Part shown: positions 1 to 64,000 of the stretch, one piece after another | How positions within the stretch are numbered: position 1 is the first letter of the stretch | Layout of the letters: each line of letters opens with the position of its first letter | Assembly (NCBI RefSeq): GCF_003344965.1 | Contig: NZ_CP031194.1 | Coordinates: forward strand, 1-64,000 | DNA from: Streptomyces paludis | Lineage (GTDB): Bacteria > Actinomycetota > Actinomycetes > Streptomycetales > Streptomycetaceae | DNA: 64,000 bases | Reading direction: 5' to 3' | Made by a program: the position numbers and the translations under genes | Notes under the pieces: model-generated | Told to the model about the DNA's origin: nothing | What the model saw: the letters and a program-made list of their open reading frames with translations, nothing else | Databases searched by the model: none

Positions 1-45
1 TCCGGGACCGGGACGGGCTGGGTGCGCGAGCTGCTCTGGCCCTGA
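1..45 (+). CDS. 3' end of an unidentified gene (partial)
   Basis: An open frame enters from the left edge and ends at a TGA at 43-45; only 14 codons are visible (ending WVRELLWP). The fragment is too short to identify. DUF397 genes often lie near genes for anti-sigma-type ATPases, but nothing here proves that for this fragment. Confidence 0.3.
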   Translation, partial: SGTGTGWVRELLWP

Positions 46-108
46 GCCGGCACTCGCCACCCGGCGCCCGGCGGGCGCGGGCGGTCGCGGTCGCACCGCC
101 GGGTCATG

Positions 109-351
109 TCACGTCAGGTCGAACTCGCCGTCCCGCGCGTTGATGACGAATGCCCGCCACTCCGCCGGACTGAAGATCAGCGACGGCCGCTCGGGCGTGC
201 CGCTGTTGCGCATGGCGATGAAGCCCTCCACAAAGGCGATCTCCACGTCACCCGCGCCCCGGCTGCCCGACCGCCACTGCGCCCCGCTCAGATCGAGTTC
301 CGGCTTGTCCCAGCCCGCGTGCGGCTTCCGGGTGGTGATGCTTTCGGCCAT
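109..351 (-). CDS. DUF397 domain protein (orphan)
   Basis: 80 residues spanning one DUF397 domain: a W-x-x-S start, a VEIAFVEGFIAMRNS core strand and the closing FSPAEWRAFV...GEFDL signature. In streptomycetes such small proteins usually follow an XRE-family regulator and act with it as a toxin-antitoxin-like or developmental switch. No XRE gene lies upstream here (351-540 is promoter DNA in front of a divergent gene), so this copy is an orphan within the window. A GGAGGAG ribosome site stands just before the ATG at 351. Confidence 0.85.
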   Translation of the reverse strand: MAESITTRKPHAGWDKPELDLSGAQWRSGSRGAGDVEIAFVEGFIAMRNSGTPERPSLIFSPAEWRAFVINARDGEFDLT

Positions 352-485
352 GTCCCGCTCCTCCCACTGCGTCGTCCCGCGCCAGACTATCGATCGTCAC
401 CGGTCCGGGACAGGCCACGTCGGCACCCGCGCCGTACGTCTTGACGCCCGGCTCCGCCGCTGGATTACTGGGGGCGGGACGATCA

Positions 486-499
486 ACCGAATGATCGGT
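486..499. promoter_or_regulatory. Candidate PaaR-like operator upstream of paaK
   Basis: ACCGA-ATGA-TCGGT is a perfect 5-4-5 inverted repeat 41 bases before the paaK start. TetR-family PaaR repressors of phenylacetate genes in actinobacteria bind sites containing ACCG-N6-CGGT, which this sequence matches. The assignment is inference; no paaR gene is in the window. Confidence 0.35.
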
Positions 500-539
500 C
501 GATCACCTTGCCGCATCGGCCCCGGCACGGGAGAGCGCC

Positions 540-1826
540 ATGAGACCTCAGTGGGATCCGGCGGACCAGCTCGGCGGTGAGGCGCTGGCCGCAGTGCAGA
601 CGAGGCGGCTGCGCCGCACCCTGCGGCACGTCTACGACCATGTCGCCTTCTACCGGGACGCCTTCGACCGGGCCGGGCTCCGGCCCGAGGACTGCCGTTC
701 GCCCGCCGACCTGGCGCGCTTCCCGTTCACCACCAAGGCCGATCTGCGGGACAACTACCCGTTCGGGATGTTCGCCGTGGACCGCTCCGAGGTACGGCGT
801 ATCCACGCGTCGAGCGGCACCACCGGCCGCCCCACCGTCGTCGGCTACACCCAGCGCGATCTGGACACCTGGGCCGACCTGATGGCACGCTCGATCCACG
901 CGGCCGGCGGGCGCCCCGGCCAGCAGGTCCATGTGGCCTACGGCTACGGCCTGTTCACCGGCGGCCTCGGCGCGCACTACGGCGCCGAGCGGCTCGGCTG
1001 TACGGTGATCCCCGCCTCCGGGGGCATGACCGCCCGGCAGGTCACCCTGATCCAGGACTTCCGTCCCGAGATCATCATGGTGACGCCGTCGTATCTGCTC
1101 ACCCTGCTCGACGAGTTCGAGCGCCGGGGCGTCGATCCCCGGACCACCTCGCTGCGCGTCGGGATCCTCGGGGCCGAGCCGTGGACGGAGGAGATGCGGC
1201 GGGAGATCGAGGAGCGCTCCGGGATCGACGCGGTGGACATATACGGCCTGTCCGAGGTGATGGGTCCGGGGGTGTCCCAGGAGTGCGTGGAGACCAAGGA
1301 CGGGCTGCACATCTGGGAGGACCACTTCTATCCGGAAGTGATCGATCCGCTCACCGGCGCGGTGCTGCCGGACGGGGAGCGCGGTGAGCTGGTCCTCACC
1401 TCGCTCACCAAGGAGGCCATGCCGGTGATCCGTTACCGGACCCGGGATCTGACCCGGCTGCTGCCCGGCACCGCGCGGCCCGTCCGGCGGATGGAGAAGG
1501 TCACCGGCCGGACGGACGACATGGTGATCCTGCGCGGGGTGAACCTCTTCCCCACCCAGATCGAGGAGATCGTGCTCCGCACACCGGGCGTGGCCCCGCA
1601 CTTCCAGCTCCGGCTGACCCGCGAGGGGCGGCTGGACGCCCTGACGGTACGGGCCGAGGCGCGCCCGGCGGCCACGCCGGAGCAGCGCGCGGACGCGGCG
1701 GTCGCCATCGCGGCGGCGGTCAGGGACGGCGTGGGGGTCTCGGTGGCGGTCGAGGTGGTCGATCCGGAGACGCTGGAGCGCTCGGTGGGGAAGATCCGGC
1801 GGATCGTGGACCTCCGGACGCGCTGA
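540..1826 (+). CDS. paaK: Phenylacetate-CoA ligase
   Basis: 428 residues, the usual PaaK length. This cytoplasmic adenylate-forming enzyme converts phenylacetate, ATP and CoA to phenylacetyl-CoA, the entry step of aerobic phenylacetate breakdown. The P-loop-like SSGTTGRPT lies near residue 90, the adenylation motif DIYGLSEVMGPG near 235, RYRTRDL near 300 and the hinge/C-terminal domain TGRTDDMVILRGVN after that; the terminal SVGKIRRI carries the acyl-adenylating lysine. The ATG at 540 follows GGGAGAG. The gene stands alone: no paaABCDE ring oxygenase genes are nearby, so it may serve aromatic-acid salvage. Confidence 0.93.
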   Translation: MRPQWDPADQLGGEALAAVQTRRLRRTLRHVYDHVAFYRDAFDRAGLRPEDCRSPADLARFPFTTKADLRDNYPFGMFAVDRSEVRRIHASSGTTGRPTVVGYTQRDLDTWADLMARSIHAAGGRPGQQVHVAYGYGLFTGGLGAHYGAERLGCTVIPASGGMTARQVTLIQDFRPEIIMVTPSYLLTLLDEFERRGVDPRTTSLRVGILGAEPWTEEMRREIEERSGIDAVDIYGLSEVMGPGVSQECVETKDGLHIWEDHFYPEVIDPLTGAVLPDGERGELVLTSLTKEAMPVIRYRTRDLTRLLPGTARPVRRMEKVTGRTDDMVILRGVNLFPTQIEEIVLRTPGVAPHFQLRLTREGRLDALTVRAEARPAATPEQRADAAVAIAAAVRDGVGVSVAVEVVDPETLERSVGKIRRIVDLRTR

Positions 1827-1858
1827 ACGGGTCCCCCGGGTCGAACGGGTCCCCCGGC

Positions 1859-2965
1859 CTATGGGCTGATGGCGAGGAAGACGAACGCGGCGAAGATCGC
1901 CAGATGGACGCCGCCCTGGAGGAGGGTGGCGCGCCCGGGAGCGACGGTCAGCGCGCCGACCACCACGGTCAGCGCGAGCAGCACCATATGGGTGGCGTCG
2001 AGCCCGAGGACCAGGGGGCCCTCCAGCCAGATGGTGGCGAGCGCGATGGCCGGGATGGTCAGCCCGATGCTCGCCATGGCCGAGCCGAGCGCGAGGTTGA
2101 GGCTGGTCTGCACCCGCTCGCGGCGGGCGGACCGTACGGCGGCGATGGTCTCCGGCAGCAGCACCAGCAGCGCGATGACGACGCCCACGACGGCCTGCGG
2201 CAGCCCGGCGGACTCCACACCGGACTCGATGGTGGGCGACACCGCCTTCGCGTCCCCGACGACGGCGACCAGCGCCACCAGCAGCATCACCAGGCTGAGT
2301 ACGGTGGCGCGCCGGCTGGGCGGGTCGGCGTGGGTGTCCTCGTCGCGCAGATCGCCCTCCTGGGTGACGGGCAGGAAGTAGTCGCGGTGGCGCACGGTCT
2401 GTACGGCGACGAACAGCCCCCACAGCCCGAGCGAGGCGACCGCGGCGAAGCCGAGCTGCGCCGGGGAGAACTGGGGTCCGGGCTGGCTGGTGGTGAAGGT
2501 CGGCAGGACCAGGGTGAGGACGGCGAGCGTGGCGACGGTGGCGAGCGCGGTGCCCGTGCCCTCGGGGTTGAACACGGCGATCCGGCTGCGCAGGGCGCCG
2601 ACCAGCAGACAGAGCCCGAGGATGCCGTTGCAGGTGATCATGACGGCGGCGAAGACGGTGTCCCGGGCGAGCGAGGCGGTCTTGTCGCCGCCGTCGATCA
2701 TCAGGGTGACGATGAGGGCGACCTCGATGACGGTGACCGCGACGGCGAGGACGAGCGAGCCGAACGGCTCCCCCACCCGGTGCGCGACGACCTCGGCGTG
2801 GTGGACGGCGGCCAGGACCGCGCCCGCCAGACAGAGCGCGACCAGCCCGACTGCGAAGCCCGTCAGGCTCCGGCCCCAGCTGAGCACGAGCGCGACCACG
2901 GCGAGCAGCGGCACCACCACGGTCCACTGGGAGGTCAGTGACCTGATGCCGATACGCGTAGCCAT
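1859..2965 (-). CDS. chaA: Calcium/proton antiporter, ChaA type
   Basis: 368 residues, close to the 366 of E. coli ChaA. This inner-membrane cation/proton exchanger has about ten hydrophobic segments in two inverted halves, each with the exchanger helix signature: VAVTVIEVALIVTLM near residue 90 and LLVLLPETIAAVRSAR near 250. A cytoplasmic loop rich in acidic and basic residues (EGDLRDEDTHADPPSRR) separates the halves. The ATG at 2965 begins MATRIGIRSL; an open frame continues far upstream but only as GC-biased sequence. It is convergent with paaK (32 bases apart) and divergent from the serine hydrolase. Confidence 0.9.
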   Translation of the reverse strand: MATRIGIRSLTSQWTVVVPLLAVVALVLSWGRSLTGFAVGLVALCLAGAVLAAVHHAEVVAHRVGEPFGSLVLAVAVTVIEVALIVTLMIDGGDKTASLARDTVFAAVMITCNGILGLCLLVGALRSRIAVFNPEGTGTALATVATLAVLTLVLPTFTTSQPGPQFSPAQLGFAAVASLGLWGLFVAVQTVRHRDYFLPVTQEGDLRDEDTHADPPSRRATVLSLVMLLVALVAVVGDAKAVSPTIESGVESAGLPQAVVGVVIALLVLLPETIAAVRSARRERVQTSLNLALGSAMASIGLTIPAIALATIWLEGPLVLGLDATHMVLLALTVVVGALTVAPGRATLLQGGVHLAIFAAFVFLAISP

Positions 2966-3083
2966 GCGTCCCACGCTGCCAGAGGTGGCCGGGGCGCGCG
3001 CGGCGGGCCGGGCGGGGGTGCCGGTCCGTACGGCGTCCCCTGATGCGTGGTCAGCCGCGGCGTGGTAGTGAGGAGCGTCAGGG

Positions 3084-3142
3084 AGGCCGCAGGCCGCAGG
3101 CCGCAGGCCGCAGGCCGCAGGCCGCAGGCCGCAGGCCGCAGG
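3084..3142. repeat. Heptanucleotide tandem repeat, about 8.4 copies of AGGCCGC
   Basis: Eight perfect head-to-tail copies of AGGCCGC occupy 3084-3139, followed by a partial AGG. The array lies in the 213-base gap between chaA and the serine hydrolase, 37 bases before the preferred GTG of the latter. All three forward frames stay open through it (a 7-residue period AAGRRPQ in the hydrolase frame). Because 7 is not a multiple of 3, any change in copy number would shift frame if translation began upstream, and would alter promoter spacing in any case. Confidence 0.95.
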
Positions 3143-3178
3143 TGGCGGGACGCGTGGACGGGTGGACGGGGGACGGGT

Positions 3179-4894
3179 GTGACACGGGAGGCGGTGCCGG
3201 GCCGGGCGACGATCCTGCGGTACGGGTCGGCCGAGCGGGCGGGTCTCGTCGGCGGGCAGCTGGAGCGGCTCGTCGACGACGCGGCGGCCTTCCTCGGCCC
3301 GTCCCCCGACCGCCCCTGGTACGCGGGCGCCGTGCTGCTCGCCGGGCGCGGCGGGACGATCGCGCTGCACCGGGCGATCGGCCATGCCGTGCGCTACGCG
3401 GCGTACGACGAGCGGACCGGTGCGGGGGTGGAGCTGCCGGCCGGGCGGCGGGTCGCGATGGCCCGGGACACGGTTTTCGATCTGGCCTCGCTCTCGAAGC
3501 TGTTCACCTCGGTGCTCGCGGTGCGGCGGATCGAGCGGGGCGAGCTGGCTCTGGAGGCGGCCGTCGCGTCGTATCTGCCGGAGTTCGGGGGCGGGGGCAA
3601 GGGGGACATCACGGTACGCGGGCTGCTGACGCATACGTCGGGGCTGCGCGCCTGGCTCCCGCTGTACCGGGAGCCGACGCGGGCGGGGCGGCTGCGGATG
3701 CTGTGGGACGAGGCTCCGGCGCATCCGCCCGGGACGGTCCCGCTCTATTCGGATCTGAATATGATCGCGCTTCAGCTGCTTCTGGAACGGATCACCGGCC
3801 GGGCACTGGAGGCGCTCCTCCACGACGAGATCACCGGCCCGCTCGGGATGCGCCGCACCCGCTACCGGCCGCCCGTCTCCTGGCGGCCCGGCATCGCCGC
3901 CACCGAGGACGCGCGCCCGCCCTGGTCGGGGCTCGACCGGGGGATGGTGCGCGGCGAGGTCCATGACGAGAACGCGTACGCGTTCGGTGGGGTGGCGGGC
4001 CACGCGGGCGTCTTCTCGACCGCCCGTGACCTGGCGGTCCTGGCGCGCACCCTGCTCAACGGGGGCGCGTACGGCGCGGCGCGGATCCTGCGCCCGGAGT
4101 CGGTGGAGCTGATGTTCACCGACTTCAACGGCGCGTTCCCCGGGCAGGCGCACGGGCTCGGGTTCGAGCTGGGGCGGCGCTGGTACATGGGCGCGATGAC
4201 CACACCGCGTACGGTCGGGCACACCGGTTTCACCGGGACCAGTGTCGTGCTCGATCCGACGACCGACTCGTTTCTGATCGTGCTCGGCAACTCGGTCCAT
4301 CCGGTGCGTAGTTGGCGCTCGGGCAGTGCGCCGCGCGTGGCGTGCGCCGACCGGATGGCCCGGGCCGTCGCGGTCCGGCCGGAGCGGGGACGTACCGCCT
4401 GGTTCGCCGGCACGGCACGGGACACGACGGCGACCCTGACCCTGCCGGACCTCGAACAGCCGTGGGGGCGGGGCAAGTTGGAGTGCGCCCTCTGGTGGGA
4501 CACCGTGCCTGGGGCCGGCACACTGGTGCTGGAGGCGTCGGCCGACGCGGGCCGGAGCTGGCGGCCGGTGCCCTTCACCACCGTACGGACGGGGCAGCCG
4601 CCGCGCGACCACCCGGCGGGCGCGGTCTCGGGCTGGTCGGGGCGCGTCTGGCACCGGCTGACGGCGGACCTCCCCGACCTGCCGGGAGCCGCGCCCGGAG
4701 CCCTGGCGGGTCCCCGGCTGCGCTGGCGCTGTGTCACGAGCGGGCCGTACACCGGGCGGGGCGTGTATGTGACCGGTCTGCGGGTCGAGGGCGGCGGGAA
4801 CGGTACGGGCGCCGGGCGTACGGTCTTCGACGAGGCGCGGCCCAGGGACGCGGCGCGGATCGAGGCGGCCGGCTGGACGCTCTCGGCGGACTGA
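3179..4894 (+). CDS. Serine hydrolase, beta-lactamase/CubicO family
   Basis: 571 residues from GTG 3179, chosen because GGGGGACGG lies just upstream and because earlier starts would read through the heptamer repeat. The penicillin-binding fold is clear: S104-L-S-K107 (nucleophile and general base), Y190-S-D (YxN-like, with D in the third place, a common variant), and HTG in VGHTGFTGTSVV near residue 350. The last 170 residues form a separate beta-rich domain of unknown role. No signal peptide is visible, so it may be cytoplasmic; likely activities are esterase or D-aminopeptidase. The substrate cannot be read from the sequence. Confidence 0.85.
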   Translation: MTREAVPGRATILRYGSAERAGLVGGQLERLVDDAAAFLGPSPDRPWYAGAVLLAGRGGTIALHRAIGHAVRYAAYDERTGAGVELPAGRRVAMARDTVFDLASLSKLFTSVLAVRRIERGELALEAAVASYLPEFGGGGKGDITVRGLLTHTSGLRAWLPLYREPTRAGRLRMLWDEAPAHPPGTVPLYSDLNMIALQLLLERITGRALEALLHDEITGPLGMRRTRYRPPVSWRPGIAATEDARPPWSGLDRGMVRGEVHDENAYAFGGVAGHAGVFSTARDLAVLARTLLNGGAYGAARILRPESVELMFTDFNGAFPGQAHGLGFELGRRWYMGAMTTPRTVGHTGFTGTSVVLDPTTDSFLIVLGNSVHPVRSWRSGSAPRVACADRMARAVAVRPERGRTAWFAGTARDTTATLTLPDLEQPWGRGKLECALWWDTVPGAGTLVLEASADAGRSWRPVPFTTVRTGQPPRDHPAGAVSGWSGRVWHRLTADLPDLPGAAPGALAGPRLRWRCVTSGPYTGRGVYVTGLRVEGGGNGTGAGRTVFDEARPRDAARIEAAGWTLSAD

Positions 4895-4937
4895 CCCGGC
4901 GAGGTGAACGCGTCAACCCCCGTCCCCGGCTCTCGCC

Positions 4938-6485
4938 TCACCGCCCCAGCGCCGCCATCGCCGCGTTGTGTCCCGGTACACCGCTGACCCCGCCGCCGCG
5001 TACCGCGCCCGCGCCGCAGAGCAGCACATTCGGGTGCGCGGTCGCCACACCCCAGCGGCCGGCCCCTTCCGCCGCGAAGGGAAAGGCGAGATCGCGGTGG
5101 AAGATATGGCCGCCGGGCAGGCGCAGTTCGCGTTCGAGGTCGAGCGGGGTCTTCGCCTCGATGCACGGCCGGCCCTCGTCGTCCACCGCGAGACAGCCGG
5201 CGAGGGGCTCCGCCAGCCGCTCGTCCAGCTGGGCGAGGGTCGCGGCGAGCAGCTCCGCGCGGACGGCGTCGTGGTCGTCGGTGAAGAGCCGGGCGGGGGT
5301 GTGCAGTCCGAAGAGGGTGAGGGTCTGGTAGCCCCGGGCGGCGAGTTCCGGGCCGAGGATGGACGGGTCGGTGAGGGAGTGGCAGTAGATCTCGGACGGC
5401 GGGGCGCCCGGCGGTCGGCCCGCCGCCGCCTCCCGGTAGGCGGTGGCCAACTGCCCGTATCCCTCGGCGACATGGAAGGTGCCGCCGAACGCCTCGCGGG
5501 GGTCCACGGACCGGTCGCGCAGCCGCGGCAGCCGGCGCAGCACCATGTTCACCTTGAGCTGGGCGCCCTCGGCGGCGGGCGGCGGGTCCTCCCCGAGGAG
5601 GGCGGCGAGCGCCTGGGGCGAGGCGTTCACCAGCACCTGCCGGGCACTCACCGTACGGTCCGTCCCTTCCGCGCGGAACGTCACCTCGGCGCGCGTCCCG
5701 TCGGTCTCGACGCGGGTCGCCTCGTGGCCGGTGCGGATCTCCGCGCCGGCGGACCGCGCGGCGGCGGCCAGCGCGTCGGTGAGCGCGCCCATGCCGCCCA
5801 CGGGCACGTCCCAGTCGCCGGTGCCGCCGCCGATCACGTGGTAGAGGAAGCAGCGGTTCTGGACGAGCGACGGGTCGTGGGCGTCGGCGAAGGTGCCGAT
5901 CAGGGCGTCGGTCAGCACCACCCCGCGGACGAGATCGTGGCGGAACCGCTCCTCGATCGCGACGCCGATCGGCTCCTCGAAGAGCGTCCGCCAGGCGGTG
6001 TCGTCGTCGACACGGGCGCGCAGCGCCTCCCGGGCGGGCAGCGGCTCGGTGAGCGTGGGGAAGATCCGCTCCGCGACCCGCCGGGTCATCCCGTAGAACT
6101 CCTCCCAGGCCGTGTACTCCGCGTCGCCGCCGGTCAGCGCGGCGAGGGAGGCGCGGGTCCGGCCCTCACCGACCAGCAGCCCGCCGTCGCCCAGCGGGGT
6201 GTACGAGGAGACCGTCCGGCGCCGGGTGGTGAAGCGCAGCCCCAGCTCGCGCACGATCTTCCGGGGCAGCAGGGAGACCAGGTAGGAGTAGCGGGAGAGC
6301 CGGGCGTCCACCCCGGCGAAGGGGCGGCTGGAGACGGCGGCGCCGCCGGTGTGCCCGAGGCGCTCCAGCACCAGGACGGTGCGGCCGGCGCGGGCGAGAT
6401 AGGCGGCGGCGACCAGTCCGTTGTGGCCGCCGCCCACGATGACGGCGTCGTAGGAGGCGCGGGCGGGCGAGGTGGTTGCGGGCAT
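4938..6485 (-). CDS. FAD-dependent oxidoreductase, phytoene dehydrogenase-like
   Basis: 515 residues from ATG 6485 (MPATTSPARASYDAV), preceded by AAGAG. The N-terminal Rossmann motif VIVGGGHNGLVAAAYLARAG (residues 16-35) binds FAD, followed by the LERLGHTGGAA segment of the carotenoid-desaturase/PYROXD2 family; the C-terminal FAD motif is GAGAVRGGGVSGVPGHNAA. There is no phytoene synthase or other crt gene nearby, so a carotenoid substrate is not supported; PYROXD2-like members of unknown substrate are the closer match by overall layout. It is convergent with the serine hydrolase (43 bases). Confidence 0.85.
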   Translation of the reverse strand: MPATTSPARASYDAVIVGGGHNGLVAAAYLARAGRTVLVLERLGHTGGAAVSSRPFAGVDARLSRYSYLVSLLPRKIVRELGLRFTTRRRTVSSYTPLGDGGLLVGEGRTRASLAALTGGDAEYTAWEEFYGMTRRVAERIFPTLTEPLPAREALRARVDDDTAWRTLFEEPIGVAIEERFRHDLVRGVVLTDALIGTFADAHDPSLVQNRCFLYHVIGGGTGDWDVPVGGMGALTDALAAAARSAGAEIRTGHEATRVETDGTRAEVTFRAEGTDRTVSARQVLVNASPQALAALLGEDPPPAAEGAQLKVNMVLRRLPRLRDRSVDPREAFGGTFHVAEGYGQLATAYREAAAGRPPGAPPSEIYCHSLTDPSILGPELAARGYQTLTLFGLHTPARLFTDDHDAVRAELLAATLAQLDERLAEPLAGCLAVDDEGRPCIEAKTPLDLERELRLPGGHIFHRDLAFPFAAEGAGRWGVATAHPNVLLCGAGAVRGGGVSGVPGHNAAMAALGR

Positions 6486-6575
6486 GGCTCTTGGTAACAC
6501 GCGGATGATCGCGCGGCCAGGGGCCGGAGCGGTCACGCGGCCGGGGGCCATGGCTCCGTAATGGCAGCGGCGCCG

Positions 6576-8912
6576 TCAGTGGCCGCGCGAGCCGTGCCGT
6601 CGGCGCAGCGCCGCCACCTGGCGGTAGAGGGCCGCCGCCTCCGCGCTCCGGCCGAGCTGTTCGAGGCAGTGGGCCTCGTCGTCCCGGCTGGCCAGCGCGT
6701 CGGGGTGGGTGGGCCCGAGGACCCGGGCGCGGGCGTCGGCGACTTGGCGGTACACGGCGAGCGCCTCGGTCCAGCGGCCGAGCCAGCCGAGGCCGACGGC
6801 GATCTCGCGGCGGCTGACGAGGGTGTCGGGATGGTCGGCGCCGAGGACCCGCTCCCGCAGGGCGCAGACCTCACGGGCCTCGGTGAGGGCCTCGTCCCAG
6901 CGGTCGAGGCGGCCGAGGTTGACGCCGAGGCCGTGCCGGGCGCGGAGGGTCTCCGGGTGGCGCGGGCCGTGGGCGCGGGCGCGGTCCTCGACCAGGCCGC
7001 CGTACAGCTCCAGCGCCTCGGCGCTGCGGTCGAGACGGCCCAGGCTGATGCCGACCTCGTAGCGGGCGGCGAGGGTGTCGGGGTGGTCGGCGCCGAGCGC
7101 CCTGGCGCGGCCGGCCGCGACCTGGCGGTAGCCGGCGAGGGCCTCGGGCCAGCGGCCGAGCTGGCCCAGCGCGTAGGCCACCTCGTACTGGCTGACCAGG
7201 GTGTCCGGGTGGTCGGGGCCGAGCACCCGGGCGCGGGCGGTGGCGACCTCGTGGGCCAGCCGGTGGGCGTCCTCCAGCCGGCCGAGCCTGCTCAGGTTGT
7301 ACGCGAGGTTGTGGCGGCAGCGCAGGGTGTCGGGGTGGTCCGGGCCCATGGTGCGCCCGCGGGCGGCGAGGACGGCGGCGAAGACCTCGTGGGCCTCGAA
7401 GTGCCGGCCGAGCTGTCCGAGGACGTAGGCCGTCTCCTGGCGGGCGGCGAGGGTGTCGGGGTGGTCCGGGCCGAGGGCGCGTTCGCGGCCCTCGGCGACC
7501 TCGGAGAACTCGCGCAGGGCGTCCACCGTACGGCCGGTCCTGCTGAGCGTGAACCCGACCTCGTACCGGCTGCCGAGGGTGTCCGGGTGATCGGGGCCCA
7601 GCGCGTGCGCGCGCTCGGCGGCGACCGCGCGGTGCACCTCGCCGGCCTCCTCCCAGCGGCCGAGCCGGCCGAGGCTGAGCCCGGCGCTGTGCCGGGCGGC
7701 GAGCGCGGCGAGATGTCCGGGCGGCGGGGCGGGGCGTCCGGTGTCGCGGCGGGCCACGGCGGTGGCGCGCGGGTCGGCGGGGACGACGGTCCACTCGCCG
7801 GTCAGCCCCGCCGTGTGGTCCGGCGGCGGCTCGCCGAGCCCGGTCAGCCCGGTCACGCCGATGGCCTTGTGCCCGGTGGTCATGGAGTGGGTCCAGGCGG
7901 GCAGCGGGATGTCCGCGGGGAGCGGGGGTCCGGCGGGGCCGAGGGCGTACGGGACGCGGCGGCCGGCGGCGGGCGGCGTGGCCTGGGCGGGCAGTGCGAG
8001 CCGGACCGGGTGCGGTCCGGGCGGCGGCGCGGTCGCGGAGCGCGCGGCGGCGAGCGCGGCGCGCAGCTCGCCCGCGTCGGCGGGCCGCTCCTCGGGGGTC
8101 TTGGCGAGCAGGCCGAGGACGATGTCGTCGAGGAAGGCGGGGAGTCCGGGGCGGCGCTCGCTGGGCGGCCGGGGGACGGTGTCGCGGTGGCCGACGAGGA
8201 TCGACCAGGTGTCGACCAGGTCGAAGGGCGGGGTGCCGGTGGCGATCTCGTAGAGCACACAGCCGAGCGAGTACAGATCGCTGCGGTGGTCGATCTGGCT
8301 GCCGGAGATCTGCTCGGGCGACATGTAGTGCGGGGTGCCCATGGCGACGTGAGTGCCGGTGAGCCGTGAGGTGAATCCGATGTCGTGGCCGAGGCGCGCA
8401 ATGCCGAAGTCGCAGATCTTCACGGCCCCGTCGGTGAGCCGCATGATGTTGGCGGGTTTGAGATCGCGGTGGACGATGCCCTGGCCGTGTGTGTAGGCGA
8501 GGGCGTCGGTGACCTGTTCCGCGATGTCGACGACGTCGGCGAGGGGCAGCGGACGCTCCTCCGGTGTCTCGTCCTCCAGGGCCGGGGCGCGGTCGTCGAG
8601 CAGCTGGCTGAGGTTGCGGCCGTCGAGCAGCTCCATGACGAGGTAGAGGACGCCGTCGTACTCGCCGAAGTCGTGGACGACGGTGACACCGCGGTGCTGG
8701 AGGGCGGCGGCGACCCGGGCCTCGCGCCGGAACCGCTCCCGCATGATCCGGGTGAAGGCGTGGTCCTGCTGCGGTCCCAGCGGCTTGAGGCACTTCACGG
8801 CGACATGCCGGCCGAGCGATTCGTCGCGCGCCCGCCACACCTCGCCCATGCCCCCGCGCCCGATGAGATCGAGCAGCCGGTAGCGGCCCTGGATCAGCCT
8901 GCTCTCCGCCAT
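6576..8912 (-). CDS. Serine/threonine protein kinase with C-terminal tetratricopeptide repeats
   Basis: 778 residues. Kinase domain, about 8-290: glycine loop GRGGMGEV (18-25), catalytic K40, HRD aspartate D150 in IVHRDLKPANIM, DFG D168 and the activation segment ending GTPHYMSPEQI. No transmembrane helix is seen, unlike PknB, so the kinase is probably cytoplasmic. After a Pro/Ala linker, residues from about 430 to the end are nine TPR units of exactly 42 residues built on LGPDHPDTL...LGRLGRW.EAL, the kinesin-light-chain-like subtype, which would bind a protein partner. The ATG at 8912 begins MAESRLIQGRYRL. It is divergent from the pectinase gene across 288 bases. Confidence 0.93.
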   Translation of the reverse strand: MAESRLIQGRYRLLDLIGRGGMGEVWRARDESLGRHVAVKCLKPLGPQQDHAFTRIMRERFRREARVAAALQHRGVTVVHDFGEYDGVLYLVMELLDGRNLSQLLDDRAPALEDETPEERPLPLADVVDIAEQVTDALAYTHGQGIVHRDLKPANIMRLTDGAVKICDFGIARLGHDIGFTSRLTGTHVAMGTPHYMSPEQISGSQIDHRSDLYSLGCVLYEIATGTPPFDLVDTWSILVGHRDTVPRPPSERRPGLPAFLDDIVLGLLAKTPEERPADAGELRAALAAARSATAPPPGPHPVRLALPAQATPPAAGRRVPYALGPAGPPLPADIPLPAWTHSMTTGHKAIGVTGLTGLGEPPPDHTAGLTGEWTVVPADPRATAVARRDTGRPAPPPGHLAALAARHSAGLSLGRLGRWEEAGEVHRAVAAERAHALGPDHPDTLGSRYEVGFTLSRTGRTVDALREFSEVAEGRERALGPDHPDTLAARQETAYVLGQLGRHFEAHEVFAAVLAARGRTMGPDHPDTLRCRHNLAYNLSRLGRLEDAHRLAHEVATARARVLGPDHPDTLVSQYEVAYALGQLGRWPEALAGYRQVAAGRARALGADHPDTLAARYEVGISLGRLDRSAEALELYGGLVEDRARAHGPRHPETLRARHGLGVNLGRLDRWDEALTEAREVCALRERVLGADHPDTLVSRREIAVGLGWLGRWTEALAVYRQVADARARVLGPTHPDALASRDDEAHCLEQLGRSAEAAALYRQVAALRRRHGSRGH

Positions 8913-9200
8913 CGCGTGCTGTCGCCCCCCGCACCTTCGTTCCACTCCGTCCCGGACCGTCCAGTATGGCCGCCCGGCAGGGGAAGGTGTACGGGGTGGG
9001 GCGGGTGTCGGGCGGATTGCGCGGGCCCGGGGGCGTGCCGGGGGCACTGCGGAGGTGGGGCGGGCGCGCGCGGACAACGGCGGGAGCGGGGCGGAAGAAC
9101 GGCGGAGAACCCGGCGCGAAAGAGTCGATCATGCGGCAACCTTTCCCCCGGCGGTGCCCACCCGTGGATGAACTTCCCCCACGACGAAGGACGTTGACGG

Positions 9201-11615
9201 ATGTCCCCTTCCCCTCTCTCCCCCCACGGCCCCTCACCGGACACGGCCTCCGCGGCCGCGCCGCCGCACCGCCGGTCACGGCTCGCCCGCCGTACGGCGC
9301 TGCTCGCGGCGGCGGCCGTGGTGGCCGCCGGGCTGGGCGCGATCCCCCTCGCCGCCGGCGCGAGCGCCGCGACCGATCTGGCACACCAGACGCTGCCCGC
9401 CAAGGACGGCTGGGCGGCCAGTGGCACCGGCACGACGGGAGGCGCGGCGGCCACCCAGGTCGTGACGGTCTCCACCCGGGCGCAGCTGGTGGCGGCGCTC
9501 GGTTCGGCGAGCAGTACGACTCCCCGGATCATCCAGGTGAAGGGCACGATCAACGCCAACACCGACGACGCGGGCGCGGCCGTCGGCTGCGCCGACTACG
9601 CCTCGGGGACGGGGTACTCGCTCTCCGCGTATCTGAAGGCGTACGACCCGGCCACCTGGGGCCGTACCAAGGTGCCCTCGGGCACCCAGGAGACGGCCCG
9701 GGTCGCCGCGGCGGCCAAGCAGGCGAAGAACATCCAGTTCAACGTCCCGTCGAACACCACGCTCGTCGGGGTCCCCGGGTCGAACGCCAGGATCCTCGGC
9801 GGCGCCCTGGTGCTGAAGAACGTCGACAACGTCATCGTGCGCAATCTGACGTTCAACAGCCCCGAGGACTGCTTCCCGCAGTGGGACCCGACCGACGGCT
9901 CCACGGGCAACTGGAACTCCGAGTACGACGCGGTCACGCTGCGCGGGGCCACCCATGTCTGGGTGGATCACAACACGTTCAGCGACGGTCCGACGCTCGA
10001 CAGCGCGTCGGCGACCTACTTCGACCGCAAGTTCCAGGTGCACGACGGCCTGCTCGACATCACCAAGGGCTCCGACCTGGTCACCGTGGAGCGCAACCGC
10101 TTCACCAACCACGACAAGACGACACTGATCGGCTCCAGCGACACGGACAACGCGAGCGCGCTGCGCATCTCCATCCACCACAACGTCTACACCGGCATCA
10201 CCCAGCGCGCGCCGCTGACCCGGATCGGCCAGGTGCACATCTACAACAACTACTACGACACCACCAAGGCCGGCGGCTACGCGCACAGCTACACCATCAA
10301 CTCCCGCGCCGGCGCGCAGGTGGTGGCCGAGAAGAACTACTGGAAGCTGTCGAGCGACCGCAAGACCTCCCAGCTCCTGAGCGGGGACGGCACCGGCGCC
10401 ATCGCGGGCAGCGGCAACATGGTCGACGGTACGGTGACGGACCTGGCCGCCGCCTACAACGCCGCGGCCGACTCGTCGAAGCAGCTGAAGACCGCGGTGA
10501 ACTGGACGCCGACGCTCACCGCCGGCCTGGAGTCCTCGGCCAAGGACCTGCCGTCCTCCCTGGCCGCGACCGCGGGCGCGGGGATACTGACCGCCGCCGG
10601 CACGACGAGCACCGCGGCCGCGGCCCCTGTCGCCGCCGCCGCTGCCGCCCCGGCGGTGGCCGCCGCCACCCGTACCGTCGCGGCCGACGGCTCGGCCCAG
10701 TACCGCACCGTGCAGGCGGCGGTGGACGCCTCGGCCGCCGGTGACACGGTGTCCGTCGCCAAGGGCACCTACCGCGAGGTGCTCAACGTCCCCACCGGCA
10801 AGACGGGCCTGACGATCAGGGGCGCCACCGGCAACGCCGAGGACGTCGTCATCACGTACGACAACGCGGCGGGCACCCGGAAGCCCGACGGGACCACGTA
10901 CGGCACCCGGGGCAGCGCCACCGCGACCTTCGCGGCCAACGACCTCACCGTCACCGGGGTCACCCTCCAGAACACCTGGCTGCGCGCCGAGCACCCCGAG
11001 ATCACCGACACCCAGGCGGTGGCCGTCACCGCGCAGGGCGACCGGCAGATCTTCCGCAATGTCCGCGTCATCGGCCACCAGGACACCCTCCTCACCTACG
11101 CGCCGAACGCGACCGGCCAGTACCGTCAGTACTTCCGCAACTCCTTCATCAGCGGCGATGTCGACTTCCTCTTCGGCAACGCCACCGCCGTCTTCGACCG
11201 CGTCAACATCACCCTGCGCGACCGGGGCGCGGCGGCGGGCGGCAACAACGGCTATCTCGCGGCGCCCAACACGAACTCCGCGAAGAAGTACGGCATGCTC
11301 ATCACCGGTTCCACGATCAGCAGTTCGGCCCAGGCCAACACCTTCTCCCTCGGCCGCCCCTGGCACCCCACCGACGACGCGGTCGGCCAGCTGGTGATCC
11401 GTAACACCGCTCTGCCGGCCGCGATCCGGGTGGCCGCGCCCTGGACGGACTTCGGCACGTTCCCGTGGCGGTCCGCGCGCTTCCACGAGTACGCGAACAC
11501 CGGCCCCGGCGCGACGGTCAACGCGAACCGTCCGCAGCTCACGGCCGCGCAGGCGGGCGAGTACACGGCCGCCGCGTATCTGGCCGGCACGGACGGCTGG
11601 AACCCGACGGGCTGA
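9201..11615 (+). CDS. Secreted pectate lyase-pectinesterase fusion
   Basis: 804 residues; GAAGGACG precedes the ATG. A twin-arginine-like signal (SRLARRTALLAAAAVVAAGLG) ends near ASA at about 60. Domain 1 (about 65-440) is a PL1-type parallel beta-helix pectate lyase with VWVDHNTFSDG, a DGLLDITKGSD Ca2+-binding segment and the RxPLxRIGQVHIYNNYY signature. An Ala-rich linker (about 455-490) leads to domain 2 (about 490-804), a CE8 pectin methylesterase with GHQDTLL, SGDVDFLFGNATAVF (catalytic Asp pair) and LGRPW (arginine). De-esterification and eliminative cleavage of homogalacturonan would thus be carried on one chain. A terminator hairpin follows. Confidence 0.93.
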   Translation: MSPSPLSPHGPSPDTASAAAPPHRRSRLARRTALLAAAAVVAAGLGAIPLAAGASAATDLAHQTLPAKDGWAASGTGTTGGAAATQVVTVSTRAQLVAALGSASSTTPRIIQVKGTINANTDDAGAAVGCADYASGTGYSLSAYLKAYDPATWGRTKVPSGTQETARVAAAAKQAKNIQFNVPSNTTLVGVPGSNARILGGALVLKNVDNVIVRNLTFNSPEDCFPQWDPTDGSTGNWNSEYDAVTLRGATHVWVDHNTFSDGPTLDSASATYFDRKFQVHDGLLDITKGSDLVTVERNRFTNHDKTTLIGSSDTDNASALRISIHHNVYTGITQRAPLTRIGQVHIYNNYYDTTKAGGYAHSYTINSRAGAQVVAEKNYWKLSSDRKTSQLLSGDGTGAIAGSGNMVDGTVTDLAAAYNAAADSSKQLKTAVNWTPTLTAGLESSAKDLPSSLAATAGAGILTAAGTTSTAAAAPVAAAAAAPAVAAATRTVAADGSAQYRTVQAAVDASAAGDTVSVAKGTYREVLNVPTGKTGLTIRGATGNAEDVVITYDNAAGTRKPDGTTYGTRGSATATFAANDLTVTGVTLQNTWLRAEHPEITDTQAVAVTAQGDRQIFRNVRVIGHQDTLLTYAPNATGQYRQYFRNSFISGDVDFLFGNATAVFDRVNITLRDRGAAAGGNNGYLAAPNTNSAKKYGMLITGSTISSSAQANTFSLGRPWHPTDDAVGQLVIRNTALPAAIRVAAPWTDFGTFPWRSARFHEYANTGPGATVNANRPQLTAAQAGEYTAAAYLAGTDGWNPTG

Positions 11616-11680
11616 CCCACCGGCTGCCCCACCGGCCGACCCGGCACATCCCTCCCGGAGCACCTCTCCCGGGACACCGG

Positions 11681-11721
11681 GCCCGGGACCGCGCTCCCTG
11701 CCTCGGCGCGCGGTCCCGGGT
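11681..11721 (+). terminator. Hairpin after the pectinase fusion gene
   Basis: CCCGGGACCGCG (11682-11693) pairs perfectly with CGCGGTCCCGGG (11709-11720) across a short loop; no U tract follows, as is common in this GC range. It lies between the pectinase stop and the DNA ligase start and would separate the two transcripts. Confidence 0.6.
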
Positions 11722-11742
11722 CCGGCGTTGGACGATGGAGAC

Positions 11743-13326
11743 ATGCTGCTGGCACCGCTCGCCCATGTGTCCCGGGAGGTCGCCGGGGTCTCCGCGCGGT
11801 CCCGGAAGATCTCGCTGCTGGCCGGGCTCTTCCGGACGGCGGGGCCGGACGATGTGCCCGTGGTCATCCCGTATCTGGCCGGACGGCTGCCCCAGGGGCG
11901 GATCGGTGTCGGCTGGAACGCGCTCAAGGACCCGCCCCCGCCGGCCGGCCGCGCCACACTGACCGTGCACCGGGTGGACGACACCTTCACCGCGCTCGCG
12001 GCCGTCGCCGGACCCGGCGCGCAGGGCGAGCGCAGACGTCTGGTGCGGGAGCTGCTGGGGGCCGCGACGGAGGAGGAGCAGCGCTTCCTGGTCGGGCTGA
12101 TCTCCGGCGAGATCCGGCAGGGCGCGCTGGACGCCGTCGCCGTGGAGGCGCTCGCCGAGACCTCGGGCGCGCGGCCCGACGCCGTACGGCGGGCGGTGAT
12201 GCTGGCGGGCTCGCTGGCCCCGGTGGCCCGGCGGCTGCTGGCCGCGGGCCCGCCCGTACTGGACGAGTTCCTGCTCACCGTGGGCCGGCCCGTCCTGCCG
12301 ATGCTCGCGCAGAGCGCCGCCGGGGTGGCGGAGGCGGTCGAGCGGCTCGGGGAGTGCGCCGTCGAGGAGAAGCTCGACGGGATCCGGGTGCAGGTGCACC
12401 GGGACGGCGCGGCGGTACGGATCTTCACCCGCACGCTCGACGAGATCACGGACCGGCTGCCGGAAGTGACGGCGGTCGCGCTGGGGCTGGCGGGCGACGG
12501 TTTCGTACTGGACGGCGAGGTCATCGCGCTGGACGCGGCGGGCCGGCCGCGGCCCTTCCAGGAGGTCGCGGGACGGGTCGGGTCGCGCGGCGACGTACCG
12601 TCCGCCGCGCGGGCGGTGCCGCTGTCGCCGGTCTTCTTCGACATCCTGGCGGCGGACGGCGAGGAGCTGCTCGACCTGCCGCTCGCGGACCGGCACACGG
12701 CGCTGGCGCGGCTGGTGCCGGAGCCGCTGCGGGTACGCCGGATCGTGGTCGCGGGCGGCAGCGGGCCGGACGCGGAGGCGTTCTTCCGGGCGACCCTGGA
12801 CCGGGGCCACGAGGGTGTGGTGGTCAAGGCGCTGGACGCCCCGTACAGCGCGGGCCGGCGCGGCGCGGGGTGGCTGAAGGTCAAGCCCGTGCACACCCTG
12901 GATCTCGTGGTGCTGGCCGCCGAGTGGGGACACGGCCGGCGCACCGGGCGGCTCTCCAATCTGCATCTGGGCGCGCGGCGCGAGGACGGCTCGTTCGTGA
13001 TGCTCGGCAAGACCTTCAAGGGGCTGACCGACGCGACGCTGGAGTGGCAGACGGGGCGGCTGCGGGAGCTGGCGGTACGGGACGACGGCTTCACCGTGAC
13101 CGTACGGCCCGAGCTGGTCGTCGAGATCGCCTACGACGGGCTCCAGCGGTCCTCGCGCTATCCGGCGGGGGTCACACTGCGCTTCGCGCGGGTGCTGCGC
13201 TACCGGACGGACAAGCGGGCGGCGGAGGCGGACACGATCGGCACGGTGCTGGCGGCGCACGGCCGGGGCGGCGGCAGCGAGGACAGCGGCCAGGACGGCG
13301 GCAGCAGCGGTCCCGGGGCGGAGTGA
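11743..13326 (+). CDS. ligB: ATP-dependent DNA ligase
   Basis: 527 residues from ATG 11743 (MLLAPLAHVSREVA); a TTG five codons upstream is an alternative start. Residues 1-190 form the DNA-binding domain; the nucleotidyltransferase domain has the adenylated lysine K210 in EEKLDGIRV, followed by FVLDGEVIA (motif III), FFDILAADGEELL (IIIa), EGVVVKALDAPYSAGRRG (IV) and WLKVKPV (V). The C-terminal OB fold ends RFARVLRYRTDKRAAEADT. Mycobacterial LigB is the nearest characterised type. The essential replicative ligase in these bacteria is the NAD-dependent LigA, so this enzyme is presumably accessory, for repair. The last 20 residues are a Gly/Ser tail. Confidence 0.92.
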   Translation: MLLAPLAHVSREVAGVSARSRKISLLAGLFRTAGPDDVPVVIPYLAGRLPQGRIGVGWNALKDPPPPAGRATLTVHRVDDTFTALAAVAGPGAQGERRRLVRELLGAATEEEQRFLVGLISGEIRQGALDAVAVEALAETSGARPDAVRRAVMLAGSLAPVARRLLAAGPPVLDEFLLTVGRPVLPMLAQSAAGVAEAVERLGECAVEEKLDGIRVQVHRDGAAVRIFTRTLDEITDRLPEVTAVALGLAGDGFVLDGEVIALDAAGRPRPFQEVAGRVGSRGDVPSAARAVPLSPVFFDILAADGEELLDLPLADRHTALARLVPEPLRVRRIVVAGGSGPDAEAFFRATLDRGHEGVVVKALDAPYSAGRRGAGWLKVKPVHTLDLVVLAAEWGHGRRTGRLSNLHLGARREDGSFVMLGKTFKGLTDATLEWQTGRLRELAVRDDGFTVTVRPELVVEIAYDGLQRSSRYPAGVTLRFARVLRYRTDKRAAEADTIGTVLAAHGRGGGSEDSGQDGGSSGPGAE

Positions 13327-13365
13327 GGCGGCCCCGGGACCGTACGTACGGGAACCGGATGGTGC

Positions 13366-14400
13366 CTATCCGCGCGGAACGGCCGAGGAGAGCACCGCCG
13401 GCAGGGTGCGCCAGTCCGCCGAGATGAGGCTCGCGTTCTTCCGCGCGAGCAGCGCCAGCCGGTCCCGGGCCTGCTGCTCGGTCGGGGTGGTGGCGCTGAT
13501 GGCGGGGGCCACGTTGTGCGCGTCCGTCATCAGCACGTAGTAGTTGCGCTGGGCGTACCAGGACGTGTCGAACCCGGCGGCCGCGTAGGCGGAGGCGTCC
13601 CCGTCGAAGAAGACGAACCACGGCCTGATGCCCGCGTCCGCGTACCGCGTGCGCGGGTCGCCGGCCGCCGCGTGGTGGACGGCGGGGAAGGCCGCCGCCT
13701 CGCCCAGCCGGCCCGCGGCCTTGAGGTCACGCAGGTGCATCGCGTACTCCCGGTCGGTCCACAGCGTGTCGAACGGGTTCTGCTCCTCGACCGTGCCCGG
13801 GATGAGTTCGACGATGAACCTGCCGGCGAGCTGTGCGCGCGAGGGCCAGGCCCCGGCCCGTACCGCCGTGTCGAGATCGGGGTGGCCGCCGGTCAGTTCG
13901 GCGGGCCGGTAGAGCGCGTCACCGAGCTTGGCGCCGAGCAGCGCGTCGAGGGCGGCGGGGCCGCGGCCCGCGCTGCCCAGGAGGCCGTCCTTCATCTCCA
14001 GCTTGAGGACGACGGGCCGGTGGCCGGGGTTGGCGTCGTGCCAGGTTCTGATGTCGGTGAGACAGCCGGCGAGATCCCGGTTGCGGGAGTTGGTACGCAG
14101 CTGGGCGACGGTGGTGGCGTTCGCGCAATTGTTGTCGTTGCCCAGGGGGTTGGAGTGCGAGACCCGCCACCCCGCGCCGAACACATTGGTCCACACGTCG
14201 ATTTCGAGCATCCCGGCGCCGGAGTCCAGCGCGTCCGCGAAGTAGGTGAAGGCGGTCTTCTCGTACGCGTTGTGAACGCCCACCGCCGTGCTGTCGGGGA
14301 ACGGCAGCCCGCCGGGGTCGGCGGCGTTCGCCGAGGTGACCGTGAGAGCGAGCACGGCGGCGGCGCCGGCCGCCACCGTGGTGCGGAGCAGCTTTGTCAT
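13366..14400 (-). CDS. Secreted PI-PLC-like calcium-dependent phosphodiesterase
   Basis: 344 residues from ATG 14400, with GGAGGA upstream. The signal peptide is residues 1-27 (cut after SANA). The TIM-barrel phospholipase C motif is plain: catalytic H43 in VGVHNAYEK, metal ligands E67 and D69 in MLEIDVW, second histidine H82 in WRVSHSNPLGND. The barrel ends in the active-site strand PWFVFFDGD. This matches the Ca2+-dependent phosphatidylinositol-specific phospholipase C domain family; the natural substrate (inositol lipid or other glycerophosphodiester) is not determined by sequence. It is convergent with the ligase gene. Confidence 0.85.
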   Translation of the reverse strand: MTKLLRTTVAAGAAAVLALTVTSANAADPGGLPFPDSTAVGVHNAYEKTAFTYFADALDSGAGMLEIDVWTNVFGAGWRVSHSNPLGNDNNCANATTVAQLRTNSRNRDLAGCLTDIRTWHDANPGHRPVVLKLEMKDGLLGSAGRGPAALDALLGAKLGDALYRPAELTGGHPDLDTAVRAGAWPSRAQLAGRFIVELIPGTVEEQNPFDTLWTDREYAMHLRDLKAAGRLGEAAAFPAVHHAAAGDPRTRYADAGIRPWFVFFDGDASAYAAAGFDTSWYAQRNYYVLMTDAHNVAPAISATTPTEQQARDRLALLARKNASLISADWRTLPAVLSSAVPRG

Positions 14401-14519
14401 AACCCGGATTCCTCCCGTTGCGCATGTGCGGGGCATGTCAACCGAGAGGCAGAGTAGGGGAGTTCGGTGACGGGCGGGAGGACACGGGCTTACGGACGGG
14501 GCGCCCGGCGCACAGCGGT

Positions 14520-14549
14520 GTGCCCCGCCGCTCGGGGGCGGCGGGGCAC
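14520..14549 (-). terminator. Terminator hairpin after the 66-residue protein gene
   Basis: GTGCCCCGCCGC (14520-14531) and GCGGCGGGGCAC (14538-14549) form a perfect 12-bp stem with a 6-base loop. It lies 65 bases past the stop at 14614, at the end of the leftward gene pair 16919-14614. Confidence 0.7.
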
Positions 14550-14613
14550 CTGGGGGTGACGCGTCGGAAGGGGGCGCGCCGGGGGGCGGATGGCCCGCCC
14601 GGCGGCCCGGGGG

Positions 14614-14814
14614 TTACGGCAGCTGTTCCTCGATGGCCGCGCGGCCCTTCGCCGCGATCCGGCGCTTGGCCCATTCGATGTTCTCCGGGGTGAGGTCCCG
14701 GCCGGAGGCCAGGACCAGGTCCTCGGCCGTCACCCCGTCGTCGGCGCCGGTGTGCAGCAGTCGGTCGGGGGTCACGCCCTCGTGGTCGGGCCGCGCAGCG
14801 GACTCCGCGTTCAT
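14614..14814 (-). CDS. Conserved-looking small hypothetical protein
   Basis: 66 residues with a strong AAGGAGG ribosome site ahead of the ATG at 14814. It is acidic and soluble, with a predicted helix near the C-terminus (PENIEWAKRRIAAKGRAAIEEQL). It belongs to no family I recognise. It starts 71 bases after the NAD-binding channel-like gene in the same direction and precedes a terminator, so the two are probably co-transcribed. Confidence 0.7.
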   Translation of the reverse strand: MNAESAARPDHEGVTPDRLLHTGADDGVTAEDLVLASGRDLTPENIEWAKRRIAAKGRAAIEEQLP

Positions 14815-14885
14815 GCCGCCTCCTTGTTCGTCCGGTGGTGACAATTCTGGTGCCCGTACGCCCCGGCCGCATCCCCGGTACCCCG

Positions 14886-16919
14886 CTATCCGCCGTGCCC
14901 CCGGTCCGCCCGGTGGCCCCCGGCGCGTCCGCCGCCGGACCGCCGGCCGAGCAGTTCGGCGAGGCCGCGGCGGGTGGCGGCGACCACCACCCGGTCGCGC
15001 GGACCGAGCACATAGCCCGGGGGCAGGTCCCAGACGAGCCCGGGCGGCCGCCGGCCCGCGACGCCGGGGCGGGTGTCGGACAGGTCCGGCAGCCGGTCCC
15101 CCGGGTCGGCGGTGTCCAGCGCGATGATCCGCCAGGCGCCCGGCCGGAACACCTCGCCGGCGGTACGGCCCTCCAGCCGGGGATGGCCCGCCACGTCGAT
15201 GGCGGCGACCAGCAGCACCCGGCGCTCCACCGGGATGGCCCCGAGGATCTGCCGGCCCATCATGGCGACGGCGAAGGCGGGCGCGGCGAGGGTGGAGACA
15301 CTGCGGCTGCGGGTGAGCGCCCCGGGGTGGGCGGCGCGCAGGGTGCGATAGACGGCGGTGGCGAAGTCGTCGTCGTACAGCCGCAGCGCCACCCGGAGCC
15401 CGGGGGCGACCGAGCGGGCGTAGAGGGCGGCCTCCAGATTGGTGGTGTCGACGCTGGTCAGGGCGAGCAGGGCGTGCGCGCGCTCGATCTTGGCGGCCTC
15501 CAGCACACCTTCCTGGGTCACATCGCCCAGGACGGTCGGTACGCGCAGACTGCGGGCGAGCGCGACACCGCGCGCCTCGGGGTCCTCCTCCACACACACC
15601 ACGGGGATCTCCAGCTCGCGCAGGCGCACCAGCACCCGGGTGCCGATCTTGCCGAGGCCGAGCAGGACGACATGGCCGGAGATGCCGCGCGGCGGCCGGC
15701 GCAGCGCGGAGGCGGAGCGGAAGGTGCCGAGGGCCTCCAGTACGGCGGCGAGCACCACGGGCAGCAGCAGAAGTCCGGTGACCATGGAGAGCAGTTGGAG
15801 GATCTGGCGGTCGGCCGGTTCGCCGACGGCGGGGTCGCCGATGGCGAAGAGGTCGAGCAGGGTGAGGTAGGTGGCGCCGATCAGCCGGGAGTCGGTGACC
15901 AGCCAGGAGGTGAGCGCGAGCACGACCACCGCGCCGACGATCCCCGCGAAGGACCAGCGCAGCCGCCGGGAGAACAGCGACGACAGGGGCGCTCCGCGGC
16001 CCGCGAGACGGCGCGGCGGCAGGTCGGGGCCCGCGTGGGACACGGCCTCCAGGACGACGGTGCCCCGGCCGGTGGCGGTGGCGGCGCTCACGTCGTCGGG
16101 GAGCAGCTCCGGCCCCTCCCGGCCGCTGCTGTCCGAACCCTCGCTGCCCGCGGGGTCGTTGGTGGTGGCCGAGAGCAGGGCGAGGGTGCACAGCCCCGGG
16201 TCCGCGACCTCGCCCGGGCCCGGCGGATTGCGCTCCACGGCGCGCAGCAGCAGGCCGTCGGCCCGGATCACCTTGCTGGTCCCGGCGACGGCGGTGGCGG
16301 CCAGCGCGGGGGCGGCGGTGTCGGCGTCCGAGAGGACGGTGGTGGTGGCGTCGAGCGCCGCCGGGTCCAGACCGGGTACGGCGACGGCCGCGGCCTGGTC
16401 GAGGAGCGCCTCCAGATGCTGGCCGAGCTTGCGGTTGTAGAGGCGGATGACCAGGCGCAGCTGGGGGTTGAGCCGGCGGGCCGCGAGCGCGGCCCGGATG
16501 TTCAGCTCGTCGTCGTCATGGACGAGGGCGAGGGCCTCGGCCTCCGCCACCCCGGCTTCCAGGAGGATGTCCTCGCCGAGTTCGGCGGTCTCCAGGAGGC
16601 GCGGGACCGCCGCTCTCCCGGTGTCCCCGGGACCGGCACCGGGACCGCCGGGACCGGTCCCGGCCGGGTCGGGCAGCGTCGCCGCCGTACGGGCCATGGC
16701 CGCGGACATCCGGCCGAAGAAGGCGGTGGCCCGGCCGAGTCCCGCGGCGGGGGCGGGCGGCAGCCGGGAGACGCGGACGGGCGGGACGACCAGGGTGACC
16801 CGCTCGCCGTACACGTCCCGCAGCTCGCCCGCCAGCCGGTGGGCGAGGGTGTCGTCGCCACAGACGATCATGTGACCGGCGGGGAGGCCCTGTGGTGCCT
16901 GGTGTGGAAGTGTGTACAC
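14886..16919 (-). CDS. NAD-binding potassium-channel-like protein with two TrkA/RCK-type domains
   Basis: 677 residues from GTG 16919; an ATG at 16871 (MIVCGDDTLAH) is the alternative, and neither has a clear ribosome site. The first Rossmann domain starts at MIVCGDDTLAHRL; about three hydrophobic segments follow near residues 325-440, including a pore-like TLLDLFAIGDPAVG; the second TrkA-N domain starts at HVVLLGLGKIGTRVL, followed by a TrkA-C-like region. This arrangement resembles the CASTOR/POLLUX (DMI1) group and other RCK-gated cation channels. Nucleotide-controlled ion movement is the family expectation; the transported ion is not known. The tail is a Gly/Arg-rich disordered stretch. 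Confidence 0.8.
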   Translation of the reverse strand: MYTLPHQAPQGLPAGHMIVCGDDTLAHRLAGELRDVYGERVTLVVPPVRVSRLPPAPAAGLGRATAFFGRMSAAMARTAATLPDPAGTGPGGPGAGPGDTGRAAVPRLLETAELGEDILLEAGVAEAEALALVHDDDELNIRAALAARRLNPQLRLVIRLYNRKLGQHLEALLDQAAAVAVPGLDPAALDATTTVLSDADTAAPALAATAVAGTSKVIRADGLLLRAVERNPPGPGEVADPGLCTLALLSATTNDPAGSEGSDSSGREGPELLPDDVSAATATGRGTVVLEAVSHAGPDLPPRRLAGRGAPLSSLFSRRLRWSFAGIVGAVVVLALTSWLVTDSRLIGATYLTLLDLFAIGDPAVGEPADRQILQLLSMVTGLLLLPVVLAAVLEALGTFRSASALRRPPRGISGHVVLLGLGKIGTRVLVRLRELEIPVVCVEEDPEARGVALARSLRVPTVLGDVTQEGVLEAAKIERAHALLALTSVDTTNLEAALYARSVAPGLRVALRLYDDDFATAVYRTLRAAHPGALTRSRSVSTLAAPAFAVAMMGRQILGAIPVERRVLLVAAIDVAGHPRLEGRTAGEVFRPGAWRIIALDTADPGDRLPDLSDTRPGVAGRRPPGLVWDLPPGYVLGPRDRVVVAATRRGLAELLGRRSGGGRAGGHRADRGHGG

Positions 16920-17091
16920 GACAACAGTGTCGCGGACCGGGGCGGGTGGGGCGACCCTGCCGCTCCGGAACCGGTACGGCGCCGAAGCGGCCGTACGGGC
17001 GTCGCACGGACGCCTGGTGACCGTGCGTCAGATGGCGGTCCCGGGGGCGGGGGAAGCGCGCCCGCCGGCACGACCGCCCTGCCCCGGAAGG

Positions 17092-19065
17092 TCAGAGAGG
17101 GACCAGGGTGATCTCGGTGGCCTTGACGCCGGTCCAGACGGGGACGCCCTCGGCGAGCCGGAGTTCGGCGGCGGCCTCGGGGGTGATCTCGGCGACCAGG
17201 TCGGGGGTCTCGTCCGAGGTGATCAGGACCCGCAGCCGGCTGCCGAGGGCGGTGATCTCCCGTACGGTGCCCGGCCAGACGTTGCGGGGGCTGCCGCCGG
17301 GCCGCTCCCGGTGTACGGAGACGGCCTCGGGCCCGATGATCGCGAGCGCGGCGGCGCCCTCGGCCGGCGGCTCGGCGACGACCAGCCGGCCGCCCCCGGT
17401 GAGCAGGAAGCCGTCCGGTCCCGAGACACCGGCCCAGGCGTTGCGGCCGAGCATCCGGGCCACCCACGGCGAGCGCGGACGGCGGGTCACCTCGGCGGGC
17501 GGGGCGTCCTGGAGGACACGCCCCTCGTCGAGCACGAGGACGCGGTCCGCCAGTGAAACGGCCTCCACCGGGTCGTGGGTGACGATCAGACAGACCCCGC
17601 CGAAGCGGTCGAGGTGGCCGCGCAGTGTGTGCCGCACCTGGGCTCGGGTGGTCTGGTCGAGGGCCGCCAGCGGCTCGTCCAGGAGCAGCAGCCGGGGCCG
17701 CGCGGCGAGCGCGCGGGCCAGCGCGACGCGCTGCGCCTGGCCGCCGGAGACCTGGTGCGGCCTGCGGTGGGCGAGATGGCCGACGCCCAGCCGGTCGAGC
17801 CACGACTGCGCCGCGCGGCGGGCCTCGGCACGCGGAACGCCGTGCGCGCGCAGTCCGTACGCCGTGTTGGAGAGCGCGCTGAGATGCGGGAAGAGCGCGC
17901 CGTTCTGCGGGACCCAGGCGACCCGGCGGCGGTGCGGCGGCAGCGCGGTGACATCGAGGTCACCGAGGCGGAGCGCGGCGTGCGCGCGGGGGGTCAGCCC
18001 GAGGAGGGCGCGCAGCAGGGTGGTCTTCCCGGCGCCGTTGGGGCCGACGACGGCGATGGTGGTGCCGGGGTCCGCGTCCAGTGTGAGCCGGTTGAAGCCG
18101 GTGACCTCGGCGTGCAGCGACCAGCGGGCGTCCGGGTCCGGCGGTACGGGGACCTCGGCGGGCACGGCGGCGGGCACGGCGGGCGCCGCTCCCCCGGCGG
18201 CCGGGGGCTCCGTACCGGCGGCTTCGTCCGGCAGCGGGCCGCGGTCCGCCCGGCGGTCGGCGCTCCCGCCGGTCCAGCGCCCGCGCAGCGCGATCAGCAC
18301 GGCCATGGCGATGGCGAGGAGCAGCAGCGACACGGAGGTCGCCGCCTCGGGCGAGTCCTGGAGCAGCAGATAGACCTGGAGCGGCAGGGTCTGGGTGGTG
18401 CCGGGGAGGTTGCCCGCGAAGGTGATCGTGGCGCCGAACTCGCCGAGGGCCCGCGCCCAGGTCAGGGCGGCGCCCGCGGCGAGTCCGGGGGCGACCATGG
18501 GGAGGGTGACGGTACGGAACACCCGGACCGGTGAGGCGCCCAGGGAGGCGGCGGTCTCCTCGTAGGCGGGCCGCAGTCCGGCCAGGGCGCCTTCGAGGCT
18601 GATGACGAGGAAGGGCATCGCGACGAAGGTCGCGGCGATCACCGCGCCCGAGGTGTGGAACGGCAGGGTGATGCCGAAGGTGCCCTCCAGCCAGGGCCCG
18701 AGCAGCCCCCGGCGGCCGAAGCCGAGCAGCAGGGCGACACCGCCGACGGTGGGCGGCAGCACCATCGGCAGCAGCACCAGTGTGCGGACGAGCGTCTTGC
18801 CGGGGAACGGCACCCGGGCCAGCAGCCAGGCCAGCGGCACCCCGAGCAGCAGCGAGAGGCCGAGCGCCCAGAAGGAGACGAGCAGCGAGAGCCTGAGCGC
18901 CTGGAGCACGCCGGGGCTGGTGAGATGCGTACCGAGGTCGCCCCACGGGGTGCGGACGAGGATGCCGATCAGCGGCAGCAGCAGGAACGCGATCGCGAGC
19001 AGCGCGGGAAGCGCCAGGGCGACGGGGGCGCCCAATCTGCCGGTGCGGGTACGGGGGCGGGTCAT
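17092..19065 (-). CDS. modBC: Molybdate ABC transporter, permease-ATPase fusion
   Basis: 657 residues joining what are usually two proteins. Residues 1-265 are the ModB permease with the EAA loop EETAASLGASPVRVFRTVTLP and the WARALGEFGATITFAGN signature. A Pro/Ala linker (about 266-312) leads to the ModC ATPase: Walker A GPNGAGKT, Q-loop WVPQNGALFPHL, signature VSGGQAQRVALARAL, Walker B LLLLDEPLAALD and switch histidine in IVTHDP. The final 70 residues are a TOBE (molybdate-sensing) domain. It lies 72 bases downstream of modA in the same direction. The fusion fixes permease:ATPase stoichiometry at 1:1. Confidence 0.93.
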   Translation of the reverse strand: MTRPRTRTGRLGAPVALALPALLAIAFLLLPLIGILVRTPWGDLGTHLTSPGVLQALRLSLLVSFWALGLSLLLGVPLAWLLARVPFPGKTLVRTLVLLPMVLPPTVGGVALLLGFGRRGLLGPWLEGTFGITLPFHTSGAVIAATFVAMPFLVISLEGALAGLRPAYEETAASLGASPVRVFRTVTLPMVAPGLAAGAALTWARALGEFGATITFAGNLPGTTQTLPLQVYLLLQDSPEAATSVSLLLLAIAMAVLIALRGRWTGGSADRRADRGPLPDEAAGTEPPAAGGAAPAVPAAVPAEVPVPPDPDARWSLHAEVTGFNRLTLDADPGTTIAVVGPNGAGKTTLLRALLGLTPRAHAALRLGDLDVTALPPHRRRVAWVPQNGALFPHLSALSNTAYGLRAHGVPRAEARRAAQSWLDRLGVGHLAHRRPHQVSGGQAQRVALARALAARPRLLLLDEPLAALDQTTRAQVRHTLRGHLDRFGGVCLIVTHDPVEAVSLADRVLVLDEGRVLQDAPPAEVTRRPRSPWVARMLGRNAWAGVSGPDGFLLTGGGRLVVAEPPAEGAAALAIIGPEAVSVHRERPGGSPRNVWPGTVREITALGSRLRVLITSDETPDLVAEITPEAAAELRLAEGVPVWTGVKATEITLVPL

Positions 19066-19137
19066 CGGGGTTCCTGGGCTCGGGGCGGAGGGGTACGGGC
19101 GCGGGCTCGGGCCGTGCCCGTACGGTCCGGGCGGTCG

Positions 19138-19965
19138 TTACGGCTTCTGGAAGCCGGCCGCCTGGAGGATCTTCTGTGCCTCGGGGCCGCTGAGCCACGC
19201 CACGAACGCGGCGGCGGCCTCGGCGTGCTTGGACGTCTTGAGCGTGGCGGCCGGGTAGTCGGCGATGGCGTTCTGCGCGTCCGGGATCTCGATGGCGTCG
19301 ACCTTGTCGGTCGCGGAGGCGGCGTCGGTCTTGTAGACGATGCCCGCGTCGGCCTCGCCCAGTTCGACCTTGCTGAGCACGGCGCGGACGTTCGGCTCCT
19401 CGGAGACCGGCTTCACCGTGATCTTCTGCGCGTCCAGCACCTGCCGGCTGTAGCGGCCGACCGGCACCTCGGGCGCCGCCAGGACGACCTTCAGCTTGGT
19501 GTCGGCGAGGTCCTTGAGGCTGTTGATCTTGTCGGGGTTGCCCTCGCCGGTGGCGATCACGAGCCGGTTCTTGGCGATGATCTCGGGGGTGCCGGTGTCG
19601 GACGCGAGGCCGTCCATGGTCTTGGTGTCGGCGGTGACCAGGGCGTCGGCCGGGGCGCCCTGCTTGACCTGGGCGGCCAGCTCCTGGGAGCCGGCGAAGG
19701 AGAACGTCACCTTTGTGCCCGGGTGCTCCTTCTCGTAGGCGGCGCCCGCCGTCTTGAACACGTCGGTCAGCGACGCGGCGGCCAGCACGGTGAGATTCGC
19801 CTTGGGCACACCGGTCGACGAGGCGCCGGCGCCCGCGCCGGAGTCCTCGCTGTCCCCGCCGCCACAGGCGGACAGCGGTACGAGCAGGGCGGCGGTGACG
19901 AGCGCGGCGGCGGCGCGGCGGCGGGGGGCGGCGAGGACGCGGAAGGAAACGGGGACGGAAGGCAT
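19138..19965 (-). CDS. modA: Molybdate-binding lipoprotein
   Basis: 275 residues from ATG 19965, with AAGGAG nine bases upstream. The lipobox LLVPLSAC puts the lipidated cysteine near residue 28. The mature protein starts [17 protein letters not shown], the ModA hallmark, with [23 protein letters not shown] forming the oxyanion pocket and GIVYKTDA later. It captures molybdate outside the membrane and delivers it to ModBC. It precedes modBC and follows the regulator gene; all three run leftwards as a probable operon. Confidence 0.94.
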
Positions 19966-20093
19966 GACGGGGGACTCCTTGGCGGTACGGGCGCGGGAGG
20001 GCGCACGGACGAAGGGCGGCGACGACGGCGCGGCGGTGCGACGTCGACAGCAGGGGCAAGGGCGCGCGGCAGGGCGGGTCGGTCCGGGGCCGG

Positions 20094-20492
20094 TCACGTC
20101 CGGTCGATGAACACGCTGGTCGCCTTCACCCGGGCGGTGGCGCGCATGCCGACCTCCAGCCCCAGTTCCTCGACGGCTTCCCGGGTGAGCAGGGAGACCA
20201 GCCGGTGCGGTCCCGCCTGGATCTCCACCTGGGCCGCGACATCGCCGAGCGTGACGGCGGTGACGATACCGGGGAACGCGTTGCGCGCGGAGGTGAACGC
20301 GACGTCGTCCTCACCGGCGGCGGCGCTCTGCCCAACCTCGACGGAGAAGGCCGCGAGCGCGCGGCCGTCGATGAGCCGGCGGCCGCTCTCGTCACGATGG
20401 GTCTCGACCCGGCCGGCGTCGGCCCAGCGGCGCGCGGTATCGGGACTCACGCCGAGGAGCCGGGCCGCCTGACCGATGGTGTAGGACTGCAT
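20094..20492 (-). CDS. MerR-like HTH regulator with TOBE (molybdate-binding) domain
   Basis: 132 residues. Residues 1-55 are a MerR/excisionase-type winged helix ([24 protein letters not shown]); residues 65-132 form a single TOBE/Mop domain ([43 protein letters not shown] in part), so DNA binding and molybdate sensing are on one chain. This is not the E. coli ModE layout but is the common actinobacterial substitute. The ATG at 20492 sits right after a -10-like element, which suggests a leaderless mRNA. As first gene of the leftward mod cluster it probably autoregulates the operon. Confidence 0.85.
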
Positions 20493-20536
20493 ATGCGACA
20501 AGATAGGCCGCATTCGCTCGCATTTACAATCCGCAT
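20493..20536 (-). promoter_or_regulatory. Leaderless promoter of the mod operon with CGCAT repeats
   Basis: Read on the minus strand, TTGTAA (20529-20524), an 18-base spacer and TATCTT (20505-20500) form a sigma-70-like promoter whose expected start point falls on or next to the regulator ATG. CGCAT pentamers at 20509-20513, 20519-20523 and 20532-20536 plus the inverted ATGCG at 20493-20497 surround it. They are candidate half-sites for the MerR-like/TOBE protein; that is inference from position. Confidence 0.5.
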
Positions 20537-20708
20537 AAGGATGTTTGAGCGCAGATGAGACCCGGGCAGCGGTCGCGGGCGGCACGGGCGGACGGCCCGG
20601 TTCCTCCGGCCCCGCTCGCCCTCGTACGGCTACAGTGCGCTTACAGATCGGGGCGAATCCGGCATATGACCGCCGCCCCGCCGGCACCAGGCTCCGAGGG
20701 GTCCTCGT

Positions 20709-20924
20709 ATGAGACTGAGCATCCGCAACCAGCTCCCGGGCACGGTCATCTCCGTCACCCCCGGCGAGGTCATGGCCGTCGTCAAGGTGCGGCTGACCGG
20801 CGGTCAGGAGATCACGTCCGCCATCACGCTGGAGGCGGCCGGGGCGCTGGATCTGGCGCCCGGCACCGCCGTACACGCGCTGATCAAGTCCACGGAGGTC
20901 GCGCTGGCGACGGACGGGGACTGA
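20709..20924 (+). CDS. mop: Molbindin (single TOBE/Mop domain)
   Basis: 71 residues, one Mop domain from end to end: MRLSIRNQLPGTVISVTPGEVMAVVKVRL...TSAITLEAAGALDLAPGTAVHALIKSTEVALAT. Proteins of this size assemble as hexamers that store or buffer molybdate in the cytoplasm. GAGGGG precedes the ATG. It is divergent from the mod operon across 216 bases, so a shared regulatory region is plausible. Confidence 0.93.
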   Translation: MRLSIRNQLPGTVISVTPGEVMAVVKVRLTGGQEITSAITLEAAGALDLAPGTAVHALIKSTEVALATDGD

Positions 20925-20948
20925 CGGACCCGCGATCCTGCCGGGCCG

Positions 20949-22127
20949 TCAGCGCTTGACGGACCGCAGGATGACGAACTTCGGGTCGCTGGTGACGGTC
21001 TCGCAGTTGCCGAAGAGACGGCGGAGTTTGACGTGGTAGCCGAGGTGCCGGTTGCCGACGACCCAGAGTTCGCCGCCGGGGCGCAGCGCCGCGCGGGAGC
21101 CGGTGAACATGCGCCAGGCCGTGGCGTCGGTCGTCGACTGGTGGGTGTGGAACGGCGGGTTGTTCAGGACGAGGTCGGCCGTGCCCGGCGGGATGTCGTT
21201 GAGGCTGTCGCCGAGGACGAACTCGGCCGCCGTGCCCGCGTCGACGTTCTTGCGGAAGGTCGCCTCGGCGGAGGCGACCGCCGAGAAGGACTCGTCGATG
21301 AAGGTCACCCGGGCGGCCGGGTTGTCCAGCGCCGCCGCCGTGCCGACCACACCGTTGCCGCAGCCGAGGTCGATGACATGCTCGGGGCCCTGCCGGTGCG
21401 GCAGATGGCGCAGCAGGAAGCGGGTGCCGATGTCGAGCCGCTCGGCGCAGAAGATGCCCGCGTGGTTGACGACGGTACAGCCCGAGACGGCGCCGATCCC
21501 GTCGGGCAGCGCGTAGCTGTGCGGCCAGGGGCTGGGGGTCCGTACCCGGCCGGGCGCGGGCGAGCAGAAGATCAGCCGGGCCTTGCGGACGGCGAGGGAG
21601 GTGGTGGTCGGGCCGAGGATCTGCTCGAAGAGCTTCAGGGTGGAGGTGTGGATCTCGGTGACGCGTCCGGTGGCCAGCACCACGGTGCCGGGGTGGATGC
21701 CCGGGGCCAGCCGGTGCAGCTGGTCCGCGAGCAGCGCGAGGCTCTTGGGGATCCGGACGATCAGCACATCGGTCCGCTCGGGCGGGGTGTCCCGCGCGGA
21801 GCGCAGCCGTACGGTGTCCGGGGCGATGCCCGCGCGCCTGAGGTTGGCGCGGGTGGCCTGCTGGGTCAGGTACGAGTCGGTGATCTGTGTCAGCGGGCCC
21901 GCGTCGACCAGGTCGAGCCGGTGGGCGGCCAGCGCCGTGGTGAGGGCGCCCCACCGGTCCCCCACGACGACCACGGAGCCGGACAGGTCCGTGGGCTCCG
22001 TATCCGTTCCGCCGAGGTGCCCCAGCAGGTAGTCGTCGGCGGCGTCCCACGCGCGCAGGGTCTCGCGGGGATGCTCGGGGAAGCGGGTGAGGCCGAAGTC
22101 GCCCCAGGGCGTCGTCAAACGGTTCAT
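20949..22127 (-). CDS. rlmG: 23S rRNA (guanine-N2) methyltransferase, RlmG-like
   Basis: 392 residues, comparable to the 378 of E. coli RlmG. There are two related Rossmann domains; the active C-terminal one has motif I VIDLGCGNGVVG (near 245) and motif IV LVLNNPPFHTHQ (near 320), where NPPF marks exocyclic-amine methylation. RlmG modifies G1835 of 23S rRNA. RsmC, the 16S enzyme, shares the two-domain plan and is the main alternative, but the length and N-terminus favour RlmG. Its stop faces the molbindin stop 24 bases away. Confidence 0.82.
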   Translation of the reverse strand: MNRLTTPWGDFGLTRFPEHPRETLRAWDAADDYLLGHLGGTDTEPTDLSGSVVVVGDRWGALTTALAAHRLDLVDAGPLTQITDSYLTQQATRANLRRAGIAPDTVRLRSARDTPPERTDVLIVRIPKSLALLADQLHRLAPGIHPGTVVLATGRVTEIHTSTLKLFEQILGPTTTSLAVRKARLIFCSPAPGRVRTPSPWPHSYALPDGIGAVSGCTVVNHAGIFCAERLDIGTRFLLRHLPHRQGPEHVIDLGCGNGVVGTAAALDNPAARVTFIDESFSAVASAEATFRKNVDAGTAAEFVLGDSLNDIPPGTADLVLNNPPFHTHQSTTDATAWRMFTGSRAALRPGGELWVVGNRHLGYHVKLRRLFGNCETVTSDPKFVILRSVKR

Positions 22128-22244
22128 CGTGTGCCCAGGCTAACCGCCCGGACGGCCGGCTCCCGCCGCGCGGACCGGATCGCGCCCGCCGTCCCGCCTC
22201 TTCGCGCGGCCTCTCAGGTGGGCGCCCCGGCCTCCGGTTCCTTG

Positions 22245-22402
22245 GACCGACCGTCACATGGGGGGGCGGCGTCACGGGGCCGGCACGCACATCTGCGGCG
22301 TTGTCGTCGGTCACGATGGCTCCGCCATCACTCCCTCCTCCGCCTTGCAGCTGCACGCACCAGCCCCCGCTCCTTCACCCACCCCCCATGTGACGGTCGG
22401 TC
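22245..22402 (-). repeat. Palindromic element A with conserved wobble stem
   Basis: The ends are a perfect 21-bp inverted repeat (22245-22265 and 22382-22402, GACCGACCGTCACATGGG plus further G). Inside, on the minus strand, the arms at 22361-22341 (GGTGCGTGC-AGCT-GCAAGGCG) and 22300-22282 (CGCCGC-AGAT-GTGCGTGCC) pair as in elements B and C, with an outer GGGGCTGG/CCGGCCCC stem and an apical GATGGC-TCC-GCCATC hairpin (22315-22329). The right terminal repeat overlaps the 3' end of the 82-residue ORF. No transposase is encoded. Confidence 0.85.
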
Positions 22403-22623
22403 TTAGGGCCCCGGGCCAGATCGAGGGCCTCCTGCGCCTGGCCGAGGCTGAGCACGGCGGCGAATTCGGCGCGCGCGATCGCCAGGACCGTCTCGGCGTC
22501 GGCCGGTGGATGGGGGTGGTCGCGCAGCGCGATGTCCGCGGCGGCGCGGGCGAGCAGATCGTCGTCCGGGGCGGCCCCGGGCTGGGACATGGTGCGCAGG
22601 ACCTGGTGCCAGAGTCCGGCCAT
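22375..22623 (-). CDS. Small hypothetical protein, 3' end inside element A
   Basis: 82 residues starting 4 bases after the TetR gene stop, so co-transcribed with it. The body (MAGLWHQVLRTMSQPG...AETVLAIARAEFAAVLSLGQAQEALDL) is a short helical protein I do not recognise. The last eight or so residues (KTDRHMGGG) and the stop are encoded by the right terminal repeat of palindromic element A, so the original C-terminus may have been replaced when the element arrived. Confidence 0.6.
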   Translation of the reverse strand: MAGLWHQVLRTMSQPGAAPDDDLLARAAADIALRDHPHPPADAETVLAIARAEFAAVLSLGQAQEALDLARGPKTDRHMGGG

Positions 22624-22627
22624 CGCG

Positions 22628-23443
22628 TCAGTTCCCTTCGTCCGGGGGGTGGCCGGCCGCGGTGGTGTCGTCCGCGGCGATACCGAGGGTGGCGAGTGTG
22701 TGGTGGACGAGTTCGTCCGCGAGGAGTTCCCGCGAGAGCGAGGCGCTGTTGCGGGTCCAGTGCGCCACCAGCTCGTTGACGGCGCCGGTGAGGGCGACCA
22801 TCGCGAGGCCGTAGTCGCGCGGCGGGGCCTCGCCGCGGGCCACGGCCCGCTCGGCCTCCGCGGTCAGGAAGCCGCTCCACAGACCGCGCCAGAGCAGCCG
22901 CTGCTCCTCGACCGCGCGGCCGGCACCGACGACCTCGACGAACGCCATCCGGGCCGCCGCGGTCTCGCCGGTGACGGCGGCGGCGTAGGCGCGGCCCAGC
23001 TCGGTGATGCGCTCGCGGGTGCCTGCGGACTCCAGCCGGGGGTCGCTGAGCACGGTCAGGGTGGCTTCCATTCCGGCGCGGGCCACCTCGTTGTGCAGGG
23101 CGATCAGCAGCGCCTCGCGGCCCTCGAACTCCTCGTAGAAGGCGCGGACGGGAACATGTGCCGTGCCGCAGATCCGCTCGACGGAGGTGGCCGGGTAGCC
23201 GCGGGTGGTGAACAGCTCGGTCGCGGTCGCGAGCAGCCGCTCCCGGCGCAGCGCCCGGTGTTCCCGGCCCGCGTGGGCCTGGTCGGCGTCGGTACGGGCG
23301 GGGGCCGGGACGGTGGCGTCCGTACGGAGCCGGTCACCGTCCGGGGCGGCCCGGTCGTCGTGCGTACGGGGCGTGGGGGTACGGGGCGCGGGGGCGTCCG
23401 GCCGTACCGGTGACACGCCCGTCGCCTCTCGGCCATGCTCCAT
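22628..23443 (-). CDS. TetR-family transcriptional regulator
   Basis: 271 residues from ATG 23443, with GGGAGG upstream. A long disordered, Pro/Arg-rich N-terminal tail (about 1-60) precedes the TetR helix-turn-helix (RERLLATATELFTTRGYPATSVERICGTAHVPVRAFYEEFEGREALLIALH in outline, about 68-118). The C-terminal ligand-binding domain is all-helical. The target is unknown; the divergent DUF2252 gene 269 bases away and the downstream 82-residue ORF are the natural candidates. Confidence 0.88.
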   Translation of the reverse strand: MEHGREATGVSPVRPDAPAPRTPTPRTHDDRAAPDGDRLRTDATVPAPARTDADQAHAGREHRALRRERLLATATELFTTRGYPATSVERICGTAHVPVRAFYEEFEGREALLIALHNEVARAGMEATLTVLSDPRLESAGTRERITELGRAYAAAVTGETAAARMAFVEVVGAGRAVEEQRLLWRGLWSGFLTAEAERAVARGEAPPRDYGLAMVALTGAVNELVAHWTRNSASLSRELLADELVHHTLATLGIAADDTTAAGHPPDEGN

Positions 23444-23712
23444 CCGACCTCCCCGAATCGCCCTGTGAACGCACGGTGCCGGCACCGGTGAGAGCGCCTG
23501 TCGAGCATGCCACGCGCGGCCCGCCGACACGCCCTGTTCCACAAATGCACTCCCGATCGCAAGAACACACGAATCGCTGCGCTCCTTCCACAACCGCCGG
23601 CTCCAGGGAAATCACTCGAACGGACGTCACACCGGGCGGCGTCGGGGCGGGGGCGGGACGCTGGCCTGACCGGCCGTTGCCCCGGCCGGCCGATCCGGCG
23701 AGAGGGGTGCGG

Positions 23713-25041
23713 ATGACCACTCCCGCCGACCGGGCCGAGCGCGGCCGGGCCGCCCGCCGGCAGGCCACCCGGTCCTCGCACGGACTGTGGATCCCGGCGG
23801 CCGACCGGCCCGATCCGCTCACCGTGCTGGCGCGGCAGGCGGCCGGCCGGGTCCCGGAGCTGCTGCCGCTGCGCTACCGGCGCATGGCCGCCTCCCCGTT
23901 CGCCTTCCTGCGCGGAGCCGCCGCCGTCATGGCGGGCGATCTGGCCACCCAGCCGCGCACGGGACTGACCGTCCAGCTCTGCGGCAACGCGCATCTGCTG
24001 AACTTCGGTGTGTTCGCCGCGCCCGGGCGCGCCCCGCTCTTCGACATCGACGACTTCGACGAGACGCTCCCGGGCCCCTTCGAGTGGGATGTGAAGCGGC
24101 TCGCCGCGAGTGTCGCGGTGGCCGCCCTCGGCAACGGCCACTCCGAGGCGCACGCGCGGCGCGCCGTCCGCGCGGGCGCCGAGGCGTACCGGACGTCGAT
24201 GCGGCGGCTGGCGCCGCTCGGCGAACTCGACGTCTGGTACGAGCGGATCGACACCGCCGGCATCCTGCCGCGCGTACGGGCGGCACACCGTCCGCGCGCG
24301 GCGGCCGGCCCGGACGGCGAGCCGTTCCGGACCTGTCTGCGGACGCTGGACCGGCTGACCGACGCGCCCGGCGGCCGGCGCCGGATCGCCCCCGATCCGC
24401 CGCTGCTGGAGCCGGTGAGCCGGATCGATCTGGCGATGCTGCGCCGTGTCTTCATCGGGTACCGCAGCACGCTGCCCGAGGAACGGCGGCTGCTCCTGGA
24501 CCGGTTCCGGTTCGTGGACGCGGCCCGGAAGGTGGCGGGGGTGGGCGGGGTCGGCGCCCGCTGCTTCCTGGTGCTGCTGGAGGGGCGGGGCGCCGGTGAT
24601 CCGCTGTTCCTCCAGATCAAGGAGGCGGGGCGGTCCGTGCTCGAACCCCATCTCCAGCAGAGCGCGTACACGCACCAGGGCCACCGGGTGGTGGCGGGTC
24701 AGCGGCTGCTCCAGGCGGCGGGGGACATCTTCCTCGGCTGGGTGACGGCGCCCGAGGGGCGGCAGTTCTACTGGCGGCAGCTGCGGGACCGGAGAGGGGC
24801 CGAGGAGGGGGAGGACATGGCGCCGGCCCTGCTGCACGACTACGCGCGGCTGTGCGGCGCCGCGCTGGCCCGCGCGCACGCCCGCTCCGGCGACCGGATC
24901 GCCATCGCCCACTACCTGGGCGCCTCCGATGTCTTCGACCGCGCCGTCGCCGACTTCGCCCTGCGCTACACGGCCCGGAACGCGGCGGACCACGCGGCCC
25001 TCGTCGCGGCGGTCGCGGCGGGCCGCGTCCCCGTCGCCTGA
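23713..25041 (+). CDS. DUF2252 family protein
   Basis: 442 residues from ATG 23713, with AGAGGGG upstream. DUF2252 features run along the chain: RMAASPFAFLRGAAAVMAGDLA, LCGNAHLLNFGVFAAP, LFDIDDFDETLPGPFEWDVKRLAAS and LFLQIKEAGRSVLEPH, then ARSGDRIAIAHYLGASDVFDRAVADFA. The fold resembles aminoglycoside phosphotransferases/kinases (an N-G-H...D-x-D arrangement), but no reaction has been established for the family. It is cytoplasmic, with no signal or membrane segment, and convergent with the DUF4118 gene. Confidence 0.85.
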   Translation: MTTPADRAERGRAARRQATRSSHGLWIPAADRPDPLTVLARQAAGRVPELLPLRYRRMAASPFAFLRGAAAVMAGDLATQPRTGLTVQLCGNAHLLNFGVFAAPGRAPLFDIDDFDETLPGPFEWDVKRLAASVAVAALGNGHSEAHARRAVRAGAEAYRTSMRRLAPLGELDVWYERIDTAGILPRVRAAHRPRAAAGPDGEPFRTCLRTLDRLTDAPGGRRRIAPDPPLLEPVSRIDLAMLRRVFIGYRSTLPEERRLLLDRFRFVDAARKVAGVGGVGARCFLVLLEGRGAGDPLFLQIKEAGRSVLEPHLQQSAYTHQGHRVVAGQRLLQAAGDIFLGWVTAPEGRQFYWRQLRDRRGAEEGEDMAPALLHDYARLCGAALARAHARSGDRIAIAHYLGASDVFDRAVADFALRYTARNAADHAALVAAVAAGRVPVA

Positions 25042-25070
25042 CGGCCGTTCCCCCGTGCCGGTCCGGCCGG

Positions 25071-25832
25071 TCAGCGGTCGAGCGCCGGGCCCGCCGTGTC
25101 GAGTGCCGCGCCCGTGTCGTCGGCCAGTGTGACGGCGACCTGCCGGGCCTGGCGGGACGGGACGGTGCCGGGGGTGGGCCGGAGCATGAAGCGGCCGAGG
25201 TAGTGGCCGTTGCTCGCGGCGCGCAGTTCGATCTCGCCCGCCGGCCAGCCGAGCCGTTCGAGGTCCCATGTCCGGTGGTCCACGACGACGGTGCCGTCCT
25301 GTTCGAGCCGGGCCGGGTGGCCGAGCAGGGTGCCGTACTCGAAGCGGCAGCCGCGCAGCCGCAGGATCTCGGTGAGATGGCGGCCGACCTGGTCGACGAC
25401 GGTGTCGGGGGCACCGGGCGACCGGGCGAGCCGGGCGGTGTCGTGGATCCTGGCGAGCAGACCGGCGTCGACGACCGTCATGACGCGCAGCCGCCGGGCC
25501 CTGGCCGCCAGTTGCGACACGGCGAGCCCCACCACCAGCAGCAGGACGGCGGTCACGATGTCGTGGGAGCCGGTGATGGTGAGCCGCCCGTACGGCCGGG
25601 TCAGGAAGAGGTCGTACCAGAGGGCCGCCGACAGTCCGGCGAGCGCGCCCGCGAGCCGGCTGCCCAGCGCCGCGACCGCCACGACGGCCACGACCAGGAC
25701 CAGCGCCGCATCGGCGCCGGCCACGCCCGTACGCCACGGCACCAGCAGCAGGGCGACGGCCAGTGTGGCGAGCGGCGCCACCAGGAGTGCGGCGCGATCG
25801 CGTGACGGCAGCCCCCGGAGCGGAAATCCCAT
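25071..25832 (-). CDS. DUF4118 membrane protein (KdpD-like membrane domain)
   Basis: 253 residues. Four hydrophobic segments in the first 110 residues with the linking ALWYDLFLTRPYGRLTI match DUF4118, the transmembrane module of the KdpD potassium sensor kinase. The remaining 140 residues are a soluble GAF-like region. The histidine-kinase core and the KdpD Usp/N-terminal domain are both missing, so this is a stand-alone membrane sensor-like protein of unknown output. No kdp genes are nearby. Confidence 0.8.
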   Translation of the reverse strand: MGFPLRGLPSRDRAALLVAPLATLAVALLLVPWRTGVAGADAALVLVVAVVAVAALGSRLAGALAGLSAALWYDLFLTRPYGRLTITGSHDIVTAVLLLVVGLAVSQLAARARRLRVMTVVDAGLLARIHDTARLARSPGAPDTVVDQVGRHLTEILRLRGCRFEYGTLLGHPARLEQDGTVVVDHRTWDLERLGWPAGEIELRAASNGHYLGRFMLRPTPGTVPSRQARQVAVTLADDTGAALDTAGPALDR

Positions 25833-26044
25833 GGTGCGCCTCGCTTCCTGCCCACGCCCCCGCCTCTCCAGCGTGCGCCCGGGGCGCCCGGCCGGGGCGG
25901 CGGGGCCACGGTCTTGACACCACTCTGCCGCGCGGCGGACGGACCTTGACGCGATGTTGACGGCGGCCGGTCGCGGCGGTGCGGTGACGGCGGTGGCGGC
26001 GGGCGGCGGCGCGTGTGATACGCCTGCGTGTCATGGAGGATCTG

Positions 26045-26569
26045 GTGACAGCGCGGCTCGTACTGCATCCACTGGGCGTTCTGGAGGCCGAGCGGGTGGC
26101 CGCCGGGGAACCGGCGGCCGGGGACCGGTGGGCACCCGGCTACCCCACCGACGGCGACATAGTGGGGGCCGGACGCTATCTGACCACCTGTTCGATCACC
26201 GGCGACCCCCAGCCCTTCGGCCCGTACGAGATCCGCCGGCGCTCGGACGGCCGGGCGATCGGCGGGGTGGGCTTCCACGGCGCCCCGGACGACGATCTGA
26301 CCGTGACGATCGGCTACGGGCTGGTCCCGTCGGCGTACGGCAGGGGCTTCGCCACCGAGTCGCTGCGCCGGCTGCTGCGCTTCGCGCGCGAGCGCGGCGT
26401 CCTCCGCGTCCGGGGCGACACCGACCACGGCAACACCGCGTCGCAGCGGGTGATGACGGCGGTGGGCATGCGGCTGGTCGCGGAGGACGAGCGGCTCAAG
26501 TACTACAGCGTCGTCTGGGACGACGACGGCGCTCCGGACGGCGCCGGAACTATCCCCGGCGCTGGATAG
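26045..26569 (+). CDS. GNAT-family N-acetyltransferase
   Basis: 174 residues if GTG 26045 is used (VTARLVLHPLG): GGAGG lies 4 bases before it, whereas the ATG 12 bases upstream has no ribosome site and itself contains that GGAGG. Acetyl-CoA-binding motif A is GYGLVPSAYGRGFATESLRRLL, preceded by a beta strand LTVTIGY; the C-terminal NTASQRVMTAVGMRLVAEDE is typical of the RimJ/RimL-like subgroup. The substrate is not predictable. The 3' end overlaps a small opposing ORF. Confidence 0.85.
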   Translation: MTARLVLHPLGVLEAERVAAGEPAAGDRWAPGYPTDGDIVGAGRYLTTCSITGDPQPFGPYEIRRRSDGRAIGGVGFHGAPDDDLTVTIGYGLVPSAYGRGFATESLRRLLRFARERGVLRVRGDTDHGNTASQRVMTAVGMRLVAEDERLKYYSVVWDDDGAPDGAGTIPGAG

Positions 26570-26768
26570 GCGTACGGCGGCGGGCCGGGGGACGGTCGAA
26601 GAGGCTCTCCATGGTGGGTTCCTCGTCTCCCTCGCCGTCCTGGAGCGGCGGCAGTTCCACGGTGTAGCGGGGCTCCAGGAAGATGTCGTGGTGCTGCGGA
26701 CGCGCCGGGGGCGCGGCCGTCGTGCTCGTTGCCCGCGGCGGATCCTGGCGGGACGGTGAAGAAGGCAT
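26550..26768 (-). CDS. Possible small hypothetical protein
   Basis: 72 residues, Pro/Arg-rich at both ends with an acidic centre (YTVELPPLQDGEGDEEPTMES). G/C predominates at third positions, as in neighbouring genes, but there is no ribosome site before the ATG at 26768 and the last 20 bases overlap the acetyltransferase gene tail to tail. It resembles short disordered streptomycete proteins; it may equally be a chance frame. Confidence 0.35.
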   Translation of the reverse strand: MPSSPSRQDPPRATSTTAAPPARPQHHDIFLEPRYTVELPPLQDGEGDEEPTMESLFDRPPARRRTPIQRRG

Positions 26769-26970
26769 GCACAACCGTTCGGTGAGTCGAGCGGTCGCGC
26801 GGCCCAATGCCGATCGACCCGCTGGGAAGGTGTCTACCTCATCCTTCCCCGTACCGCACAACCACCGGTCCGCGCCGCGGCGCGGGGCCGCCGGCCCGCC
26901 GGATCCGCCACACGGCTCCATCGGGGCGGCCGGCGGGTCCGTTCCCGCTCCGGGCGGGAAGGGTGAGGGC

Positions 26971-28215
26971 GTGTCCGACACCCGGAAGTCACTGAGAGCG
27001 CCGGCCGCGGAGCTGCTGCGCCGCGGCCGGGGACCGGGCGTCGCGCAGGCGCTGCGGTCGACCGCCGCCGCGACCCTTGCCTATGTGGCCGCCCGCCATC
27101 TGAGCAGCGAGGCCGCGCCGCTCACGGCTCCCCTGACGGCGCTGCTGGTGGTTCAGGTGACGCTCTACTCCACTCTGACGACCGGGATCCGCCGGGTGAA
27201 CGCGGTGGTCGCCGGGGTGCTGGTGGCCAGTGGTTTCAGTGTGCTGGTGGGGCTGACCTGGTGGAGTCTGGGGCTGATCATCCTGGCGTCGCTGGTGGTC
27301 GGACGGCTGGTCCGGGCGGGCGAGTTCGTGCCCGAGGTCGCGATCAGCGCCATGCTGGTCCTCGGGGTGACCCGGGTGGCCTCGACAGCGTGGGACCGGG
27401 TGCTGGAAACACTGATCGGCGCGGTGGTGGGGCTGCTGTTCAACTTCCTGTTCGCGCCGCCCGTCTGGGTCCGGACGGCGGGCGAGTCGATCGAGGATCT
27501 CGCCCGGCGGATACGGCAGCTGCTGCTGCGGATCGGGGAGGGGCTGACCGCGCCGGTCCCGGTCGCGCGCGCCGCGCGGCGGCTGCACGAGGCCCGCCGG
27601 CTCGATGACGCGGTCGGCGAGGTGGACGCGGCGCTGCGGCAGGCGGAGGACAGTGTCCGGCTCAATCCGCGGGTGCGGGAAGGGGTGTTGCACCGTGTGG
27701 TGCTGCGGACGGGGCTCGACACACTGGAGATCTGCACGGTGGTGCTGCGGGTGCTGGCCAGGACGCTCACCGATCTGGCGAAGGAACGGACCGACGAGCC
27801 GCTGTTCACCCCCGAGGTGGGGGCGGCGCTGGAGGATCTGCTCTCCCGGGTCGCGGACGCGGTGGTGAGCTTCGCCGTCCTGGTGACGACGGAGGCGCGT
27901 ACGAGCGCCGAGACGGCGGAGGCGCGGCTCGCGGGCGATCTGGAGGCGGCGCGCACGAGCCGGGAGCGGCTGGCGCCCCTGCTGCTGGCGGGGGTCCGGC
28001 GCCATCCCCGGCAGTGGCAGCTGCACGGGGCGGTGCTGACCGAGATCGACCGGATCCTCGACGAACTGGCCATGGAGCACCGGTCGAAGCGGCTGATGGA
28101 GGAGCTGGACCGCGCCGCGCGGGAACAGCGTGAGCGTTGGCCGCGGCCGGCGGCGGTAAGGCGACGGTTCCGGCGGCGGTCCCGGGGACGGCTCTGGGGA
28201 CGGTTCCGCGGATAG
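26971..28215 (+). CDS. FUSC-family membrane protein (aromatic acid exporter-like)
   Basis: 414 residues from GTG 26971 (VSDTRKSLRAPAAELL), preceded by GGGTGAGGG. Four to five membrane segments lie between residues 25 and 165 (including APLTAPLTALLVVQVTLYSTL and LIGAVVGLLFNFLFAPPVWV), followed by a long charged helical cytoplasmic part (170-400) and an Arg-rich C-terminus. This is the half-size FUSC/ArAE layout of fusaric-acid and aromatic-acid efflux proteins. No partner membrane-fusion protein is nearby, as expected in a Gram-positive. Confidence 0.82.
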   Translation: MSDTRKSLRAPAAELLRRGRGPGVAQALRSTAAATLAYVAARHLSSEAAPLTAPLTALLVVQVTLYSTLTTGIRRVNAVVAGVLVASGFSVLVGLTWWSLGLIILASLVVGRLVRAGEFVPEVAISAMLVLGVTRVASTAWDRVLETLIGAVVGLLFNFLFAPPVWVRTAGESIEDLARRIRQLLLRIGEGLTAPVPVARAARRLHEARRLDDAVGEVDAALRQAEDSVRLNPRVREGVLHRVVLRTGLDTLEICTVVLRVLARTLTDLAKERTDEPLFTPEVGAALEDLLSRVADAVVSFAVLVTTEARTSAETAEARLAGDLEAARTSRERLAPLLLAGVRRHPRQWQLHGAVLTEIDRILDELAMEHRSKRLMEELDRAAREQRERWPRPAAVRRRFRRRSRGRLWGRFRG

Positions 28216-28636
28216 GCACGGTGATCTTTGTGACGGCGCCGATAGGGGGCCGGCAATTGCGTCGCGCCCGGTGGGAAAAGCCCGCTTTCATCGACAACAG
28301 GACATCGGTGGGCGATTATTGACGGAATTTTTACCCCTGATGTGTGTAGGCACGGTGCGGATAGGCGGCGGAGCACGGGCCCGCACCGGCGGAAGGGGCC
28401 CGCCGAGGGGTGTCAACTGGGACGATCGCGCGGACGGAGCCCGGCCCGGGGTGATCATGACGCGGCTTTCGCCCCTCTTCGCACGGTGCGGACGGGGGCC
28501 CGGGGAGCCCTCCCGGGCTCAGGAGGCGGGCGAAAAGGGAGAGTTGGGTGGGGCGGTTGAAGGGGCTCCGCGCCGATGGCGGTACTGTGCGCGCGCGCCG
28601 TCAATCCTGGGCGGCGCGGTTATCCCGGAGGAATTT
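28216..28636 (+). other. 421-base intergenic region ahead of the LAxTG protein gene
   Basis: No gene is supported here. Two hairpins are visible: CGGTGCGG (28353-28360) with CCGCACCG (28381-28388), and GAGCCC-TCCC-GGGCTC (28505-28520). A relatively AT-rich stretch at about 28286-28340 (including GATTATTGACGGAATTTTTA) may hold the promoter, giving an unusually long leader of about 300 bases for the downstream surface-protein gene. I could not match the leader to a known riboswitch. Confidence 0.4.
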
Positions 28637-29332
28637 GTGACTCTATTCAACAGATCGTGGCAGCGCTCCGGCGCGCTCATAACGGTCGTGGCGGCGAGCG
28701 CGCTCGGCGTCGGTCTCACGGCGGCCCCGGCTTTCGCGCACACTCCCACCTGGAATGTGACCTGCGACCAGGTCAGCCTGAATCTGACGGCCTACGGAAA
28801 CAGTGACAAGAACACCGTCACCGTCACCGTGGACGGCAAGGATCTGCTGCCGACCGAGAACTTCAGGAACAACTTCAAGAAGACGCTCGACCTTCCCGAT
28901 CACAGCAGCGAGCTGACGGTCCGCCTCGTCGTGGACGCGGCCGACGGTGACCGGTTCAACAAGGACGAGACCAAGACCGCGCCCGTCTGCCCCGGCAAGG
29001 AGGAGCCGAGCCCCTCCCCGTCGGAGACCCAGCCCACCGAGGAGCCGACCGACGAGCCCAGCGCGACTCCCAGCGAGCCGGCGCCCTCGGAGGAGCCCCC
29101 CACCGAGGAGCCCACGACCGAGACCCCCGAGTCGTCGGCCCCGCCGGCCGACGCGAGCACCCCGCCCGTGGACGAGCCGTCGCCCGTCCCCAGCCCCAAC
29201 GGTGGCGGTGACCTGGCCGAGACCGGTTCGTCCAGCGCCACGCCGCTGATCGCCGGCGCCGCCGGTGTCGTCCTCGTCGCCGGTGCGGGCATCATGTGGG
29301 CCGCGCGCAAGCGTCGCTCCGCCCAGGGCTGA
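28637..29332 (+). CDS. Cell-wall-anchored surface protein (LAxTG sortase substrate)
   Basis: 231 residues from GTG 28637, five bases after GGAGG. The signal peptide is residues 1-34 (ending AAPAFA). A small beta-rich domain (about 35-120) is followed by a Pro/Ser/Glu/Thr-rich wall-spanning stalk (about 120-190) of PSEEPPTEEP-type repeats. The C-terminal sorting signal is LAETG, a hydrophobic segment and the tail ARKRRSAQG. LAxTG is the class E sortase motif of Streptomyces, the type that anchors long chaplins. No sortase gene lies nearby. The ligand or role is unknown. Confidence 0.88.
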   Translation: MTLFNRSWQRSGALITVVAASALGVGLTAAPAFAHTPTWNVTCDQVSLNLTAYGNSDKNTVTVTVDGKDLLPTENFRNNFKKTLDLPDHSSELTVRLVVDAADGDRFNKDETKTAPVCPGKEEPSPSPSETQPTEEPTDEPSATPSEPAPSEEPPTEEPTTETPESSAPPADASTPPVDEPSPVPSPNGGGDLAETGSSSATPLIAGAAGVVLVAGAGIMWAARKRRSAQG

Positions 29333-29439
29333 CCGACCGCACCACGCGGTATCCGTACGACGCACCACCCGCCGCCACGACGGGACCGCCGCACCCCACG
29401 CGGTGACGCGTCCGGTCCGTGGGCGGCTCTTCGAACAGT

Positions 29440-29474
29440 GTGAGGCCCCGCGGCGCCCCCGCCCGGGGCCTCAC
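29440..29474 (+). terminator. Terminator hairpin after the LAxTG protein gene
   Basis: GTGAGGCCCCG (29440-29450) pairs perfectly with CGGGGCCTCAC (29464-29474). It lies 108 bases beyond the stop of the surface-protein gene and before the next gene in the same direction. Confidence 0.75.
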
Positions 29475-29576
29475 CCCGTACCGGCCCGTACGGCGTGGCC
29501 CGGCGGGATGCGGGCCGCCCCGGGGGCGCGGACAATGAGGGGGTCCGCAAGCCGCCGAGCAGCGCTGGGGGCGTCC

Positions 29577-30641
29577 ATGGATCCGGTGCAGGCGCTCGAT
29601 CGGATCGCCTTCCTGCTGGAGCGCTCGCGCGCCGAGACCTACCGGGTACGGGCGTTCCGTACGGCCGCCGAGGCGGTGGCGGAGCTGCCCGCCGAGGAGG
29701 TCGCCCGCCGCGCCCGGGACGGGAGCCTCGCCCGGGTGCGGGGCATCGGCCCGAAGACCTCGCTGGTGGTGGCGGCCGTGGTCGCGGGCGAGGTGCCGGA
29801 GTATCTGGCGCGGCTGGAGCGGGAGGCCGAGGCGCCCCTGGCCGAGGGCGGCCGGGCCCTGCGCGAGGCGCTGCGCGGCGACTGCCATCTGCACTCGGAC
29901 TGGTCGGACGGCGGCAGCTCCATCGAGGCGATGGGCCGCGCGGCGGCCTCGGTCGGCCACGCGTGGGCGGTGCTCACCGACCACTCCCCCACCCTCACCG
30001 TGGCGCGCGGTCTGACGGCCGGGCGGCTGCGCGAGCAGCTCGATGTGATCGCCGCGCTCAACGAGCGGTGGGTGCCGTTCCGGCTGCTGACCGGTATCGA
30101 GTGCGACATCCTGCCGGACGGCTCGCTGGACCAGGATCCCGGGCTGCTGGACCGGCTCGATCTGGTCGTGGCGTCCGTCCACTCGAAGCTGCGGATGGAC
30201 GCGGCGCCGATGACCCGCCGGATGGTCGCCGCCGTACGCGATCCGCGCACCGACGTCCTGGGCCACTGCACCGGGCGGATGGTGGCGGCCCGCCGGGACC
30301 CGGGGCGCGGCCGGCGGAGCCGTGGGGGCGACGGTCTGCGGCCCGAGTCGGCGTTCGACGCGGCGGCGGTCTTCGCCGCGTGTGCCGAGTCCGGTACGGC
30401 CGTGGAGATCAACAGCAGGCCCGAGCGGCTCGATCCGCCGCGCCGGCTGCTGCGCGAGGCGGTCGCCGCCTGTGTGTTCTTCGCGATCGACACCGACGCC
30501 CACGCGCCCGGCCAGCTCGACTGGCAGATCCTCGGCTGCGCGCGGGCCGAGGAGTGCGGCGTACCGGCCGGGCGGGTCATCAACACCTGGAGCGCGGGGG
30601 AACTGCTGGAGTGGACCCGGACGCGTAACCCGCCCCGGTAG
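29577..30641 (+). CDS. PHP-domain phosphoesterase with N-terminal helix-hairpin-helix (PolX C-terminal-like)
   Basis: 354 residues from ATG 29577. Residues 1-95 carry a PolX-like helix-hairpin-helix region (YRVRAFRTAAEAVAELPAEEV...LARVRGIGPKTSLVV). The PHP barrel follows with metal ligands in GDCHLHSDWSDGG, VLTDHSPTL, TGIECDI, VVASVHSK, DVLGHCTGR and AIDTDAHAPGQLD. The architecture matches the C-terminal half of family X polymerases without the nucleotidyl-transferase palm, so a repair-type phosphoesterase or 3'-nuclease role is likelier than histidinol phosphatase. An Arg/Gly insertion (RRDPGRGRRSRGGDG) near 240 is unusual. Confidence 0.85.
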   Translation: MDPVQALDRIAFLLERSRAETYRVRAFRTAAEAVAELPAEEVARRARDGSLARVRGIGPKTSLVVAAVVAGEVPEYLARLEREAEAPLAEGGRALREALRGDCHLHSDWSDGGSSIEAMGRAAASVGHAWAVLTDHSPTLTVARGLTAGRLREQLDVIAALNERWVPFRLLTGIECDILPDGSLDQDPGLLDRLDLVVASVHSKLRMDAAPMTRRMVAAVRDPRTDVLGHCTGRMVAARRDPGRGRRSRGGDGLRPESAFDAAAVFAACAESGTAVEINSRPERLDPPRRLLREAVAACVFFAIDTDAHAPGQLDWQILGCARAEECGVPAGRVINTWSAGELLEWTRTRNPPR

Positions 30642-30656
30642 CGGGCGGGTTACGCG
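30622..30656. terminator. Bidirectional hairpin embedded in two converging gene ends
   Basis: CGCGTAACCCGCCC (30622-30635) and GGGCGGGTTACGCG (30643-30656) form a perfect 14-bp stem with a 7-base loop. The stem contains the last codons of the PHP gene and the last codons of the SRPBCC gene, whose stops are only 8 bases apart, so both coding ends double as terminator arms. Confidence 0.75.
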
Positions 30657-31387
30657 AAGATCCGGTCGAGGCGCTCGCGCCACGCCTCCTCGGTGTGCCG
30701 GCCGTCGGCGCCGGGGGCGAAGTCGTGCACACTGACGCCGACCGGTGCGCCGAAGTGGTTCCGGCCGAAGAGGCGGTACATCGCGGTGCCGGTGCGCAGG
30801 CCGACGAAGTTCGGGCGGCGGTAGTCGACGACGGCGTCGACCGGTCCCGTGCCGGGCAGGTCGACCCGGACCCCGGCGCCCTCGGCGGCCCCGTCCGGCA
30901 GTCCGAGCCCCCGGGTCAGGGCCGCGAACGCGGTGGCGGCCCGGGACGCCTCGGGGCCGTCCGTACCGGAGAACACGGCGGCGCGGCCGGGGAAGTGCCG
31001 CAGATACTGGCGCAGGGTGTGGAGATAGAAGTCGGTGTGCTGGTCGGCGCCGTCGTACTGGTTGTCCCAGTCGTCGACGAAGATGCCGCTGTGCACATAG
31101 CGCACCCACGAGCCGCCGCCCTCGCGCGCCTCGATGAGATGGTCGAGCTGGTTGAGGGTCTGTCGCGGGATCCCGTCGCCGGCCTCGGGGCTCTCGACCC
31201 GGGCGGTCAGCCGGTGGGCCGGGTCCCAGGCGGTGACGGTGCCGCCGAACGGCGCGGCGCCGCCCTCGCGCGGCTCGTACTCCATGGGCCAGAGCCAGGC
31301 TCCGGTGCCGGTGGTGATCGCGGCCCAGACCTCCTGGGGGCTCGCGTCGACCTCGAACTCGCGGGCGATCTCGAATTCCTTGCTCAT
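30650..31387 (-). CDS. SRPBCC (START/AHSA1-like) domain protein
   Basis: 245 residues. It opens with the SRPBCC strand FEIAREFEVDASPQEVWAAITTGTGAWLWPMEYEP and has the GWRH-like WVRYVHSGIFVDDWDNQYDG and FYLHTLRQYLRHFPGR segments of the AHSA1/YndB group; the C-terminal 80 residues form a second hydrophobic-cavity-like part. Its ATG overlaps the stop of the upstream HTH gene by ATGA, so the two are translationally coupled. In this common pairing the regulator controls the SRPBCC gene; the bound lipid or small molecule is unknown. Confidence 0.85.
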   Translation of the reverse strand: MSKEFEIAREFEVDASPQEVWAAITTGTGAWLWPMEYEPREGGAAPFGGTVTAWDPAHRLTARVESPEAGDGIPRQTLNQLDHLIEAREGGGSWVRYVHSGIFVDDWDNQYDGADQHTDFYLHTLRQYLRHFPGRAAVFSGTDGPEASRAATAFAALTRGLGLPDGAAEGAGVRVDLPGTGPVDAVVDYRRPNFVGLRTGTAMYRLFGRNHFGAPVGVSVHDFAPGADGRHTEEAWRERLDRIFA

Positions 31388-32034
31388 GACGGCTCCTTGT
31401 CCGGGGCGGGGCGCACCTCCGCGGGTGCGGGTGCGGTGTGTTCGGTGTGTTCGGGCTTCACGGTGGGGTGGAGGGCCACGACGATCCGGTGATCCCGGCC
31501 ATCCTCGGCCTCCGCCGCCTGGTATTTGGCGATCAGCGCGCCGACGCCACGGGTCAGTTCCTCGACGAACGCGGCCCGGTCGGCCGCGGAGGCGAAGCGC
31601 ACCTCGCCGTCGAGCGCGTACGTCGCCACCCGTTGGCGCGCCTTCGCCGCGCCGGTGATCAGGGACCCCGTGTCCCGTACCAGCCGGGCCGCGACCGCGA
31701 GCAGCCAGCGCGCGGAGAGCTGGTCGCGGAAGCGGGCCGGGTCCGGCTGCACGGCGGCGAGGGCGAGCGGCGAGATGACGTAGGAGGCCGCGGTGGCCCG
31801 CATCATCCGCTCGGTGACATTGCCCCTGCGGCGCTCCCCGGCCAGCTCGACCAGGCCGTGCCGCTCCAGCGCCTTGAGGTGGTAGTTCACCTTCTGTCGC
31901 GGCAGTCCCACCCGGCCGGCCAGCATCGTCGCGGAAGCCGGCCCGCCGGCCAGCTCGGCCAGCAGCCGGGCCCGCACGGGGTCCAGCGAGGCGGCCGCCG
32001 CCGCCGCGTCCTCGATCACGGTCACATCCAGCAT
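31384..32034 (-). CDS. ArsR-like winged-helix transcriptional regulator
   Basis: 216 residues. The winged helix is at about 12-80: LDPVRARLLAELAGGPASATMLAGRVGLPRQKVNYHLKALERHGLVELAGERRRGNVTERMM in outline. The remaining helical region resembles other helix-turn-helix-domain proteins that accompany SRPBCC proteins; it has no metal-binding cysteines. Residues 185-216 are a disordered tail. It is first gene of a two-gene operon and probably autoregulatory, with a candidate operator 18 bases upstream. Confidence 0.87.
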   Translation of the reverse strand: MLDVTVIEDAAAAAASLDPVRARLLAELAGGPASATMLAGRVGLPRQKVNYHLKALERHGLVELAGERRRGNVTERMMRATAASYVISPLALAAVQPDPARFRDQLSARWLLAVAARLVRDTGSLITGAAKARQRVATYALDGEVRFASAADRAAFVEELTRGVGALIAKYQAAEAEDGRDHRIVVALHPTVKPEHTEHTAPAPAEVRPAPDKEPS

Positions 32035-32363
32035 GGGTCCACCCTCTCACCGACAATTATTTTTGTCCAGACGATTCCATCTGTCGGCGGCTGGGCCGGC
32101 GCTGGAGCGCCCGGCCCGGTGCGGAGCGCCCGGCCCGCACCCCCGCCCCCGGGCGCGTTCACTCGAATGGCGGATAGCCGCGTGGGGGCGGCAACCGCCG
32201 GGAGCGCCGGTGCGGCGGGCGTCGTGGCGCGGTCGCGGCGGTACGGGCGGGCTTCCCCCGGTTGCCGCCGCCACCGTCCGGATGCGCGATGGAATCGTGC
32301 GCGCCTGACCGTGAGGGGCCTGATCCCACAGACGCGCTTCCCCCACGCGAGGAGTGATCGCTG
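32035..32363. other. 329-base divergent intergenic region
   Basis: It separates the HTH/SRPBCC operon from the PRC-barrel gene. Near the left end is an AT-rich block containing the inverted repeat GACAA-N6-TTGTC (32052-32067). The rest is GC-rich with no supported gene; GAGGAG shortly before 32364 is the ribosome site of the PRC-barrel gene. Confidence 0.5.
32052..32067. promoter_or_regulatory. Candidate operator GACAA-N6-TTGTC
   Basis: A perfect 5-6-5 inverted repeat in the only AT-rich stretch ahead of the ArsR-like gene, ending 18 bases before its start codon. Its position fits an autoregulatory site; that is inference. Confidence 0.4.
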
Positions 32364-33239
32364 ATGTCAGCCGAAGGCGTGTTCGACAACCCCAGCAGTC
32401 TGAACGGCAGGAGCATGTACGACCAGGACGGCGACAAGATCGGCACCGTCGGTCAGGTCTACGTCGGCGACCGCAGTGGCCGTCCGGAGTGGGTCACCGT
32501 GAAGACGGGCCTGTTCGGCATGAAGGAGAGCCTCGTGCCGCTCACCGGCGCCCGCCGCGCCGGCGAGGACATCCACGTCCCGTACGCCAAGGAGACCGTC
32601 AAGGAGGCACCGCGCCTGGACGCGGACGAGCATCTCGACCCGGGCCAGGAGAAGCAGCTCTACCGGCACTACGGGCTGACGGCCGCCGGCGGCATCGGTA
32701 CGGCCGCCGCGGGCACCGCCGGGACCCGTACGGGCATGGCCGCCGACACCGGCATGTCCACCGGACGCGCCGCCGCGGCGACGCCCACGGGCCGGCCGAT
32801 GGCCGGGGTCCGCGGCTCCATGCAGGAGGGTAAGGACCTGCACACGGACGAACTCATCAGGTCCGAGGAGCAGCTGCACGTCACGGCGGAGGAGCGCGAG
32901 GTCGGCCACGCCCGGCTGCGCAAGGTCGTCGTGACCGAGAACGTGACCACGACGGTCCCGCTCAGCCACGAGGAGGTGCGCGTCGTCCACGAGGCGATCA
33001 CGCCCGAGGAGCGGGGCCGGCTCCGGGGCTCGCGGATCGGTGAGGCGCAGACCGAGGTGACGCTCCACGCCGATCAGCCGATCATCAGCAAGGAGTCCAT
33101 CCCCGTCGAGCGCGTCCGCATGGAGACCGAGCGGGTGACCGAGCAGCGCGAGGTCTCCGCCGAGGTCCGCAAGGAGCAGATCGAGTACGACACCGACCAG
33201 GAGGACAAGGGCAACCGCGGCAGGCGCGGCGGCCGGTAA
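32364..33239 (+). CDS. PRC-barrel and DUF2382 domain protein
   Basis: 291 residues. The PRC-barrel occupies about 10-85 (MYDQDGDKIGTVGQVYVGDRSGRPEWVTVKTGLFG...SLVPL...VPYAKETVKEAP). A Gly/Ala/Thr-rich linker (about 110-150) leads to DUF2382 (about 160-275: EEQLHVTAEEREVGHARLRK...IPVERVRMETERVTEQREVSAEVRKEQIEYD). The pair is typical of abundant stress-associated cytoplasmic proteins in actinobacteria; no activity is established. A long terminator hairpin follows. Confidence 0.9.
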   Translation: MSAEGVFDNPSSLNGRSMYDQDGDKIGTVGQVYVGDRSGRPEWVTVKTGLFGMKESLVPLTGARRAGEDIHVPYAKETVKEAPRLDADEHLDPGQEKQLYRHYGLTAAGGIGTAAAGTAGTRTGMAADTGMSTGRAAAATPTGRPMAGVRGSMQEGKDLHTDELIRSEEQLHVTAEEREVGHARLRKVVVTENVTTTVPLSHEEVRVVHEAITPEERGRLRGSRIGEAQTEVTLHADQPIISKESIPVERVRMETERVTEQREVSAEVRKEQIEYDTDQEDKGNRGRRGGR

Positions 33240-33256
33240 CCTCCCCGGACCGGGCC

Positions 33257-33306
33257 ACACGCCCCCGCCCCCGCACACCGCGTTGTGTGCGGGGGCGGGG
33301 GCGTGT
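33257..33306. terminator. Bidirectional terminator with a perfect 21-bp stem
   Basis: 33257-33277 (ACACGCCCCCG...) is the exact reverse complement of 33286-33306, with an 8-base loop. It stands between the converging PRC-barrel and COG4315 genes and can serve both. Confidence 0.85.
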
Positions 33307-33329
33307 TCCGGCGGGCGGCGACGGGTCGG

Positions 33330-33962
33330 TCAGTAGCTCGCGCTGGGGCTCGGTGTGACACCGGCGCTCATGCCGGGGCCGGCCGTGTGGCTCGGGGTGT
33401 GGGTGGGGCTGGGCGGCGGGGTGGTGACCGCCTTGCCCTGGGCGTCGACGACGTACCACTTGCCGCCGAACTCGTTCTTGGCCTGGCCGTGGGCCTCGCC
33501 CGGGTGGTGGTCGCCCTGGTACGTGTAGAGGGGGTGGCCGTCGTAGGTGACCTGCTTGACCCCGTTGGCGCGGGTGATCGTACCGAGCAGCTTGGCCCGG
33601 ACACCGCCGGTGCCGGCCTCCGGCTTGTTCTTGACGAGCAGCGGGCGCCAGGTCTTCTCGCAGGATCCCGTGCAGTTGGACTTGTCCCGCTTGTCCGCCT
33701 CGAAGAGGTAGAGCGTGTGGTCCCGGTGGTTGACCAGGACGTCCCCGTACGCCCCGACGGCCTTCGCCGACACCTTCCCGTGGTCGGCGGCGGGCGACGA
33801 CATGGCCGTCGACGGGAGCATCGACGCGGACGCGGACGCCGCCGCGTAGTCGGCGGGCACCTCGGCCCGCGTCCCGCTCCCGCTCTCCGAGCAGCCGGCG
33901 ACACCGGCGGCGCACAGTGCCGCCGCGGCCAGCGCGGCGGCGGTCCTGGTGGTGATCCTCAT
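33330..33962 (-). CDS. COG4315-type lipoprotein (secreted repeat of unknown function)
   Basis: 210 residues. Signal peptide with lipobox AAGVAGC puts the lipidated cysteine near 24. Two copies of the short secreted repeat are visible, GDVLVNHRDHTLYLFEADKRDKSNCTG and VKQVTYDGHPLYTYQGDHHPGEAHGQ in outline, each with the LYLF/LYTY and acidic-His pattern; between them are CTGSCEKTWRPLLV cysteines. Membrane-attached and extracellular, with a Pro/Ser/Thr tail. The family is often linked to redox or envelope stress but has no proven function. Confidence 0.85.
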   Translation of the reverse strand: MRITTRTAAALAAAALCAAGVAGCSESGSGTRAEVPADYAAASASASMLPSTAMSSPAADHGKVSAKAVGAYGDVLVNHRDHTLYLFEADKRDKSNCTGSCEKTWRPLLVKNKPEAGTGGVRAKLLGTITRANGVKQVTYDGHPLYTYQGDHHPGEAHGQAKNEFGGKWYVVDAQGKAVTTPPPSPTHTPSHTAGPGMSAGVTPSPSASY

Positions 33963-34125
33963 TGATGACTCCTCAGATCAGAGCCGCCCCACGGGCAGCA
34001 CGGCGCCCGCGCGATCGCGGCCACAGCACTCACTAGAGGACAGCCGCCACCGGTGGGCCACCGGGCAGGGCCGTCCGATGGAAGCGGCCGGGCCCGGGGG
34101 CTCCGTACGGGTGAGGTACCGTGGT

Positions 34126-34240
34126 GACCAGCGAAGGGGAGTAGCCCCGCGAACCGGTCGTCGACACACTGGAGCCCCCGGGCTCCCGGTGGCCGGGCCC
34201 GTCCCACCGGACGGGCGGGCGAGACCTTCGGTCAGGCATT
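34126..34240 (+). ncRNA. yybP-ykoY manganese riboswitch
   Basis: The 5' signature GAAGG-GGAGTAG (34133-34144) and the 3' signature GGCGAGACC-TTC (34218-34229) are those of the yybP-ykoY class. P1 is present: GACC (34126-34129) with GGTC (34230-34233) and GAAGG (34133-34137) with CCTTC (34225-34229). The element ends about 120 bases before a TMEM165/GDT1-family gene, a known partner of this riboswitch. It senses Mn2+ and is normally an ON switch for manganese export or homeostasis genes. Confidence 0.85.
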
Positions 34241-34353
34241 TGACGTGCCCGCGTCCCGCGGGCGCGCCGTCGTGCCGGGCCGAGCGGTCCTCCTTGCTCC
34301 TGACGGTGCTTCGCGAAGATCCGGGTCCGGCCCTGAAGAGAGAGCCACCCGTA

Positions 34354-34947
34354 ATGAGTCTCGATCCCCTGGCGATCCTCACCGCCTTCGGGCTGATCTT
34401 CCTGGCGGAGCTGCCGGACAAGACGATGTTCGCGTCCCTCGCCATGGGGACGCGGATGCGCCCGCTGTACGTCTGGTTCGGCACCTCGACCGCGTTCCTC
34501 GTCCATGTGGCCATCGCCATCGGCGCGGGCAGCCTCATCGGGCTGCTGCCCGGCTGGTCCGTCAAGCTCGTCTCCGCGCTGCTCTTCGCCTTCGGGGCGT
34601 TCATGCTGCTGCGCGGCGGCGGGGGCGGCGAGGAGGACGGGGAGGACGCCGCCGGGAGCCGGACCGTGACCGGGTTCTGGCCGGTCTACTCGACCGCGTT
34701 CATGGCCGTGTTCATCAGCGAGTGGGGCGATCTCACCCAGATCACCACCGCCAATCTCGCCGCGAGCAACGGCACCTGGTCCACCGCCATCGGCTCGGCG
34801 GCGGCGCTGATGTCCGTCTCGGCGCTGGCACTGCTCGCGGGCCGGTTCATCGCGACCCGTGTCCCGCTCAAGACCGTCCAGCGTATCGGCGGGCTGTGCA
34901 TGCTCGGGCTGGCCGTCTGGTCGGCCGTGGAGATCTTCGTGGGCTGA
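34354..34947 (+). CDS. TMEM165/GDT1 (UPF0016) family Mn2+ transporter
   Basis: 197 residues from ATG 34354, with GAAGAGAGAG about 10 bases upstream. Six membrane segments in two inverted halves, each with the family motif: E19-L-P-D-K-T (with P where the family has G) and EWGDLTQIT in the second half. A Gly/Glu-rich cytoplasmic loop (about 90-108) separates them. Bacterial members (MneA-like) export Mn2+; related eukaryotic GDT1/TMEM165 move Ca2+/Mn2+ in exchange for protons. The Mn2+ riboswitch upstream supports a manganese role. Confidence 0.9.
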   Translation: MSLDPLAILTAFGLIFLAELPDKTMFASLAMGTRMRPLYVWFGTSTAFLVHVAIAIGAGSLIGLLPGWSVKLVSALLFAFGAFMLLRGGGGGEEDGEDAAGSRTVTGFWPVYSTAFMAVFISEWGDLTQITTANLAASNGTWSTAIGSAAALMSVSALALLAGRFIATRVPLKTVQRIGGLCMLGLAVWSAVEIFVG

Positions 34948-34962
34948 GCCGGGCGTGCGGCA

Positions 34963-35006
34963 GCGCGTGGCCCCCGTACCGGTGCGCCGGTACGGGGGCC
35001 ACGCGC
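34963..35006. terminator. Bidirectional terminator with a perfect 20-bp stem
   Basis: 34963-34982 is the exact reverse complement of 34987-35006, with the tetraloop TGCG. It is placed between the converging Mn transporter and siderophore-binding-protein genes. Confidence 0.85.
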
Positions 35007-35035
35007 GGATCGCCCGCTCTCCGGCGGCGGCCGGA

Positions 35036-36109
35036 TCAGCTCTTCGGGGTCAGGTGCTTCTTGAGTACGGCGAGGACGTCACGGGCGGCCGTCGGCCCGG
35101 TGTTGAGGTAGAAGACATCGTCGTCGACCGGGATCGCGGTCCCGCCCGCGACGGCGGAGAGCGTGGGCCACAGGGGCGCGTCGGTGAGCGCCGTGACCTT
35201 GGTGTCGGCGCCTTGGACCCCGTAGAAGATCCAGTCGGCGTCGGCCCGGTCCAGCTGCTCGTTGCTGATGTCCTCGGAGGTGTCGTCGAACCGCTGGCTC
35301 TCGGGCCGGCCGAGCCCGGCGTCCTCGGCGATGCTGCCGGTGAACGACGGCACACCGAAGACGCGCAGCCGGTCGGCGTTGAGCCGCAGGAAGGAGACGG
35401 TGACGGGCTTGCCGGCCTTCGCGCCCCACTGGGCGGCGTCGGTGTGGAAGTCGTCGAGGATCCGCTGGGCCCGCTCGGTCTTCCCGAGGGCGTCGGCGAC
35501 GAGCAGGAAGTCCTGCTTCCAGTAGAGCCCGGTGCCCTGGGTGGCGACGGTGGGCGCGACGGCGCTGAGCGCGGTGTAGAGCTTCTTGGCGTCCTTGCCC
35601 GCGATGTTCATCAGGATGAGGTCGGGCTTGATGTTGGCGACGGCCTCGATGTCCGGCGCGACCCGGGAGCCCACGTCCGCGACCTTCTCCAGCGCGGCCG
35701 CGTCCTTCGGGTAGTCGTCCTTCAGATACCGGGGCACGAGGTCGGCGCCGTCGCCGCGGGTCGAGCCGGCCGGGACCGTGCCGAGGGTGAGCAGCGCGTC
35801 GGCCTGGCCGGTGGAGATCACCACGACCTTCGCCGGCTCGGCCTTGATGACCGTCTTGCCCTCGAAGTGGCCGACCGTACGCGGGAATTCGCCGTCCGGT
35901 CTGCCGCTGCCCATGCCCTTGGGCACGGTACGGGGCGCGGTGTGGGTCACCGGCGAGGCGGCGCCGTCGGAGGAGGTCGCCGAGGCCGTCGAGTCGGCCG
36001 CGGTGCCGGTCGCGCCGGTCGAACAGCCGGTGAGCAGCAGGGCGCCGACGACGGCGAGGCCGCCGGCGAGCCGGGGGAAGGGGAGGTCACTGAAGCGGTA
36101 CACGATCAC
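35036..36109 (-). CDS. Iron-siderophore ABC transporter substrate-binding lipoprotein
   Basis: 357 residues from GTG 36109 (a second GTG two codons on is possible); AGGAGA is 11 bases upstream inside the iron box. Lipobox ALLLTGC gives a lipidated cysteine at about 29. The class III periplasmic-binding fold follows: strand PAKVVVISTGQADALLTLG, IEAVANIKPDLILMN, then a long connecting helix and the C-terminal lobe (FVxRL-type VSFLRLNADRLRVFGVPSF). It presents ferric siderophore to the FecCD permeases encoded divergently 50 bases away. Confidence 0.9.
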   Translation of the reverse strand: MIVYRFSDLPFPRLAGGLAVVGALLLTGCSTGATGTAADSTASATSSDGAASPVTHTAPRTVPKGMGSGRPDGEFPRTVGHFEGKTVIKAEPAKVVVISTGQADALLTLGTVPAGSTRGDGADLVPRYLKDDYPKDAAALEKVADVGSRVAPDIEAVANIKPDLILMNIAGKDAKKLYTALSAVAPTVATQGTGLYWKQDFLLVADALGKTERAQRILDDFHTDAAQWGAKAGKPVTVSFLRLNADRLRVFGVPSFTGSIAEDAGLGRPESQRFDDTSEDISNEQLDRADADWIFYGVQGADTKVTALTDAPLWPTLSAVAGGTAIPVDDDVFYLNTGPTAARDVLAVLKKHLTPKS

Positions 36110-36128
36110 TTAGCTTAGGCTCTCCTAA
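36110..36128. promoter_or_regulatory. Iron box (DmdR/IdeR-type operator)
   Basis: TTAGCTTAGGCTCTCCTAA closely matches the 19-bp DtxR-family iron box (TTAGGTTAGGCTAACCTAA-like). It fills the gap between the siderophore-binding protein and permease genes, directly beside the former's start codon, and would let DmdR1/IdeR-Fe2+ shut off both directions when iron is plentiful. Confidence 0.85.
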
Positions 36129-36158
36129 GTGTTGAGGAGCAGCTATGCCGGTCATGGG

Positions 36159-37199
36159 ATGGATCACACAACCGGAGGAGAGAGTTCCAGAAAGCGGATC
36201 GCCGGGGGCGGGGTCCGCGGCGCCGCGCTGCTCGGCGCCTTCGCCCTGGTGTGCCTGCTGGTTCTGGTGAGTCTGGGGGTCGGCGCGCGGAGCGTTCCGC
36301 TGGACACGGTGTGGCGGGTGCTGTGGCACGACGACGGGAGCGCGGAGGCCATCATCGTGTGGCGGCTGCGGATGCCCCGGACCCTCCTCGCGGTCGCGAT
36401 CGGCGCCGCGCTGGCCCTGGCCGGTGTGGTGATGCAGGCCATCACCCGCAATCCGCTGGCCGAGCCGGGGATCGTCGGGGTCAACGCCGGAGCCTCCTTC
36501 GCGGTGGTCCTCGCGATCGCCGCGTTCCATGTCACCAGCGTGTCGGGTTACGTCTGGTTCGCCTTCGCGGGGGCCGTGCTGGCCGCGCTGCTCGTCCACT
36601 CGCTGACCGCCGGCGCCACCCGGGGCAGTCACCGCACCCGGCTCGTGCTGGCGGGGGCGGCGCTGTCGGCGAGTCTGGGGGCGGGCACCGGCATCGTCAC
36701 CATGTTCGACACCACCGCCTTCGACTCGTACCGCTTCTGGGTGGTGGGGTCGCTGGAGAACCGCGGCTCCGAGGCCCTCACGGCGACCCTGCCCTTCCTT
36801 GTCGTCGGCGCGGTGCTCGCGCTGGCGCTCGGTCCGGCGCTCAACGCGCTGGCGCTGGGGGACGAGACGGGCGCGGCGCTCGGGCTGCGGGTGCCGTGGG
36901 TGCGCGCGGCCGGGTTTCTCGCCATCATGCTGCTGTGCGGGGCCTCGACGGCCGCCGCCGGGCCGATCGCCTTCGTGGGGCTGGTCGTTCCGCATGTCCT
37001 GCGGCTGCTCCTCGGGCCCGATCTGCGGCGGCTGCTGGTCTTCTCGGTGCCCGGCGGGGCGCTGCTGGTGCTGCTCAGCGATATCGCGGGCCGGGTGATC
37101 GCCCGGCCGGGCGAGATGGAGGTCGGCATCGTCACGGCGTTCGTCGGGGCGCCCGTACTGCTCTGGCTGGTCGCCGGACGACGGGAGGCCACGGCATGA
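36159..37199 (+). CDS. FecCD-family siderophore permease 1
   Basis: 346 residues from ATG 36159; GTG 36129 is in frame but abuts the iron box, so it is less likely. About ten membrane helices. Family signatures: WRLRMPRTLLAVAIGAALALAGVVMQAITRNPLAEPGIVGVNAGA near 60-105 (in outline), and the ATPase-coupling segment GLRVPWVRAAGFLAIMLLCGASTAAAGPIAFVGLVVPHVLR near 250-290. It forms the membrane channel with the next gene, which it overlaps by ATGA. Confidence 0.92.
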   Translation: MDHTTGGESSRKRIAGGGVRGAALLGAFALVCLLVLVSLGVGARSVPLDTVWRVLWHDDGSAEAIIVWRLRMPRTLLAVAIGAALALAGVVMQAITRNPLAEPGIVGVNAGASFAVVLAIAAFHVTSVSGYVWFAFAGAVLAALLVHSLTAGATRGSHRTRLVLAGAALSASLGAGTGIVTMFDTTAFDSYRFWVVGSLENRGSEALTATLPFLVVGAVLALALGPALNALALGDETGAALGLRVPWVRAAGFLAIMLLCGASTAAAGPIAFVGLVVPHVLRLLLGPDLRRLLVFSVPGGALLVLLSDIAGRVIARPGEMEVGIVTAFVGAPVLLWLVAGRREATA

Positions 37200-38248
37200 G
37201 CGCGGCGCATCGCGGGGCGCGGGTGGCACGGCTGCCCGGCGGGGTCACCCTGCGCTACTCGGGCCGGAGCGCCGCGGTGACGGGGCTGCTGCTGCTGGGC
37301 TGCGCGGCGGTGTGGACGCTCACCCTGTTCACCGGTACGTACCGGATCGACGCGGCGCACATCGCCGAGGTGCTGTTCGGCGGGGGCGGCTCCGCGACCG
37401 ACCGGTTCATCGTCCTCGGCCAGCGGCTGCCGCGGGTCTGCGGCGCGCTGCTCGTGGGCGCGGCCCTCGGGCTGTCCGGGGCGCTGTTCCAGAGCCTGTC
37501 GCGCAATCCGCTGGGCAGCCCCGACGTCATCGGCTTCACCACCGGCTCCACCAGCGGCGCGCTCGTCGTCATCCTGGCGGGCGGCTCCGCGGCCGGGGTG
37601 GGTGTCGGTACGGGAGCGGTGGTCGGCGGGCTGATCACGGCGGTGGTGGTGTACGGGGTCACGGCGTCGCGCGGGGTCACCGGCAACCGGCTGGTCCTCG
37701 CGGGCATCGCGGTCGGCGCCATGCTCTCCTCCGTCAACGACTATCTGCTCACCCGGGCCGATCTGGAGTCCGCCGAGAGCGCCAAGGCATGGACCTTCGG
37801 CAGCCTCAACGCCGTTTCCTGGACGCAGATCGCCCCGCTGGCGCTGGCGCTGCCGCCGCTCGTCGCCGCGACGCTGGCGGTGGGCCGGCCGCTGCGGCTG
37901 ATGGAGATGGGCGACGACACGGCGGGTGCGCTGGGCGTGCGCGTGGGGCGCGTACGGGCGACGGCGCTGCTGCTCGGTGTCGCGCTGGCCGGGACGGCCA
38001 TCGCCGTCGCGGGCCCCATCGGCTTCCTCGCCCTGGCGGCCCCCCAGCTCGCCCGCAGACTCACCCGCTCCCCCGGCGCCCCGGTCGGCTCGGCGATGCT
38101 CACGGGGGCGCTGCTGCTCGCGACGGCCGATCTGCTGGCGCAGCGCCTCCTCGCCCCGTTCCAGATCCCGGTCGGGCTGGTGACGGGCGCGCTGGGCGGG
38201 CTGTATCTGCTGTGGCTGCTGTCGCGGGAGCGGCGGACGACGGGGTAG
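37196..38248 (+). CDS. FecCD-family siderophore permease 2
   Basis: 350 residues; the start overlaps the previous stop (ATGA), so the two are translationally coupled. Signatures: VLGQRLPRVCGALLVGAALGLSGALFQSLSRNPLGSPDVIGFTTGS (in outline) and GVRVGRVRATALLLGVALAGTAIAVAGPIGFLALAAPQLARRL. The heteromeric permease needs a FecE/FepC-type ATPase, but none follows: the TAG stop is itself the first three bases of palindromic element B. Confidence 0.92.
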   Translation: MSAAHRGARVARLPGGVTLRYSGRSAAVTGLLLLGCAAVWTLTLFTGTYRIDAAHIAEVLFGGGGSATDRFIVLGQRLPRVCGALLVGAALGLSGALFQSLSRNPLGSPDVIGFTTGSTSGALVVILAGGSAAGVGVGTGAVVGGLITAVVVYGVTASRGVTGNRLVLAGIAVGAMLSSVNDYLLTRADLESAESAKAWTFGSLNAVSWTQIAPLALALPPLVAATLAVGRPLRLMEMGDDTAGALGVRVGRVRATALLLGVALAGTAIAVAGPIGFLALAAPQLARRLTRSPGAPVGSAMLTGALLLATADLLAQRLLAPFQIPVGLVTGALGGLYLLWLLSRERRTTG

Positions 38249-38450
38249 GGCCTGTATGGGGTTGTGATCTGGATCAGGGAGCGGGGCGTGGTGCGTGCGA
38301 TCGCAAGGCGCCGGGAGGCCCTCGGATGGGGTGTCCCCTGCTCGAACGGAGTTGAGAGCTCGGGGAGGGAGCTACTAGGGCATTTCGGCAACGCGGCGAG
38401 CGTGCGTGCCACGCCCCGCGAGCCCAGAGCGCAACCCCATACAGGCCCTA
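38246..38450 (+). repeat. Palindromic element B with conserved wobble stem
   Basis: Perfect 19-bp terminal inverted repeats TAGGGCCTGTATGGGGTTG (38246-38264; complement at 38432-38450). Core arms: 38290-38310 (GGTGCGTGC-GATC-GCAAGGCG) and 38392-38410 (CGCGGC-GAGC-GTGCGTGCC), extended by an outer GCGGGGCGTGG/CCACGCCCCGC stem (38281-38291 with 38409-38419). The apical part (38311-38391) is longer than in A and C and has no simple hairpin. The first three bases are the stop codon of the permease gene. Confidence 0.88.
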
Positions 38451-38627
38451 GGGCCTGTCTGACAAATAGCGCCGTCCGCCCGTAGGGCGGGGCTCGCGGC
38501 GTCTGGTGCGTGCGATCGCAAGGCGGAGGGTCGCCCCAGTACTGGACGTACTGGGGTGATCCCGACAACGCCGCGAGCGTGCGTGCCAGGCGTCGCGAGC
38601 CAGGCGGGATTTGTCAGCCAGGCCCTA
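38449..38627 (+). repeat. Palindromic element C, abutting element B
   Basis: Ends TAGGGCCTGTCTGACAAAT (38449-38467) and the complement of TAGGGCCTGGCTGACAAAT (38609-38627), 18 of 19 matching. Core arms 38505-38525 and 38569-38587 pair like those of B; the outer helix runs without a break from 38491-38504 to 38588-38601 using G-T wobbles; the apical hairpin CCCCAGTAC-TGGAC-GTACTGGGG (38534-38556) is perfect. A small CCGCCC-GTA-GGGCGG hairpin lies at 38476-38490. It shares TA with the end of B. Confidence 0.88.
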
Positions 38628-38644
38628 GGGCCTGGCTGATCAAT
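38626..38644 (+). repeat. Solitary end of a third palindromic element
   Basis: TAGGGCCTGGCTGATCAAT differs from the element C end TAGGGCCTGGCTGACAAAT at only a few positions and abuts it through the shared TA. No partner end or core follows before the DUF6153 gene at 38744, so this looks like a remnant or an empty target. 38645-38743 holds only the promoter region of that gene. Confidence 0.6.
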
Positions 38645-38743
38645 GACGGGGCGTCACCCGGGTGCGGCGGTGCGCGACGCGCGGGCGGGCGAGCTGTCGG
38701 GCTCCTCCGCCGATCCGCGCGCAACGGTGTCTAGGATGCCCCC

Positions 38744-39163
38744 ATGACGCGTCCGCCGCACCACCGGAGCCGGCCCCTCGGGGCCCGGGTCCTGCTGGTG
38801 CTGGCGGTGCTCGCCGGGCTGCTCGCGATGCACGGACTGGCACCGGCGCCCGCCTCGGCGGCGCACCGGCCGGCCCCGATGGCGGCCGGCCACGGTATGA
38901 CCGCCGGCGGCACGACCGCCGACGACGCGCCCCGGTGCGAGCGGCCCGGGCATCACGACGACGGCGGCGGTCACACGGACCACGCCGACACCGCCTGCGC
39001 GGCGGCCGGCACCGCCGGCGGGCCCGCGCCGTACACCGCGCCCGCTCCGGCCCGTACGGACGGGACCGCCGGACCGGCGGCCGCGTCGCTCCGGTTCCCC
39101 GGCGCCGCGTCGGGCGACCGGGCGCCCCCGTCCCTCAGCCAGCTCCAGCTTCTGCGCATATAG
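38744..39163 (+). CDS. DUF6153 family secreted or membrane protein
   Basis: 139 residues. An N-terminal hydrophobic segment (ARVLLVLAVLAGLLAMHGLAP) acts as signal or anchor, followed by a His/Asp-rich middle (CERPGHHDDGGGHTDHADTAC) that could bind metal, and the conserved C-terminal RAPPSLSQLQLLRI of DUF6153. The family is streptomycete-specific, of unknown function, and commonly sits before a DUF305 gene, as here. Confidence 0.85.
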   Translation: MTRPPHHRSRPLGARVLLVLAVLAGLLAMHGLAPAPASAAHRPAPMAAGHGMTAGGTTADDAPRCERPGHHDDGGGHTDHADTACAAAGTAGGPAPYTAPAPARTDGTAGPAAASLRFPGAASGDRAPPSLSQLQLLRI

Positions 39164-39264
39164 GCGCACCCCCGCGACCGGCCCCGGCAGCACCTCACCG
39201 GGCCGGCCTCCTTCGGCATGCCCGTCTCCGTAACTTTCTCTCACGCAACAGGAGTTGCTCCGCC

Positions 39265-39900
39265 ATGACCTCGTACCGTTTCCCGGTCCGCCGCGCCGCC
39301 CTCGCCGCCGCGACGGCCGCCGCCGCGCTCGTTCTCACCGCCTGTGGCGGCGGGGACGGCGCGTCCGCCGACCGGGGCGCCGCCGCGGCGTCCGCGTCGC
39401 CGGACACCGTCATCCACAACGCCGCGGACGTGTCCTTCGCGCAGGGCATGATCCCGCACCACCGGCAGGCGGTGAAGATGGCCGCCGTCGCCGTCTCCCG
39501 GGCCTCCTCGGCGGAGGTGAAGTCGCTCGCGTCCGAGATCAAGAGGGCCCAGTCCCCCGAGATCAGGACGCTGTCCGGCTGGCTGACGGCCTGGGGCAAG
39601 CCCGCCCCGGCGAAGGACGCCGCCGGTCACGACGCGGCGGGCCACGCCAACGGCTCGATGCCCGAGGCGATGCCCGAGGCCGTGGGCGGTGACGAAATGG
39701 CCACGCTGGAGGGTTCGTCCGGCAAGGAGTTCGACACCGCGTTCCTCAAGCTGATGGTCGAGCACCACGAGGGCGCGCTCGCGATGGCCAGGACCGAGCG
39801 AGCCGACGGCGCCAACCAGGCCGCCAAGGAGCTGGCCGACGCCATCATCACCTCCCAGGCCGCCGAGATCACCCGGATGAAGGCGCTGCTCAACAAGTAG
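39265..39900 (+). CDS. DUF305 lipoprotein
   Basis: 211 residues from ATG 39265. Lipobox ALVLTAC (lipidated cysteine about 27). The DUF305 ferritin-like four-helix bundle has both histidine-rich helices: DVSFAQGMIPHHRQAVKMA and FDTAFLKLMVEHHEGALAMA, each ending in the HH pair expected to bind metal. Members occur with copper-handling genes; extracellular metal binding is plausible but unproven. Probably co-transcribed with DUF6153 (101 bases apart). Confidence 0.9.
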   Translation: MTSYRFPVRRAALAAATAAAALVLTACGGGDGASADRGAAAASASPDTVIHNAADVSFAQGMIPHHRQAVKMAAVAVSRASSAEVKSLASEIKRAQSPEIRTLSGWLTAWGKPAPAKDAAGHDAAGHANGSMPEAMPEAVGGDEMATLEGSSGKEFDTAFLKLMVEHHEGALAMARTERADGANQAAKELADAIITSQAAEITRMKALLNK

Positions 39901-39912
39901 CGCCGACGGCGT

Positions 39913-40686
39913 CTACCCGGCCGCGGGCCCGAAGAGCACGGGATCCGCGCTCGCGGGCTCGTCGGTCGTGGGCTTGCCGGTCGCGGGCTCCGCGATCGAC
40001 GGCGCGGGCTCGGCGGTCGGCAGCACCGGCTTGACGGTCGGCTCGGCGGGCTCGGCGCCGGGCCGGCCGGTCGCGGGCGCCGGGAGCAGCGGCGGGACCG
40101 CACTCGGCCACACGCCTTCCGGGACTCCGATTCCCTCGGCGCACGGACCCGGACCCGGCTTCAGCCGGGCCCGGGTCTCTCCCATGACCAGGGTGACCGT
40201 GAGTGCGGCCGGGTCCGCGTCCGGGTTCGTGACCGTGCGGGCGTCGGCGACGGTGCAGACGAGCTGGGCCATGGCCAGGCCCTCAAGGGGCTTCGCGAAC
40301 GACAGCTCGACGGAGATCCGGTCGCCGTTCACCGTGACGCGCGGCGGCTCCGCGCCCGCCGGCAGCGACGGCAGCCGGGTGCTCAGGCCCGCCTGCCGCT
40401 CGTCCGGCGTCAGATCGCGCAGGACCATCGCGACCGCCCCGGCCTCGTCCACGGGGGCGGCCCGCGCGCGCCGGAACACCGGGACCAGCCGTCCGTCCAG
40501 TACGAGATAGACGAACGCCTCGGCCCGTACGCCCGTGGCCGGTTCACCGGCCTGTACGACCCCGGTCTCGGGGATCCGGCAGCCGGCGGTCAGGGCCAGC
40601 CCGGCGATCAGCAGGGCCGCCGCCCGCGCGGCACGGCCGGGGCCCGTCCGGTTCACCCGGTCCGTCCGGTCCGTTCGGTCTGTCAC
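39913..40686 (-). CDS. GerMN-domain lipoprotein of a two-component operon
   Basis: 257 residues from GTG 40686, overlapping the kinase stop by GTGA. Lipobox LALTAGC (cysteine about 36). The GerMN (sporulation/germination beta-alpha-beta) domain spans about 50-180, with AVAMVLRDLTPDERQAGLSTRLP and RISVELSFAKPLEGLAMAQLVCTVADA. The last 70 residues are Pro/Glu/Thr-rich tandem-like wall-spanning sequence. As in the LpqB-MtrB partnership, it probably modulates the sensor kinase outside the membrane. Confidence 0.87.
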   Translation of the reverse strand: MTDRTDRTDRVNRTGPGRAARAAALLIAGLALTAGCRIPETGVVQAGEPATGVRAEAFVYLVLDGRLVPVFRRARAAPVDEAGAVAMVLRDLTPDERQAGLSTRLPSLPAGAEPPRVTVNGDRISVELSFAKPLEGLAMAQLVCTVADARTVTNPDADPAALTVTLVMGETRARLKPGPGPCAEGIGVPEGVWPSAVPPLLPAPATGRPGAEPAEPTVKPVLPTAEPAPSIAEPATGKPTTDEPASADPVLFGPAAG

Positions 40687-42197
40687 GCGAGGTCCTCCTC
40701 GACGGGGGCGCCGGGGGCGCTGTCCACCGGTCCGAGCGGGATGTCCATGGTGAACACCGCGCCGCCCCCGGGGCGGTTCGCCGCCGTGAGGGTGCCGCCG
40801 TGCAGCCGGACGTTCTCCATGGCGATGGCCAGTCCGAGGCCGCTGCCCTCGGTGCGGGTGCGCGCGGAGTCGGACTTGTAGAAGCGCTCGAAGACATGGG
40901 GCAGCACCTCCTCGGGGATGCCGGGGCCCCGGTCGGACACCTCGACCACGGCCCGGGCGGGCGGGCCCCCGGTCCGCTCCGGCGCCGCGTACAGCCGTAC
41001 CCGTACGGGCGGCGCGCCGTGCCGCAGCGCGTTGGCGACGAGGTTGGCGACGACGACGTCGAGGCGGCGCGGATCGGCGAGGACGCGGGGCCCGCCGGGG
41101 GGCGGCAGCTCGGTCTCGACGGTGTCGGTCCAGCCCCGGGAGGCGAGCGTGCGGCGGAGCGACTCGGCGAGATCGATCTCGTCCGGCCGGAGTTCGGCGG
41201 CGCCGGCGTCAAAGCGGGAGACCTCCATGAGGTCGTCGACCAGCCGGGCGAGCTTCCCGGTCTCCTGGCTGATCAGCCGGACGGCGGTCGCGGTGTCGGG
41301 GTCGAGGCCGCGCGCGTCCTCGTCGAGGACGTCGGTGACCGCGGCCATGGCGGCGAGGGGGGTACGGAGTTCGTGGGAGACATCGGCGGCGAAGGCGCGG
41401 GCGCGGGCCTCCATACGGCGCAGTTCGGCGACGGACCGGTCCAGCGCGGACGCGGTCTCGTTGAACGTCTGGGAGAGATCGGCGAGTTCGTCGGAGCCGT
41501 GGACCGTGAGCCGGGTGTCGAACCGGCCCTCGGCCATACTGCCGGCGGCGCGGCGCAGTTCCCGTACGGGCCGGAGCACCCCGCGCGCGGCCAGCAGCGC
41601 GAGGACGACGGCGAGGCCGAGGGCGGGCAGGACGGCGCGCTGGACGGCCGACACCAGCGCGTCGACGTACGCCTGTTCGTTGCGCTGCGAGACGGACAGG
41701 AAGACGACGAGTCCGGAGGCCCGGCGCGGTTCGCCCTCGGCCACCGGGGCGTAGGTGACGGGCACGCCCATCACCAGCACGGAGCGGTCGCCCTTGGTGA
41801 CCCGCTGGAAGACGGTGACGGGCCGGTCGGTCGCGGCCTCCCGGAGGCTCGGGGTGAGTTCGGCGAAGTCGTCGCCCTCGACCGAGGTCGCGCGCAGGTC
41901 CCCGTACACGGCGAGTACGCGCCAGCCCTGGGAGCGGCCCGCGCGTGCCGCGTCGGCGGCGAACCCGTCCAGCGTCGTCTGGTTCAGCGGGAGGGTGAAC
42001 GCGGGCGCGAGGGTGTTGACATGGTCGCGGAACTGCTTGAGGACCGAGTCCTGGCTCTGCTGGAGCACTCCGTTGCGGGCCTCGCGGAAGGTCAGCGCGC
42101 CGGTGGTCAGGGTGCCCGCCACCGCGACCAGGGTGAAGGCGACGATCAGCCGCACCCGCAGTCCGCCGAGGCCGCGGATCAGCCGGGGGACTCTCAC
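40683..42197 (-). CDS. Sensor histidine kinase
   Basis: 504 residues from GTG 42197, overlapping the response-regulator stop by GTGA. TM1 about 14-34, an extracytoplasmic sensor about 38-185, TM2 about 188-205, HAMP about 206-258 (PVRELRRAAGSMAEGRFDTRL), the phospho-acceptor H275 in FAADVSHELRTPLAA, and the ATPase with N box VVANLVANALRHG, DRGPGIP and GSGLGLAI. The closest recognisable types are the AfsQ2/MtrB-like kinases. The stimulus is unknown. Confidence 0.92.
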   Translation of the reverse strand: MRVPRLIRGLGGLRVRLIVAFTLVAVAGTLTTGALTFREARNGVLQQSQDSVLKQFRDHVNTLAPAFTLPLNQTTLDGFAADAARAGRSQGWRVLAVYGDLRATSVEGDDFAELTPSLREAATDRPVTVFQRVTKGDRSVLVMGVPVTYAPVAEGEPRRASGLVVFLSVSQRNEQAYVDALVSAVQRAVLPALGLAVVLALLAARGVLRPVRELRRAAGSMAEGRFDTRLTVHGSDELADLSQTFNETASALDRSVAELRRMEARARAFAADVSHELRTPLAAMAAVTDVLDEDARGLDPDTATAVRLISQETGKLARLVDDLMEVSRFDAGAAELRPDEIDLAESLRRTLASRGWTDTVETELPPPGGPRVLADPRRLDVVVANLVANALRHGAPPVRVRLYAAPERTGGPPARAVVEVSDRGPGIPEEVLPHVFERFYKSDSARTRTEGSGLGLAIAMENVRLHGGTLTAANRPGGGAVFTMDIPLGPVDSAPGAPVEEDLA

Positions 42198-42889
42198 GCC
42201 GACCTGAACCGGTAGCCGAAGCCGCGCACGGTCAGGATGTAGAGCGGCCGGCCCGAGGGCTCCGACATCTTCAGGCGCAGCCGTTTCACACACGCGTCCA
42301 CCAGCCGGATGTCCCCGTGGTAGCTGTGCTCCCAGACCGCTTCGAGGAGCTGCTGACGGCTGAAGACCTGGCCGGGCGAGGCGGACAGCGTCAGCAGCAG
42401 ACGCATCTCGGAGAGGGCGAGCGAGACGGGCTCGCCGCGCAGGGTGATGTCCAGCCCGGCCCGGTCGATGGTGAGTTCACCGTGGGTCTCGATCCTCGGG
42501 CCATCGGTGCCGGTGCCGGTCCCGGGGGCGCCGATACGGCGGAGCACGGCGCGGATCCGGGCTTCGAGGACCCTGGCCTGTACGGGCTTGACCACGTAGT
42601 CGTCCGCGCCCGCCTCCAGTCCGACGATGACATCCACATCGTCGCCGCGGGCGGTGGCCATGATGATCGGCACCTGGGAGCCGGTCCTGATCCGCCGGCA
42701 GACGTCGAGACCGCTCATGCCCGGCAGCATCAGATCGAGGACCACCACATCCGGCCGGAAGGACCACAGCCGGCTCAGCCCTTCCTCGCCCGTCGCGACG
42801 GCGGCGACCTCGTGGCCCTGACGGCGCAGGGCCAGCCGCACACCCTCGCGTACGGCGGGATCGTCTTCGATGAGCAGGACACGTGGCAT
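42194..42889 (-). CDS. OmpR/PhoB-family response regulator (AfsQ1-like)
   Basis: 231 residues. Receiver domain with E8-D9-D10, phospho-acceptor D52 in VVVLDLMLPGMSG, and the switch K in DDYVVKPVQARVLEARIRAVLRR; winged-helix DNA-binding domain about 135-230 (SRQQLLEAVWEHSYHGDIRLVDACVKRLRLKM). The KPVQ segment and the WEH-Y-GD-RLVDACV helix resemble AfsQ1, but I do not assign the symbol because sigQ and other afsQ neighbours are absent. Order RR-kinase-GerMN lipoprotein, all overlapping. Confidence 0.9.
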   Translation of the reverse strand: MPRVLLIEDDPAVREGVRLALRRQGHEVAAVATGEEGLSRLWSFRPDVVVLDLMLPGMSGLDVCRRIRTGSQVPIIMATARGDDVDVIVGLEAGADDYVVKPVQARVLEARIRAVLRRIGAPGTGTGTDGPRIETHGELTIDRAGLDITLRGEPVSLALSEMRLLLTLSASPGQVFSRQQLLEAVWEHSYHGDIRLVDACVKRLRLKMSEPSGRPLYILTVRGFGYRFRSA

Positions 42890-43001
42890 GCGGACAGTAT
42901 CCGCAGCTCCCAGGGGCCGGGATCACCCGGACAGCCCCCTCGGAAGGAACTGTTACGCGACGATCATATTGATTCGGCGGACCCGACCACCGGACCATTC
43001 C

Positions 43002-43017
43002 GTGACCTTTTCGTTAT
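43002..43017 (+). promoter_or_regulatory. Candidate response-regulator box GTGAC-N6-GTTAT
   Basis: Two pentamers at 11-base spacing match the AfsQ1 site GTnAC-N6-GTnAC except for the last base. The site lies in the 174-base region between the response regulator and the DUF3152 gene, so it could control both. It is inference from sequence similarity. Confidence 0.4.
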
Positions 43018-43063
43018 CTTCTGGTCCAGGTTTGATCACACGGCGGCGTCAGCCTCGTCCCCC

Positions 43064-44044
43064 ATGAAACATCGCAGCCACCGCTCCAGCGCCCCGTCGC
43101 ACCGGGGTCCCGCCCGGGGCCCCTCCCGGGGTCTTCTGCTGCTCGCGGGCTCGTTCGGGGCGATCGCGCTCACGGCCGCCGGCTATGCGGCGGTGGCGGA
43201 CGGGCCGTGGGGCGGGGCCGCGTCGGACGCGGCCGCCGCGCGGCTGGAGGGCGGGGGCTCCGCGGAGGTGCGGGCAACGGAGTCGGCGTCGGCCGGTTCC
43301 GGGACCGGCGGCGCCTCACCCCTGGCCGACCCGGGTGATGTGAAGAGCGCGAGCCCGTCGGCTTCCCGCAGCTCCGCGGAGCCTTCCGGCTCCGACGAGT
43401 CCGGTCGATCGGATGACGCGGACGGGTCCACCGACGCCTCCGGCTCGTCCGGCACCGTGGACGAGAAGGACATCCCGCGGTCGGGACCGGGCACGTTCAC
43501 CACGGCGGCGGGCACCGGCACCCGGTCCGGGAAGGGCGCGAAGGTGCTGCGTTACGCGGTCTCCGTCGAGGACGGCCTCACCCTCTCCGCCGCCGCGACG
43601 GCGCGGGAGGTGGAGAAGATCCTCGCGGATCCCCGGGGCTGGACGGCCGACGGCACCTCGGCGTTCCAGCGCGTACCGGCCGGCGCGCCGAGGGACTTCG
43701 TCGTCAAGGTGGCGACGCCGGGCACCGTGGACACCATCTGCGGGCAGTACGGACTGGACACCGGCGGCGAGGTCAACTGCAACGTCGGCGACCAGGTGAT
43801 GGTGAACCTCAAGCGGTGGCTGCTGGCCACCGAGTTCTACGCCCAGGACATCCCCCAGTACCGCGCGCTGATCATCAACCACGAGGTCGGGCACTACCTC
43901 GGGCACGGCCATCAGACCTGCCCCGGCGCGGGGATGCCGGCGCCGGCCATGATGCAGCAGATCAAGGGGCTGCGCGGCTGTGTCATCAACGCCTGGCCCT
44001 ACGACCGGAACGGCAAGGCCATCACCGGGCCGGCGGTGCCGTGA
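43064..44044 (+). CDS. DUF3152 protein, zinc-metalloprotease-like
   Basis: 326 residues from ATG 43064. A single N-terminal membrane anchor or signal (GLLLLAGSFGAIALTAAGYAA, about 23-43) is followed by a 110-residue Ser/Asp/Gly-rich stalk and the DUF3152 domain (about 150-326). The domain contains HEVGHYLGHGH (273-283), an H-E-x-x-H-x-x-G-x-x-H metzincin-type zinc site, and a disulfide-capable C-Q-Y/C-N pattern. Extracellular, wall-associated protease activity is likely by motif but unproven. Divergent from the two-component operon. Confidence 0.85.
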   Translation: MKHRSHRSSAPSHRGPARGPSRGLLLLAGSFGAIALTAAGYAAVADGPWGGAASDAAAARLEGGGSAEVRATESASAGSGTGGASPLADPGDVKSASPSASRSSAEPSGSDESGRSDDADGSTDASGSSGTVDEKDIPRSGPGTFTTAAGTGTRSGKGAKVLRYAVSVEDGLTLSAAATAREVEKILADPRGWTADGTSAFQRVPAGAPRDFVVKVATPGTVDTICGQYGLDTGGEVNCNVGDQVMVNLKRWLLATEFYAQDIPQYRALIINHEVGHYLGHGHQTCPGAGMPAPAMMQQIKGLRGCVINAWPYDRNGKAITGPAVP

Positions 44045-44060
44045 GCGCGGGCGGCGCGCG

Positions 44061-44627
44061 TCAGGGCCGGACGGGAATGACGGGGCCGACCGGACCGGCA
44101 GGATCCACGGGGATGACCAGTTCGGGGCGGTCCCACGGCACGGCGGGCGGTCTCGCCTTCTCGGTGCCGGTCCGCCGGGCGCCGACGCTCCGGTAGAAAC
44201 CCTCGGCGGGCGGATGCGAGACCACCCGGACCTCCTCGATCCCGGCCTCGCGGGCCCGGTCGCGCAGATGGCCGATGAGCAGGCGCCCGATGCCGAGCCC
44301 CTGCGCGTCGTCGGCGACGAACATGAGGTCCAGCTCCGGCGGATCGAGGACGAGCGCGTAGAAACCGAGAACCCGGCCGGGGACGGTGGCATCGGGACCG
44401 GCCGGGTCGGGGGCGGTGGCGACGAAGACCTCATGGGTCTCGATGTAGTCGGGCCCCACCCGGTATCCGGCGACCATCGAGGCGTACGGCCCCTCGTAGG
44501 CGTGGGAGGTACGGACGAGCCGGGTGAGGCGCTTGGCGTCCCGTGCGGTGGCGCGTCTGACCGACACGGCGGCGCCGACCGTGCCCGTACCCTTCGGAGT
44601 ACGTCCTGCCGTAAGTCCTGCTTTCAC
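44061..44627 (-). CDS. GNAT-family N-acetyltransferase
   Basis: 188 residues from GTG 44627; GTG 44567 (168 residues, VSVRRATARDAKRL) is nearly as likely because neither has a clear ribosome site. The GNAT core has strand LDLMFVADDAQGLGIGRLLIGHLRDRAREAGIEEVRVVSHPPAEGFYRSVGARR (in outline), where QGLGIGRLL binds the acetyl-CoA pyrophosphate. Substrate unknown. It starts 10 bases after the MFS exporter stop, so it may be the last gene of the ArsR-MFS operon. Confidence 0.85.
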   Translation of the reverse strand: MKAGLTAGRTPKGTGTVGAAVSVRRATARDAKRLTRLVRTSHAYEGPYASMVAGYRVGPDYIETHEVFVATAPDPAGPDATVPGRVLGFYALVLDPPELDLMFVADDAQGLGIGRLLIGHLRDRAREAGIEEVRVVSHPPAEGFYRSVGARRTGTEKARPPAVPWDRPELVIPVDPAGPVGPVIPVRP

Positions 44628-44637
44628 TCTGCGAGTA

Positions 44638-45975
44638 TTACCCGACCTCGGGGGTGCTCCGCAACCCACGAGGCTCACGGGACGGCTGATGCTCCCGTGA
44701 CCGCGGGGAGGCCGGCAGATCGCGGGCGCGCCGCAGCGGCGAGAAGAGCAGGATCAGCGCCGCGAGCGGTACGCCCGCTGTCATGATCCACATCGCCGGC
44801 CGGAGACCGAGCAGATCACCGAGGGAGCCGGCGAGCAGGGCGCCGAGCGGGATCGTGCCGTAGTTCAGGAAGGCGGCGCTCGTGGTGAGGCGGCCGAGCA
44901 GTTCGGGCGGGCAGTACCGCTGCTGGAACGTCGCCTTGAGGACGTTCTCGGCGACGACGCCCGCCGAGACACAGCCGCCGCCGACAACGAAGAACAGCAG
45001 CCCGGCGCCCGCGGACGTGAGCGGGATGAGCAGCGCGCAGGAGGGCAGGCCCAGCGCGAAGTACAGCAGCGCCCGGGCCGTCCCGGTCCTGGCCGCGATC
45101 CGGCGGGCGAGGAAGGCGCCGAGCACTCCCCCGGCGCCCGCCACCGCGATCAGCGCGCCGACGGGCCCGGGCGCCAGCCCGGCGCTCCGTACGAGAAAGA
45201 CGACGAGGATCGACTGATAGCCCATCAGAGCCAGGTTGGAGGCGGCGCCGTAGAGCGTGAGCGAGCGCAGCCAGGGGTCCCCGGCGATCAGCCGCAGCCC
45301 CTCGCCGACCTCGGCCGCCAGCGCGCCGGGGCGGCGGCGCGCGGGAGCGGGGCGGGGTTCGCGGTGGCGGATGCCGGTCAGACAGAGCAGGGACACGAGA
45401 AAGGTGGCGGCGTTGACGAACATGCCGTTCACCGCGCCCGCCACCTGGGCGGTCAGCCCGCCCGAGCCGAGTCCGGCGATCTGGGCGGCGGACGCGCTGC
45501 CGTGCAGTTTCGCGTTGCCCTCGGGCTGGTCCTCGGGGGTCAGCAGAGTGGCGAGATAGGCGGTGTAGGCGGTCTGGAAGAAGACCGCCGCCGCGCCCGT
45601 CAGCAGGGCGACCGTCAGCAGCGGACCGATGCTCAGCAGGCCCGCGCGGTCGGCGAGCGGGACGGCGGCGAAGAGGACGAGGGAGACCGCGGCGGCGGCC
45701 AGCATGACCGGCCGGCGGCGGACGCGGTCCACCCAGGCGCCGGCCGGGAGTCCGACGACCAGCCAGGGCAGCCACGCGGCGGCGGTGAGCAGGCCGGCCT
45801 CGAAGGGCCCGGCGTCCAGGCGGGAGACGGCGATCAGCGGCATCGTCACGCTGGTGACCGACGCCCCGAAGCGGCCGGCCGTCTCGCCGCACCAGAGCAG
45901 CCGGAAGTCCCGGTGCCGGCGCAGCAGTCCGCCGCGTGCGCGCGGTGCCGTACCGCCGTCCCCGTCCCGGCTCAC
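44638..45975 (-). CDS. MFS exporter
   Basis: 445 residues from GTG 45975, overlapping the regulator stop by GTGA. Twelve hydrophobic segments; the motif-A loop reads AGAWVDRVRRRPVMLAAAAV (about 58-77), and the second half has AFLARRIAARTGTARALLY. The overall pattern (FRLLWCGETAGRFGASVTSVTMPLIAV at the N-terminus) is that of the Mef/enterobactin-exporter-like drug efflux group. Coupling to an ArsR regulator with a strong operator suggests drug- or signal-induced export. Confidence 0.9.
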   Translation of the reverse strand: MSRDGDGGTAPRARGGLLRRHRDFRLLWCGETAGRFGASVTSVTMPLIAVSRLDAGPFEAGLLTAAAWLPWLVVGLPAGAWVDRVRRRPVMLAAAAVSLVLFAAVPLADRAGLLSIGPLLTVALLTGAAAVFFQTAYTAYLATLLTPEDQPEGNAKLHGSASAAQIAGLGSGGLTAQVAGAVNGMFVNAATFLVSLLCLTGIRHREPRPAPARRRPGALAAEVGEGLRLIAGDPWLRSLTLYGAASNLALMGYQSILVVFLVRSAGLAPGPVGALIAVAGAGGVLGAFLARRIAARTGTARALLYFALGLPSCALLIPLTSAGAGLLFFVVGGGCVSAGVVAENVLKATFQQRYCPPELLGRLTTSAAFLNYGTIPLGALLAGSLGDLLGLRPAMWIMTAGVPLAALILLFSPLRRARDLPASPRSREHQPSREPRGLRSTPEVG

Positions 45976-46601
45976 GAGGCGGCGCGCCCGTGGCGCGGGA
46001 ACGACTGGAGCTGGACGACCACGGGGAGGGCGTCGGGGTCGGGCCGGGCGTCGGGGGCCGGGGTGTGGCGGGCGATCACGGCCGCCAGTTCGTCGTTGAG
46101 CGCGGCGAGTTGGGCGGGGGTCAGCCGCAGTTCGCTCCAGTCGCCGATGGTGCCGGCGGCGCGCCACTTTTCGTCCCAGTCGTCGTTGAGGTAAGTCATG
46201 ACGCGGTTGAAGTACTGGCCCACCAGTTCGTGGGTGAAGACGGAGAGGGCGCCCCGGGCCTCCGGGTCGTCCCGGAAGTCGTTGGTGTTCAGCACGTTCT
46301 TGGCCGTGGCCGCCCGCCACCAGCGCTCGCGCTTGGTGCCGCGGCCCGGCTCCTCCTCGATGAAGCCGTGTTCGGCGAGGTGGCGCAGATGCCAGCTGAC
46401 CGTTCCGGTGTTCTGGCCGAGGCGCTCGGCGAGCAGCGTGGCGGTGGCGGGGCCGTCGAGCCGCAGCAGTTCGAAGATGCTCATCCGCAGCGGATGGGCC
46501 AGCCCGCGCAGACTGTGCGCGTCGAGACGGCGGGCGGGCGAGGCGGGGTGCGCGGCGGTCGCCGGGGTGTCTTCCGGCGGGGCTTCCGGGGTGTCGGGCA
46601 T
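45972..46601 (-). CDS. ArsR-like transcriptional regulator of the MFS exporter
   Basis: 209 residues. The winged helix is at about 26-95: LAHPLRMSIFELLRLDGPATATLLAERLGQNTGTVSWHLRHLAEHGFIEEEPGRG in outline. The C-terminal half is a mixed helical domain with WRAA and WDEKW tryptophan clusters, without metal-binding cysteines. It is co-transcribed with the exporter. Two inverted copies of an 18-bp palindrome 15-61 bases upstream are its probable operators. Confidence 0.88.
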   Translation of the reverse strand: MPDTPEAPPEDTPATAAHPASPARRLDAHSLRGLAHPLRMSIFELLRLDGPATATLLAERLGQNTGTVSWHLRHLAEHGFIEEEPGRGTKRERWWRAATAKNVLNTNDFRDDPEARGALSVFTHELVGQYFNRVMTYLNDDWDEKWRAAGTIGDWSELRLTPAQLAALNDELAAVIARHTPAPDARPDPDALPVVVQLQSFPRHGRAAS

Positions 46602-46616
46602 GCGCCCACCCTAAGG

Positions 46617-46662
46617 TGCAGAGGTTTCTCTGCATAGGACTCTGTGCAGAGAAACCTCTGCA
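46617..46662. promoter_or_regulatory. Double palindromic operator between the regulator and the amidase gene
   Basis: TGCAGAG-N4-CTCTGCA occurs twice, at 46617-46634 and 46645-46662; the second is the exact reverse complement of the first (spacers GTTT and AAAC). Each is a perfect 7-4-7 dyad, centre-to-centre 28 bases apart. Such a site matches homodimeric winged-helix repressors and could control the divergent amidase gene as well as the efflux operon. Confidence 0.8.
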
Positions 46663-46700
46663 TTCGGCCGGCCCTCCAACCCTCGCACCGGGAGAACCCC

Positions 46701-47333
46701 ATGGCAGTTCCACGCCCCGCCCCGTCCCGCCGTTCGCTGCTCCGTTCCGGGGCGTATCTCGGCGTCACCGTGCTCGGTCCGGGCGCCTCGGCGCCCGCTC
46801 CCGCGCGGGCCGAGGGCCGCGACCGTACGGCCGCCGGCTATCCCCCCACCCACTGGATCCCGGCCGCCGCCTCCAACTACACGGTGGCCGACCGGCCCAC
46901 GGACCACCGGATCGACCGCGTCGTCATCCATGTCACGCAGGAGACCTTCCCGGACGCGATGAGGATCTTCCAGAACCCCGCCAAGAAGGTCTCCGCGCAC
47001 TACATGGTCGCCTCGGCCGACGGCTACATCGGCCAGTTCGTGCGGGAGAAGGACATCGCCTGGCACGCGGGCAACTGGGACTGGAACACCCGTGCCATCG
47101 GCATCGAGCACGAGGGCTGGGTGGACCGGCCGGAGTACTTCACCGACGTGCTCTACGCGTCGTCCGCGGCGCTCACCGCGGCCGTCTGCGACCGGTACGG
47201 GATCCCCAGGACCCGGAGCCGCATCGTCGGCCACTCCGAGGTCCCGGGGGCGAACCACTCCGATCCCGGTCCGCTCTGGGACTGGGACCGCTACCTCCGG
47301 CTGGTCACGGCTCAGCCCTCCGTACGGAGGTGA
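46701..47333 (+). CDS. Secreted N-acetylmuramoyl-L-alanine amidase (Amidase_2/PGRP)
   Basis: 210 residues from ATG 46701, with GGGAGAA upstream. A twin-arginine signal (SRRSLLRSGAYLGVTVLG, cut about residue 37) implies export folded. The amidase domain shows zinc ligands in IDRVVIHVTQ (His) and the late EVPGANHSDPGPLWDWDRYL (His and Asp), plus VSAHYMVASADGYIGQFV and DIAWHAGNWDWNTRAIGIEHEGW. It cleaves the muramyl-peptide bond of peptidoglycan. It overlaps the opposing DUF2264 gene by 22 bases at the 3' ends. Confidence 0.92.
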   Translation: MAVPRPAPSRRSLLRSGAYLGVTVLGPGASAPAPARAEGRDRTAAGYPPTHWIPAAASNYTVADRPTDHRIDRVVIHVTQETFPDAMRIFQNPAKKVSAHYMVASADGYIGQFVREKDIAWHAGNWDWNTRAIGIEHEGWVDRPEYFTDVLYASSAALTAAVCDRYGIPRTRSRIVGHSEVPGANHSDPGPLWDWDRYLRLVTAQPSVRR

Positions 47334-49231
47334 TCCACCGTCAGGGGCGAGAAGCCGATCCGGGTCAGCGACCCGTCGTCCGCCCACCGCACCTCGACCG
47401 TGTCCCCGGCCACGCGCACTTCGCGTACCGCACCGGAAAGCGGAGCCTCGTCGGTGTCCTCCGTCACGCCGGTGAGTGAGGCCAGGGCCACGAGCACCGT
47501 GGTGCCGTCCGCCGCCGCCGTGAGCCGGGGCACCACGGCCCAGCGGGTGAAGGCCGTTCCCTGCGGGGCCCGTTGGCCGTCCGGCAGCGCCGACTCCCAG
47601 CCGTACAGACCGTGCAGGGCGGACCGTACGGTGTCGTCGGGGCCGGTCGCCCAGCCCGTCTGGCGGACCCGTGACCCGGCGGGCGCGTCCACCACGCGGT
47701 GCGCGCGCAGTTCGTGGCTCCCCCGGACCACCGTGACGCTCTCCACCCGCAGCCCCGGCGCCATCGGCGGTCCCGGGCGGAAGACCGGCCGGTGCCAGGA
47801 GGCGGCCCAGCCCCAGCCGTCGCCGCCGCCGGCGCCCAGCGGCCGGATCCGGCGGCGCTCGCTGAGCCGGCCGCCGATCTCCACGGCGAGGTGGTTGTCC
47901 GCGACGTTCGCCGCCGCGGTGGGGCCGGTGGCGGTGGAGTACGCCTGCCGGCTGTAGTGCGGGTCGTCCCGTACCTCCGCCTCCCCCTCGTGCGGGCGCA
48001 GATGGTCGCTGCCGTGGTTGTGCAGCCGTACGATCCCGTCGGCGCGGGTGGAGTGAACCAGCAGCCCCGGCACGGCGAGCGCGAGCACCCGGTCGGGGCC
48101 CTCGCTGGGCGCGGGCTCCTCAGGGGCCTGCCACAGCGGGGCGTCCCCGGGGGCGAGCAGCGCGACGAACGCCTTGGAGGCCCAGTAGGGCGAGGCGGGC
48201 CCGGAGTAGTGCTGGAGCGTCGCGTCGTGCGGTCCGTGCCAGCCGAGGGTGAGCAGCCCGTCGGGGCCGGTGGCGCCGCGGTCCAGGAAGTAGCGCAGCG
48301 TCCCGCTCACCAGCCGCCGTGACACTCCCGGCGCGAGCGGGGTGTGTCCGGTGACGGCGCCGAGCCCGACCGCCGCGCCCGCCGCGAAGCGGTAGGACAG
48401 CGAGCGGCCGAAGTGGATCGGCGCGCCGTCGGCGCCGAACAGCAGGGAGAAGCCCTCCAGATGCTCACGCAGCCGGGCGCCGTAGTGGGCCAGCCGCTCG
48501 GTGTCGCCCGACAGATGGGCGTCGAGCACCGGATAGAGGTGCAGGGCCCAGCCGTTGTAGTGGTCGAAGGCGCGGCTGTCGCCGTCGGCGTACCAGCCCT
48601 CGCCGCGGTACCAGCCCTCCAGCAGGCCGAGCGCCCGCTCGCGGGCGCGGGCCGTCTCGGCGTCGCCGCGGCCCACCGACTCCAGGAAGCCGGCCACCGT
48701 GTAGGGGAAGAGATACCAGTTGTTGGGGGCCGGGGTGTGCCGCAGCGCGCCGCGCAGCCACTCCTCGGCGCGGTCCTGGACGCCGGGGTCCAGTCGGTCC
48801 CAGAGCCAGGGCGCGGTCAGCCGCAGTCCGAGGGCGACGGACGCGGACTCGACCATGGGCTGGCCCTGGACGTCGTGGCCGAGGATCAGCGGCCAGGACT
48901 CGGTGTCGTCCCGGCCGGGGGTACGGGTGCCGGCCGCGAGGCCGTCCGCGTACCGGCCGAGCCAGCCGTACGGGTCCTCGCCGCCGGCGCCCGCGACCCG
49001 GAAGGCGGCGGCCAGGAACGTACGGGCGTATCCCTCCAGGCCGTCCGAGCGCACCCCCGAGCCGGAGGGCCGGCCCGGCAGATCGAGCAGGGCGCCGCCC
49101 GGGGTGGCCCACCGCCAGGCGGCGCGCAGCAGTCCGTCGGCGGTGGCTTCCCAGTGGGCCCGGGTGTAGCCGGTGTACGGGCTGAGGACGCGGTCCTCGG
49201 CGGGGAGTTCGAGGGACGGGGGCGTCGTCAT
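47312..49231 (-). CDS. DUF2264 glycoside-hydrolase-like protein (GH154 type)
   Basis: 639 residues with no signal peptide, so intracellular. The N-terminal (alpha/alpha) barrel carries DUF2264 signatures: WPLILGHDVQGQPMVESASVALGLRL, APNNWYLFPYTVAGFLESVG, WYADGDSRAFDHYNGWALHLYPVLDAHLSGD and PIHFGRSLSYRFAAGAAVGLGA; the C-terminal 250 residues are a beta-sandwich. CAZy places DUF2264 in GH154, with beta-glucuronidase activity reported for members. In this locus it would trim uronic-acid-containing oligosaccharides after import. A regulatory motif shared with the adjacent regulator lies upstream. Confidence 0.82.
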   Translation of the reverse strand: MTTPPSLELPAEDRVLSPYTGYTRAHWEATADGLLRAAWRWATPGGALLDLPGRPSGSGVRSDGLEGYARTFLAAAFRVAGAGGEDPYGWLGRYADGLAAGTRTPGRDDTESWPLILGHDVQGQPMVESASVALGLRLTAPWLWDRLDPGVQDRAEEWLRGALRHTPAPNNWYLFPYTVAGFLESVGRGDAETARARERALGLLEGWYRGEGWYADGDSRAFDHYNGWALHLYPVLDAHLSGDTERLAHYGARLREHLEGFSLLFGADGAPIHFGRSLSYRFAAGAAVGLGAVTGHTPLAPGVSRRLVSGTLRYFLDRGATGPDGLLTLGWHGPHDATLQHYSGPASPYWASKAFVALLAPGDAPLWQAPEEPAPSEGPDRVLALAVPGLLVHSTRADGIVRLHNHGSDHLRPHEGEAEVRDDPHYSRQAYSTATGPTAAANVADNHLAVEIGGRLSERRRIRPLGAGGGDGWGWAASWHRPVFRPGPPMAPGLRVESVTVVRGSHELRAHRVVDAPAGSRVRQTGWATGPDDTVRSALHGLYGWESALPDGQRAPQGTAFTRWAVVPRLTAAADGTTVLVALASLTGVTEDTDEAPLSGAVREVRVAGDTVEVRWADDGSLTRIGFSPLTVDHLRTEG

Positions 49232-49341
49232 ACGGGAAAGCCAGCCTTTCGTTCCTTCCCGCGGCTCGGTGCGGGACAGAAGAGATCCTGATCGGCTGAT
49301 CGGTACGGGTCAATAGATCGCTCAGGAGAAAATCCAAGCGG

Positions 49342-49353
49342 TCAAACGCTCAT
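49342..49353 (-). promoter_or_regulatory. Candidate operator ATGAGCGTTTGA ahead of the DUF2264 gene
   Basis: On the minus strand ATGAGCG-TTTGA-CCGC begins at 49353, about 110 bases before the DUF2264 start. It matches ATGAGCGC-TTTGAG-CCGC at 50592-50609 apart from two single-base insertions. Shared occurrence near the regulator gene suggests a common binding site. Confidence 0.4.
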
Positions 49354-49405
49354 ACTTTCGAGGCGGGTTCCGGTGGCCCTCTCCGGCCCGCGCCCCACCC
49401 CGTTC

Positions 49406-50515
49406 CTACAGCGCCCGGGTGGAGCCCCGGACCTTCAGTCCGGGCAGCAGCTCGATCCGGCGCACCGGGCCCGCGGGGATGCCGGACGCGGCGTCGGCCA
49501 GCCGGTGCAGGAGCAGTTCGGCCGCGGCCCGGCCGATCTCGGCCTTCGGCGGGGCCACGGCGGTCAGCGGGGTGCCGCCGAGCGCGGCCACCACATCGTC
49601 GTACGCGACCACGGAGCAGTCCGCCGGGACCCGTACGCCGTCCTCGGCGAGCCGCTGCACCAGCATCAGGGCGTCCACGTCGCCGTGCAGGACGGCGCAG
49701 GTGGCGCCGCGCTCGCGGAGCAGCGCGGCGAGGTCGGGCGGGGTACGGCCGGCCGCGGCGGCGGGGCCCGGCGCGGCGGCCGGGGAGCTGAGGACCACCG
49801 ACCAGTCCTCCACCTCGGGCCGGCCGGCGGCGATGTCGGCGAAGGCGGCGCGGATGGAGCGGGCGGTGGGGCTGTCGTCGCGGGCGGCCAGCACGATCCG
49901 GCGGTGGCCGAGGGCGATCAGATGGGCGACGGCGAGATGGGTGCCGTACCAGTGGTCGGAGCAGACCGAGTCGAGGGCGTGCAGGGCGCTGCCCGGCCGG
50001 GGCCGGCGCTCCATGAGCACGGTGGGCACACCGGCGTCGGCCAGCCAGCCGTAGTCCGCCTCCTCCGCGGGCGCGCTGCGCCAGCGCGGGGCGATCAGCA
50101 GGCCCCGGGCGCCGGCCGCCAGCGCCGCGTCCACCAGGTGCCGTTCGGCGCCGTCGGCCTGCGGCGCGATATGCAGGGCGACGCGCATTCCGGCCTCCTC
50201 CAGCACCGTACGGGCGCCGTGCAGCGTCTCGTACAGGTAGGAGTGGCGCTCGGGCACCACGAGCGCGACCGCGCCGGCCGTGGCCGGGGAGCCGGCGCGC
50301 GGGGCAGGTACGGACGGCTCGTGCTCGGCGGCCACCGGGCGGGCCACGCCGTGCCCGCGCCGCAGTCTGCCCTCCTGGGCCAGCTCCTCCACGTCCCGGC
50401 GGACGGTGACCACCGAGACCTCCAGTTCGGCGGCGAGGGTGCTCACCTTGACGGCTCCGCGCGCCTCCACCACGGCGAGGATCCGCTGCCGCCTGAGTTC
50501 GACCGGCTCTCGCAT
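49406..50515 (-). CDS. DeoR-headed, LacI-type sugar-responsive regulator
   Basis: 369 residues from ATG 50515. Residues 1-58 form a DeoR winged helix (RRQRILAVVEARGAVKVSTLAAELEVSVVTVRRDVEELAQEGRLRRGHG) where a LacI helix-turn-helix would be expected; residues 85-369 are a LacI/periplasmic-binding effector domain (VALVVPERHSYLYETLHGARTVLEEAG, VPTVLMERRPRPGSALHALDSVCSDHWYG, LGHRRIVLAARDD). Such hybrids are frequent in Streptomyces sugar loci. It lies between DUF2264 and the divergent GH43 genes and is the obvious local regulator of the rhamnogalacturonan genes. Confidence 0.9.
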   Translation of the reverse strand: MREPVELRRQRILAVVEARGAVKVSTLAAELEVSVVTVRRDVEELAQEGRLRRGHGVARPVAAEHEPSVPAPRAGSPATAGAVALVVPERHSYLYETLHGARTVLEEAGMRVALHIAPQADGAERHLVDAALAAGARGLLIAPRWRSAPAEEADYGWLADAGVPTVLMERRPRPGSALHALDSVCSDHWYGTHLAVAHLIALGHRRIVLAARDDSPTARSIRAAFADIAAGRPEVEDWSVVLSSPAAAPGPAAAAGRTPPDLAALLRERGATCAVLHGDVDALMLVQRLAEDGVRVPADCSVVAYDDVVAALGGTPLTAVAPPKAEIGRAAAELLLHRLADAASGIPAGPVRRIELLPGLKVRGSTRAL

Positions 50516-50577
50516 ACTGTTCGGCCCCCTGCCGTATCGCTCTGTCGTACCGCGCCGTCGTACCGTGTGCTTGTTCG

Positions 50578-50609
50578 TTTGAATGCTTCGAATGAGCGCT
50601 TTGAGCCGC
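50578..50609 (+). promoter_or_regulatory. AT-rich repeat block between the regulator and GH43 genes
   Basis: Direct repeats TTTGAATGC (50578-50586) and TTCGAATGA (50587-50595) run into GCGCTTTGAGCCGC. The ATGAGCGC-TTTGA part recurs upstream of the DUF2264 gene. The block lies 63 bases before the regulator start and about 170 before the GH43 start; a DeoR-type protein binding direct repeats here would control both directions. Confidence 0.45.
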
Positions 50610-50779
50610 AGCATAGCGATCACCGGAAACGGATTCCCGCGTACCCGTTTCCCGTCGGGGCCGTTGACCTCTCCGTAACACGCCCTTACGGTTTCGGCGT
50701 TCGGGATCACAGATGTCGTTCGACATGCCGGACGTGCTGTGTCCCTCCACCCCGACCGAAGGCCCGAAAGGGAGGCTGC

Positions 50780-51880
50780 ATGAGCCGCAGTGACATCCCC
50801 AGCCGCCGCGTTGTTCTGAAGGGAGCCCTGGCCACCGGTGCCCTGACGGCGGTGCCCGGTGTCGCCCACGCCGCGGTACCCGCCTCTTCGCCCGCCCCTG
50901 CCCCGTCCGCCGCTCTGGTGTACCGCAATCCGCTGATCGAGCAGCGCGCCGATCCCCACATCCAGCGCCACACCGACGGTCAGTACTACTTCACGGCGAC
51001 CGCGCCCGAATACGACCGCATCGTCCTGCGCCGCTCCCGCACCATCCAGGGGCTGGCCACCGCCGAGGAGTCGGTCATCTGGCGCCGGCACACCAGCGGT
51101 GACATGGGCGCGCACATCTGGGCGCCGGAGCTGCACCACATCGACGGGAAGTGGTACGTCTACTTCGCGGCGGGCCGCACCGACGACGTGTGGAGGATAC
51201 GGATCTGGGTGCTGGAGAACGACAGCCCCGACCCGTTCACCGGAACCTGGCGGGAGAAGGGCCGGATCACCACCGCCTGGGACACCTTCTCACTCGACGC
51301 CACCACCTTCACCCACCGCGGCACCCGCTATCTCGCCTGGGCGCAGCACGAACCGGGAATGGACAACAACACCGGTGTCTTCCTCTCCGCGATGGCGAAC
51401 CCATGGACCCTGACGGGACCTCAGGTCCGGCTCACCACACCGGAGTTCGACTGGGAGTGTGTGGGCTTCCGGGTCAACGAGGGGCCCGCCGTCATCCAGC
51501 GCAACGGGCGGGTCTTCCTCTCGTACTCGGCGAGCGCCACCGATCACCACTACTGCATGGGCCTGCTCACCGCGGACGCCCGGGCCGATCTGCTCGCTCC
51601 CGGGGCCTGGTCGAAGTCCCCCGTTCCGGTGTTCGCGAGCAGTGCGGCGACGGGTCAGTACGGGCCCGGGCACAACACGTTCACGGTCGCGGAGGACGGG
51701 CGGACCGATGTGCTCGTCTACCACGCCCGGCAGTACAAGGAGATCACCGGTGACCCGCTGCACGACCCGAACCGGCACACCCGCGTCCAGCGGCTGGGCT
51801 GGCGGCGGGACGGCACCCCCGACTTCGGGGTGCCGGTGGCGGACGGACCGGCCGGCGGCGTCACCGCGGCGACGCGGTAA
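50780..51880 (+). CDS. Secreted GH43 glycosidase, arabinan-active type
   Basis: 366 residues from ATG 50780, with AAAGGGAGG upstream. Tat-like signal PSRRVVLKGALATGALTAVPG (cut about AHA, residue 31). The five-bladed GH43 propeller has general base D58 (EQRADPHI), pKa modulator D173 (SLDATTF) and general acid E234 (RVNEGPAVI), with GHNTF later. The layout resembles the exo-alpha-1,5-L-arabinofuranosidases of Streptomyces (GH43_26). It would strip arabinan side chains of rhamnogalacturonan I. First gene of a GH43 pair with a 15-base gap. Confidence 0.88.
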   Translation: MSRSDIPSRRVVLKGALATGALTAVPGVAHAAVPASSPAPAPSAALVYRNPLIEQRADPHIQRHTDGQYYFTATAPEYDRIVLRRSRTIQGLATAEESVIWRRHTSGDMGAHIWAPELHHIDGKWYVYFAAGRTDDVWRIRIWVLENDSPDPFTGTWREKGRITTAWDTFSLDATTFTHRGTRYLAWAQHEPGMDNNTGVFLSAMANPWTLTGPQVRLTTPEFDWECVGFRVNEGPAVIQRNGRVFLSYSASATDHHYCMGLLTADARADLLAPGAWSKSPVPVFASSAATGQYGPGHNTFTVAEDGRTDVLVYHARQYKEITGDPLHDPNRHTRVQRLGWRRDGTPDFGVPVADGPAGGVTAATR

Positions 51881-51895
51881 AGGAGGGTGTCCGAG

Positions 51896-53314
51896 ATGAG
51901 AAACCGACTGCGCGCACTGCTGCTCGCACTCTGTGTGGGGGCCACGGCCCTCTTCCTGCCGGCCGGCACGGCTCAGGCCGCCGGTCCGGTGACCGTCCTC
52001 AGCGGTACCCAGTTCACCGACACCTCCGGGGCGCTGGTGCACGCCCATGGCGGCGGGGTCATCAAGGTCGGTGCCTGGTACTACTGGTTCGGCGAGAACC
52101 GCAACGCGAACAACACCTTCCGGTATGTCTCCGCGTACCGCTCCTCCGACCTCAAGAACTGGGAGTTCCGCAACCATGTGCTGACCCAGGCGACCGACCC
52201 GGAGCTGGCCAGCGCCAATATCGAGCGGCCGAAGGTGATCTACAACGCGGCGACCGGGCAGTTCGTGATGTGGATGCACAAGGAGACCGCCACGGACTAC
52301 AGCCAGGCGCGCGCCGCCGTGGCCACCTCGGCCACGGTCGACGGGAACTACACCTGGCGGGGCAGTTTCCGGCCGCTCGATACCCATATGTCGCGGGACA
52401 TCACCCTGTTCACCGACACGGACGGCGCGGGCTACATGGTGTCGGCCGCCCGGGAGAACTACGACCTCCAGATCTACCGGCTGACCGCCGACTACACCGG
52501 CATCGCCTCGCTGGTCGCCAACCCCTGGCCCGGCGGCCACCGTGAGGCGCCCGCGCTGTTCAAGCGCGGCGGTGTGTACTTCATGCTCACCTCGGGGGCC
52601 ACCGGGTGGAGCGCCAACCAGCAGCAGTACGCGACGGCCACCTCGCTCGCCGGTCCGTGGACCGCGATGCGGAACGTGGGCGACTCGACGACGTACAACT
52701 CCCAGACCGCGTACGTCCTCACGGTGCAGGGCACCGCGGCCACCTCGTATCTGTATCTGGGCGACCGGTGGGGGAACTCCTTCGGCCGGACGGTCAACGA
52801 CTCGCGCTATGTCTGGCTGCCGCTGGCCTTCCCGACCAGCACCACCATGACCATGGACTGGTATCCGGAGATCACCATCGACACCGGGACGGGTACGGTG
52901 AGCGGCTCGGGCGGCCCGTACGAGACACTGACCGCGCGGCACAGCGGCAAGTGCGCGGACATCCCGAACCAGTCGATCATCGAGAATGTCGCGCTCCTCC
53001 AGTACACCTGCAACAGCGGTGGCAACCAGCGGTTCTGGTTCCGGAACACCGGTGACGGCTATGTGCAGTTGATGGGCCGGCAGAGTTCGCTCTGTCTGAC
53101 CGAGGTGGGCTCCGACATCCAGCAGCGGGTGTGCGGCACCGGAGCCGACCAGCAGTGGCAGGTGACCACCAACAGCGCGGGTTATGTCGCGGTGGCGTCC
53201 CGGGCGAGCGGCAAGTGCCTCGATGTCAGCGGCGCGTCCGCGGACAACTCGGCGCGGATCATCACGTACACCTGCAACGGCGCGACCAACCAGCAGTGGC
53301 GGCGGGCCTCCTGA
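51896..53314 (+). CDS. Secreted GH43 galactanase-like enzyme with C-terminal CBM13
   Basis: 472 residues from ATG 51896, nine bases after AGGAGG (the GTG three codons earlier sits on the ribosome site). Signal peptide 1-28 (AQAA). The GH43 domain (about 30-325) begins GTQFTDTSGALVHAHGGGVIKVGAWYYWFGENR and contains NIERPKVIYN and HREAPALFKRGGVYFMLTS; this variant of the fold, with CBM13 behind it, matches exo-beta-1,3-galactanases (GH43_24). CBM13/ricin repeats (about 340-472) show three QxW motifs (NQRFW, DQQWQ, NQQWR). It would act on type II arabinogalactan side chains. Confidence 0.85.
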   Translation: MRNRLRALLLALCVGATALFLPAGTAQAAGPVTVLSGTQFTDTSGALVHAHGGGVIKVGAWYYWFGENRNANNTFRYVSAYRSSDLKNWEFRNHVLTQATDPELASANIERPKVIYNAATGQFVMWMHKETATDYSQARAAVATSATVDGNYTWRGSFRPLDTHMSRDITLFTDTDGAGYMVSAARENYDLQIYRLTADYTGIASLVANPWPGGHREAPALFKRGGVYFMLTSGATGWSANQQQYATATSLAGPWTAMRNVGDSTTYNSQTAYVLTVQGTAATSYLYLGDRWGNSFGRTVNDSRYVWLPLAFPTSTTMTMDWYPEITIDTGTGTVSGSGGPYETLTARHSGKCADIPNQSIIENVALLQYTCNSGGNQRFWFRNTGDGYVQLMGRQSSLCLTEVGSDIQQRVCGTGADQQWQVTTNSAGYVAVASRASGKCLDVSGASADNSARIITYTCNGATNQQWRRAS

Positions 53315-53456
53315 CCCGCTGAGCGCCTCTGGGGGGGGCGGGGAACCGGGATCCGGGGCCGCCCGCGCGGCAACCATTCGCGCGTGGGCGGCGACCCGGA
53401 GGCAGAGGGATCGCGTCACTTTCCCCGCCCTCTCCCCCCACCCCCCGGAGGCATCC

Positions 53457-55328
53457 GTGCGGTTCAGATTCGCCTCGTCCCCGACCGTCCGGCGCTGGGC
53501 GCCGCTGGCCGTACTCGCACCGGCCTGCGCGCTCCTCACCGGCCTGGTCGCCCCTCTGCCGGACGCGGGCGCGGCGGCCGCGCCGCTGGCCGCGGCGGCG
53601 CAGCTGGAGCGGCTCGACCGCGGGCTGGTCAGTGTGCACACAGGCAATGACAATCTGGTCAGCTGGCGCTGGCTGGGCACCGACGCGGACAGCGTCACCT
53701 TCAACCTCTACCGCGGCTCCGTCAAGGTCAACACGCAGCCGATCACCACGACCAACTATCTGCACAAGGACGCGCCGAACTCGGCCGACTACACCGTGCG
53801 CGCCGTCGTGAACGGTACGGAGCAGGCCGCCTCGCCGAGCGCGATCCAGTTCCGCTCCGGCTATCTCGATGTGCCGATCCAGGTCCCGCCGGCCGGCGCG
53901 GACTACACGTACGAGGCGAACGACGCCTCCGTCGGCGATCTCGACGGCGACGGCGATCTCGACATCGTCCTGAAGTGGCAGCCCACCAACGCCAAGGACA
54001 ACGCGCAGTCCGGGGTCACGGGCAACACCATCATCGACGGCTACACCCTCCAGGGCCAGCGGCTGTGGCGGATCGATCTGGGCCGCAACATCCGCTCCGG
54101 CGCGCACTACACGCAGTTCCAGGTGTACGACTACGACGGGGACGGCAAGGCCGAGATCGCCATGAAGACGGCGGACGGCACGGTCGACGGCACGGGCCGG
54201 GTCATCGGCAACGCCTCGGCGGACTACCGGAATTCGTCCGGGTACGTACTGAACGGGCCGGAGTTCCTGACGGTGTTCAGCGGGCAGACGGGGGCGGCGC
54301 TCAGCACGGTCGACTACGTGGTGCCGCGCGGCACGGTCTCCTCGTGGGGCGACTCGTACGGCAACCGGGTGGACCGGTTCCTCGCCGGGACGGCCTATCT
54401 GGACGGCGCCCGGCCCTCGCTGATCAGCGCACGGGGCTATTACACCCGTACGGTGATCGCGGCCTGGGACTTCCGGGGCGGGCAGCTGACCCGGCGCTGG
54501 ACGTTCGACACCAACAGCTCGACCAACACCGGCAGGGGCTACGACGGTCAGGGCAACCACGCGCTGGCCATCGGTGATGTGGACGGTGACGGCAAGGACG
54601 AGATCGTCTACGGCGCGATGGCGGTGGACGACAACGGCGCCGGGCTGTGGACGACGAGGAACGGCCACGGCGACGCGGCGCATCTCGGTGATCTCGATCC
54701 GTCGCGGCCGGGTCTGGAGTACTTCAAGGTGGACGAGGACTCCAGCAAGCCGTCGTCGTTCTTCGCGGACGCCCGAACGGGTCAGGTGCTGTGGTCGACC
54801 CCGGCGAACGGGGACAACGGGCGCGGGGTGGCGGGTGATATCTGGGCCGGCAGCCCGGGGGCCGAGATGTGGTCGGCGCGCGACGACTCGCTCCGCTCCA
54901 CCACCGGCGCGGCGATCGGCCGCAAGCCGTCCTCGACCAACTTCCTGGCCTGGTGGGACGGGGATCCGGTGCGTGAGCTGCTCGACGCGACGCGGATCGA
55001 CAAGTACGGTCCGTCGGGCGACACCCGGCTGCTGACCGCGTCGGGGGTGCACTCCAACAACGGCACCAAGGCGACGCCCTCGCTCTCGGGCGACATCCTC
55101 GGCGACTGGCGCGAGGAGGTCATCTGGCCCACGACCGACAACACGGCGCTGCGGATCTACTCCACGCCGTACGAGACCGACCGGAAGATCACCACACTGC
55201 TGCACGACCGGCAGTACCGGACGGCGATCGCGTGGCAGAACACCGCCTACAACCAGCCACCGCACCCGAGTTTCTTCATCGGGGCCAACATGCCCACTCC
55301 GCCGCGGCCGGCGCTCACCACTCCCTGA
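53457..55328 (+). CDS. Rhamnogalacturonan endolyase, PL11
   Basis: 623 residues from GTG 53457, with CGGAGG upstream. Signal peptide about 1-45. The eight-bladed propeller of PL11 is marked by Ca2+-binding DxDxDG loops: GDLDGDGDLDIVLKW, YDYDGDGKAEIAMKTADGT, IGDVDGDGKDEIVYGAM, plus the domain-start LERLDRGLVSVHTGNDNLVSWRWLGTD. B. subtilis YesW/YesX are the reference enzymes, cutting the Rha-GalA bond of the rhamnogalacturonan I backbone by beta-elimination. It follows the GH43 genes after 142 bases, possibly with its own promoter. Confidence 0.93.
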   Translation: MRFRFASSPTVRRWAPLAVLAPACALLTGLVAPLPDAGAAAAPLAAAAQLERLDRGLVSVHTGNDNLVSWRWLGTDADSVTFNLYRGSVKVNTQPITTTNYLHKDAPNSADYTVRAVVNGTEQAASPSAIQFRSGYLDVPIQVPPAGADYTYEANDASVGDLDGDGDLDIVLKWQPTNAKDNAQSGVTGNTIIDGYTLQGQRLWRIDLGRNIRSGAHYTQFQVYDYDGDGKAEIAMKTADGTVDGTGRVIGNASADYRNSSGYVLNGPEFLTVFSGQTGAALSTVDYVVPRGTVSSWGDSYGNRVDRFLAGTAYLDGARPSLISARGYYTRTVIAAWDFRGGQLTRRWTFDTNSSTNTGRGYDGQGNHALAIGDVDGDGKDEIVYGAMAVDDNGAGLWTTRNGHGDAAHLGDLDPSRPGLEYFKVDEDSSKPSSFFADARTGQVLWSTPANGDNGRGVAGDIWAGSPGAEMWSARDDSLRSTTGAAIGRKPSSTNFLAWWDGDPVRELLDATRIDKYGPSGDTRLLTASGVHSNNGTKATPSLSGDILGDWREEVIWPTTDNTALRIYSTPYETDRKITTLLHDRQYRTAIAWQNTAYNQPPHPSFFIGANMPTPPRPALTTP

Positions 55329-55343
55329 CCGGTCCGGTACGTA

Positions 55344-55391
55344 CCGCGCCCGTCCTCCCGGCCGCCGTGGGGGCCGGGAGGACGGGCGCGG
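55344..55391. terminator. Bidirectional terminator with a perfect 20-bp stem
   Basis: 55344-55363 (CCGCGCCCGTCC...) is the exact reverse complement of 55372-55391, with an 8-base loop. It closes both the PL11 transcript and the leftward pathogen-related-like gene. Confidence 0.85.
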
Positions 55392-55404
55392 GCGGCGGTG
55401 GCCG

Positions 55405-56064
55405 TCAGTCGCGGGCGACGGGGCAGCCGCCGGTGAGCTTCCCGAGGAAGGCGTTGGGGTCGTAGTAGTGCTCGACCTGGAGGAGCTTGAGGTCGTCGGT
55501 GACCGTGGCGACGCTCATGCCGAACATCTCGACCAGCTCGCCGGTGGGTTTGAAGCCCTTGTACTCGCCGTCGAAGACGCCCCAGTGGCGCCACTTGAAG
55601 GCGATGGTGGGCGGCGGGCTGAGGACCTCCAGCACCTCCCAGAAGAATCCCTGCGACAGCGCGTCGAGGAAGACGTGGTGCGAGGACTCGAAGCTCTCGG
55701 CGCCGGCCGGGTAGAAGATGCTGTCGCCGATGAGGACGTTGTAACTGCCCTTCTCCACCAGGTCCTTGGCGTCGGCCCACGGGCTGCCGTTGAAATTCGT
55801 GCGGAATTTCTCGCTGACCATGGAGACCCAGGTCTGGGGGTCCTTGTTGTGCGAGACCTCCATCTCGAAGACCTGCACGAGCGTCTCGACGATCTCCTCC
55901 AGCGAACCCGCGGCGTGCTCGGTCACCCGCTGCTGGGGCATGACCGTCGCCGACAGGTGGTAGTCCGGCACGTTCTTGCGCCAGGACTCGGGAGGCGTCG
56001 CGGCGACCACGGCGTCACGGCCCTGAAGCCACAGCGGTGTCTCGGTCGTCGGGGTGTCCGGCAC
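55405..56064 (-). CDS. Plant pathogen-related-protein-like (SnoaL/NTF2-fold) protein
   Basis: 219 residues. The chain lines up in order with plant pathogen-related proteins of the barley PRP type: a WRKNVPDYHLSATVMPQQRV stretch, AAGSLEEIVETLVQVFEMEVSHN (plants: EGSLEE...KTWEMELVHK), then KGSYNVLIG, YPAGAESFESSHHVFL, FFWEVLEVLSPPPTIAFKWRHWGVFDGEYKGFKPTGELVEMFGMS (in outline) and VEHYYDPNAFLGKL. The fold is expected to be a ligand-binding SnoaL-like cone; no catalytic role is known. No signal peptide. AAGGAAG precedes the ATG. Its upstream DNA is notably AT-rich for this genome. Confidence 0.75.
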   Translation of the reverse strand: MPDTPTTETPLWLQGRDAVVAATPPESWRKNVPDYHLSATVMPQQRVTEHAAGSLEEIVETLVQVFEMEVSHNKDPQTWVSMVSEKFRTNFNGSPWADAKDLVEKGSYNVLIGDSIFYPAGAESFESSHHVFLDALSQGFFWEVLEVLSPPPTIAFKWRHWGVFDGEYKGFKPTGELVEMFGMSVATVTDDLKLLQVEHYYDPNAFLGKLTGGCPVARD

Positions 56065-56120
56065 GTCGTACTTCCTTACATCTCAAATGGCACTGAAAAT
56101 TCGATGATTCAGTGGAGGTC

Positions 56121-56134
56121 CCGAGGATCCTCGG
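56121..56134. promoter_or_regulatory. Perfect 14-bp palindrome upstream of the pathogen-related-like gene
   Basis: CCGAGGATCCTCGG lies 57 bases before the start codon at 56064, within the AT-rich 56065-56208 spacer. Its symmetry and position fit a repressor operator; no regulator is identified. Confidence 0.4.
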
Positions 56135-56208
56135 TGAAGATGACGCACACCCACAAGGCGATTATCCGCCATGCGTTCGAATTTAATCAGCCGAAGGGGT
56201 ACCACATA

Positions 56209-56241
56209 TACCGGCCCCGGTATGTGATACCGGGGCCGGTA
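56209..56241 (-). terminator. Terminator hairpin of the rhamnogalacturonan acetylesterase transcript
   Basis: TACCGGCCCCGGTAT (56209-56223) pairs perfectly with 56227-56241 across GTG. It begins 8 bases after the acetylesterase stop, at the left end of the importer/lyase gene run. Confidence 0.8.
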
Positions 56242-56248
56242 CAACCCG

Positions 56249-57313
56249 TCAGCGCAGTACCCGTCCGGGGACGAGCCGCTGGGCGCGGAGCTGATCGCGG
56301 ACCAGGGCCGCGAAGCGGGTGGCGCCGTACTCCGAGGTGTGGGTGTTGTCACGCTTCTCGTTGTAGAGGAAGAATGCCTTGGATTCCTCCGGTCCCGCCG
56401 TCTCGATCAGCTGTTTGGTCAGCGCGGTGAGGTCGATGAGCGGTAGGCTCCGTTCGGCGGCCAGCGCACGCAGCTGGGCCGGCAGGTCCACCCCCAGCTC
56501 GTTCACATTGAGCGCGGGGGCGTTGTCGAGTGTTCCGTCGGCGTTGAACCAGCGACGTACGATCGGGGTGACGAGAACGGGTCTGCCACCGCGCGCCTCC
56601 AGCCGTTCGATCATGGTGGTGAGGTGGGCGCGGTAGACGTCCGCCGGGGTCTGCTTGTCGTTGTGGGCGAGCTGGATGAGCACCACATCGCCGGGCCGGA
56701 CGCGGGACTCGACCACGGGGAACAGCTCCGGTGTGTGGAGATACGAGCCGCTCCCCTCCCCCGAGTCCGCGTGGTTGGCGACCGTCAGCCCGCTCCGGAC
56801 GAACTGCGGCAGCTGCTGCCCCCAGCCGGTGTACGGCTCGCCGATCTGGTCGCAGACGGTCGAGTCACCGATCAGCAGCAGCTTCGGAGTGTGCGGCGCC
56901 GGGGTCACCCGCAGACCGGCGAGCAGCGGTGCCGCGCCCCCGAAGCGCAGATCGAGCCCCGGGCTGCCGGCCGGTCCCGTCGGCTCCCCCTCGGGCTCGC
57001 GTACGTCGACGGTGAAGGACCGCCGTACGGTCTGCCCGGGGGCGGTGGCCGTCTCGGCGAGCACGGTACGGCGGGACTCGGCCGAGACGGCGGTGCTGCC
57101 CGCCGCCCGGCCGCCGAGCAGGGCGGAGACCTCGTACGTACCGGGCGGGACGTCGAAGTGGCAGACCACGGGGGCGCTGCCGGCGCACCGGCCGGGCACC
57201 CCGGCGCCGGTGTGCCCGGGGCCCTGACCGGGCCAGTGGGCCTGGACCGGCGAGGCGGCGAGCCCGCCGAGTACGGTGAGCGCCGCGAGCAGGGTGGTAA
57301 CGGTTCGTCTCAT
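56249..57313 (-). CDS. Secreted rhamnogalacturonan acetylesterase (SGNH, CE12)
   Basis: 354 residues from ATG 57313. Signal peptide 1-25 (SPVQA). An N-terminal beta-rich accessory domain (about 45-135) precedes the SGNH hydrolase: S151 in LLIGDSTVCD, G164 in YTGWGQQL, N218 in QLAHNDKQT, and the D322-x-x-H325 pair in RDNTHTSEYG. This order is that of YesT/YesY-type rhamnogalacturonan acetylesterases, which remove acetyl groups from GalA of RG-I so lyases can act. It lies 26 bases after the exo-lyase gene in the same direction. Confidence 0.92.
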   Translation of the reverse strand: MRRTVTTLLAALTVLGGLAASPVQAHWPGQGPGHTGAGVPGRCAGSAPVVCHFDVPPGTYEVSALLGGRAAGSTAVSAESRRTVLAETATAPGQTVRRSFTVDVREPEGEPTGPAGSPGLDLRFGGAAPLLAGLRVTPAPHTPKLLLIGDSTVCDQIGEPYTGWGQQLPQFVRSGLTVANHADSGEGSGSYLHTPELFPVVESRVRPGDVVLIQLAHNDKQTPADVYRAHLTTMIERLEARGGRPVLVTPIVRRWFNADGTLDNAPALNVNELGVDLPAQLRALAAERSLPLIDLTALTKQLIETAGPEESKAFFLYNEKRDNTHTSEYGATRFAALVRDQLRAQRLVPGRVLR

Positions 57314-57339
57314 GTCCGGACTCCTCAGCCGGGCGCGGG

Positions 57340-60087
57340 TCACCGGGGGATGCTGTTGCCCACGAGGGCGAGGTTCTGGATGGCGGCGAGTCCGAAGAGC
57401 GCCGTGGTGTTCGTGCTGATCTCCAGGTTGTCGTAGCCGGGTTCGAGCACGGTGGGGCCCGTGAGCGGGGTCTTGTTCCAGACCATGGCCCTGGTGTACC
57501 CGTCGCTGGAGTAGAACTTCTCCCAGGCACGGGCGGCCAGCGCCGTGTCGCCCAGCTGGGCCGCCGCGTAGGCGTCCTGGCGGGAGTGGCCCTGGAAGAG
57601 CAGCAGGGTGCCGAAGTGGGAGCCGTAGCGCGCGGCCTGTTCGGTCCGGCTCGCGTTGAAGTAGCGGCAGTAGTCGAGCCAGGCCGCCTTGAAGGCGGGC
57701 AGGTCGATGAGCGGGATCAGCTCCGCGCACATCTCGACCAGGCCGAACATCGAGGAGAGATGGGAGACGCCCACCACGGGCCTGCTCTCGACCGCGAACT
57801 TCCCGGTGTCGAGGTCGTAGAGGGCCGAGCCCTGGACAAAGCCGTTGGGCTGGGCGGCGATGGTCGCCATCGTGGAGCGGAGCCGGGCCTCGGCCTTGGC
57901 GGCCTTGGGCCCCCGGCGCTCCCACTCGGTGAGCCAGGCGGCGGCGAGCCCGCTCCAGTCGGTGCCGAAGCCGATCGACAGGGCGTTGCGGTCGGGTTCG
58001 TACGGTTCGGTGCGGATCTTGCGGATGGGGTCGAGGACGAGGAAGGTCTCGTCGGAGTCCACGAGCGAGTGCATCAGATCGCCGACGCGCTCGTCCGCCG
58101 TGAGGTAGTAGTACGGGCGGCGGTAGACGGCGGTGGAGATGCGCTGCTGCTTGGCGCTGTCCGCGTAGTGCTGGACGCCGTGCCGGGTGCCGAGCCCCGC
58201 CCACTTGCCGAGGTGGTAGACATCGACCTCGCCGGTGTGCCGGGTCATGGCCTCGGCGAAGCGGAAGATGTCGGCGCGGCCGGAGCGCAGATAGGCGAAC
58301 CAGAGCCAGAGGTCGGGCGACAGCTCGGAGTTGTCCCAGGCGTAGCCGCCGACGTCGTACCGCCACTGGCGCCGGTCCTCGTCGTAGGTGTGCATGATGT
58401 CGCCGTAGTCCCAGAAGCCGTACCAGCGGCGCTGCTCGAGCTGGTCCTTGTAGTACGTGAAGAGATAGTCGAGCTGGTCCTCGATCTTGGCCTTGGCGGG
58501 GACGGAGCGGTCGACGGGGGCGAAGAGTCCGCCGAACACACCGGCGGAGGTGAGGGCTTCGGCGGAGGCGGCGAGCTGGGGCGGGGTGTGGACGGCCGCG
58601 GACTGGGCGACGAGCGCGTCGGCGGTGGGGGTGGCGCCGTTGGCCCAGAACATCAGCTCGCTGGTGCGGGCGATGCCGTACGGGGTGCCGAAGCCGGGTT
58701 CGTAGTCCTCGTAGGTGATGTTGAGGCCCTCGATCTGCTCCGGGAAGGTCTCCTGGCCCAGGCCGTCGTGGTAGAAGCGCAGGTCCATGGGCTGGGCCTC
58801 GGGCGACCAGAGCCAGAGGGTGACCTCGGCCTCGTCGCCGGCCGCGCCCCGGATGTCGAGCTGGGCGGGGTGCTTGTGCCAGAAGTCGCGGAGCCCGAAG
58901 GAGAGTCCGCCGCTCACCCCGCCGACGTAACCGAAGCCGTTGGCCCGGCCGCCGCCGCCCGCCGGGATCCAGCCGTGGCCCGCCTTGGTGCGCTTGCGCA
59001 GGGTGAAGCCGTCGGAGGAGAGCTGGGCGAGGGTGTAGTCGCCCCAGGTGGGGATGTACTTCAGCCGGGTGGTGACGCGCTGGTCCCAGGTGGCGGGGTC
59101 GGGCAGCTTCTCGCCCTTGACCTGGGCGGTGCGCACGTTCGCGCCGGGGTCGCGGCGCAGTCCGGTGATGCCCTGGACGGCTTCGGTGAGAAAGCCCTTG
59201 TCCTCGCCGGCGATGCGGATGTGCCGGTCGTACGCCGCGTCGCGCATCGGGACGGTGAAGCGGACGCCGAGGCCGCGGATGAAGTCGCCCTTGGTGCGGC
59301 CGGGGGTCTGCTCGCCGTCGTAGGTGATGGTGTGGACCATACGGAACGACTCGGCGCCCGCGTAGAAGTAGAGGCGGACGCTGAACGGGAGCCAACGGCG
59401 GCTGCCCTTGCGGTGTTTGCCGTCGATCCGGACCACCGCGCGGACCGGGCCGTCCTGTTCGACGGTGGCGCCGCTGATCTCCCCGTCGAACCGCTCCCAC
59501 TTGGCGGTGGCGTGTTCGCCGTCGTCGAGTTCGCCCTGGCGCAGCAGGACGAGGCGTCCGTCGGTGGCGATTTTGGTGGCTCCGCGGCTGACGGATTCGA
59601 CGAGCCGGGTGCCGTCCTTGCCGATGACGGCCTTGATGACACCGGTGTCGACGGTGATCTTCCGCTGGCTCCGGCTGACGGTGACCTTCTTCGCGGCGGT
59701 GGCGGGGGTGCCGGGCGCGAGGGTGAAGCGGTCGGCGCCGGCGGCGGTGGGGCCGACCGCGTGGGCCGTCCACTTGAGGGAGCCGTCCGGCCAGTAGGCG
59801 GTGGGCCAGGTCTGGACGGGGACGGCGGTGCCGTCCTCGGTGGCGAGCGCGAAGGCCGTCCCGGCGGGGTGCGCGCCCTGGCGCCACGGCACACCGAAGG
59901 TGGAGCCGGCGGCGGCGCCGAGGCCGCCGTCCTCCAGCCAGGACACCCGGACCGGGTCACCGGGGCCGGCGGTGGCGCGGCCGTCCGCCGCGTGGGCGTC
60001 CTCCTGGCCGAGGACCCAGCCGACCTGGGTGGCGGCGCCCGCGACGGCGGCGGCCTTGAGCAGGGACCTGCGAGGGATCGGAGACAT
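57340..60087 (-). CDS. Exo-rhamnogalacturonan lyase family protein (PL26-like)
   Basis: 915 residues; GAAAGGA precedes the ATG. Tat signal PRRSLLKAAAVAGAATQVG (cut about AHA, residue 33). An N-terminal beta-sandwich (about 40-250: GVPWRQGAHPAGTAFALATEDGTAVPVQTWPTAYWPDGSLKWTAHAV in outline) and an (alpha/alpha)6 barrel (about 480-870, with YGFWDYGDIMHTYDEDRRQWRYDVGGYAWDNSELSPDLWLW in outline and GQGHSRQDA-like LLLFQGHSRQDAYAA) match the Penicillium PcRGLX family, which removes disaccharides from rhamnogalacturonan ends. Bacterial members are mostly untested. Confidence 0.85.
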   Translation of the reverse strand: MSPIPRRSLLKAAAVAGAATQVGWVLGQEDAHAADGRATAGPGDPVRVSWLEDGGLGAAAGSTFGVPWRQGAHPAGTAFALATEDGTAVPVQTWPTAYWPDGSLKWTAHAVGPTAAGADRFTLAPGTPATAAKKVTVSRSQRKITVDTGVIKAVIGKDGTRLVESVSRGATKIATDGRLVLLRQGELDDGEHATAKWERFDGEISGATVEQDGPVRAVVRIDGKHRKGSRRWLPFSVRLYFYAGAESFRMVHTITYDGEQTPGRTKGDFIRGLGVRFTVPMRDAAYDRHIRIAGEDKGFLTEAVQGITGLRRDPGANVRTAQVKGEKLPDPATWDQRVTTRLKYIPTWGDYTLAQLSSDGFTLRKRTKAGHGWIPAGGGGRANGFGYVGGVSGGLSFGLRDFWHKHPAQLDIRGAAGDEAEVTLWLWSPEAQPMDLRFYHDGLGQETFPEQIEGLNITYEDYEPGFGTPYGIARTSELMFWANGATPTADALVAQSAAVHTPPQLAASAEALTSAGVFGGLFAPVDRSVPAKAKIEDQLDYLFTYYKDQLEQRRWYGFWDYGDIMHTYDEDRRQWRYDVGGYAWDNSELSPDLWLWFAYLRSGRADIFRFAEAMTRHTGEVDVYHLGKWAGLGTRHGVQHYADSAKQQRISTAVYRRPYYYLTADERVGDLMHSLVDSDETFLVLDPIRKIRTEPYEPDRNALSIGFGTDWSGLAAAWLTEWERRGPKAAKAEARLRSTMATIAAQPNGFVQGSALYDLDTGKFAVESRPVVGVSHLSSMFGLVEMCAELIPLIDLPAFKAAWLDYCRYFNASRTEQAARYGSHFGTLLLFQGHSRQDAYAAAQLGDTALAARAWEKFYSSDGYTRAMVWNKTPLTGPTVLEPGYDNLEISTNTTALFGLAAIQNLALVGNSIPR

Positions 60088-60179
60088 GTCGCATTCCTTT
60101 CATGTGCATGACATATACAGGCGTACGGATGCCGGTGGAACAGAGGGGGGAGGGAGCGGAACCCGGGCGGAACGGGGGT

Positions 60180-60836
60180 TCAGTGGTGCCCGTGGCGCCG
60201 TTCGACGGCGAGCGCGCCCGCCACGACGACCCCGAGCACGGGCGCGGCGAGCGGCGCCGCGAACCAGGCCGACACCGGCACCACGGCCAGCCCGCCGATC
60301 AGCAGCAGCGAGCCGGCCGGGTCCCGTACGGTACGGCGGACGGCGGCCCGCAGCAGCGCCCGCCAGGACGCGCCGGGCCGCCAGCTCACGGCGGCCCGGA
60401 GCCCGGCGGCGAGCAGGCCGAGAAAGGCCAGCACCCCGACCGTACCGGCGAAGGCGCCGCCGGGCAGCCCGGCCCGTACGACGACGAGGTCGGCGTAGAG
60501 CAGCCAGAGCGCCGCCCAGCCGGCCAGCCCGACGAGCCAGCCGCGCCGGGCGGCGGAGCGCAGATCGGCGGCGAACTCCCGCCAGGTGGCGGCCTCGTGG
60601 GCCAGCACCCGGCGCAGATGCGCCGCCCCGGCGGCGAGGGCGGCGGGCAGGGTGAGCAGCGGCAGCGCGGCCAGCGCGATCCACACTCCGGTGAGCAGAC
60701 ACTCGGCGAACAGCGCGAAGGCGCGCTGGAACGCGGACTCGGGCCGGGGAGCCCGGTCCGGCCGGTGGGCGCGGTCCCCCGTCCGCCGCGCACTCCCGGA
60801 GCGGATGGCTCGTGTGCTGCTGGTGGTCGCGCTCAT
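60180..60836 (-). CDS. yesL: YesL (DUF624) family membrane protein
   Basis: 218 residues with four to five hydrophobic segments (FALFAECLLTGVWIALAALPLLTLPAALAAG, WLVGLAGWAALWLLYADLVVV, TVGVLAFLGLLAAGLRAAV, LLLIGGLAVVPVSAWFAAPLAAPVLGVVVAGALAV in outline). YesL accompanies the rhamnogalacturonan importer YesOPQ in Bacillus and related sugar ABC loci elsewhere; its exact job is not known. Seven bases separate it from the permease gene, so it is in the importer operon. Confidence 0.85.
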   Translation of the reverse strand: MSATTSSTRAIRSGSARRTGDRAHRPDRAPRPESAFQRAFALFAECLLTGVWIALAALPLLTLPAALAAGAAHLRRVLAHEAATWREFAADLRSAARRGWLVGLAGWAALWLLYADLVVVRAGLPGGAFAGTVGVLAFLGLLAAGLRAAVSWRPGASWRALLRAAVRRTVRDPAGSLLLIGGLAVVPVSAWFAAPLAAPVLGVVVAGALAVERRHGHH

Positions 60837-60843
60837 GCCGGGC

Positions 60844-61749
60844 TCAGCCTTTCAGTCCGGAGGTGGCCATGCCGTCGATCAGATACCGCTGGAAGGCGAG
60901 GAAGAAGAGCAGGACCGGCAGCAGGGCGATGAGCGACATCGCGATCATCCCGCCGTAGTTGGCGACGCCGTCCTGGTCCACAAACATCTTCAGCCCCAGC
61001 GAGACGGTGTACTTCTCCGGGTCGTTGAGGTAGATCAGCGGACCCATGAAGTCGTTCCACGCGTTGATGAAGGTGAAGATGGCACTGGTGATCAGCGCGG
61101 GCCGGCACAGCGGCAGCACGATCGACCAGTAGATCCGGGCGTGCCCGCAGCCGTCCAGCCGCGCGGCCTCGTCCAGCTCCTTCGGCAGGTTCCGCATGAA
61201 CTGCATCATGAGGAAGACGAAGAAGGCGTCCGTGGCGAGGTACTTGCCCAGCAGCAGCGGCGCGTAGGTGTTGATCAGGTCGAGCTTCTGGAACAGCACG
61301 TATTGCGGGATCAGCAGCACGTGGTACGGCAGCAGCAGGGTGCCGATCATCAGCGCGAAGAGCAGATTGCGCCCCGCGAACCTGATCCGGGCGAAGGCGT
61401 AGGCCGCCAGCGAGCAGGAGATCAGCACACCCGCGACCGAACCGAGCGCCAGCACGGTGGAGTTGACGAAGAACGTGGAGATCGGGATGTCCGCGATCCC
61501 GTTGGCCAGCCGGGTGAAGTTCTCGGTGATCGGGGTGGTGGGGAACAGCTCCAGACTGCCCACGATCTCGTCGTTGGCCTTGAACGAGCCGCCGATCACC
61601 CAGAACACCGGGTAGAGCACCACGGCCAGGACCGCGAGGGAGCCGAGGTGCCAGGCGAGCGAACCGGCGCCGCGCCGGCGCAGCGCGTCCGCGGCCCGCC
61701 GGAGCGCGGGTGCGCCCACCGCCTCGGGGGTGGTCGGGGTACTGCTCAC
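60844..61749 (-). CDS. Carbohydrate ABC permease, YesQ-like (MalG type)
   Basis: 301 residues from GTG 61749, overlapping the previous permease stop by GTGA. Six membrane segments; the EAA loop is DEAARLDGCGHARIYWSIVLPLCRPAL (about 195-221, in outline), which docks on the ATPase. The C-terminal FLAFQRYLIDGMATSGLKG is typical of CUT1 inner permeases that handle oligosaccharides. The ATPase (MsmX/MsiK type) is not encoded here; in Streptomyces MsiK serves many such importers in trans. Confidence 0.9.
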   Translation of the reverse strand: MSSTPTTPEAVGAPALRRAADALRRRGAGSLAWHLGSLAVLAVVLYPVFWVIGGSFKANDEIVGSLELFPTTPITENFTRLANGIADIPISTFFVNSTVLALGSVAGVLISCSLAAYAFARIRFAGRNLLFALMIGTLLLPYHVLLIPQYVLFQKLDLINTYAPLLLGKYLATDAFFVFLMMQFMRNLPKELDEAARLDGCGHARIYWSIVLPLCRPALITSAIFTFINAWNDFMGPLIYLNDPEKYTVSLGLKMFVDQDGVANYGGMIAMSLIALLPVLLFFLAFQRYLIDGMATSGLKG

Positions 61750-62738
61750 CGGGACGCCTCCTCGTAGTGCACCCAGCGTTTCTGGGACCAGAACAGCACC
61801 GCGGTCACCAGTCCGACCGCGAGCAGCAGCATCCACGCCATGGCCGAGGCGAGCCCCATCCGGCTGTTCTCGAAGCCCTGGACGTAGAGGTAACAGGTGT
61901 AGACGAGGGTGGCGTCGGCCGGGCCGCAGGTGCCGCCCGCGCCGCCCAGGATGTAGGCCGAGCCGAAGATCTGGAAGGAGTGGATGGTCTCCAGCAGGAC
62001 GTTGAAGAACAGCACCGGGGAGATCATCGGGAGGGTGATGTTCCAGAACCGGCGCAGCGGTCCGGCGCCGTCGACCTCGGCCGCCTCGTAGAGCGAGCGC
62101 GGCACCTGCTTGAGCCCGGCCAGGAAGATCACCATGGGCGCGCCGAACTGCCAGACCGTGAGCGCCACCAGGCTGTAGATGATCCAGTCGGGGTCGCCGA
62201 TCCAGCCGCCGACGTCCATGCCGAACAGCCCGCGCTGGACGCGGTCCACGATGGCGTCGTCCGAGAAGATCGCCTTCCAGACGATGGCGATGGAGACACT
62301 CGCGCCGATCAGCGAGGGCGCGTAGAACGCGGCGCGGTAGAACGCCTGGCCGCGGCGCTGCTGGCTGAGCAGCAGCGCCACCCCGAGCGCGGCGGCCAGC
62401 TTGAGCGGGGTGCCGATGATCACGTACCAGAGCGTCACCGAGACCGAGTGGCGCCAGCGGGCGTCGGCGAACATCTCGGTGAAGTTGCCGAGGCCGACCC
62501 ACCGCGGCGCGTCGAAGAGGTTGTAGTCGGTGAAGGCGAAGTAGAGCGAGGCGGCCATCGGGCCCGCGGTGAGCAGCAGGAATCCCGTGATCCAGGGGGA
62601 CATGAAGAGATAGCCGGCCAGGTTGTCCCGGTGGCCGCGCCGCGGTGCGGCGGGGCCACCGGGGCCGGAGCCCGGCGGGGAGCCTTCGGGGAGGTGCTCC
62701 GCCGCAGCGGGCCGTCTTGTCGCCACGGTGGATCCCAT
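61746..62738 (-). CDS. Carbohydrate ABC permease, YesP-like (MalF type)
   Basis: 330 residues from ATG 62738, overlapping the binding-protein stop (TGATG). A disordered N-terminus (about 1-35) precedes six membrane segments starting GYLFMSPWITGFLLLTAGPM; the EAA loop reads YEAAEVDGAGPLRRFWNITLPMISPVLF (in outline, about 215-242). It pairs with the next permease and the lipoprotein as a CUT1 importer for rhamnogalacturonan oligosaccharides, inferred from the neighbouring lyases. Confidence 0.9.
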   Translation of the reverse strand: MGSTVATRRPAAAEHLPEGSPPGSGPGGPAAPRRGHRDNLAGYLFMSPWITGFLLLTAGPMAASLYFAFTDYNLFDAPRWVGLGNFTEMFADARWRHSVSVTLWYVIIGTPLKLAAALGVALLLSQQRRGQAFYRAAFYAPSLIGASVSIAIVWKAIFSDDAIVDRVQRGLFGMDVGGWIGDPDWIIYSLVALTVWQFGAPMVIFLAGLKQVPRSLYEAAEVDGAGPLRRFWNITLPMISPVLFFNVLLETIHSFQIFGSAYILGGAGGTCGPADATLVYTCYLYVQGFENSRMGLASAMAWMLLLAVGLVTAVLFWSQKRWVHYEEASR

Positions 62739-64000
62739 CAGAAGCCGATGGCCGTCTTCGACTCGGTGAAGAACTGCTTCACCGCGTCGTCCACGGACCG
62801 TGTGCCCAGGGCCAGTTCCTCGGCGAGGCGCAGGAAGGCGGACTCGGCGACATCGGCGCCGGCCGGATGCGGGGTGATGGGCTCCAGCACACCGGTGTCG
62901 ACGAGCTGCTTCTCGTAGGCGGCGATGTCCTTGCCGACCTGGTCGGTGGGCTGGAACGCCTCGTTCTGCGCGACGGTGGCGGGCACCCCGCGGTCGTAGC
63001 CCATGATCTTGGCGACCTCGGGGTCGTGCACCATGAAGTCGATGAACTGGGCGACTTCCTTGGGGTGCTTGGTGCGCTTGGAGCCGCTCAGCATCAGCGA
63101 TCCGAGGTACTGGCCGGTCTTCTTGCCGTCGGTGGTCGGGATGGGCGCGAGGCCGTACTCGCTCTTGCCCTCGGAGGTGTAGCGCACGGTGAAGTTGTCC
63201 CAGGTGAACTCGCAGCCGGCGATCTCGGCGGCCAGCGCGGACTTGGGCCTGACCTGCGCGACCTTCTTGGGGTCGGAGTAGAGGCCCGACTTGACGCCGG
63301 CGTACCCCTTGGTCCACCACTCCTTGAGGTCGGCCTCGGTGAAGCCGAGGGCGTCCGTGGTGAAGAACGCCTTGCCGTGCTGGCGCAGATAGAGGTCGTA
63401 GAGGTACATGACCCCGTAGCCCCCGCTGTCACCGGCCCGGCCCGTGGTGTCGCGGATCTTCGCCAGCGCCGCGTCGAAGTCGTCCCAGGTCCAGCCGGGC
63501 TTCGGGCTGACGCCGGCCTTCCGGAACACCTTCTCGTCGATGACCAGGGCCATCGAGTTGCTGCCGACCGGGACACCGAGGAGCTTGCCGTCGACCTCGC
63601 CGAAGGTCTCCAGTCCGGCCCGGAAGCCGTCCATGCTCAGATGGCCCGCCTTGACCTGGGCGTTGAGGTCGAGCAGGACGTTCTTCGCGTCGTACTTGCG
63701 CAGGAAGCCGATGGCGTTCTGGAAGACGTCGGGCGGATTGCCGCCGGATGCCTGGGTGTTGAACTTCTTCCAGAAGTCGAGGTAGGGCTGGAAGTCCGTC
63801 TTGACCTTGATCTTCGGGTACTTCTTCTCGAAGAGCGCGATCGTCTCGTTGATACGCTTGGCCCGGTCGTCGGAGCCCCACCACGCGTAGCGGATGGTCA
63901 CCGTCCCGTCGCCCGATCCGCTGCCCGATCCGCAACCGGCCGCCGTCAGGCCGAGAGCGGCCAGTGAGCCGCCCGCGATCTTGAGCAGGCCGCGCCGGTC
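62738..64000 (-). CDS. Extracellular sugar-binding lipoprotein, YesO-like (5' end beyond the window)
   Basis: At least 420 residues, truncated by the right edge. The visible start DRRGLLKIAGGSLAALGLTAAGC is the end of a lipoprotein signal; the lipidated cysteine is encoded near 63933. A GTG at 63901 is internal, not the start. The mature part (VTIRYAWWGSDDRAKRINETIALFEKKYPKIKVKTDF in outline) is a class I solute-binding protein as in YesO, with DVFQNAIGFLRKYDAKN. First visible gene of the leftward importer operon; it would bind RG-I oligosaccharides. Confidence 0.92.
   Translation of the reverse strand, partial: DRRGLLKIAGGSLAALGLTAAGCGSGSGSGDGTVTIRYAWWGSDDRAKRINETIALFEKKYPKIKVKTDFQPYLDFWKKFNTQASGGNPPDVFQNAIGFLRKYDAKNVLLDLNAQVKAGHLSMDGFRAGLETFGEVDGKLLGVPVGSNSMALVIDEKVFRKAGVSPKPGWTWDDFDAALAKIRDTTGRAGDSGGYGVMYLYDLYLRQHGKAFFTTDALGFTEADLKEWWTKGYAGVKSGLYSDPKKVAQVRPKSALAAEIAGCEFTWDNFTVRYTSEGKSEYGLAPIPTTDGKKTGQYLGSLMLSGSKRTKHPKEVAQFIDFMVHDPEVAKIMGYDRGVPATVAQNEAFQPTDQVGKDIAAYEKQLVDTGVLEPITPHPAGADVAESAFLRLAEELALGTRSVDDAVKQFFTESKTAIGF

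Follow-up and report, generated by a model that had tools for sequence, protein, structure and literature searches.

Gene-less mobile elements with a conserved hairpin apex in Streptomyces and some other actinobacteria

The systems closest to the elements described here are IS5-family MITEs, REPINs, integron attC sites and the hairpin ends of IS200/IS605 insertion sequences. Insertion sequences of this last group are not known to make any target duplication. For the IS5 family the target duplication follows the consensus PyTAPu and is mostly CTAG (as given in PMC5493358), and according to a review (PMC10969869), transcripts of MITEs fold into stable stem-loops and one MITE is a source of sRNAs. 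PMC3116915 describes REPINs and REP sequences as non-autonomous hairpins of small size in which compensatory changes occur. The folding strand of attC sites lies predominantly on the leading-strand template (according to PMC8946536); the strand-specific hairpins of IS200/IS605 are also placed with respect to replication and favour the lagging-strand template (PMC5371812). The elements analysed below resemble each of these systems in part.

Three elements in the window and their family

The window, the first 64,000 nucleotides of the Streptomyces paludis contig NZ_CP031194.1, contains three elements whose boundaries were refined by their terminal repeats. Element A (158 bp, TNA-type; 22245..22402, minus strand) has terminal repeats GACCGACCGTCACATGG... 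and is flanked by TAA on the left, in the sense of the apex strand, and by CAA on the right, one base off. Its core (22282..22361, minus strand), which comprises both arms with GTGCGTGC and the apex, has the N4 pair AGCT/AGAT; the apex itself (GCAAGGCG ... CAACGCCGC; 22295..22348, minus strand) is the part conserved throughout the class. Element B (199 bp; 38249..38447, plus strand) has terminal repeats GGCCTGTATGGGGTTGTGATC and the flanks GTAG and CTAG, and in its apex (38303..38397, plus strand) the apical loop is enlarged by a GC-rich mini-hairpin of ~40 nt. The CTAG at 38448..38451, a target duplication of the IS5 type for which no strand is assigned, is common to B and to element C (173 bp; 38452..38624, plus strand), which has terminal repeats GGCCTGTCTGACAAAT and CTAG on each side. 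The core of C occupies 38505..38587 (plus strand), with the apex at 38518-38574 and a match to our covariance model R2 at 38492-38600. An earlier sequence-only reading of the window had described all three elements with their common core. This core is confirmed, as are the N4 blocks (GATC/GAGC in B and C) and the single base difference in B (CGCGGC, versus CGCCGC in the other two).

All three belong to a widespread family of tiny mobile DNA elements without genes that occurs in Streptomyces and in some other actinobacteria. In the window, model R2, built from 47 sequences with A, B and C among them, has no match below E 0.29 other than A (E 1e-17), B (7e-12) and C (4e-19); by covariance model matches, the genome as a whole has at least 29 copies. 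Counting exact matches only, we found the 20-mer core pattern at 21 places in the 8.45-Mb genome and the reversed pattern at none. A count with up to two mismatches was discarded, as it gave 48 matches versus 81 in the reversed control. The exact core is present in 170 of 295 genomes of the same genus, and a covariance model gave matches in 43 of the 148 class-level genomes searched, 9 of these from the same genus. If these assignments are correct, an element that has no name is carried by over half of the genomes sampled from the genus and by many from other genera of the class. In the literature searched we found no description of the family, in agreement with the earlier statement that no named family has this core, and a full-text search with core strings of 12-mers and longer gave only papers with unrelated titles. 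The covariance model would provide a family name for intergenic palindromes that are so far unexplained.

Covariance model matches were also obtained outside this range. A first scan of 26 viral stretches gave matches at E<0.01 in L325, L326 and L328, the last of which did not stand out by plain arm counting; L325 and L328 are viral contigs of 33-40% G+C in which the GC-rich apex sits inside AT-rich arms. In a second scan of 120 stretches the matches at E<0.01 were L429, L430, L446, L466 and L495, and all of these except L466 had 14-16 of 16 arm pairs versus at most 10 in the rest. A Comamonas sequence (H107/L500) similar to L446 by blastn is not matched by the model. The phage records searched contained no match to the element, nor did plasmid searches with the elements of L325, L326 and L430.

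The folded strand

The conserved part of the family is the hairpin apex GC-AAG-GCG...CAACGC-N-GC, whose conservation goes far beyond that of the arms, while the terminal ends differ from copy to copy. The interpretation first made from the three copies stands as far as compensation, a folded strand and mobility are concerned, but not in taking the wobble-rich stem as the constant part. Constancy of the GTGCGTGC stem is limited to the genus and is partly due to its use as the search pattern; cores from other genera have different paired sequence at this place, near-perfectly Watson-Crick in L299, and keep the apex. These replacements also bear on the idea that a protein binds GTGCGTGC as a direct repeat in double-stranded DNA and that the hairpin is incidental. 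The 8-mer does occur in the same direction in both arms of most of the genus-level cores aligned, which had been found by searching for it, but three copies of the genome itself (L018, L027 and L028) as well as the other genera have different sequences in its place and still pair, which makes such a site hardly credible.

The compensatory changes in the arms are real and far stronger than three copies could reveal. In an alignment made by fitting to the model, a procedure that favours the structure, 22 of 25 pairs have changes on both sides and 96.4% of cells are paired compared to 74.9% in shuffles. A1 contains 30 of 35 non-redundant cores, the five with longer or irregular spacing being excluded. 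The pair table excludes 65 core matches without an exact 3′ arm, part of which are family members with an altered 3′ arm and part chance matches in unrelated bacteria (L106, L117, L137, L142 and L159, for example).

Pairing is specific to one strand. In the inner stem of the 47 cores there are 197 G.T but only 5 A.C cells, and in 26 cores (L289-L314, of which 22 belong to other genera) the numbers are 97 and 3. Both pairs of counts come from a strict arm-extension script; in an earlier script with lenient scoring G.T was likewise in excess in the inner stem. At arm positions 14-24 we counted 111 G.T versus 2 A.C, and beyond position 50 68 versus 62 (Fisher p 2e-18). The strand that carries the apex was the better-folding one in all 103 elements tested (of 107). 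In the window it folds with z-scores of −13.2 (C), −9.0 (B) and −5.5 (A), compared to −10.0, −7.5 and +0.4 for the respective opposite strands. Since pairing is strand-specific, selection on a folded single strand, as the sequence-only reading had proposed, is a good inference. A constant apex together with the better folding of one strand points to a function of the folded strand, although none was described for elements of this kind in the literature searched.

Complementary arms could in principle be maintained without any selection on folding, if template switching or arm-to-arm conversion kept the quasi-palindromes complementary and the core were shared by descent. It would fit that the arms pair over their whole length up to the terminal repeats and that many copies are near-identical. 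However, correction would clear the mismatches of both strands alike, in conflict with the asymmetry of the inner stem; the purine-purine mismatch in N4 is retained in the two commonest types; and the apex, which has no partner arm to be corrected from, is the most conserved part. We consider this explanation, already disfavoured, very unlikely.

A more serious alternative is that the inner part encodes a structured RNA. Transcripts of the apex strand would fold and act by protein binding, as a small RNA or as a shield against read-through, with the terminal repeats serving only to spread it. The strand-specific pairing with many G.U-type and almost no A.C pairs would be expected, as would conserved unpaired nucleotides around a covarying stem and the GC-rich apex conserved within the AT-rich arms of L325 and L328. 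G.T makes up about 18% of paired cells; high frequencies of this kind are more typical of RNA. Stem-loop transcripts and sRNAs of MITE origin, as reviewed in PMC10969869, add a precedent. On the other hand, no Rfam family was matched at the gathering score in the window, and in eight loci the only such match was one tRNA, away from the element. Candidate matches to mir-1397 and other miRNA families, which cover the core as a long hairpin, remained below threshold and were rejected. Together with the placement data below, this leads us to regard a structured RNA as the main rival explanation, but a less likely one.

Ends, insertion and placement

Terminal repeats with target duplications were found in 63 of 107 elements, the median element length being 170 bp. 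The duplication was CTAG in 38 cases, the others being TA (9), TAA (8), TTA (5), TGA (2) and TTAA (1), as determined with a script that accepted only duplications with TA or TNA and gave preference to longer ones. Copies with one and the same core carry many kinds of terminal repeat, two of which match IS5-family insertion sequences of the S. paludis genome. The ends of B (21/27) and of L050 (22/27) resemble the IS5-family insertion sequence in L219. The ends of a T1b element of the same genome match the insertion sequence of L211-217 at 17/25 positions, and elements of other species match it at 22/25; the L300 element, from another genome, matches the S. paludis insertion sequence L255, which is interrupted by a stop, at 17/25. 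The ends of C are only weakly similar to insertion sequence ends (15/25). The L211 transposase scores above the cut-off of NF033580 (IS5) and that of L219 just below; PF13340 is present in both, and PF01609 in these two and in L255. As to a helper, the ends of some subfamilies match IS5-family (DDE) insertion sequences, but for the A type none with the repeat GACCGACCG turned up among the loci fetched.

Mobility without autonomy, one of the two options of the earlier reading, is borne out by these ends and by one empty site. NZ_CP109382 has a 158-bp A-type element with TTA on each side, and the related plasmids NZ_CP108277 and NZ_CP109328 lack the element, which verifies the TTA duplication in this one case and demonstrates a recent insertion. 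It was the only cleanly empty site of three examined; at L315 all three plasmids are filled, and L316 is not cleanly empty.

The placement of the elements follows replication. In 15 of 36 genomes, those with placements listed on one chromosome-size contig with dnaA, 87 of 117 placements are so oriented (p 1.3e-7), such that the folding strand is mostly the leading-strand template. Here the tandem array of four copies in G172 is entered as one placement, G000 is represented by its 29 model matches and G049 by the placements listed (8/12). In the S. paludis genome alone the bias is weak (20/29, p 0.06). Five drafts (G148, G182, G203, G273 and G286) and 16 genomes beyond the end of the listing were left out; adding the dnaA contigs of G273 (4/6) and G148, where both placements are against the bias (0/2), gives 91/125 (p 3e-7). 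The direction of flanking genes was ruled out as a cause, as it shows no link with element placement (upstream gene in sense in 47 of 87). The same lack of relation gives no sign of selected read-through transcription and speaks against a structured RNA, whose transcription from the apex strand would meet replication head-on in 87 of the 117 placements. Between RNA and single-stranded DNA, both considered in the sequence-only reading, the orientation bias favours DNA.

The bias could also reflect an insertion preference of IS5 transposases through clamp-linked targeting, unrelated to hairpin folding. Such biases can arise from IS transposases that contact the sliding clamp, and PMC5371812, with reference to Gomez et al. 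2014, reports them for several IS families; the single-stranded-DNA step of our model rests on the same bias. Yet the terminal repeats are nearly symmetric and should therefore give a transposase little to tell left from right, and the seven insertion sequence copies L211-L217 have no obvious bias by their positions, although they are too few for a test. We consider a pure insertion preference rather unlikely.

A model and its relation to known systems

On balance, we lean towards a model in which the elements are IS5-powered MITEs whose conserved apex acts as folded single-stranded DNA. A, B and C would be non-autonomous MITEs of about 160-200 bp, moved in trans by IS5-family DDE transposases. 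These enzymes would recognise the outer terminal inverted repeats in duplex DNA and leave a CTAG or TNA duplication at the insertion site. The whole-length hairpin would consist of two layers. The outer one, the terminal repeats, varies by subfamily, each presumably matched to another IS5-type transposase. The inner one, a covarying stem of ~30 bp topped by the fixed apex (GC-AAG-GCG, a purine-rich internal loop, a CAA bulge and CGC-N-GC), would be kept by selection on one strand only. The apex might work whenever its strand is single-stranded, at a replication fork or during transfer for example, and be recognised in its folded form by a factor that aids movement or survival of the element; we know of no protein that binds it. 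It is mainly copies with the apex strand as leading-strand template that would persist, because a strong hairpin on the lagging-strand template may be excised or cut.

A bolder extension, which we think improbable at present, would include L325, L328, L326, L446 and L495 and make the apex an ancient cross-phylum hairpin module, a parasite of parasites. One folded single-strand signal would ride on the IS5-type transposase of its host by swapping terminal repeats and copy or protect itself at the fork via a conserved host or transposition factor.

If the model is correct, selection acts on the folded strand rather than on sequence, copies record the direction of replication and the family offers a natural experiment on how single strands fold at the replication fork in a system other than integrons and IS200/IS605. 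The modular design, a constant apex with exchangeable ends for transposase recognition, would be an unusual way to outlive helpers.

Like IS5-family MITEs, the elements are too short to hold a gene, have terminal inverted repeats in common with IS5-family insertion sequences in some subfamilies (B 21-22/27, T1b 17/25), are flanked by CTAG or TNA duplications and have moved, one site being filled or empty between strains. They differ in that they are not internally deleted forms of one insertion sequence but have in common a conserved core that is strand-specific; this one core bears many terminal repeats, and the sequence between repeat and apex covaries. REPINs are similar small hairpins, but are conserved at their two REP ends and not at the apex, and the variable, IS5-like ends with IS5-type duplications set the present elements apart from REPIN/RAYT systems. 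With integron attC sites they have in common an imperfect palindrome with unpaired features and one folding strand, predominantly on the leading-strand template. In contrast to attC, copies are dispersed and not arranged in cassette arrays, their ends are of the IS5 type, and attC boxes were not recognised in an informal comparison. Finally, strand-specific hairpins and replication-oriented placement recall the ends of IS200/IS605, from which the elements are distinguished by the opposite orientation and by clear target duplications.

Elements A, B and C and their ends

The three palindromic elements of the window and their cores are present as the sequence-only reading had described them, and terminal repeats set their limits at 22245-22402 (A, minus strand), 38249-38447 (B) and 38452-38624 (C). 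A is flanked on either side by minus-strand genes, and the small gene preceding it (22403-22640, minus) has a frame that enters the element by a few codons and ends at a TGA within A. B begins immediately downstream of a plus-strand ORF that ends at 38248 and looks permease-like in our own reading of its translation; the TAG stop codon of this ORF (38246-38248) falls on B's flanking duplication, and the gene called next beyond B is likewise on the plus strand. A single CTAG joins B to C, and since every insertion recreates CTAG, chains of elements can form. Directly after C, at 38625-38650, lies a third IS5-type end (CTAGGGCCTGGCTGATCAATGACG), probably a remnant, with no matching end within 3 kb downstream. 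Searching the window with R2, a broader covariance model of the core, recovered A, B and C, which belonged to its training set, and nothing else below E 0.29. The window also holds repeats D1-D3 (6708-7671) with a 126-base period, a 42-residue repeat if coding, and about nine tandem copies of the heptamer AGGCCGC (D7, 3084-3146).

We are confident that A, B, C and their relatives are MITEs, gene-less elements moved in trans, with IS5-type ends. Terminal repeats, which differ between subfamilies, were found by script together with a flanking duplication in 63 of 107 elements. The script made TA (or TNA) obligatory and preferred longer duplications, so that the proportion of TA follows from the method while the prevalence of the CTAG tetramer, the duplication in 38 elements, does not. 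The IS5 target duplication is described as PyTAPu, most often CTAG (PMC5493358). On the Streptomyces atratus plasmid NZ_CP109382 a 158-bp element lies between two TTA, and at the same site NZ_CP108277 lacks the element and shows a single TTA, a clean empty site; NZ_CP109328 lacks the element as well. A second site is occupied in all three plasmids, and a third offered no clean empty site. The S. paludis genome carries seven similar IS5-family copies (L211-L217) and one further copy (L219), with ends resembling the T1b and B types of terminal repeat, and the ends of L255, a locus with an internal stop, resemble those of L300, an element from another genome. The ends of C match candidate helper ends weakly, and no helper was found for A-type ends.

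A widespread family with a variable stem

We counted 21 exact cores in the S. paludis genome, versus 0 for the reversed control, and the exact core is present in 170 of 295 Streptomyces genomes, versus 7 of the 295, by our count, for the reversed control. Among the matches listed (at least 120), the named carriers are mostly Streptomyces, with Nocardioides, Actinacidiphila and one Micrococcales MAG besides, and the few matches in other phyla lack the second arm. A covariance model of the core, suggested by the sequence-only reading, was built from 30 cores (R1) and yielded in genome searches a family, not just three elements: at least 29 copies in S. paludis at E 1e-5 or better, from the best 150 of 22266 first-look candidates, and class-wide matches in 43 of 148 genomes and 20 of 81 genera (nine of the 43 genomes being of the same genus; in five genomes the best 26 candidates were scored). 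With R2, matches at E 1e-4 turned up in 21 of 296 genomes from the phylum, and 13 of these genomes belong to other classes. At gathering score, Rfam has no matching family. We found no description of such a family in a literature of which most subscription papers lay outside our coverage, and "Streptomyces" and "Actinobacter-" do not occur in a 2024 review of prokaryotic MITEs; an earlier description elsewhere is possible.

For 30 genus-biased cores RNAalifold gave 25 pairs, with changes on both sides in 12, and in 47 more diverse cores both sides changed in 22 of 25. Paired cells make up 96.4% in the latter alignment versus 74.9% in shuffles and at most 54.2% in slid versions, figures to be read with the alignment's lean towards structure, as it was made to the model. 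The four-base block of each arm varies as first noticed (GATC/GAGC in 53 of 107 elements, AGCT/AGAT in 23, rarer combinations besides), and the wobble stem GTGCGTGC, taken to be constant, is not: three S. paludis copies (L018, L027, L028) have different stems that still contain wobble pairs, and that of L299 is almost perfectly paired. What is almost invariant in the 47 cores is the apex, GCAAGGCGgaGGag...CGaCAACGC.GC, which by eye consists of GC-AAG-GCG, an internal loop, a variable stem-loop, a CAA bulge and CGC-N-GC; GGAG facing CGAC in the internal loop could form tandem G.A pairs. Eight of the 107 elements carry in the apical loop a nested GC-rich mini-hairpin of ~40 nt (ATGGGG..CCCC..GCTCGA..), itself a small repeat (B, at 38303-38397, L022, L070, L078, L093, L103, L116 and L186). 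Elsewhere, the core is found four times in tandem at a spacing of exactly 139 bases (G172:C1:2568220-2568656), and an arm of the T1-type S. paludis element L010 (2141133-2141380) is by eye interrupted by an unrelated insertion of ~50-60 bases.

The apex looks older and wider than the class, judging from five contigs. The viral contigs L325 (40% G+C) and L328 (33% G+C) have the same apex within entirely different AT-rich arms, with pairing kept; the inverted arms of L328 span 52 nt with 87% complementarity. R2 matches L325 at E 9e-8, L328 at 3e-9, L326 at 1e-5 and L446 at 4e-6 (83 loci searched), and L495 at 2e-6 (63 loci searched). Among plasmids, blastn with the L328 element gave five weak matches, all Streptomyces and restricted to its middle part. 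In further viral contigs (L429, L430, L446, L495) the arms pair and the apex is a variant, GCAAGGCG...GCAACGCNGC; blastn relates L446 to a sequence on a Comamonas plasmid that R2 does not match.

Folding of one strand

The 47 cores contain 197 G.T-type cells versus 5 of the A.C type, and 26 cores (L289-L314), 22 of them from other genera, contain 97 versus 3. In a strict arm alignment of the 107 elements the G.T:A.C ratio is 9:4 at positions 0-5, 368:1 at 5-14, where the motif used as search pattern dominates, 111:2 at 14-24, 75:19 at 24-34, 27:14 at 34-50 and 68:62 beyond 50, where the alignment may overrun the element. Positions 14-24 differ from those beyond 50 with p 2e-18 (Fisher test), or 4e-13 in a non-redundant set of 48. 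This gradient argues for selection on single-strand folding of the inner stem, with much weaker selection of this kind, or none, on the outer repeats, which would fit a transposase that reads these repeats as duplex. The apex strand, which folds into the conserved tip, was the better folder in all 103 elements tested of the 107 (by a mean of 10 kcal/mol, DNA parameters) and is richer in G than in C in every one of the 107. Against shuffled sequence its z was -13.2 for C, -9.0 for B and -5.5 for A, versus -10.0, -7.5 and +0.4 for the opposite strand.

Placement and the strand that folds

By a simple codon-usage gene caller, one of 100 flanked elements lies inside a gene and five others possibly split one (each has a same-strand call no more than 10 nt away to its left and to its right); for 41, a gene is called at 10 nt or less on one side or both. 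Gene direction has no visible effect, since the upstream gene is in sense for 47 of the 87 elements that have a gene no further than 400 nt away on each side (p 0.52), and the neighbours of these 87 are tandem in 50, convergent in 24 and divergent in 13. With respect to replication, across 15 genomes 87 of 117 placements have the apex strand as plus to the left of dnaA and as minus to the right (p 1.3e-7; 20/29 in S. paludis, 67/88 in the others; 91/125 with two left-out draft genomes added), and the apex strand is therefore mostly the leading-strand template. Six single-contig genomes of other genera show the same orientation in 29 of 44 placements (p 0.05), assuming that coordinate 1 is dnaA.

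With less confidence than we have in the MITE identity, we suggest folded single-stranded DNA as the form in which the conserved apex acts. An RNA role of the conserved inner part is the main rival, and the frequency of wobble pairs would fit it too; DNA is favoured by the bias in orientation and by the lack of any visible link to gene direction. Copies with a strong hairpin on the lagging-strand template would be lost, and this loss may be the source of the bias, which may also arise from the manner in which the transposase inserts. At the attC sites of integrons, too, the recombinogenic strand is reported to lie mostly on the leading-strand template, limiting its folding and cassette loss (PMC8946536). 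IS200/IS605 elements, by contrast, are described as using the lagging-strand template (PMC5371812).
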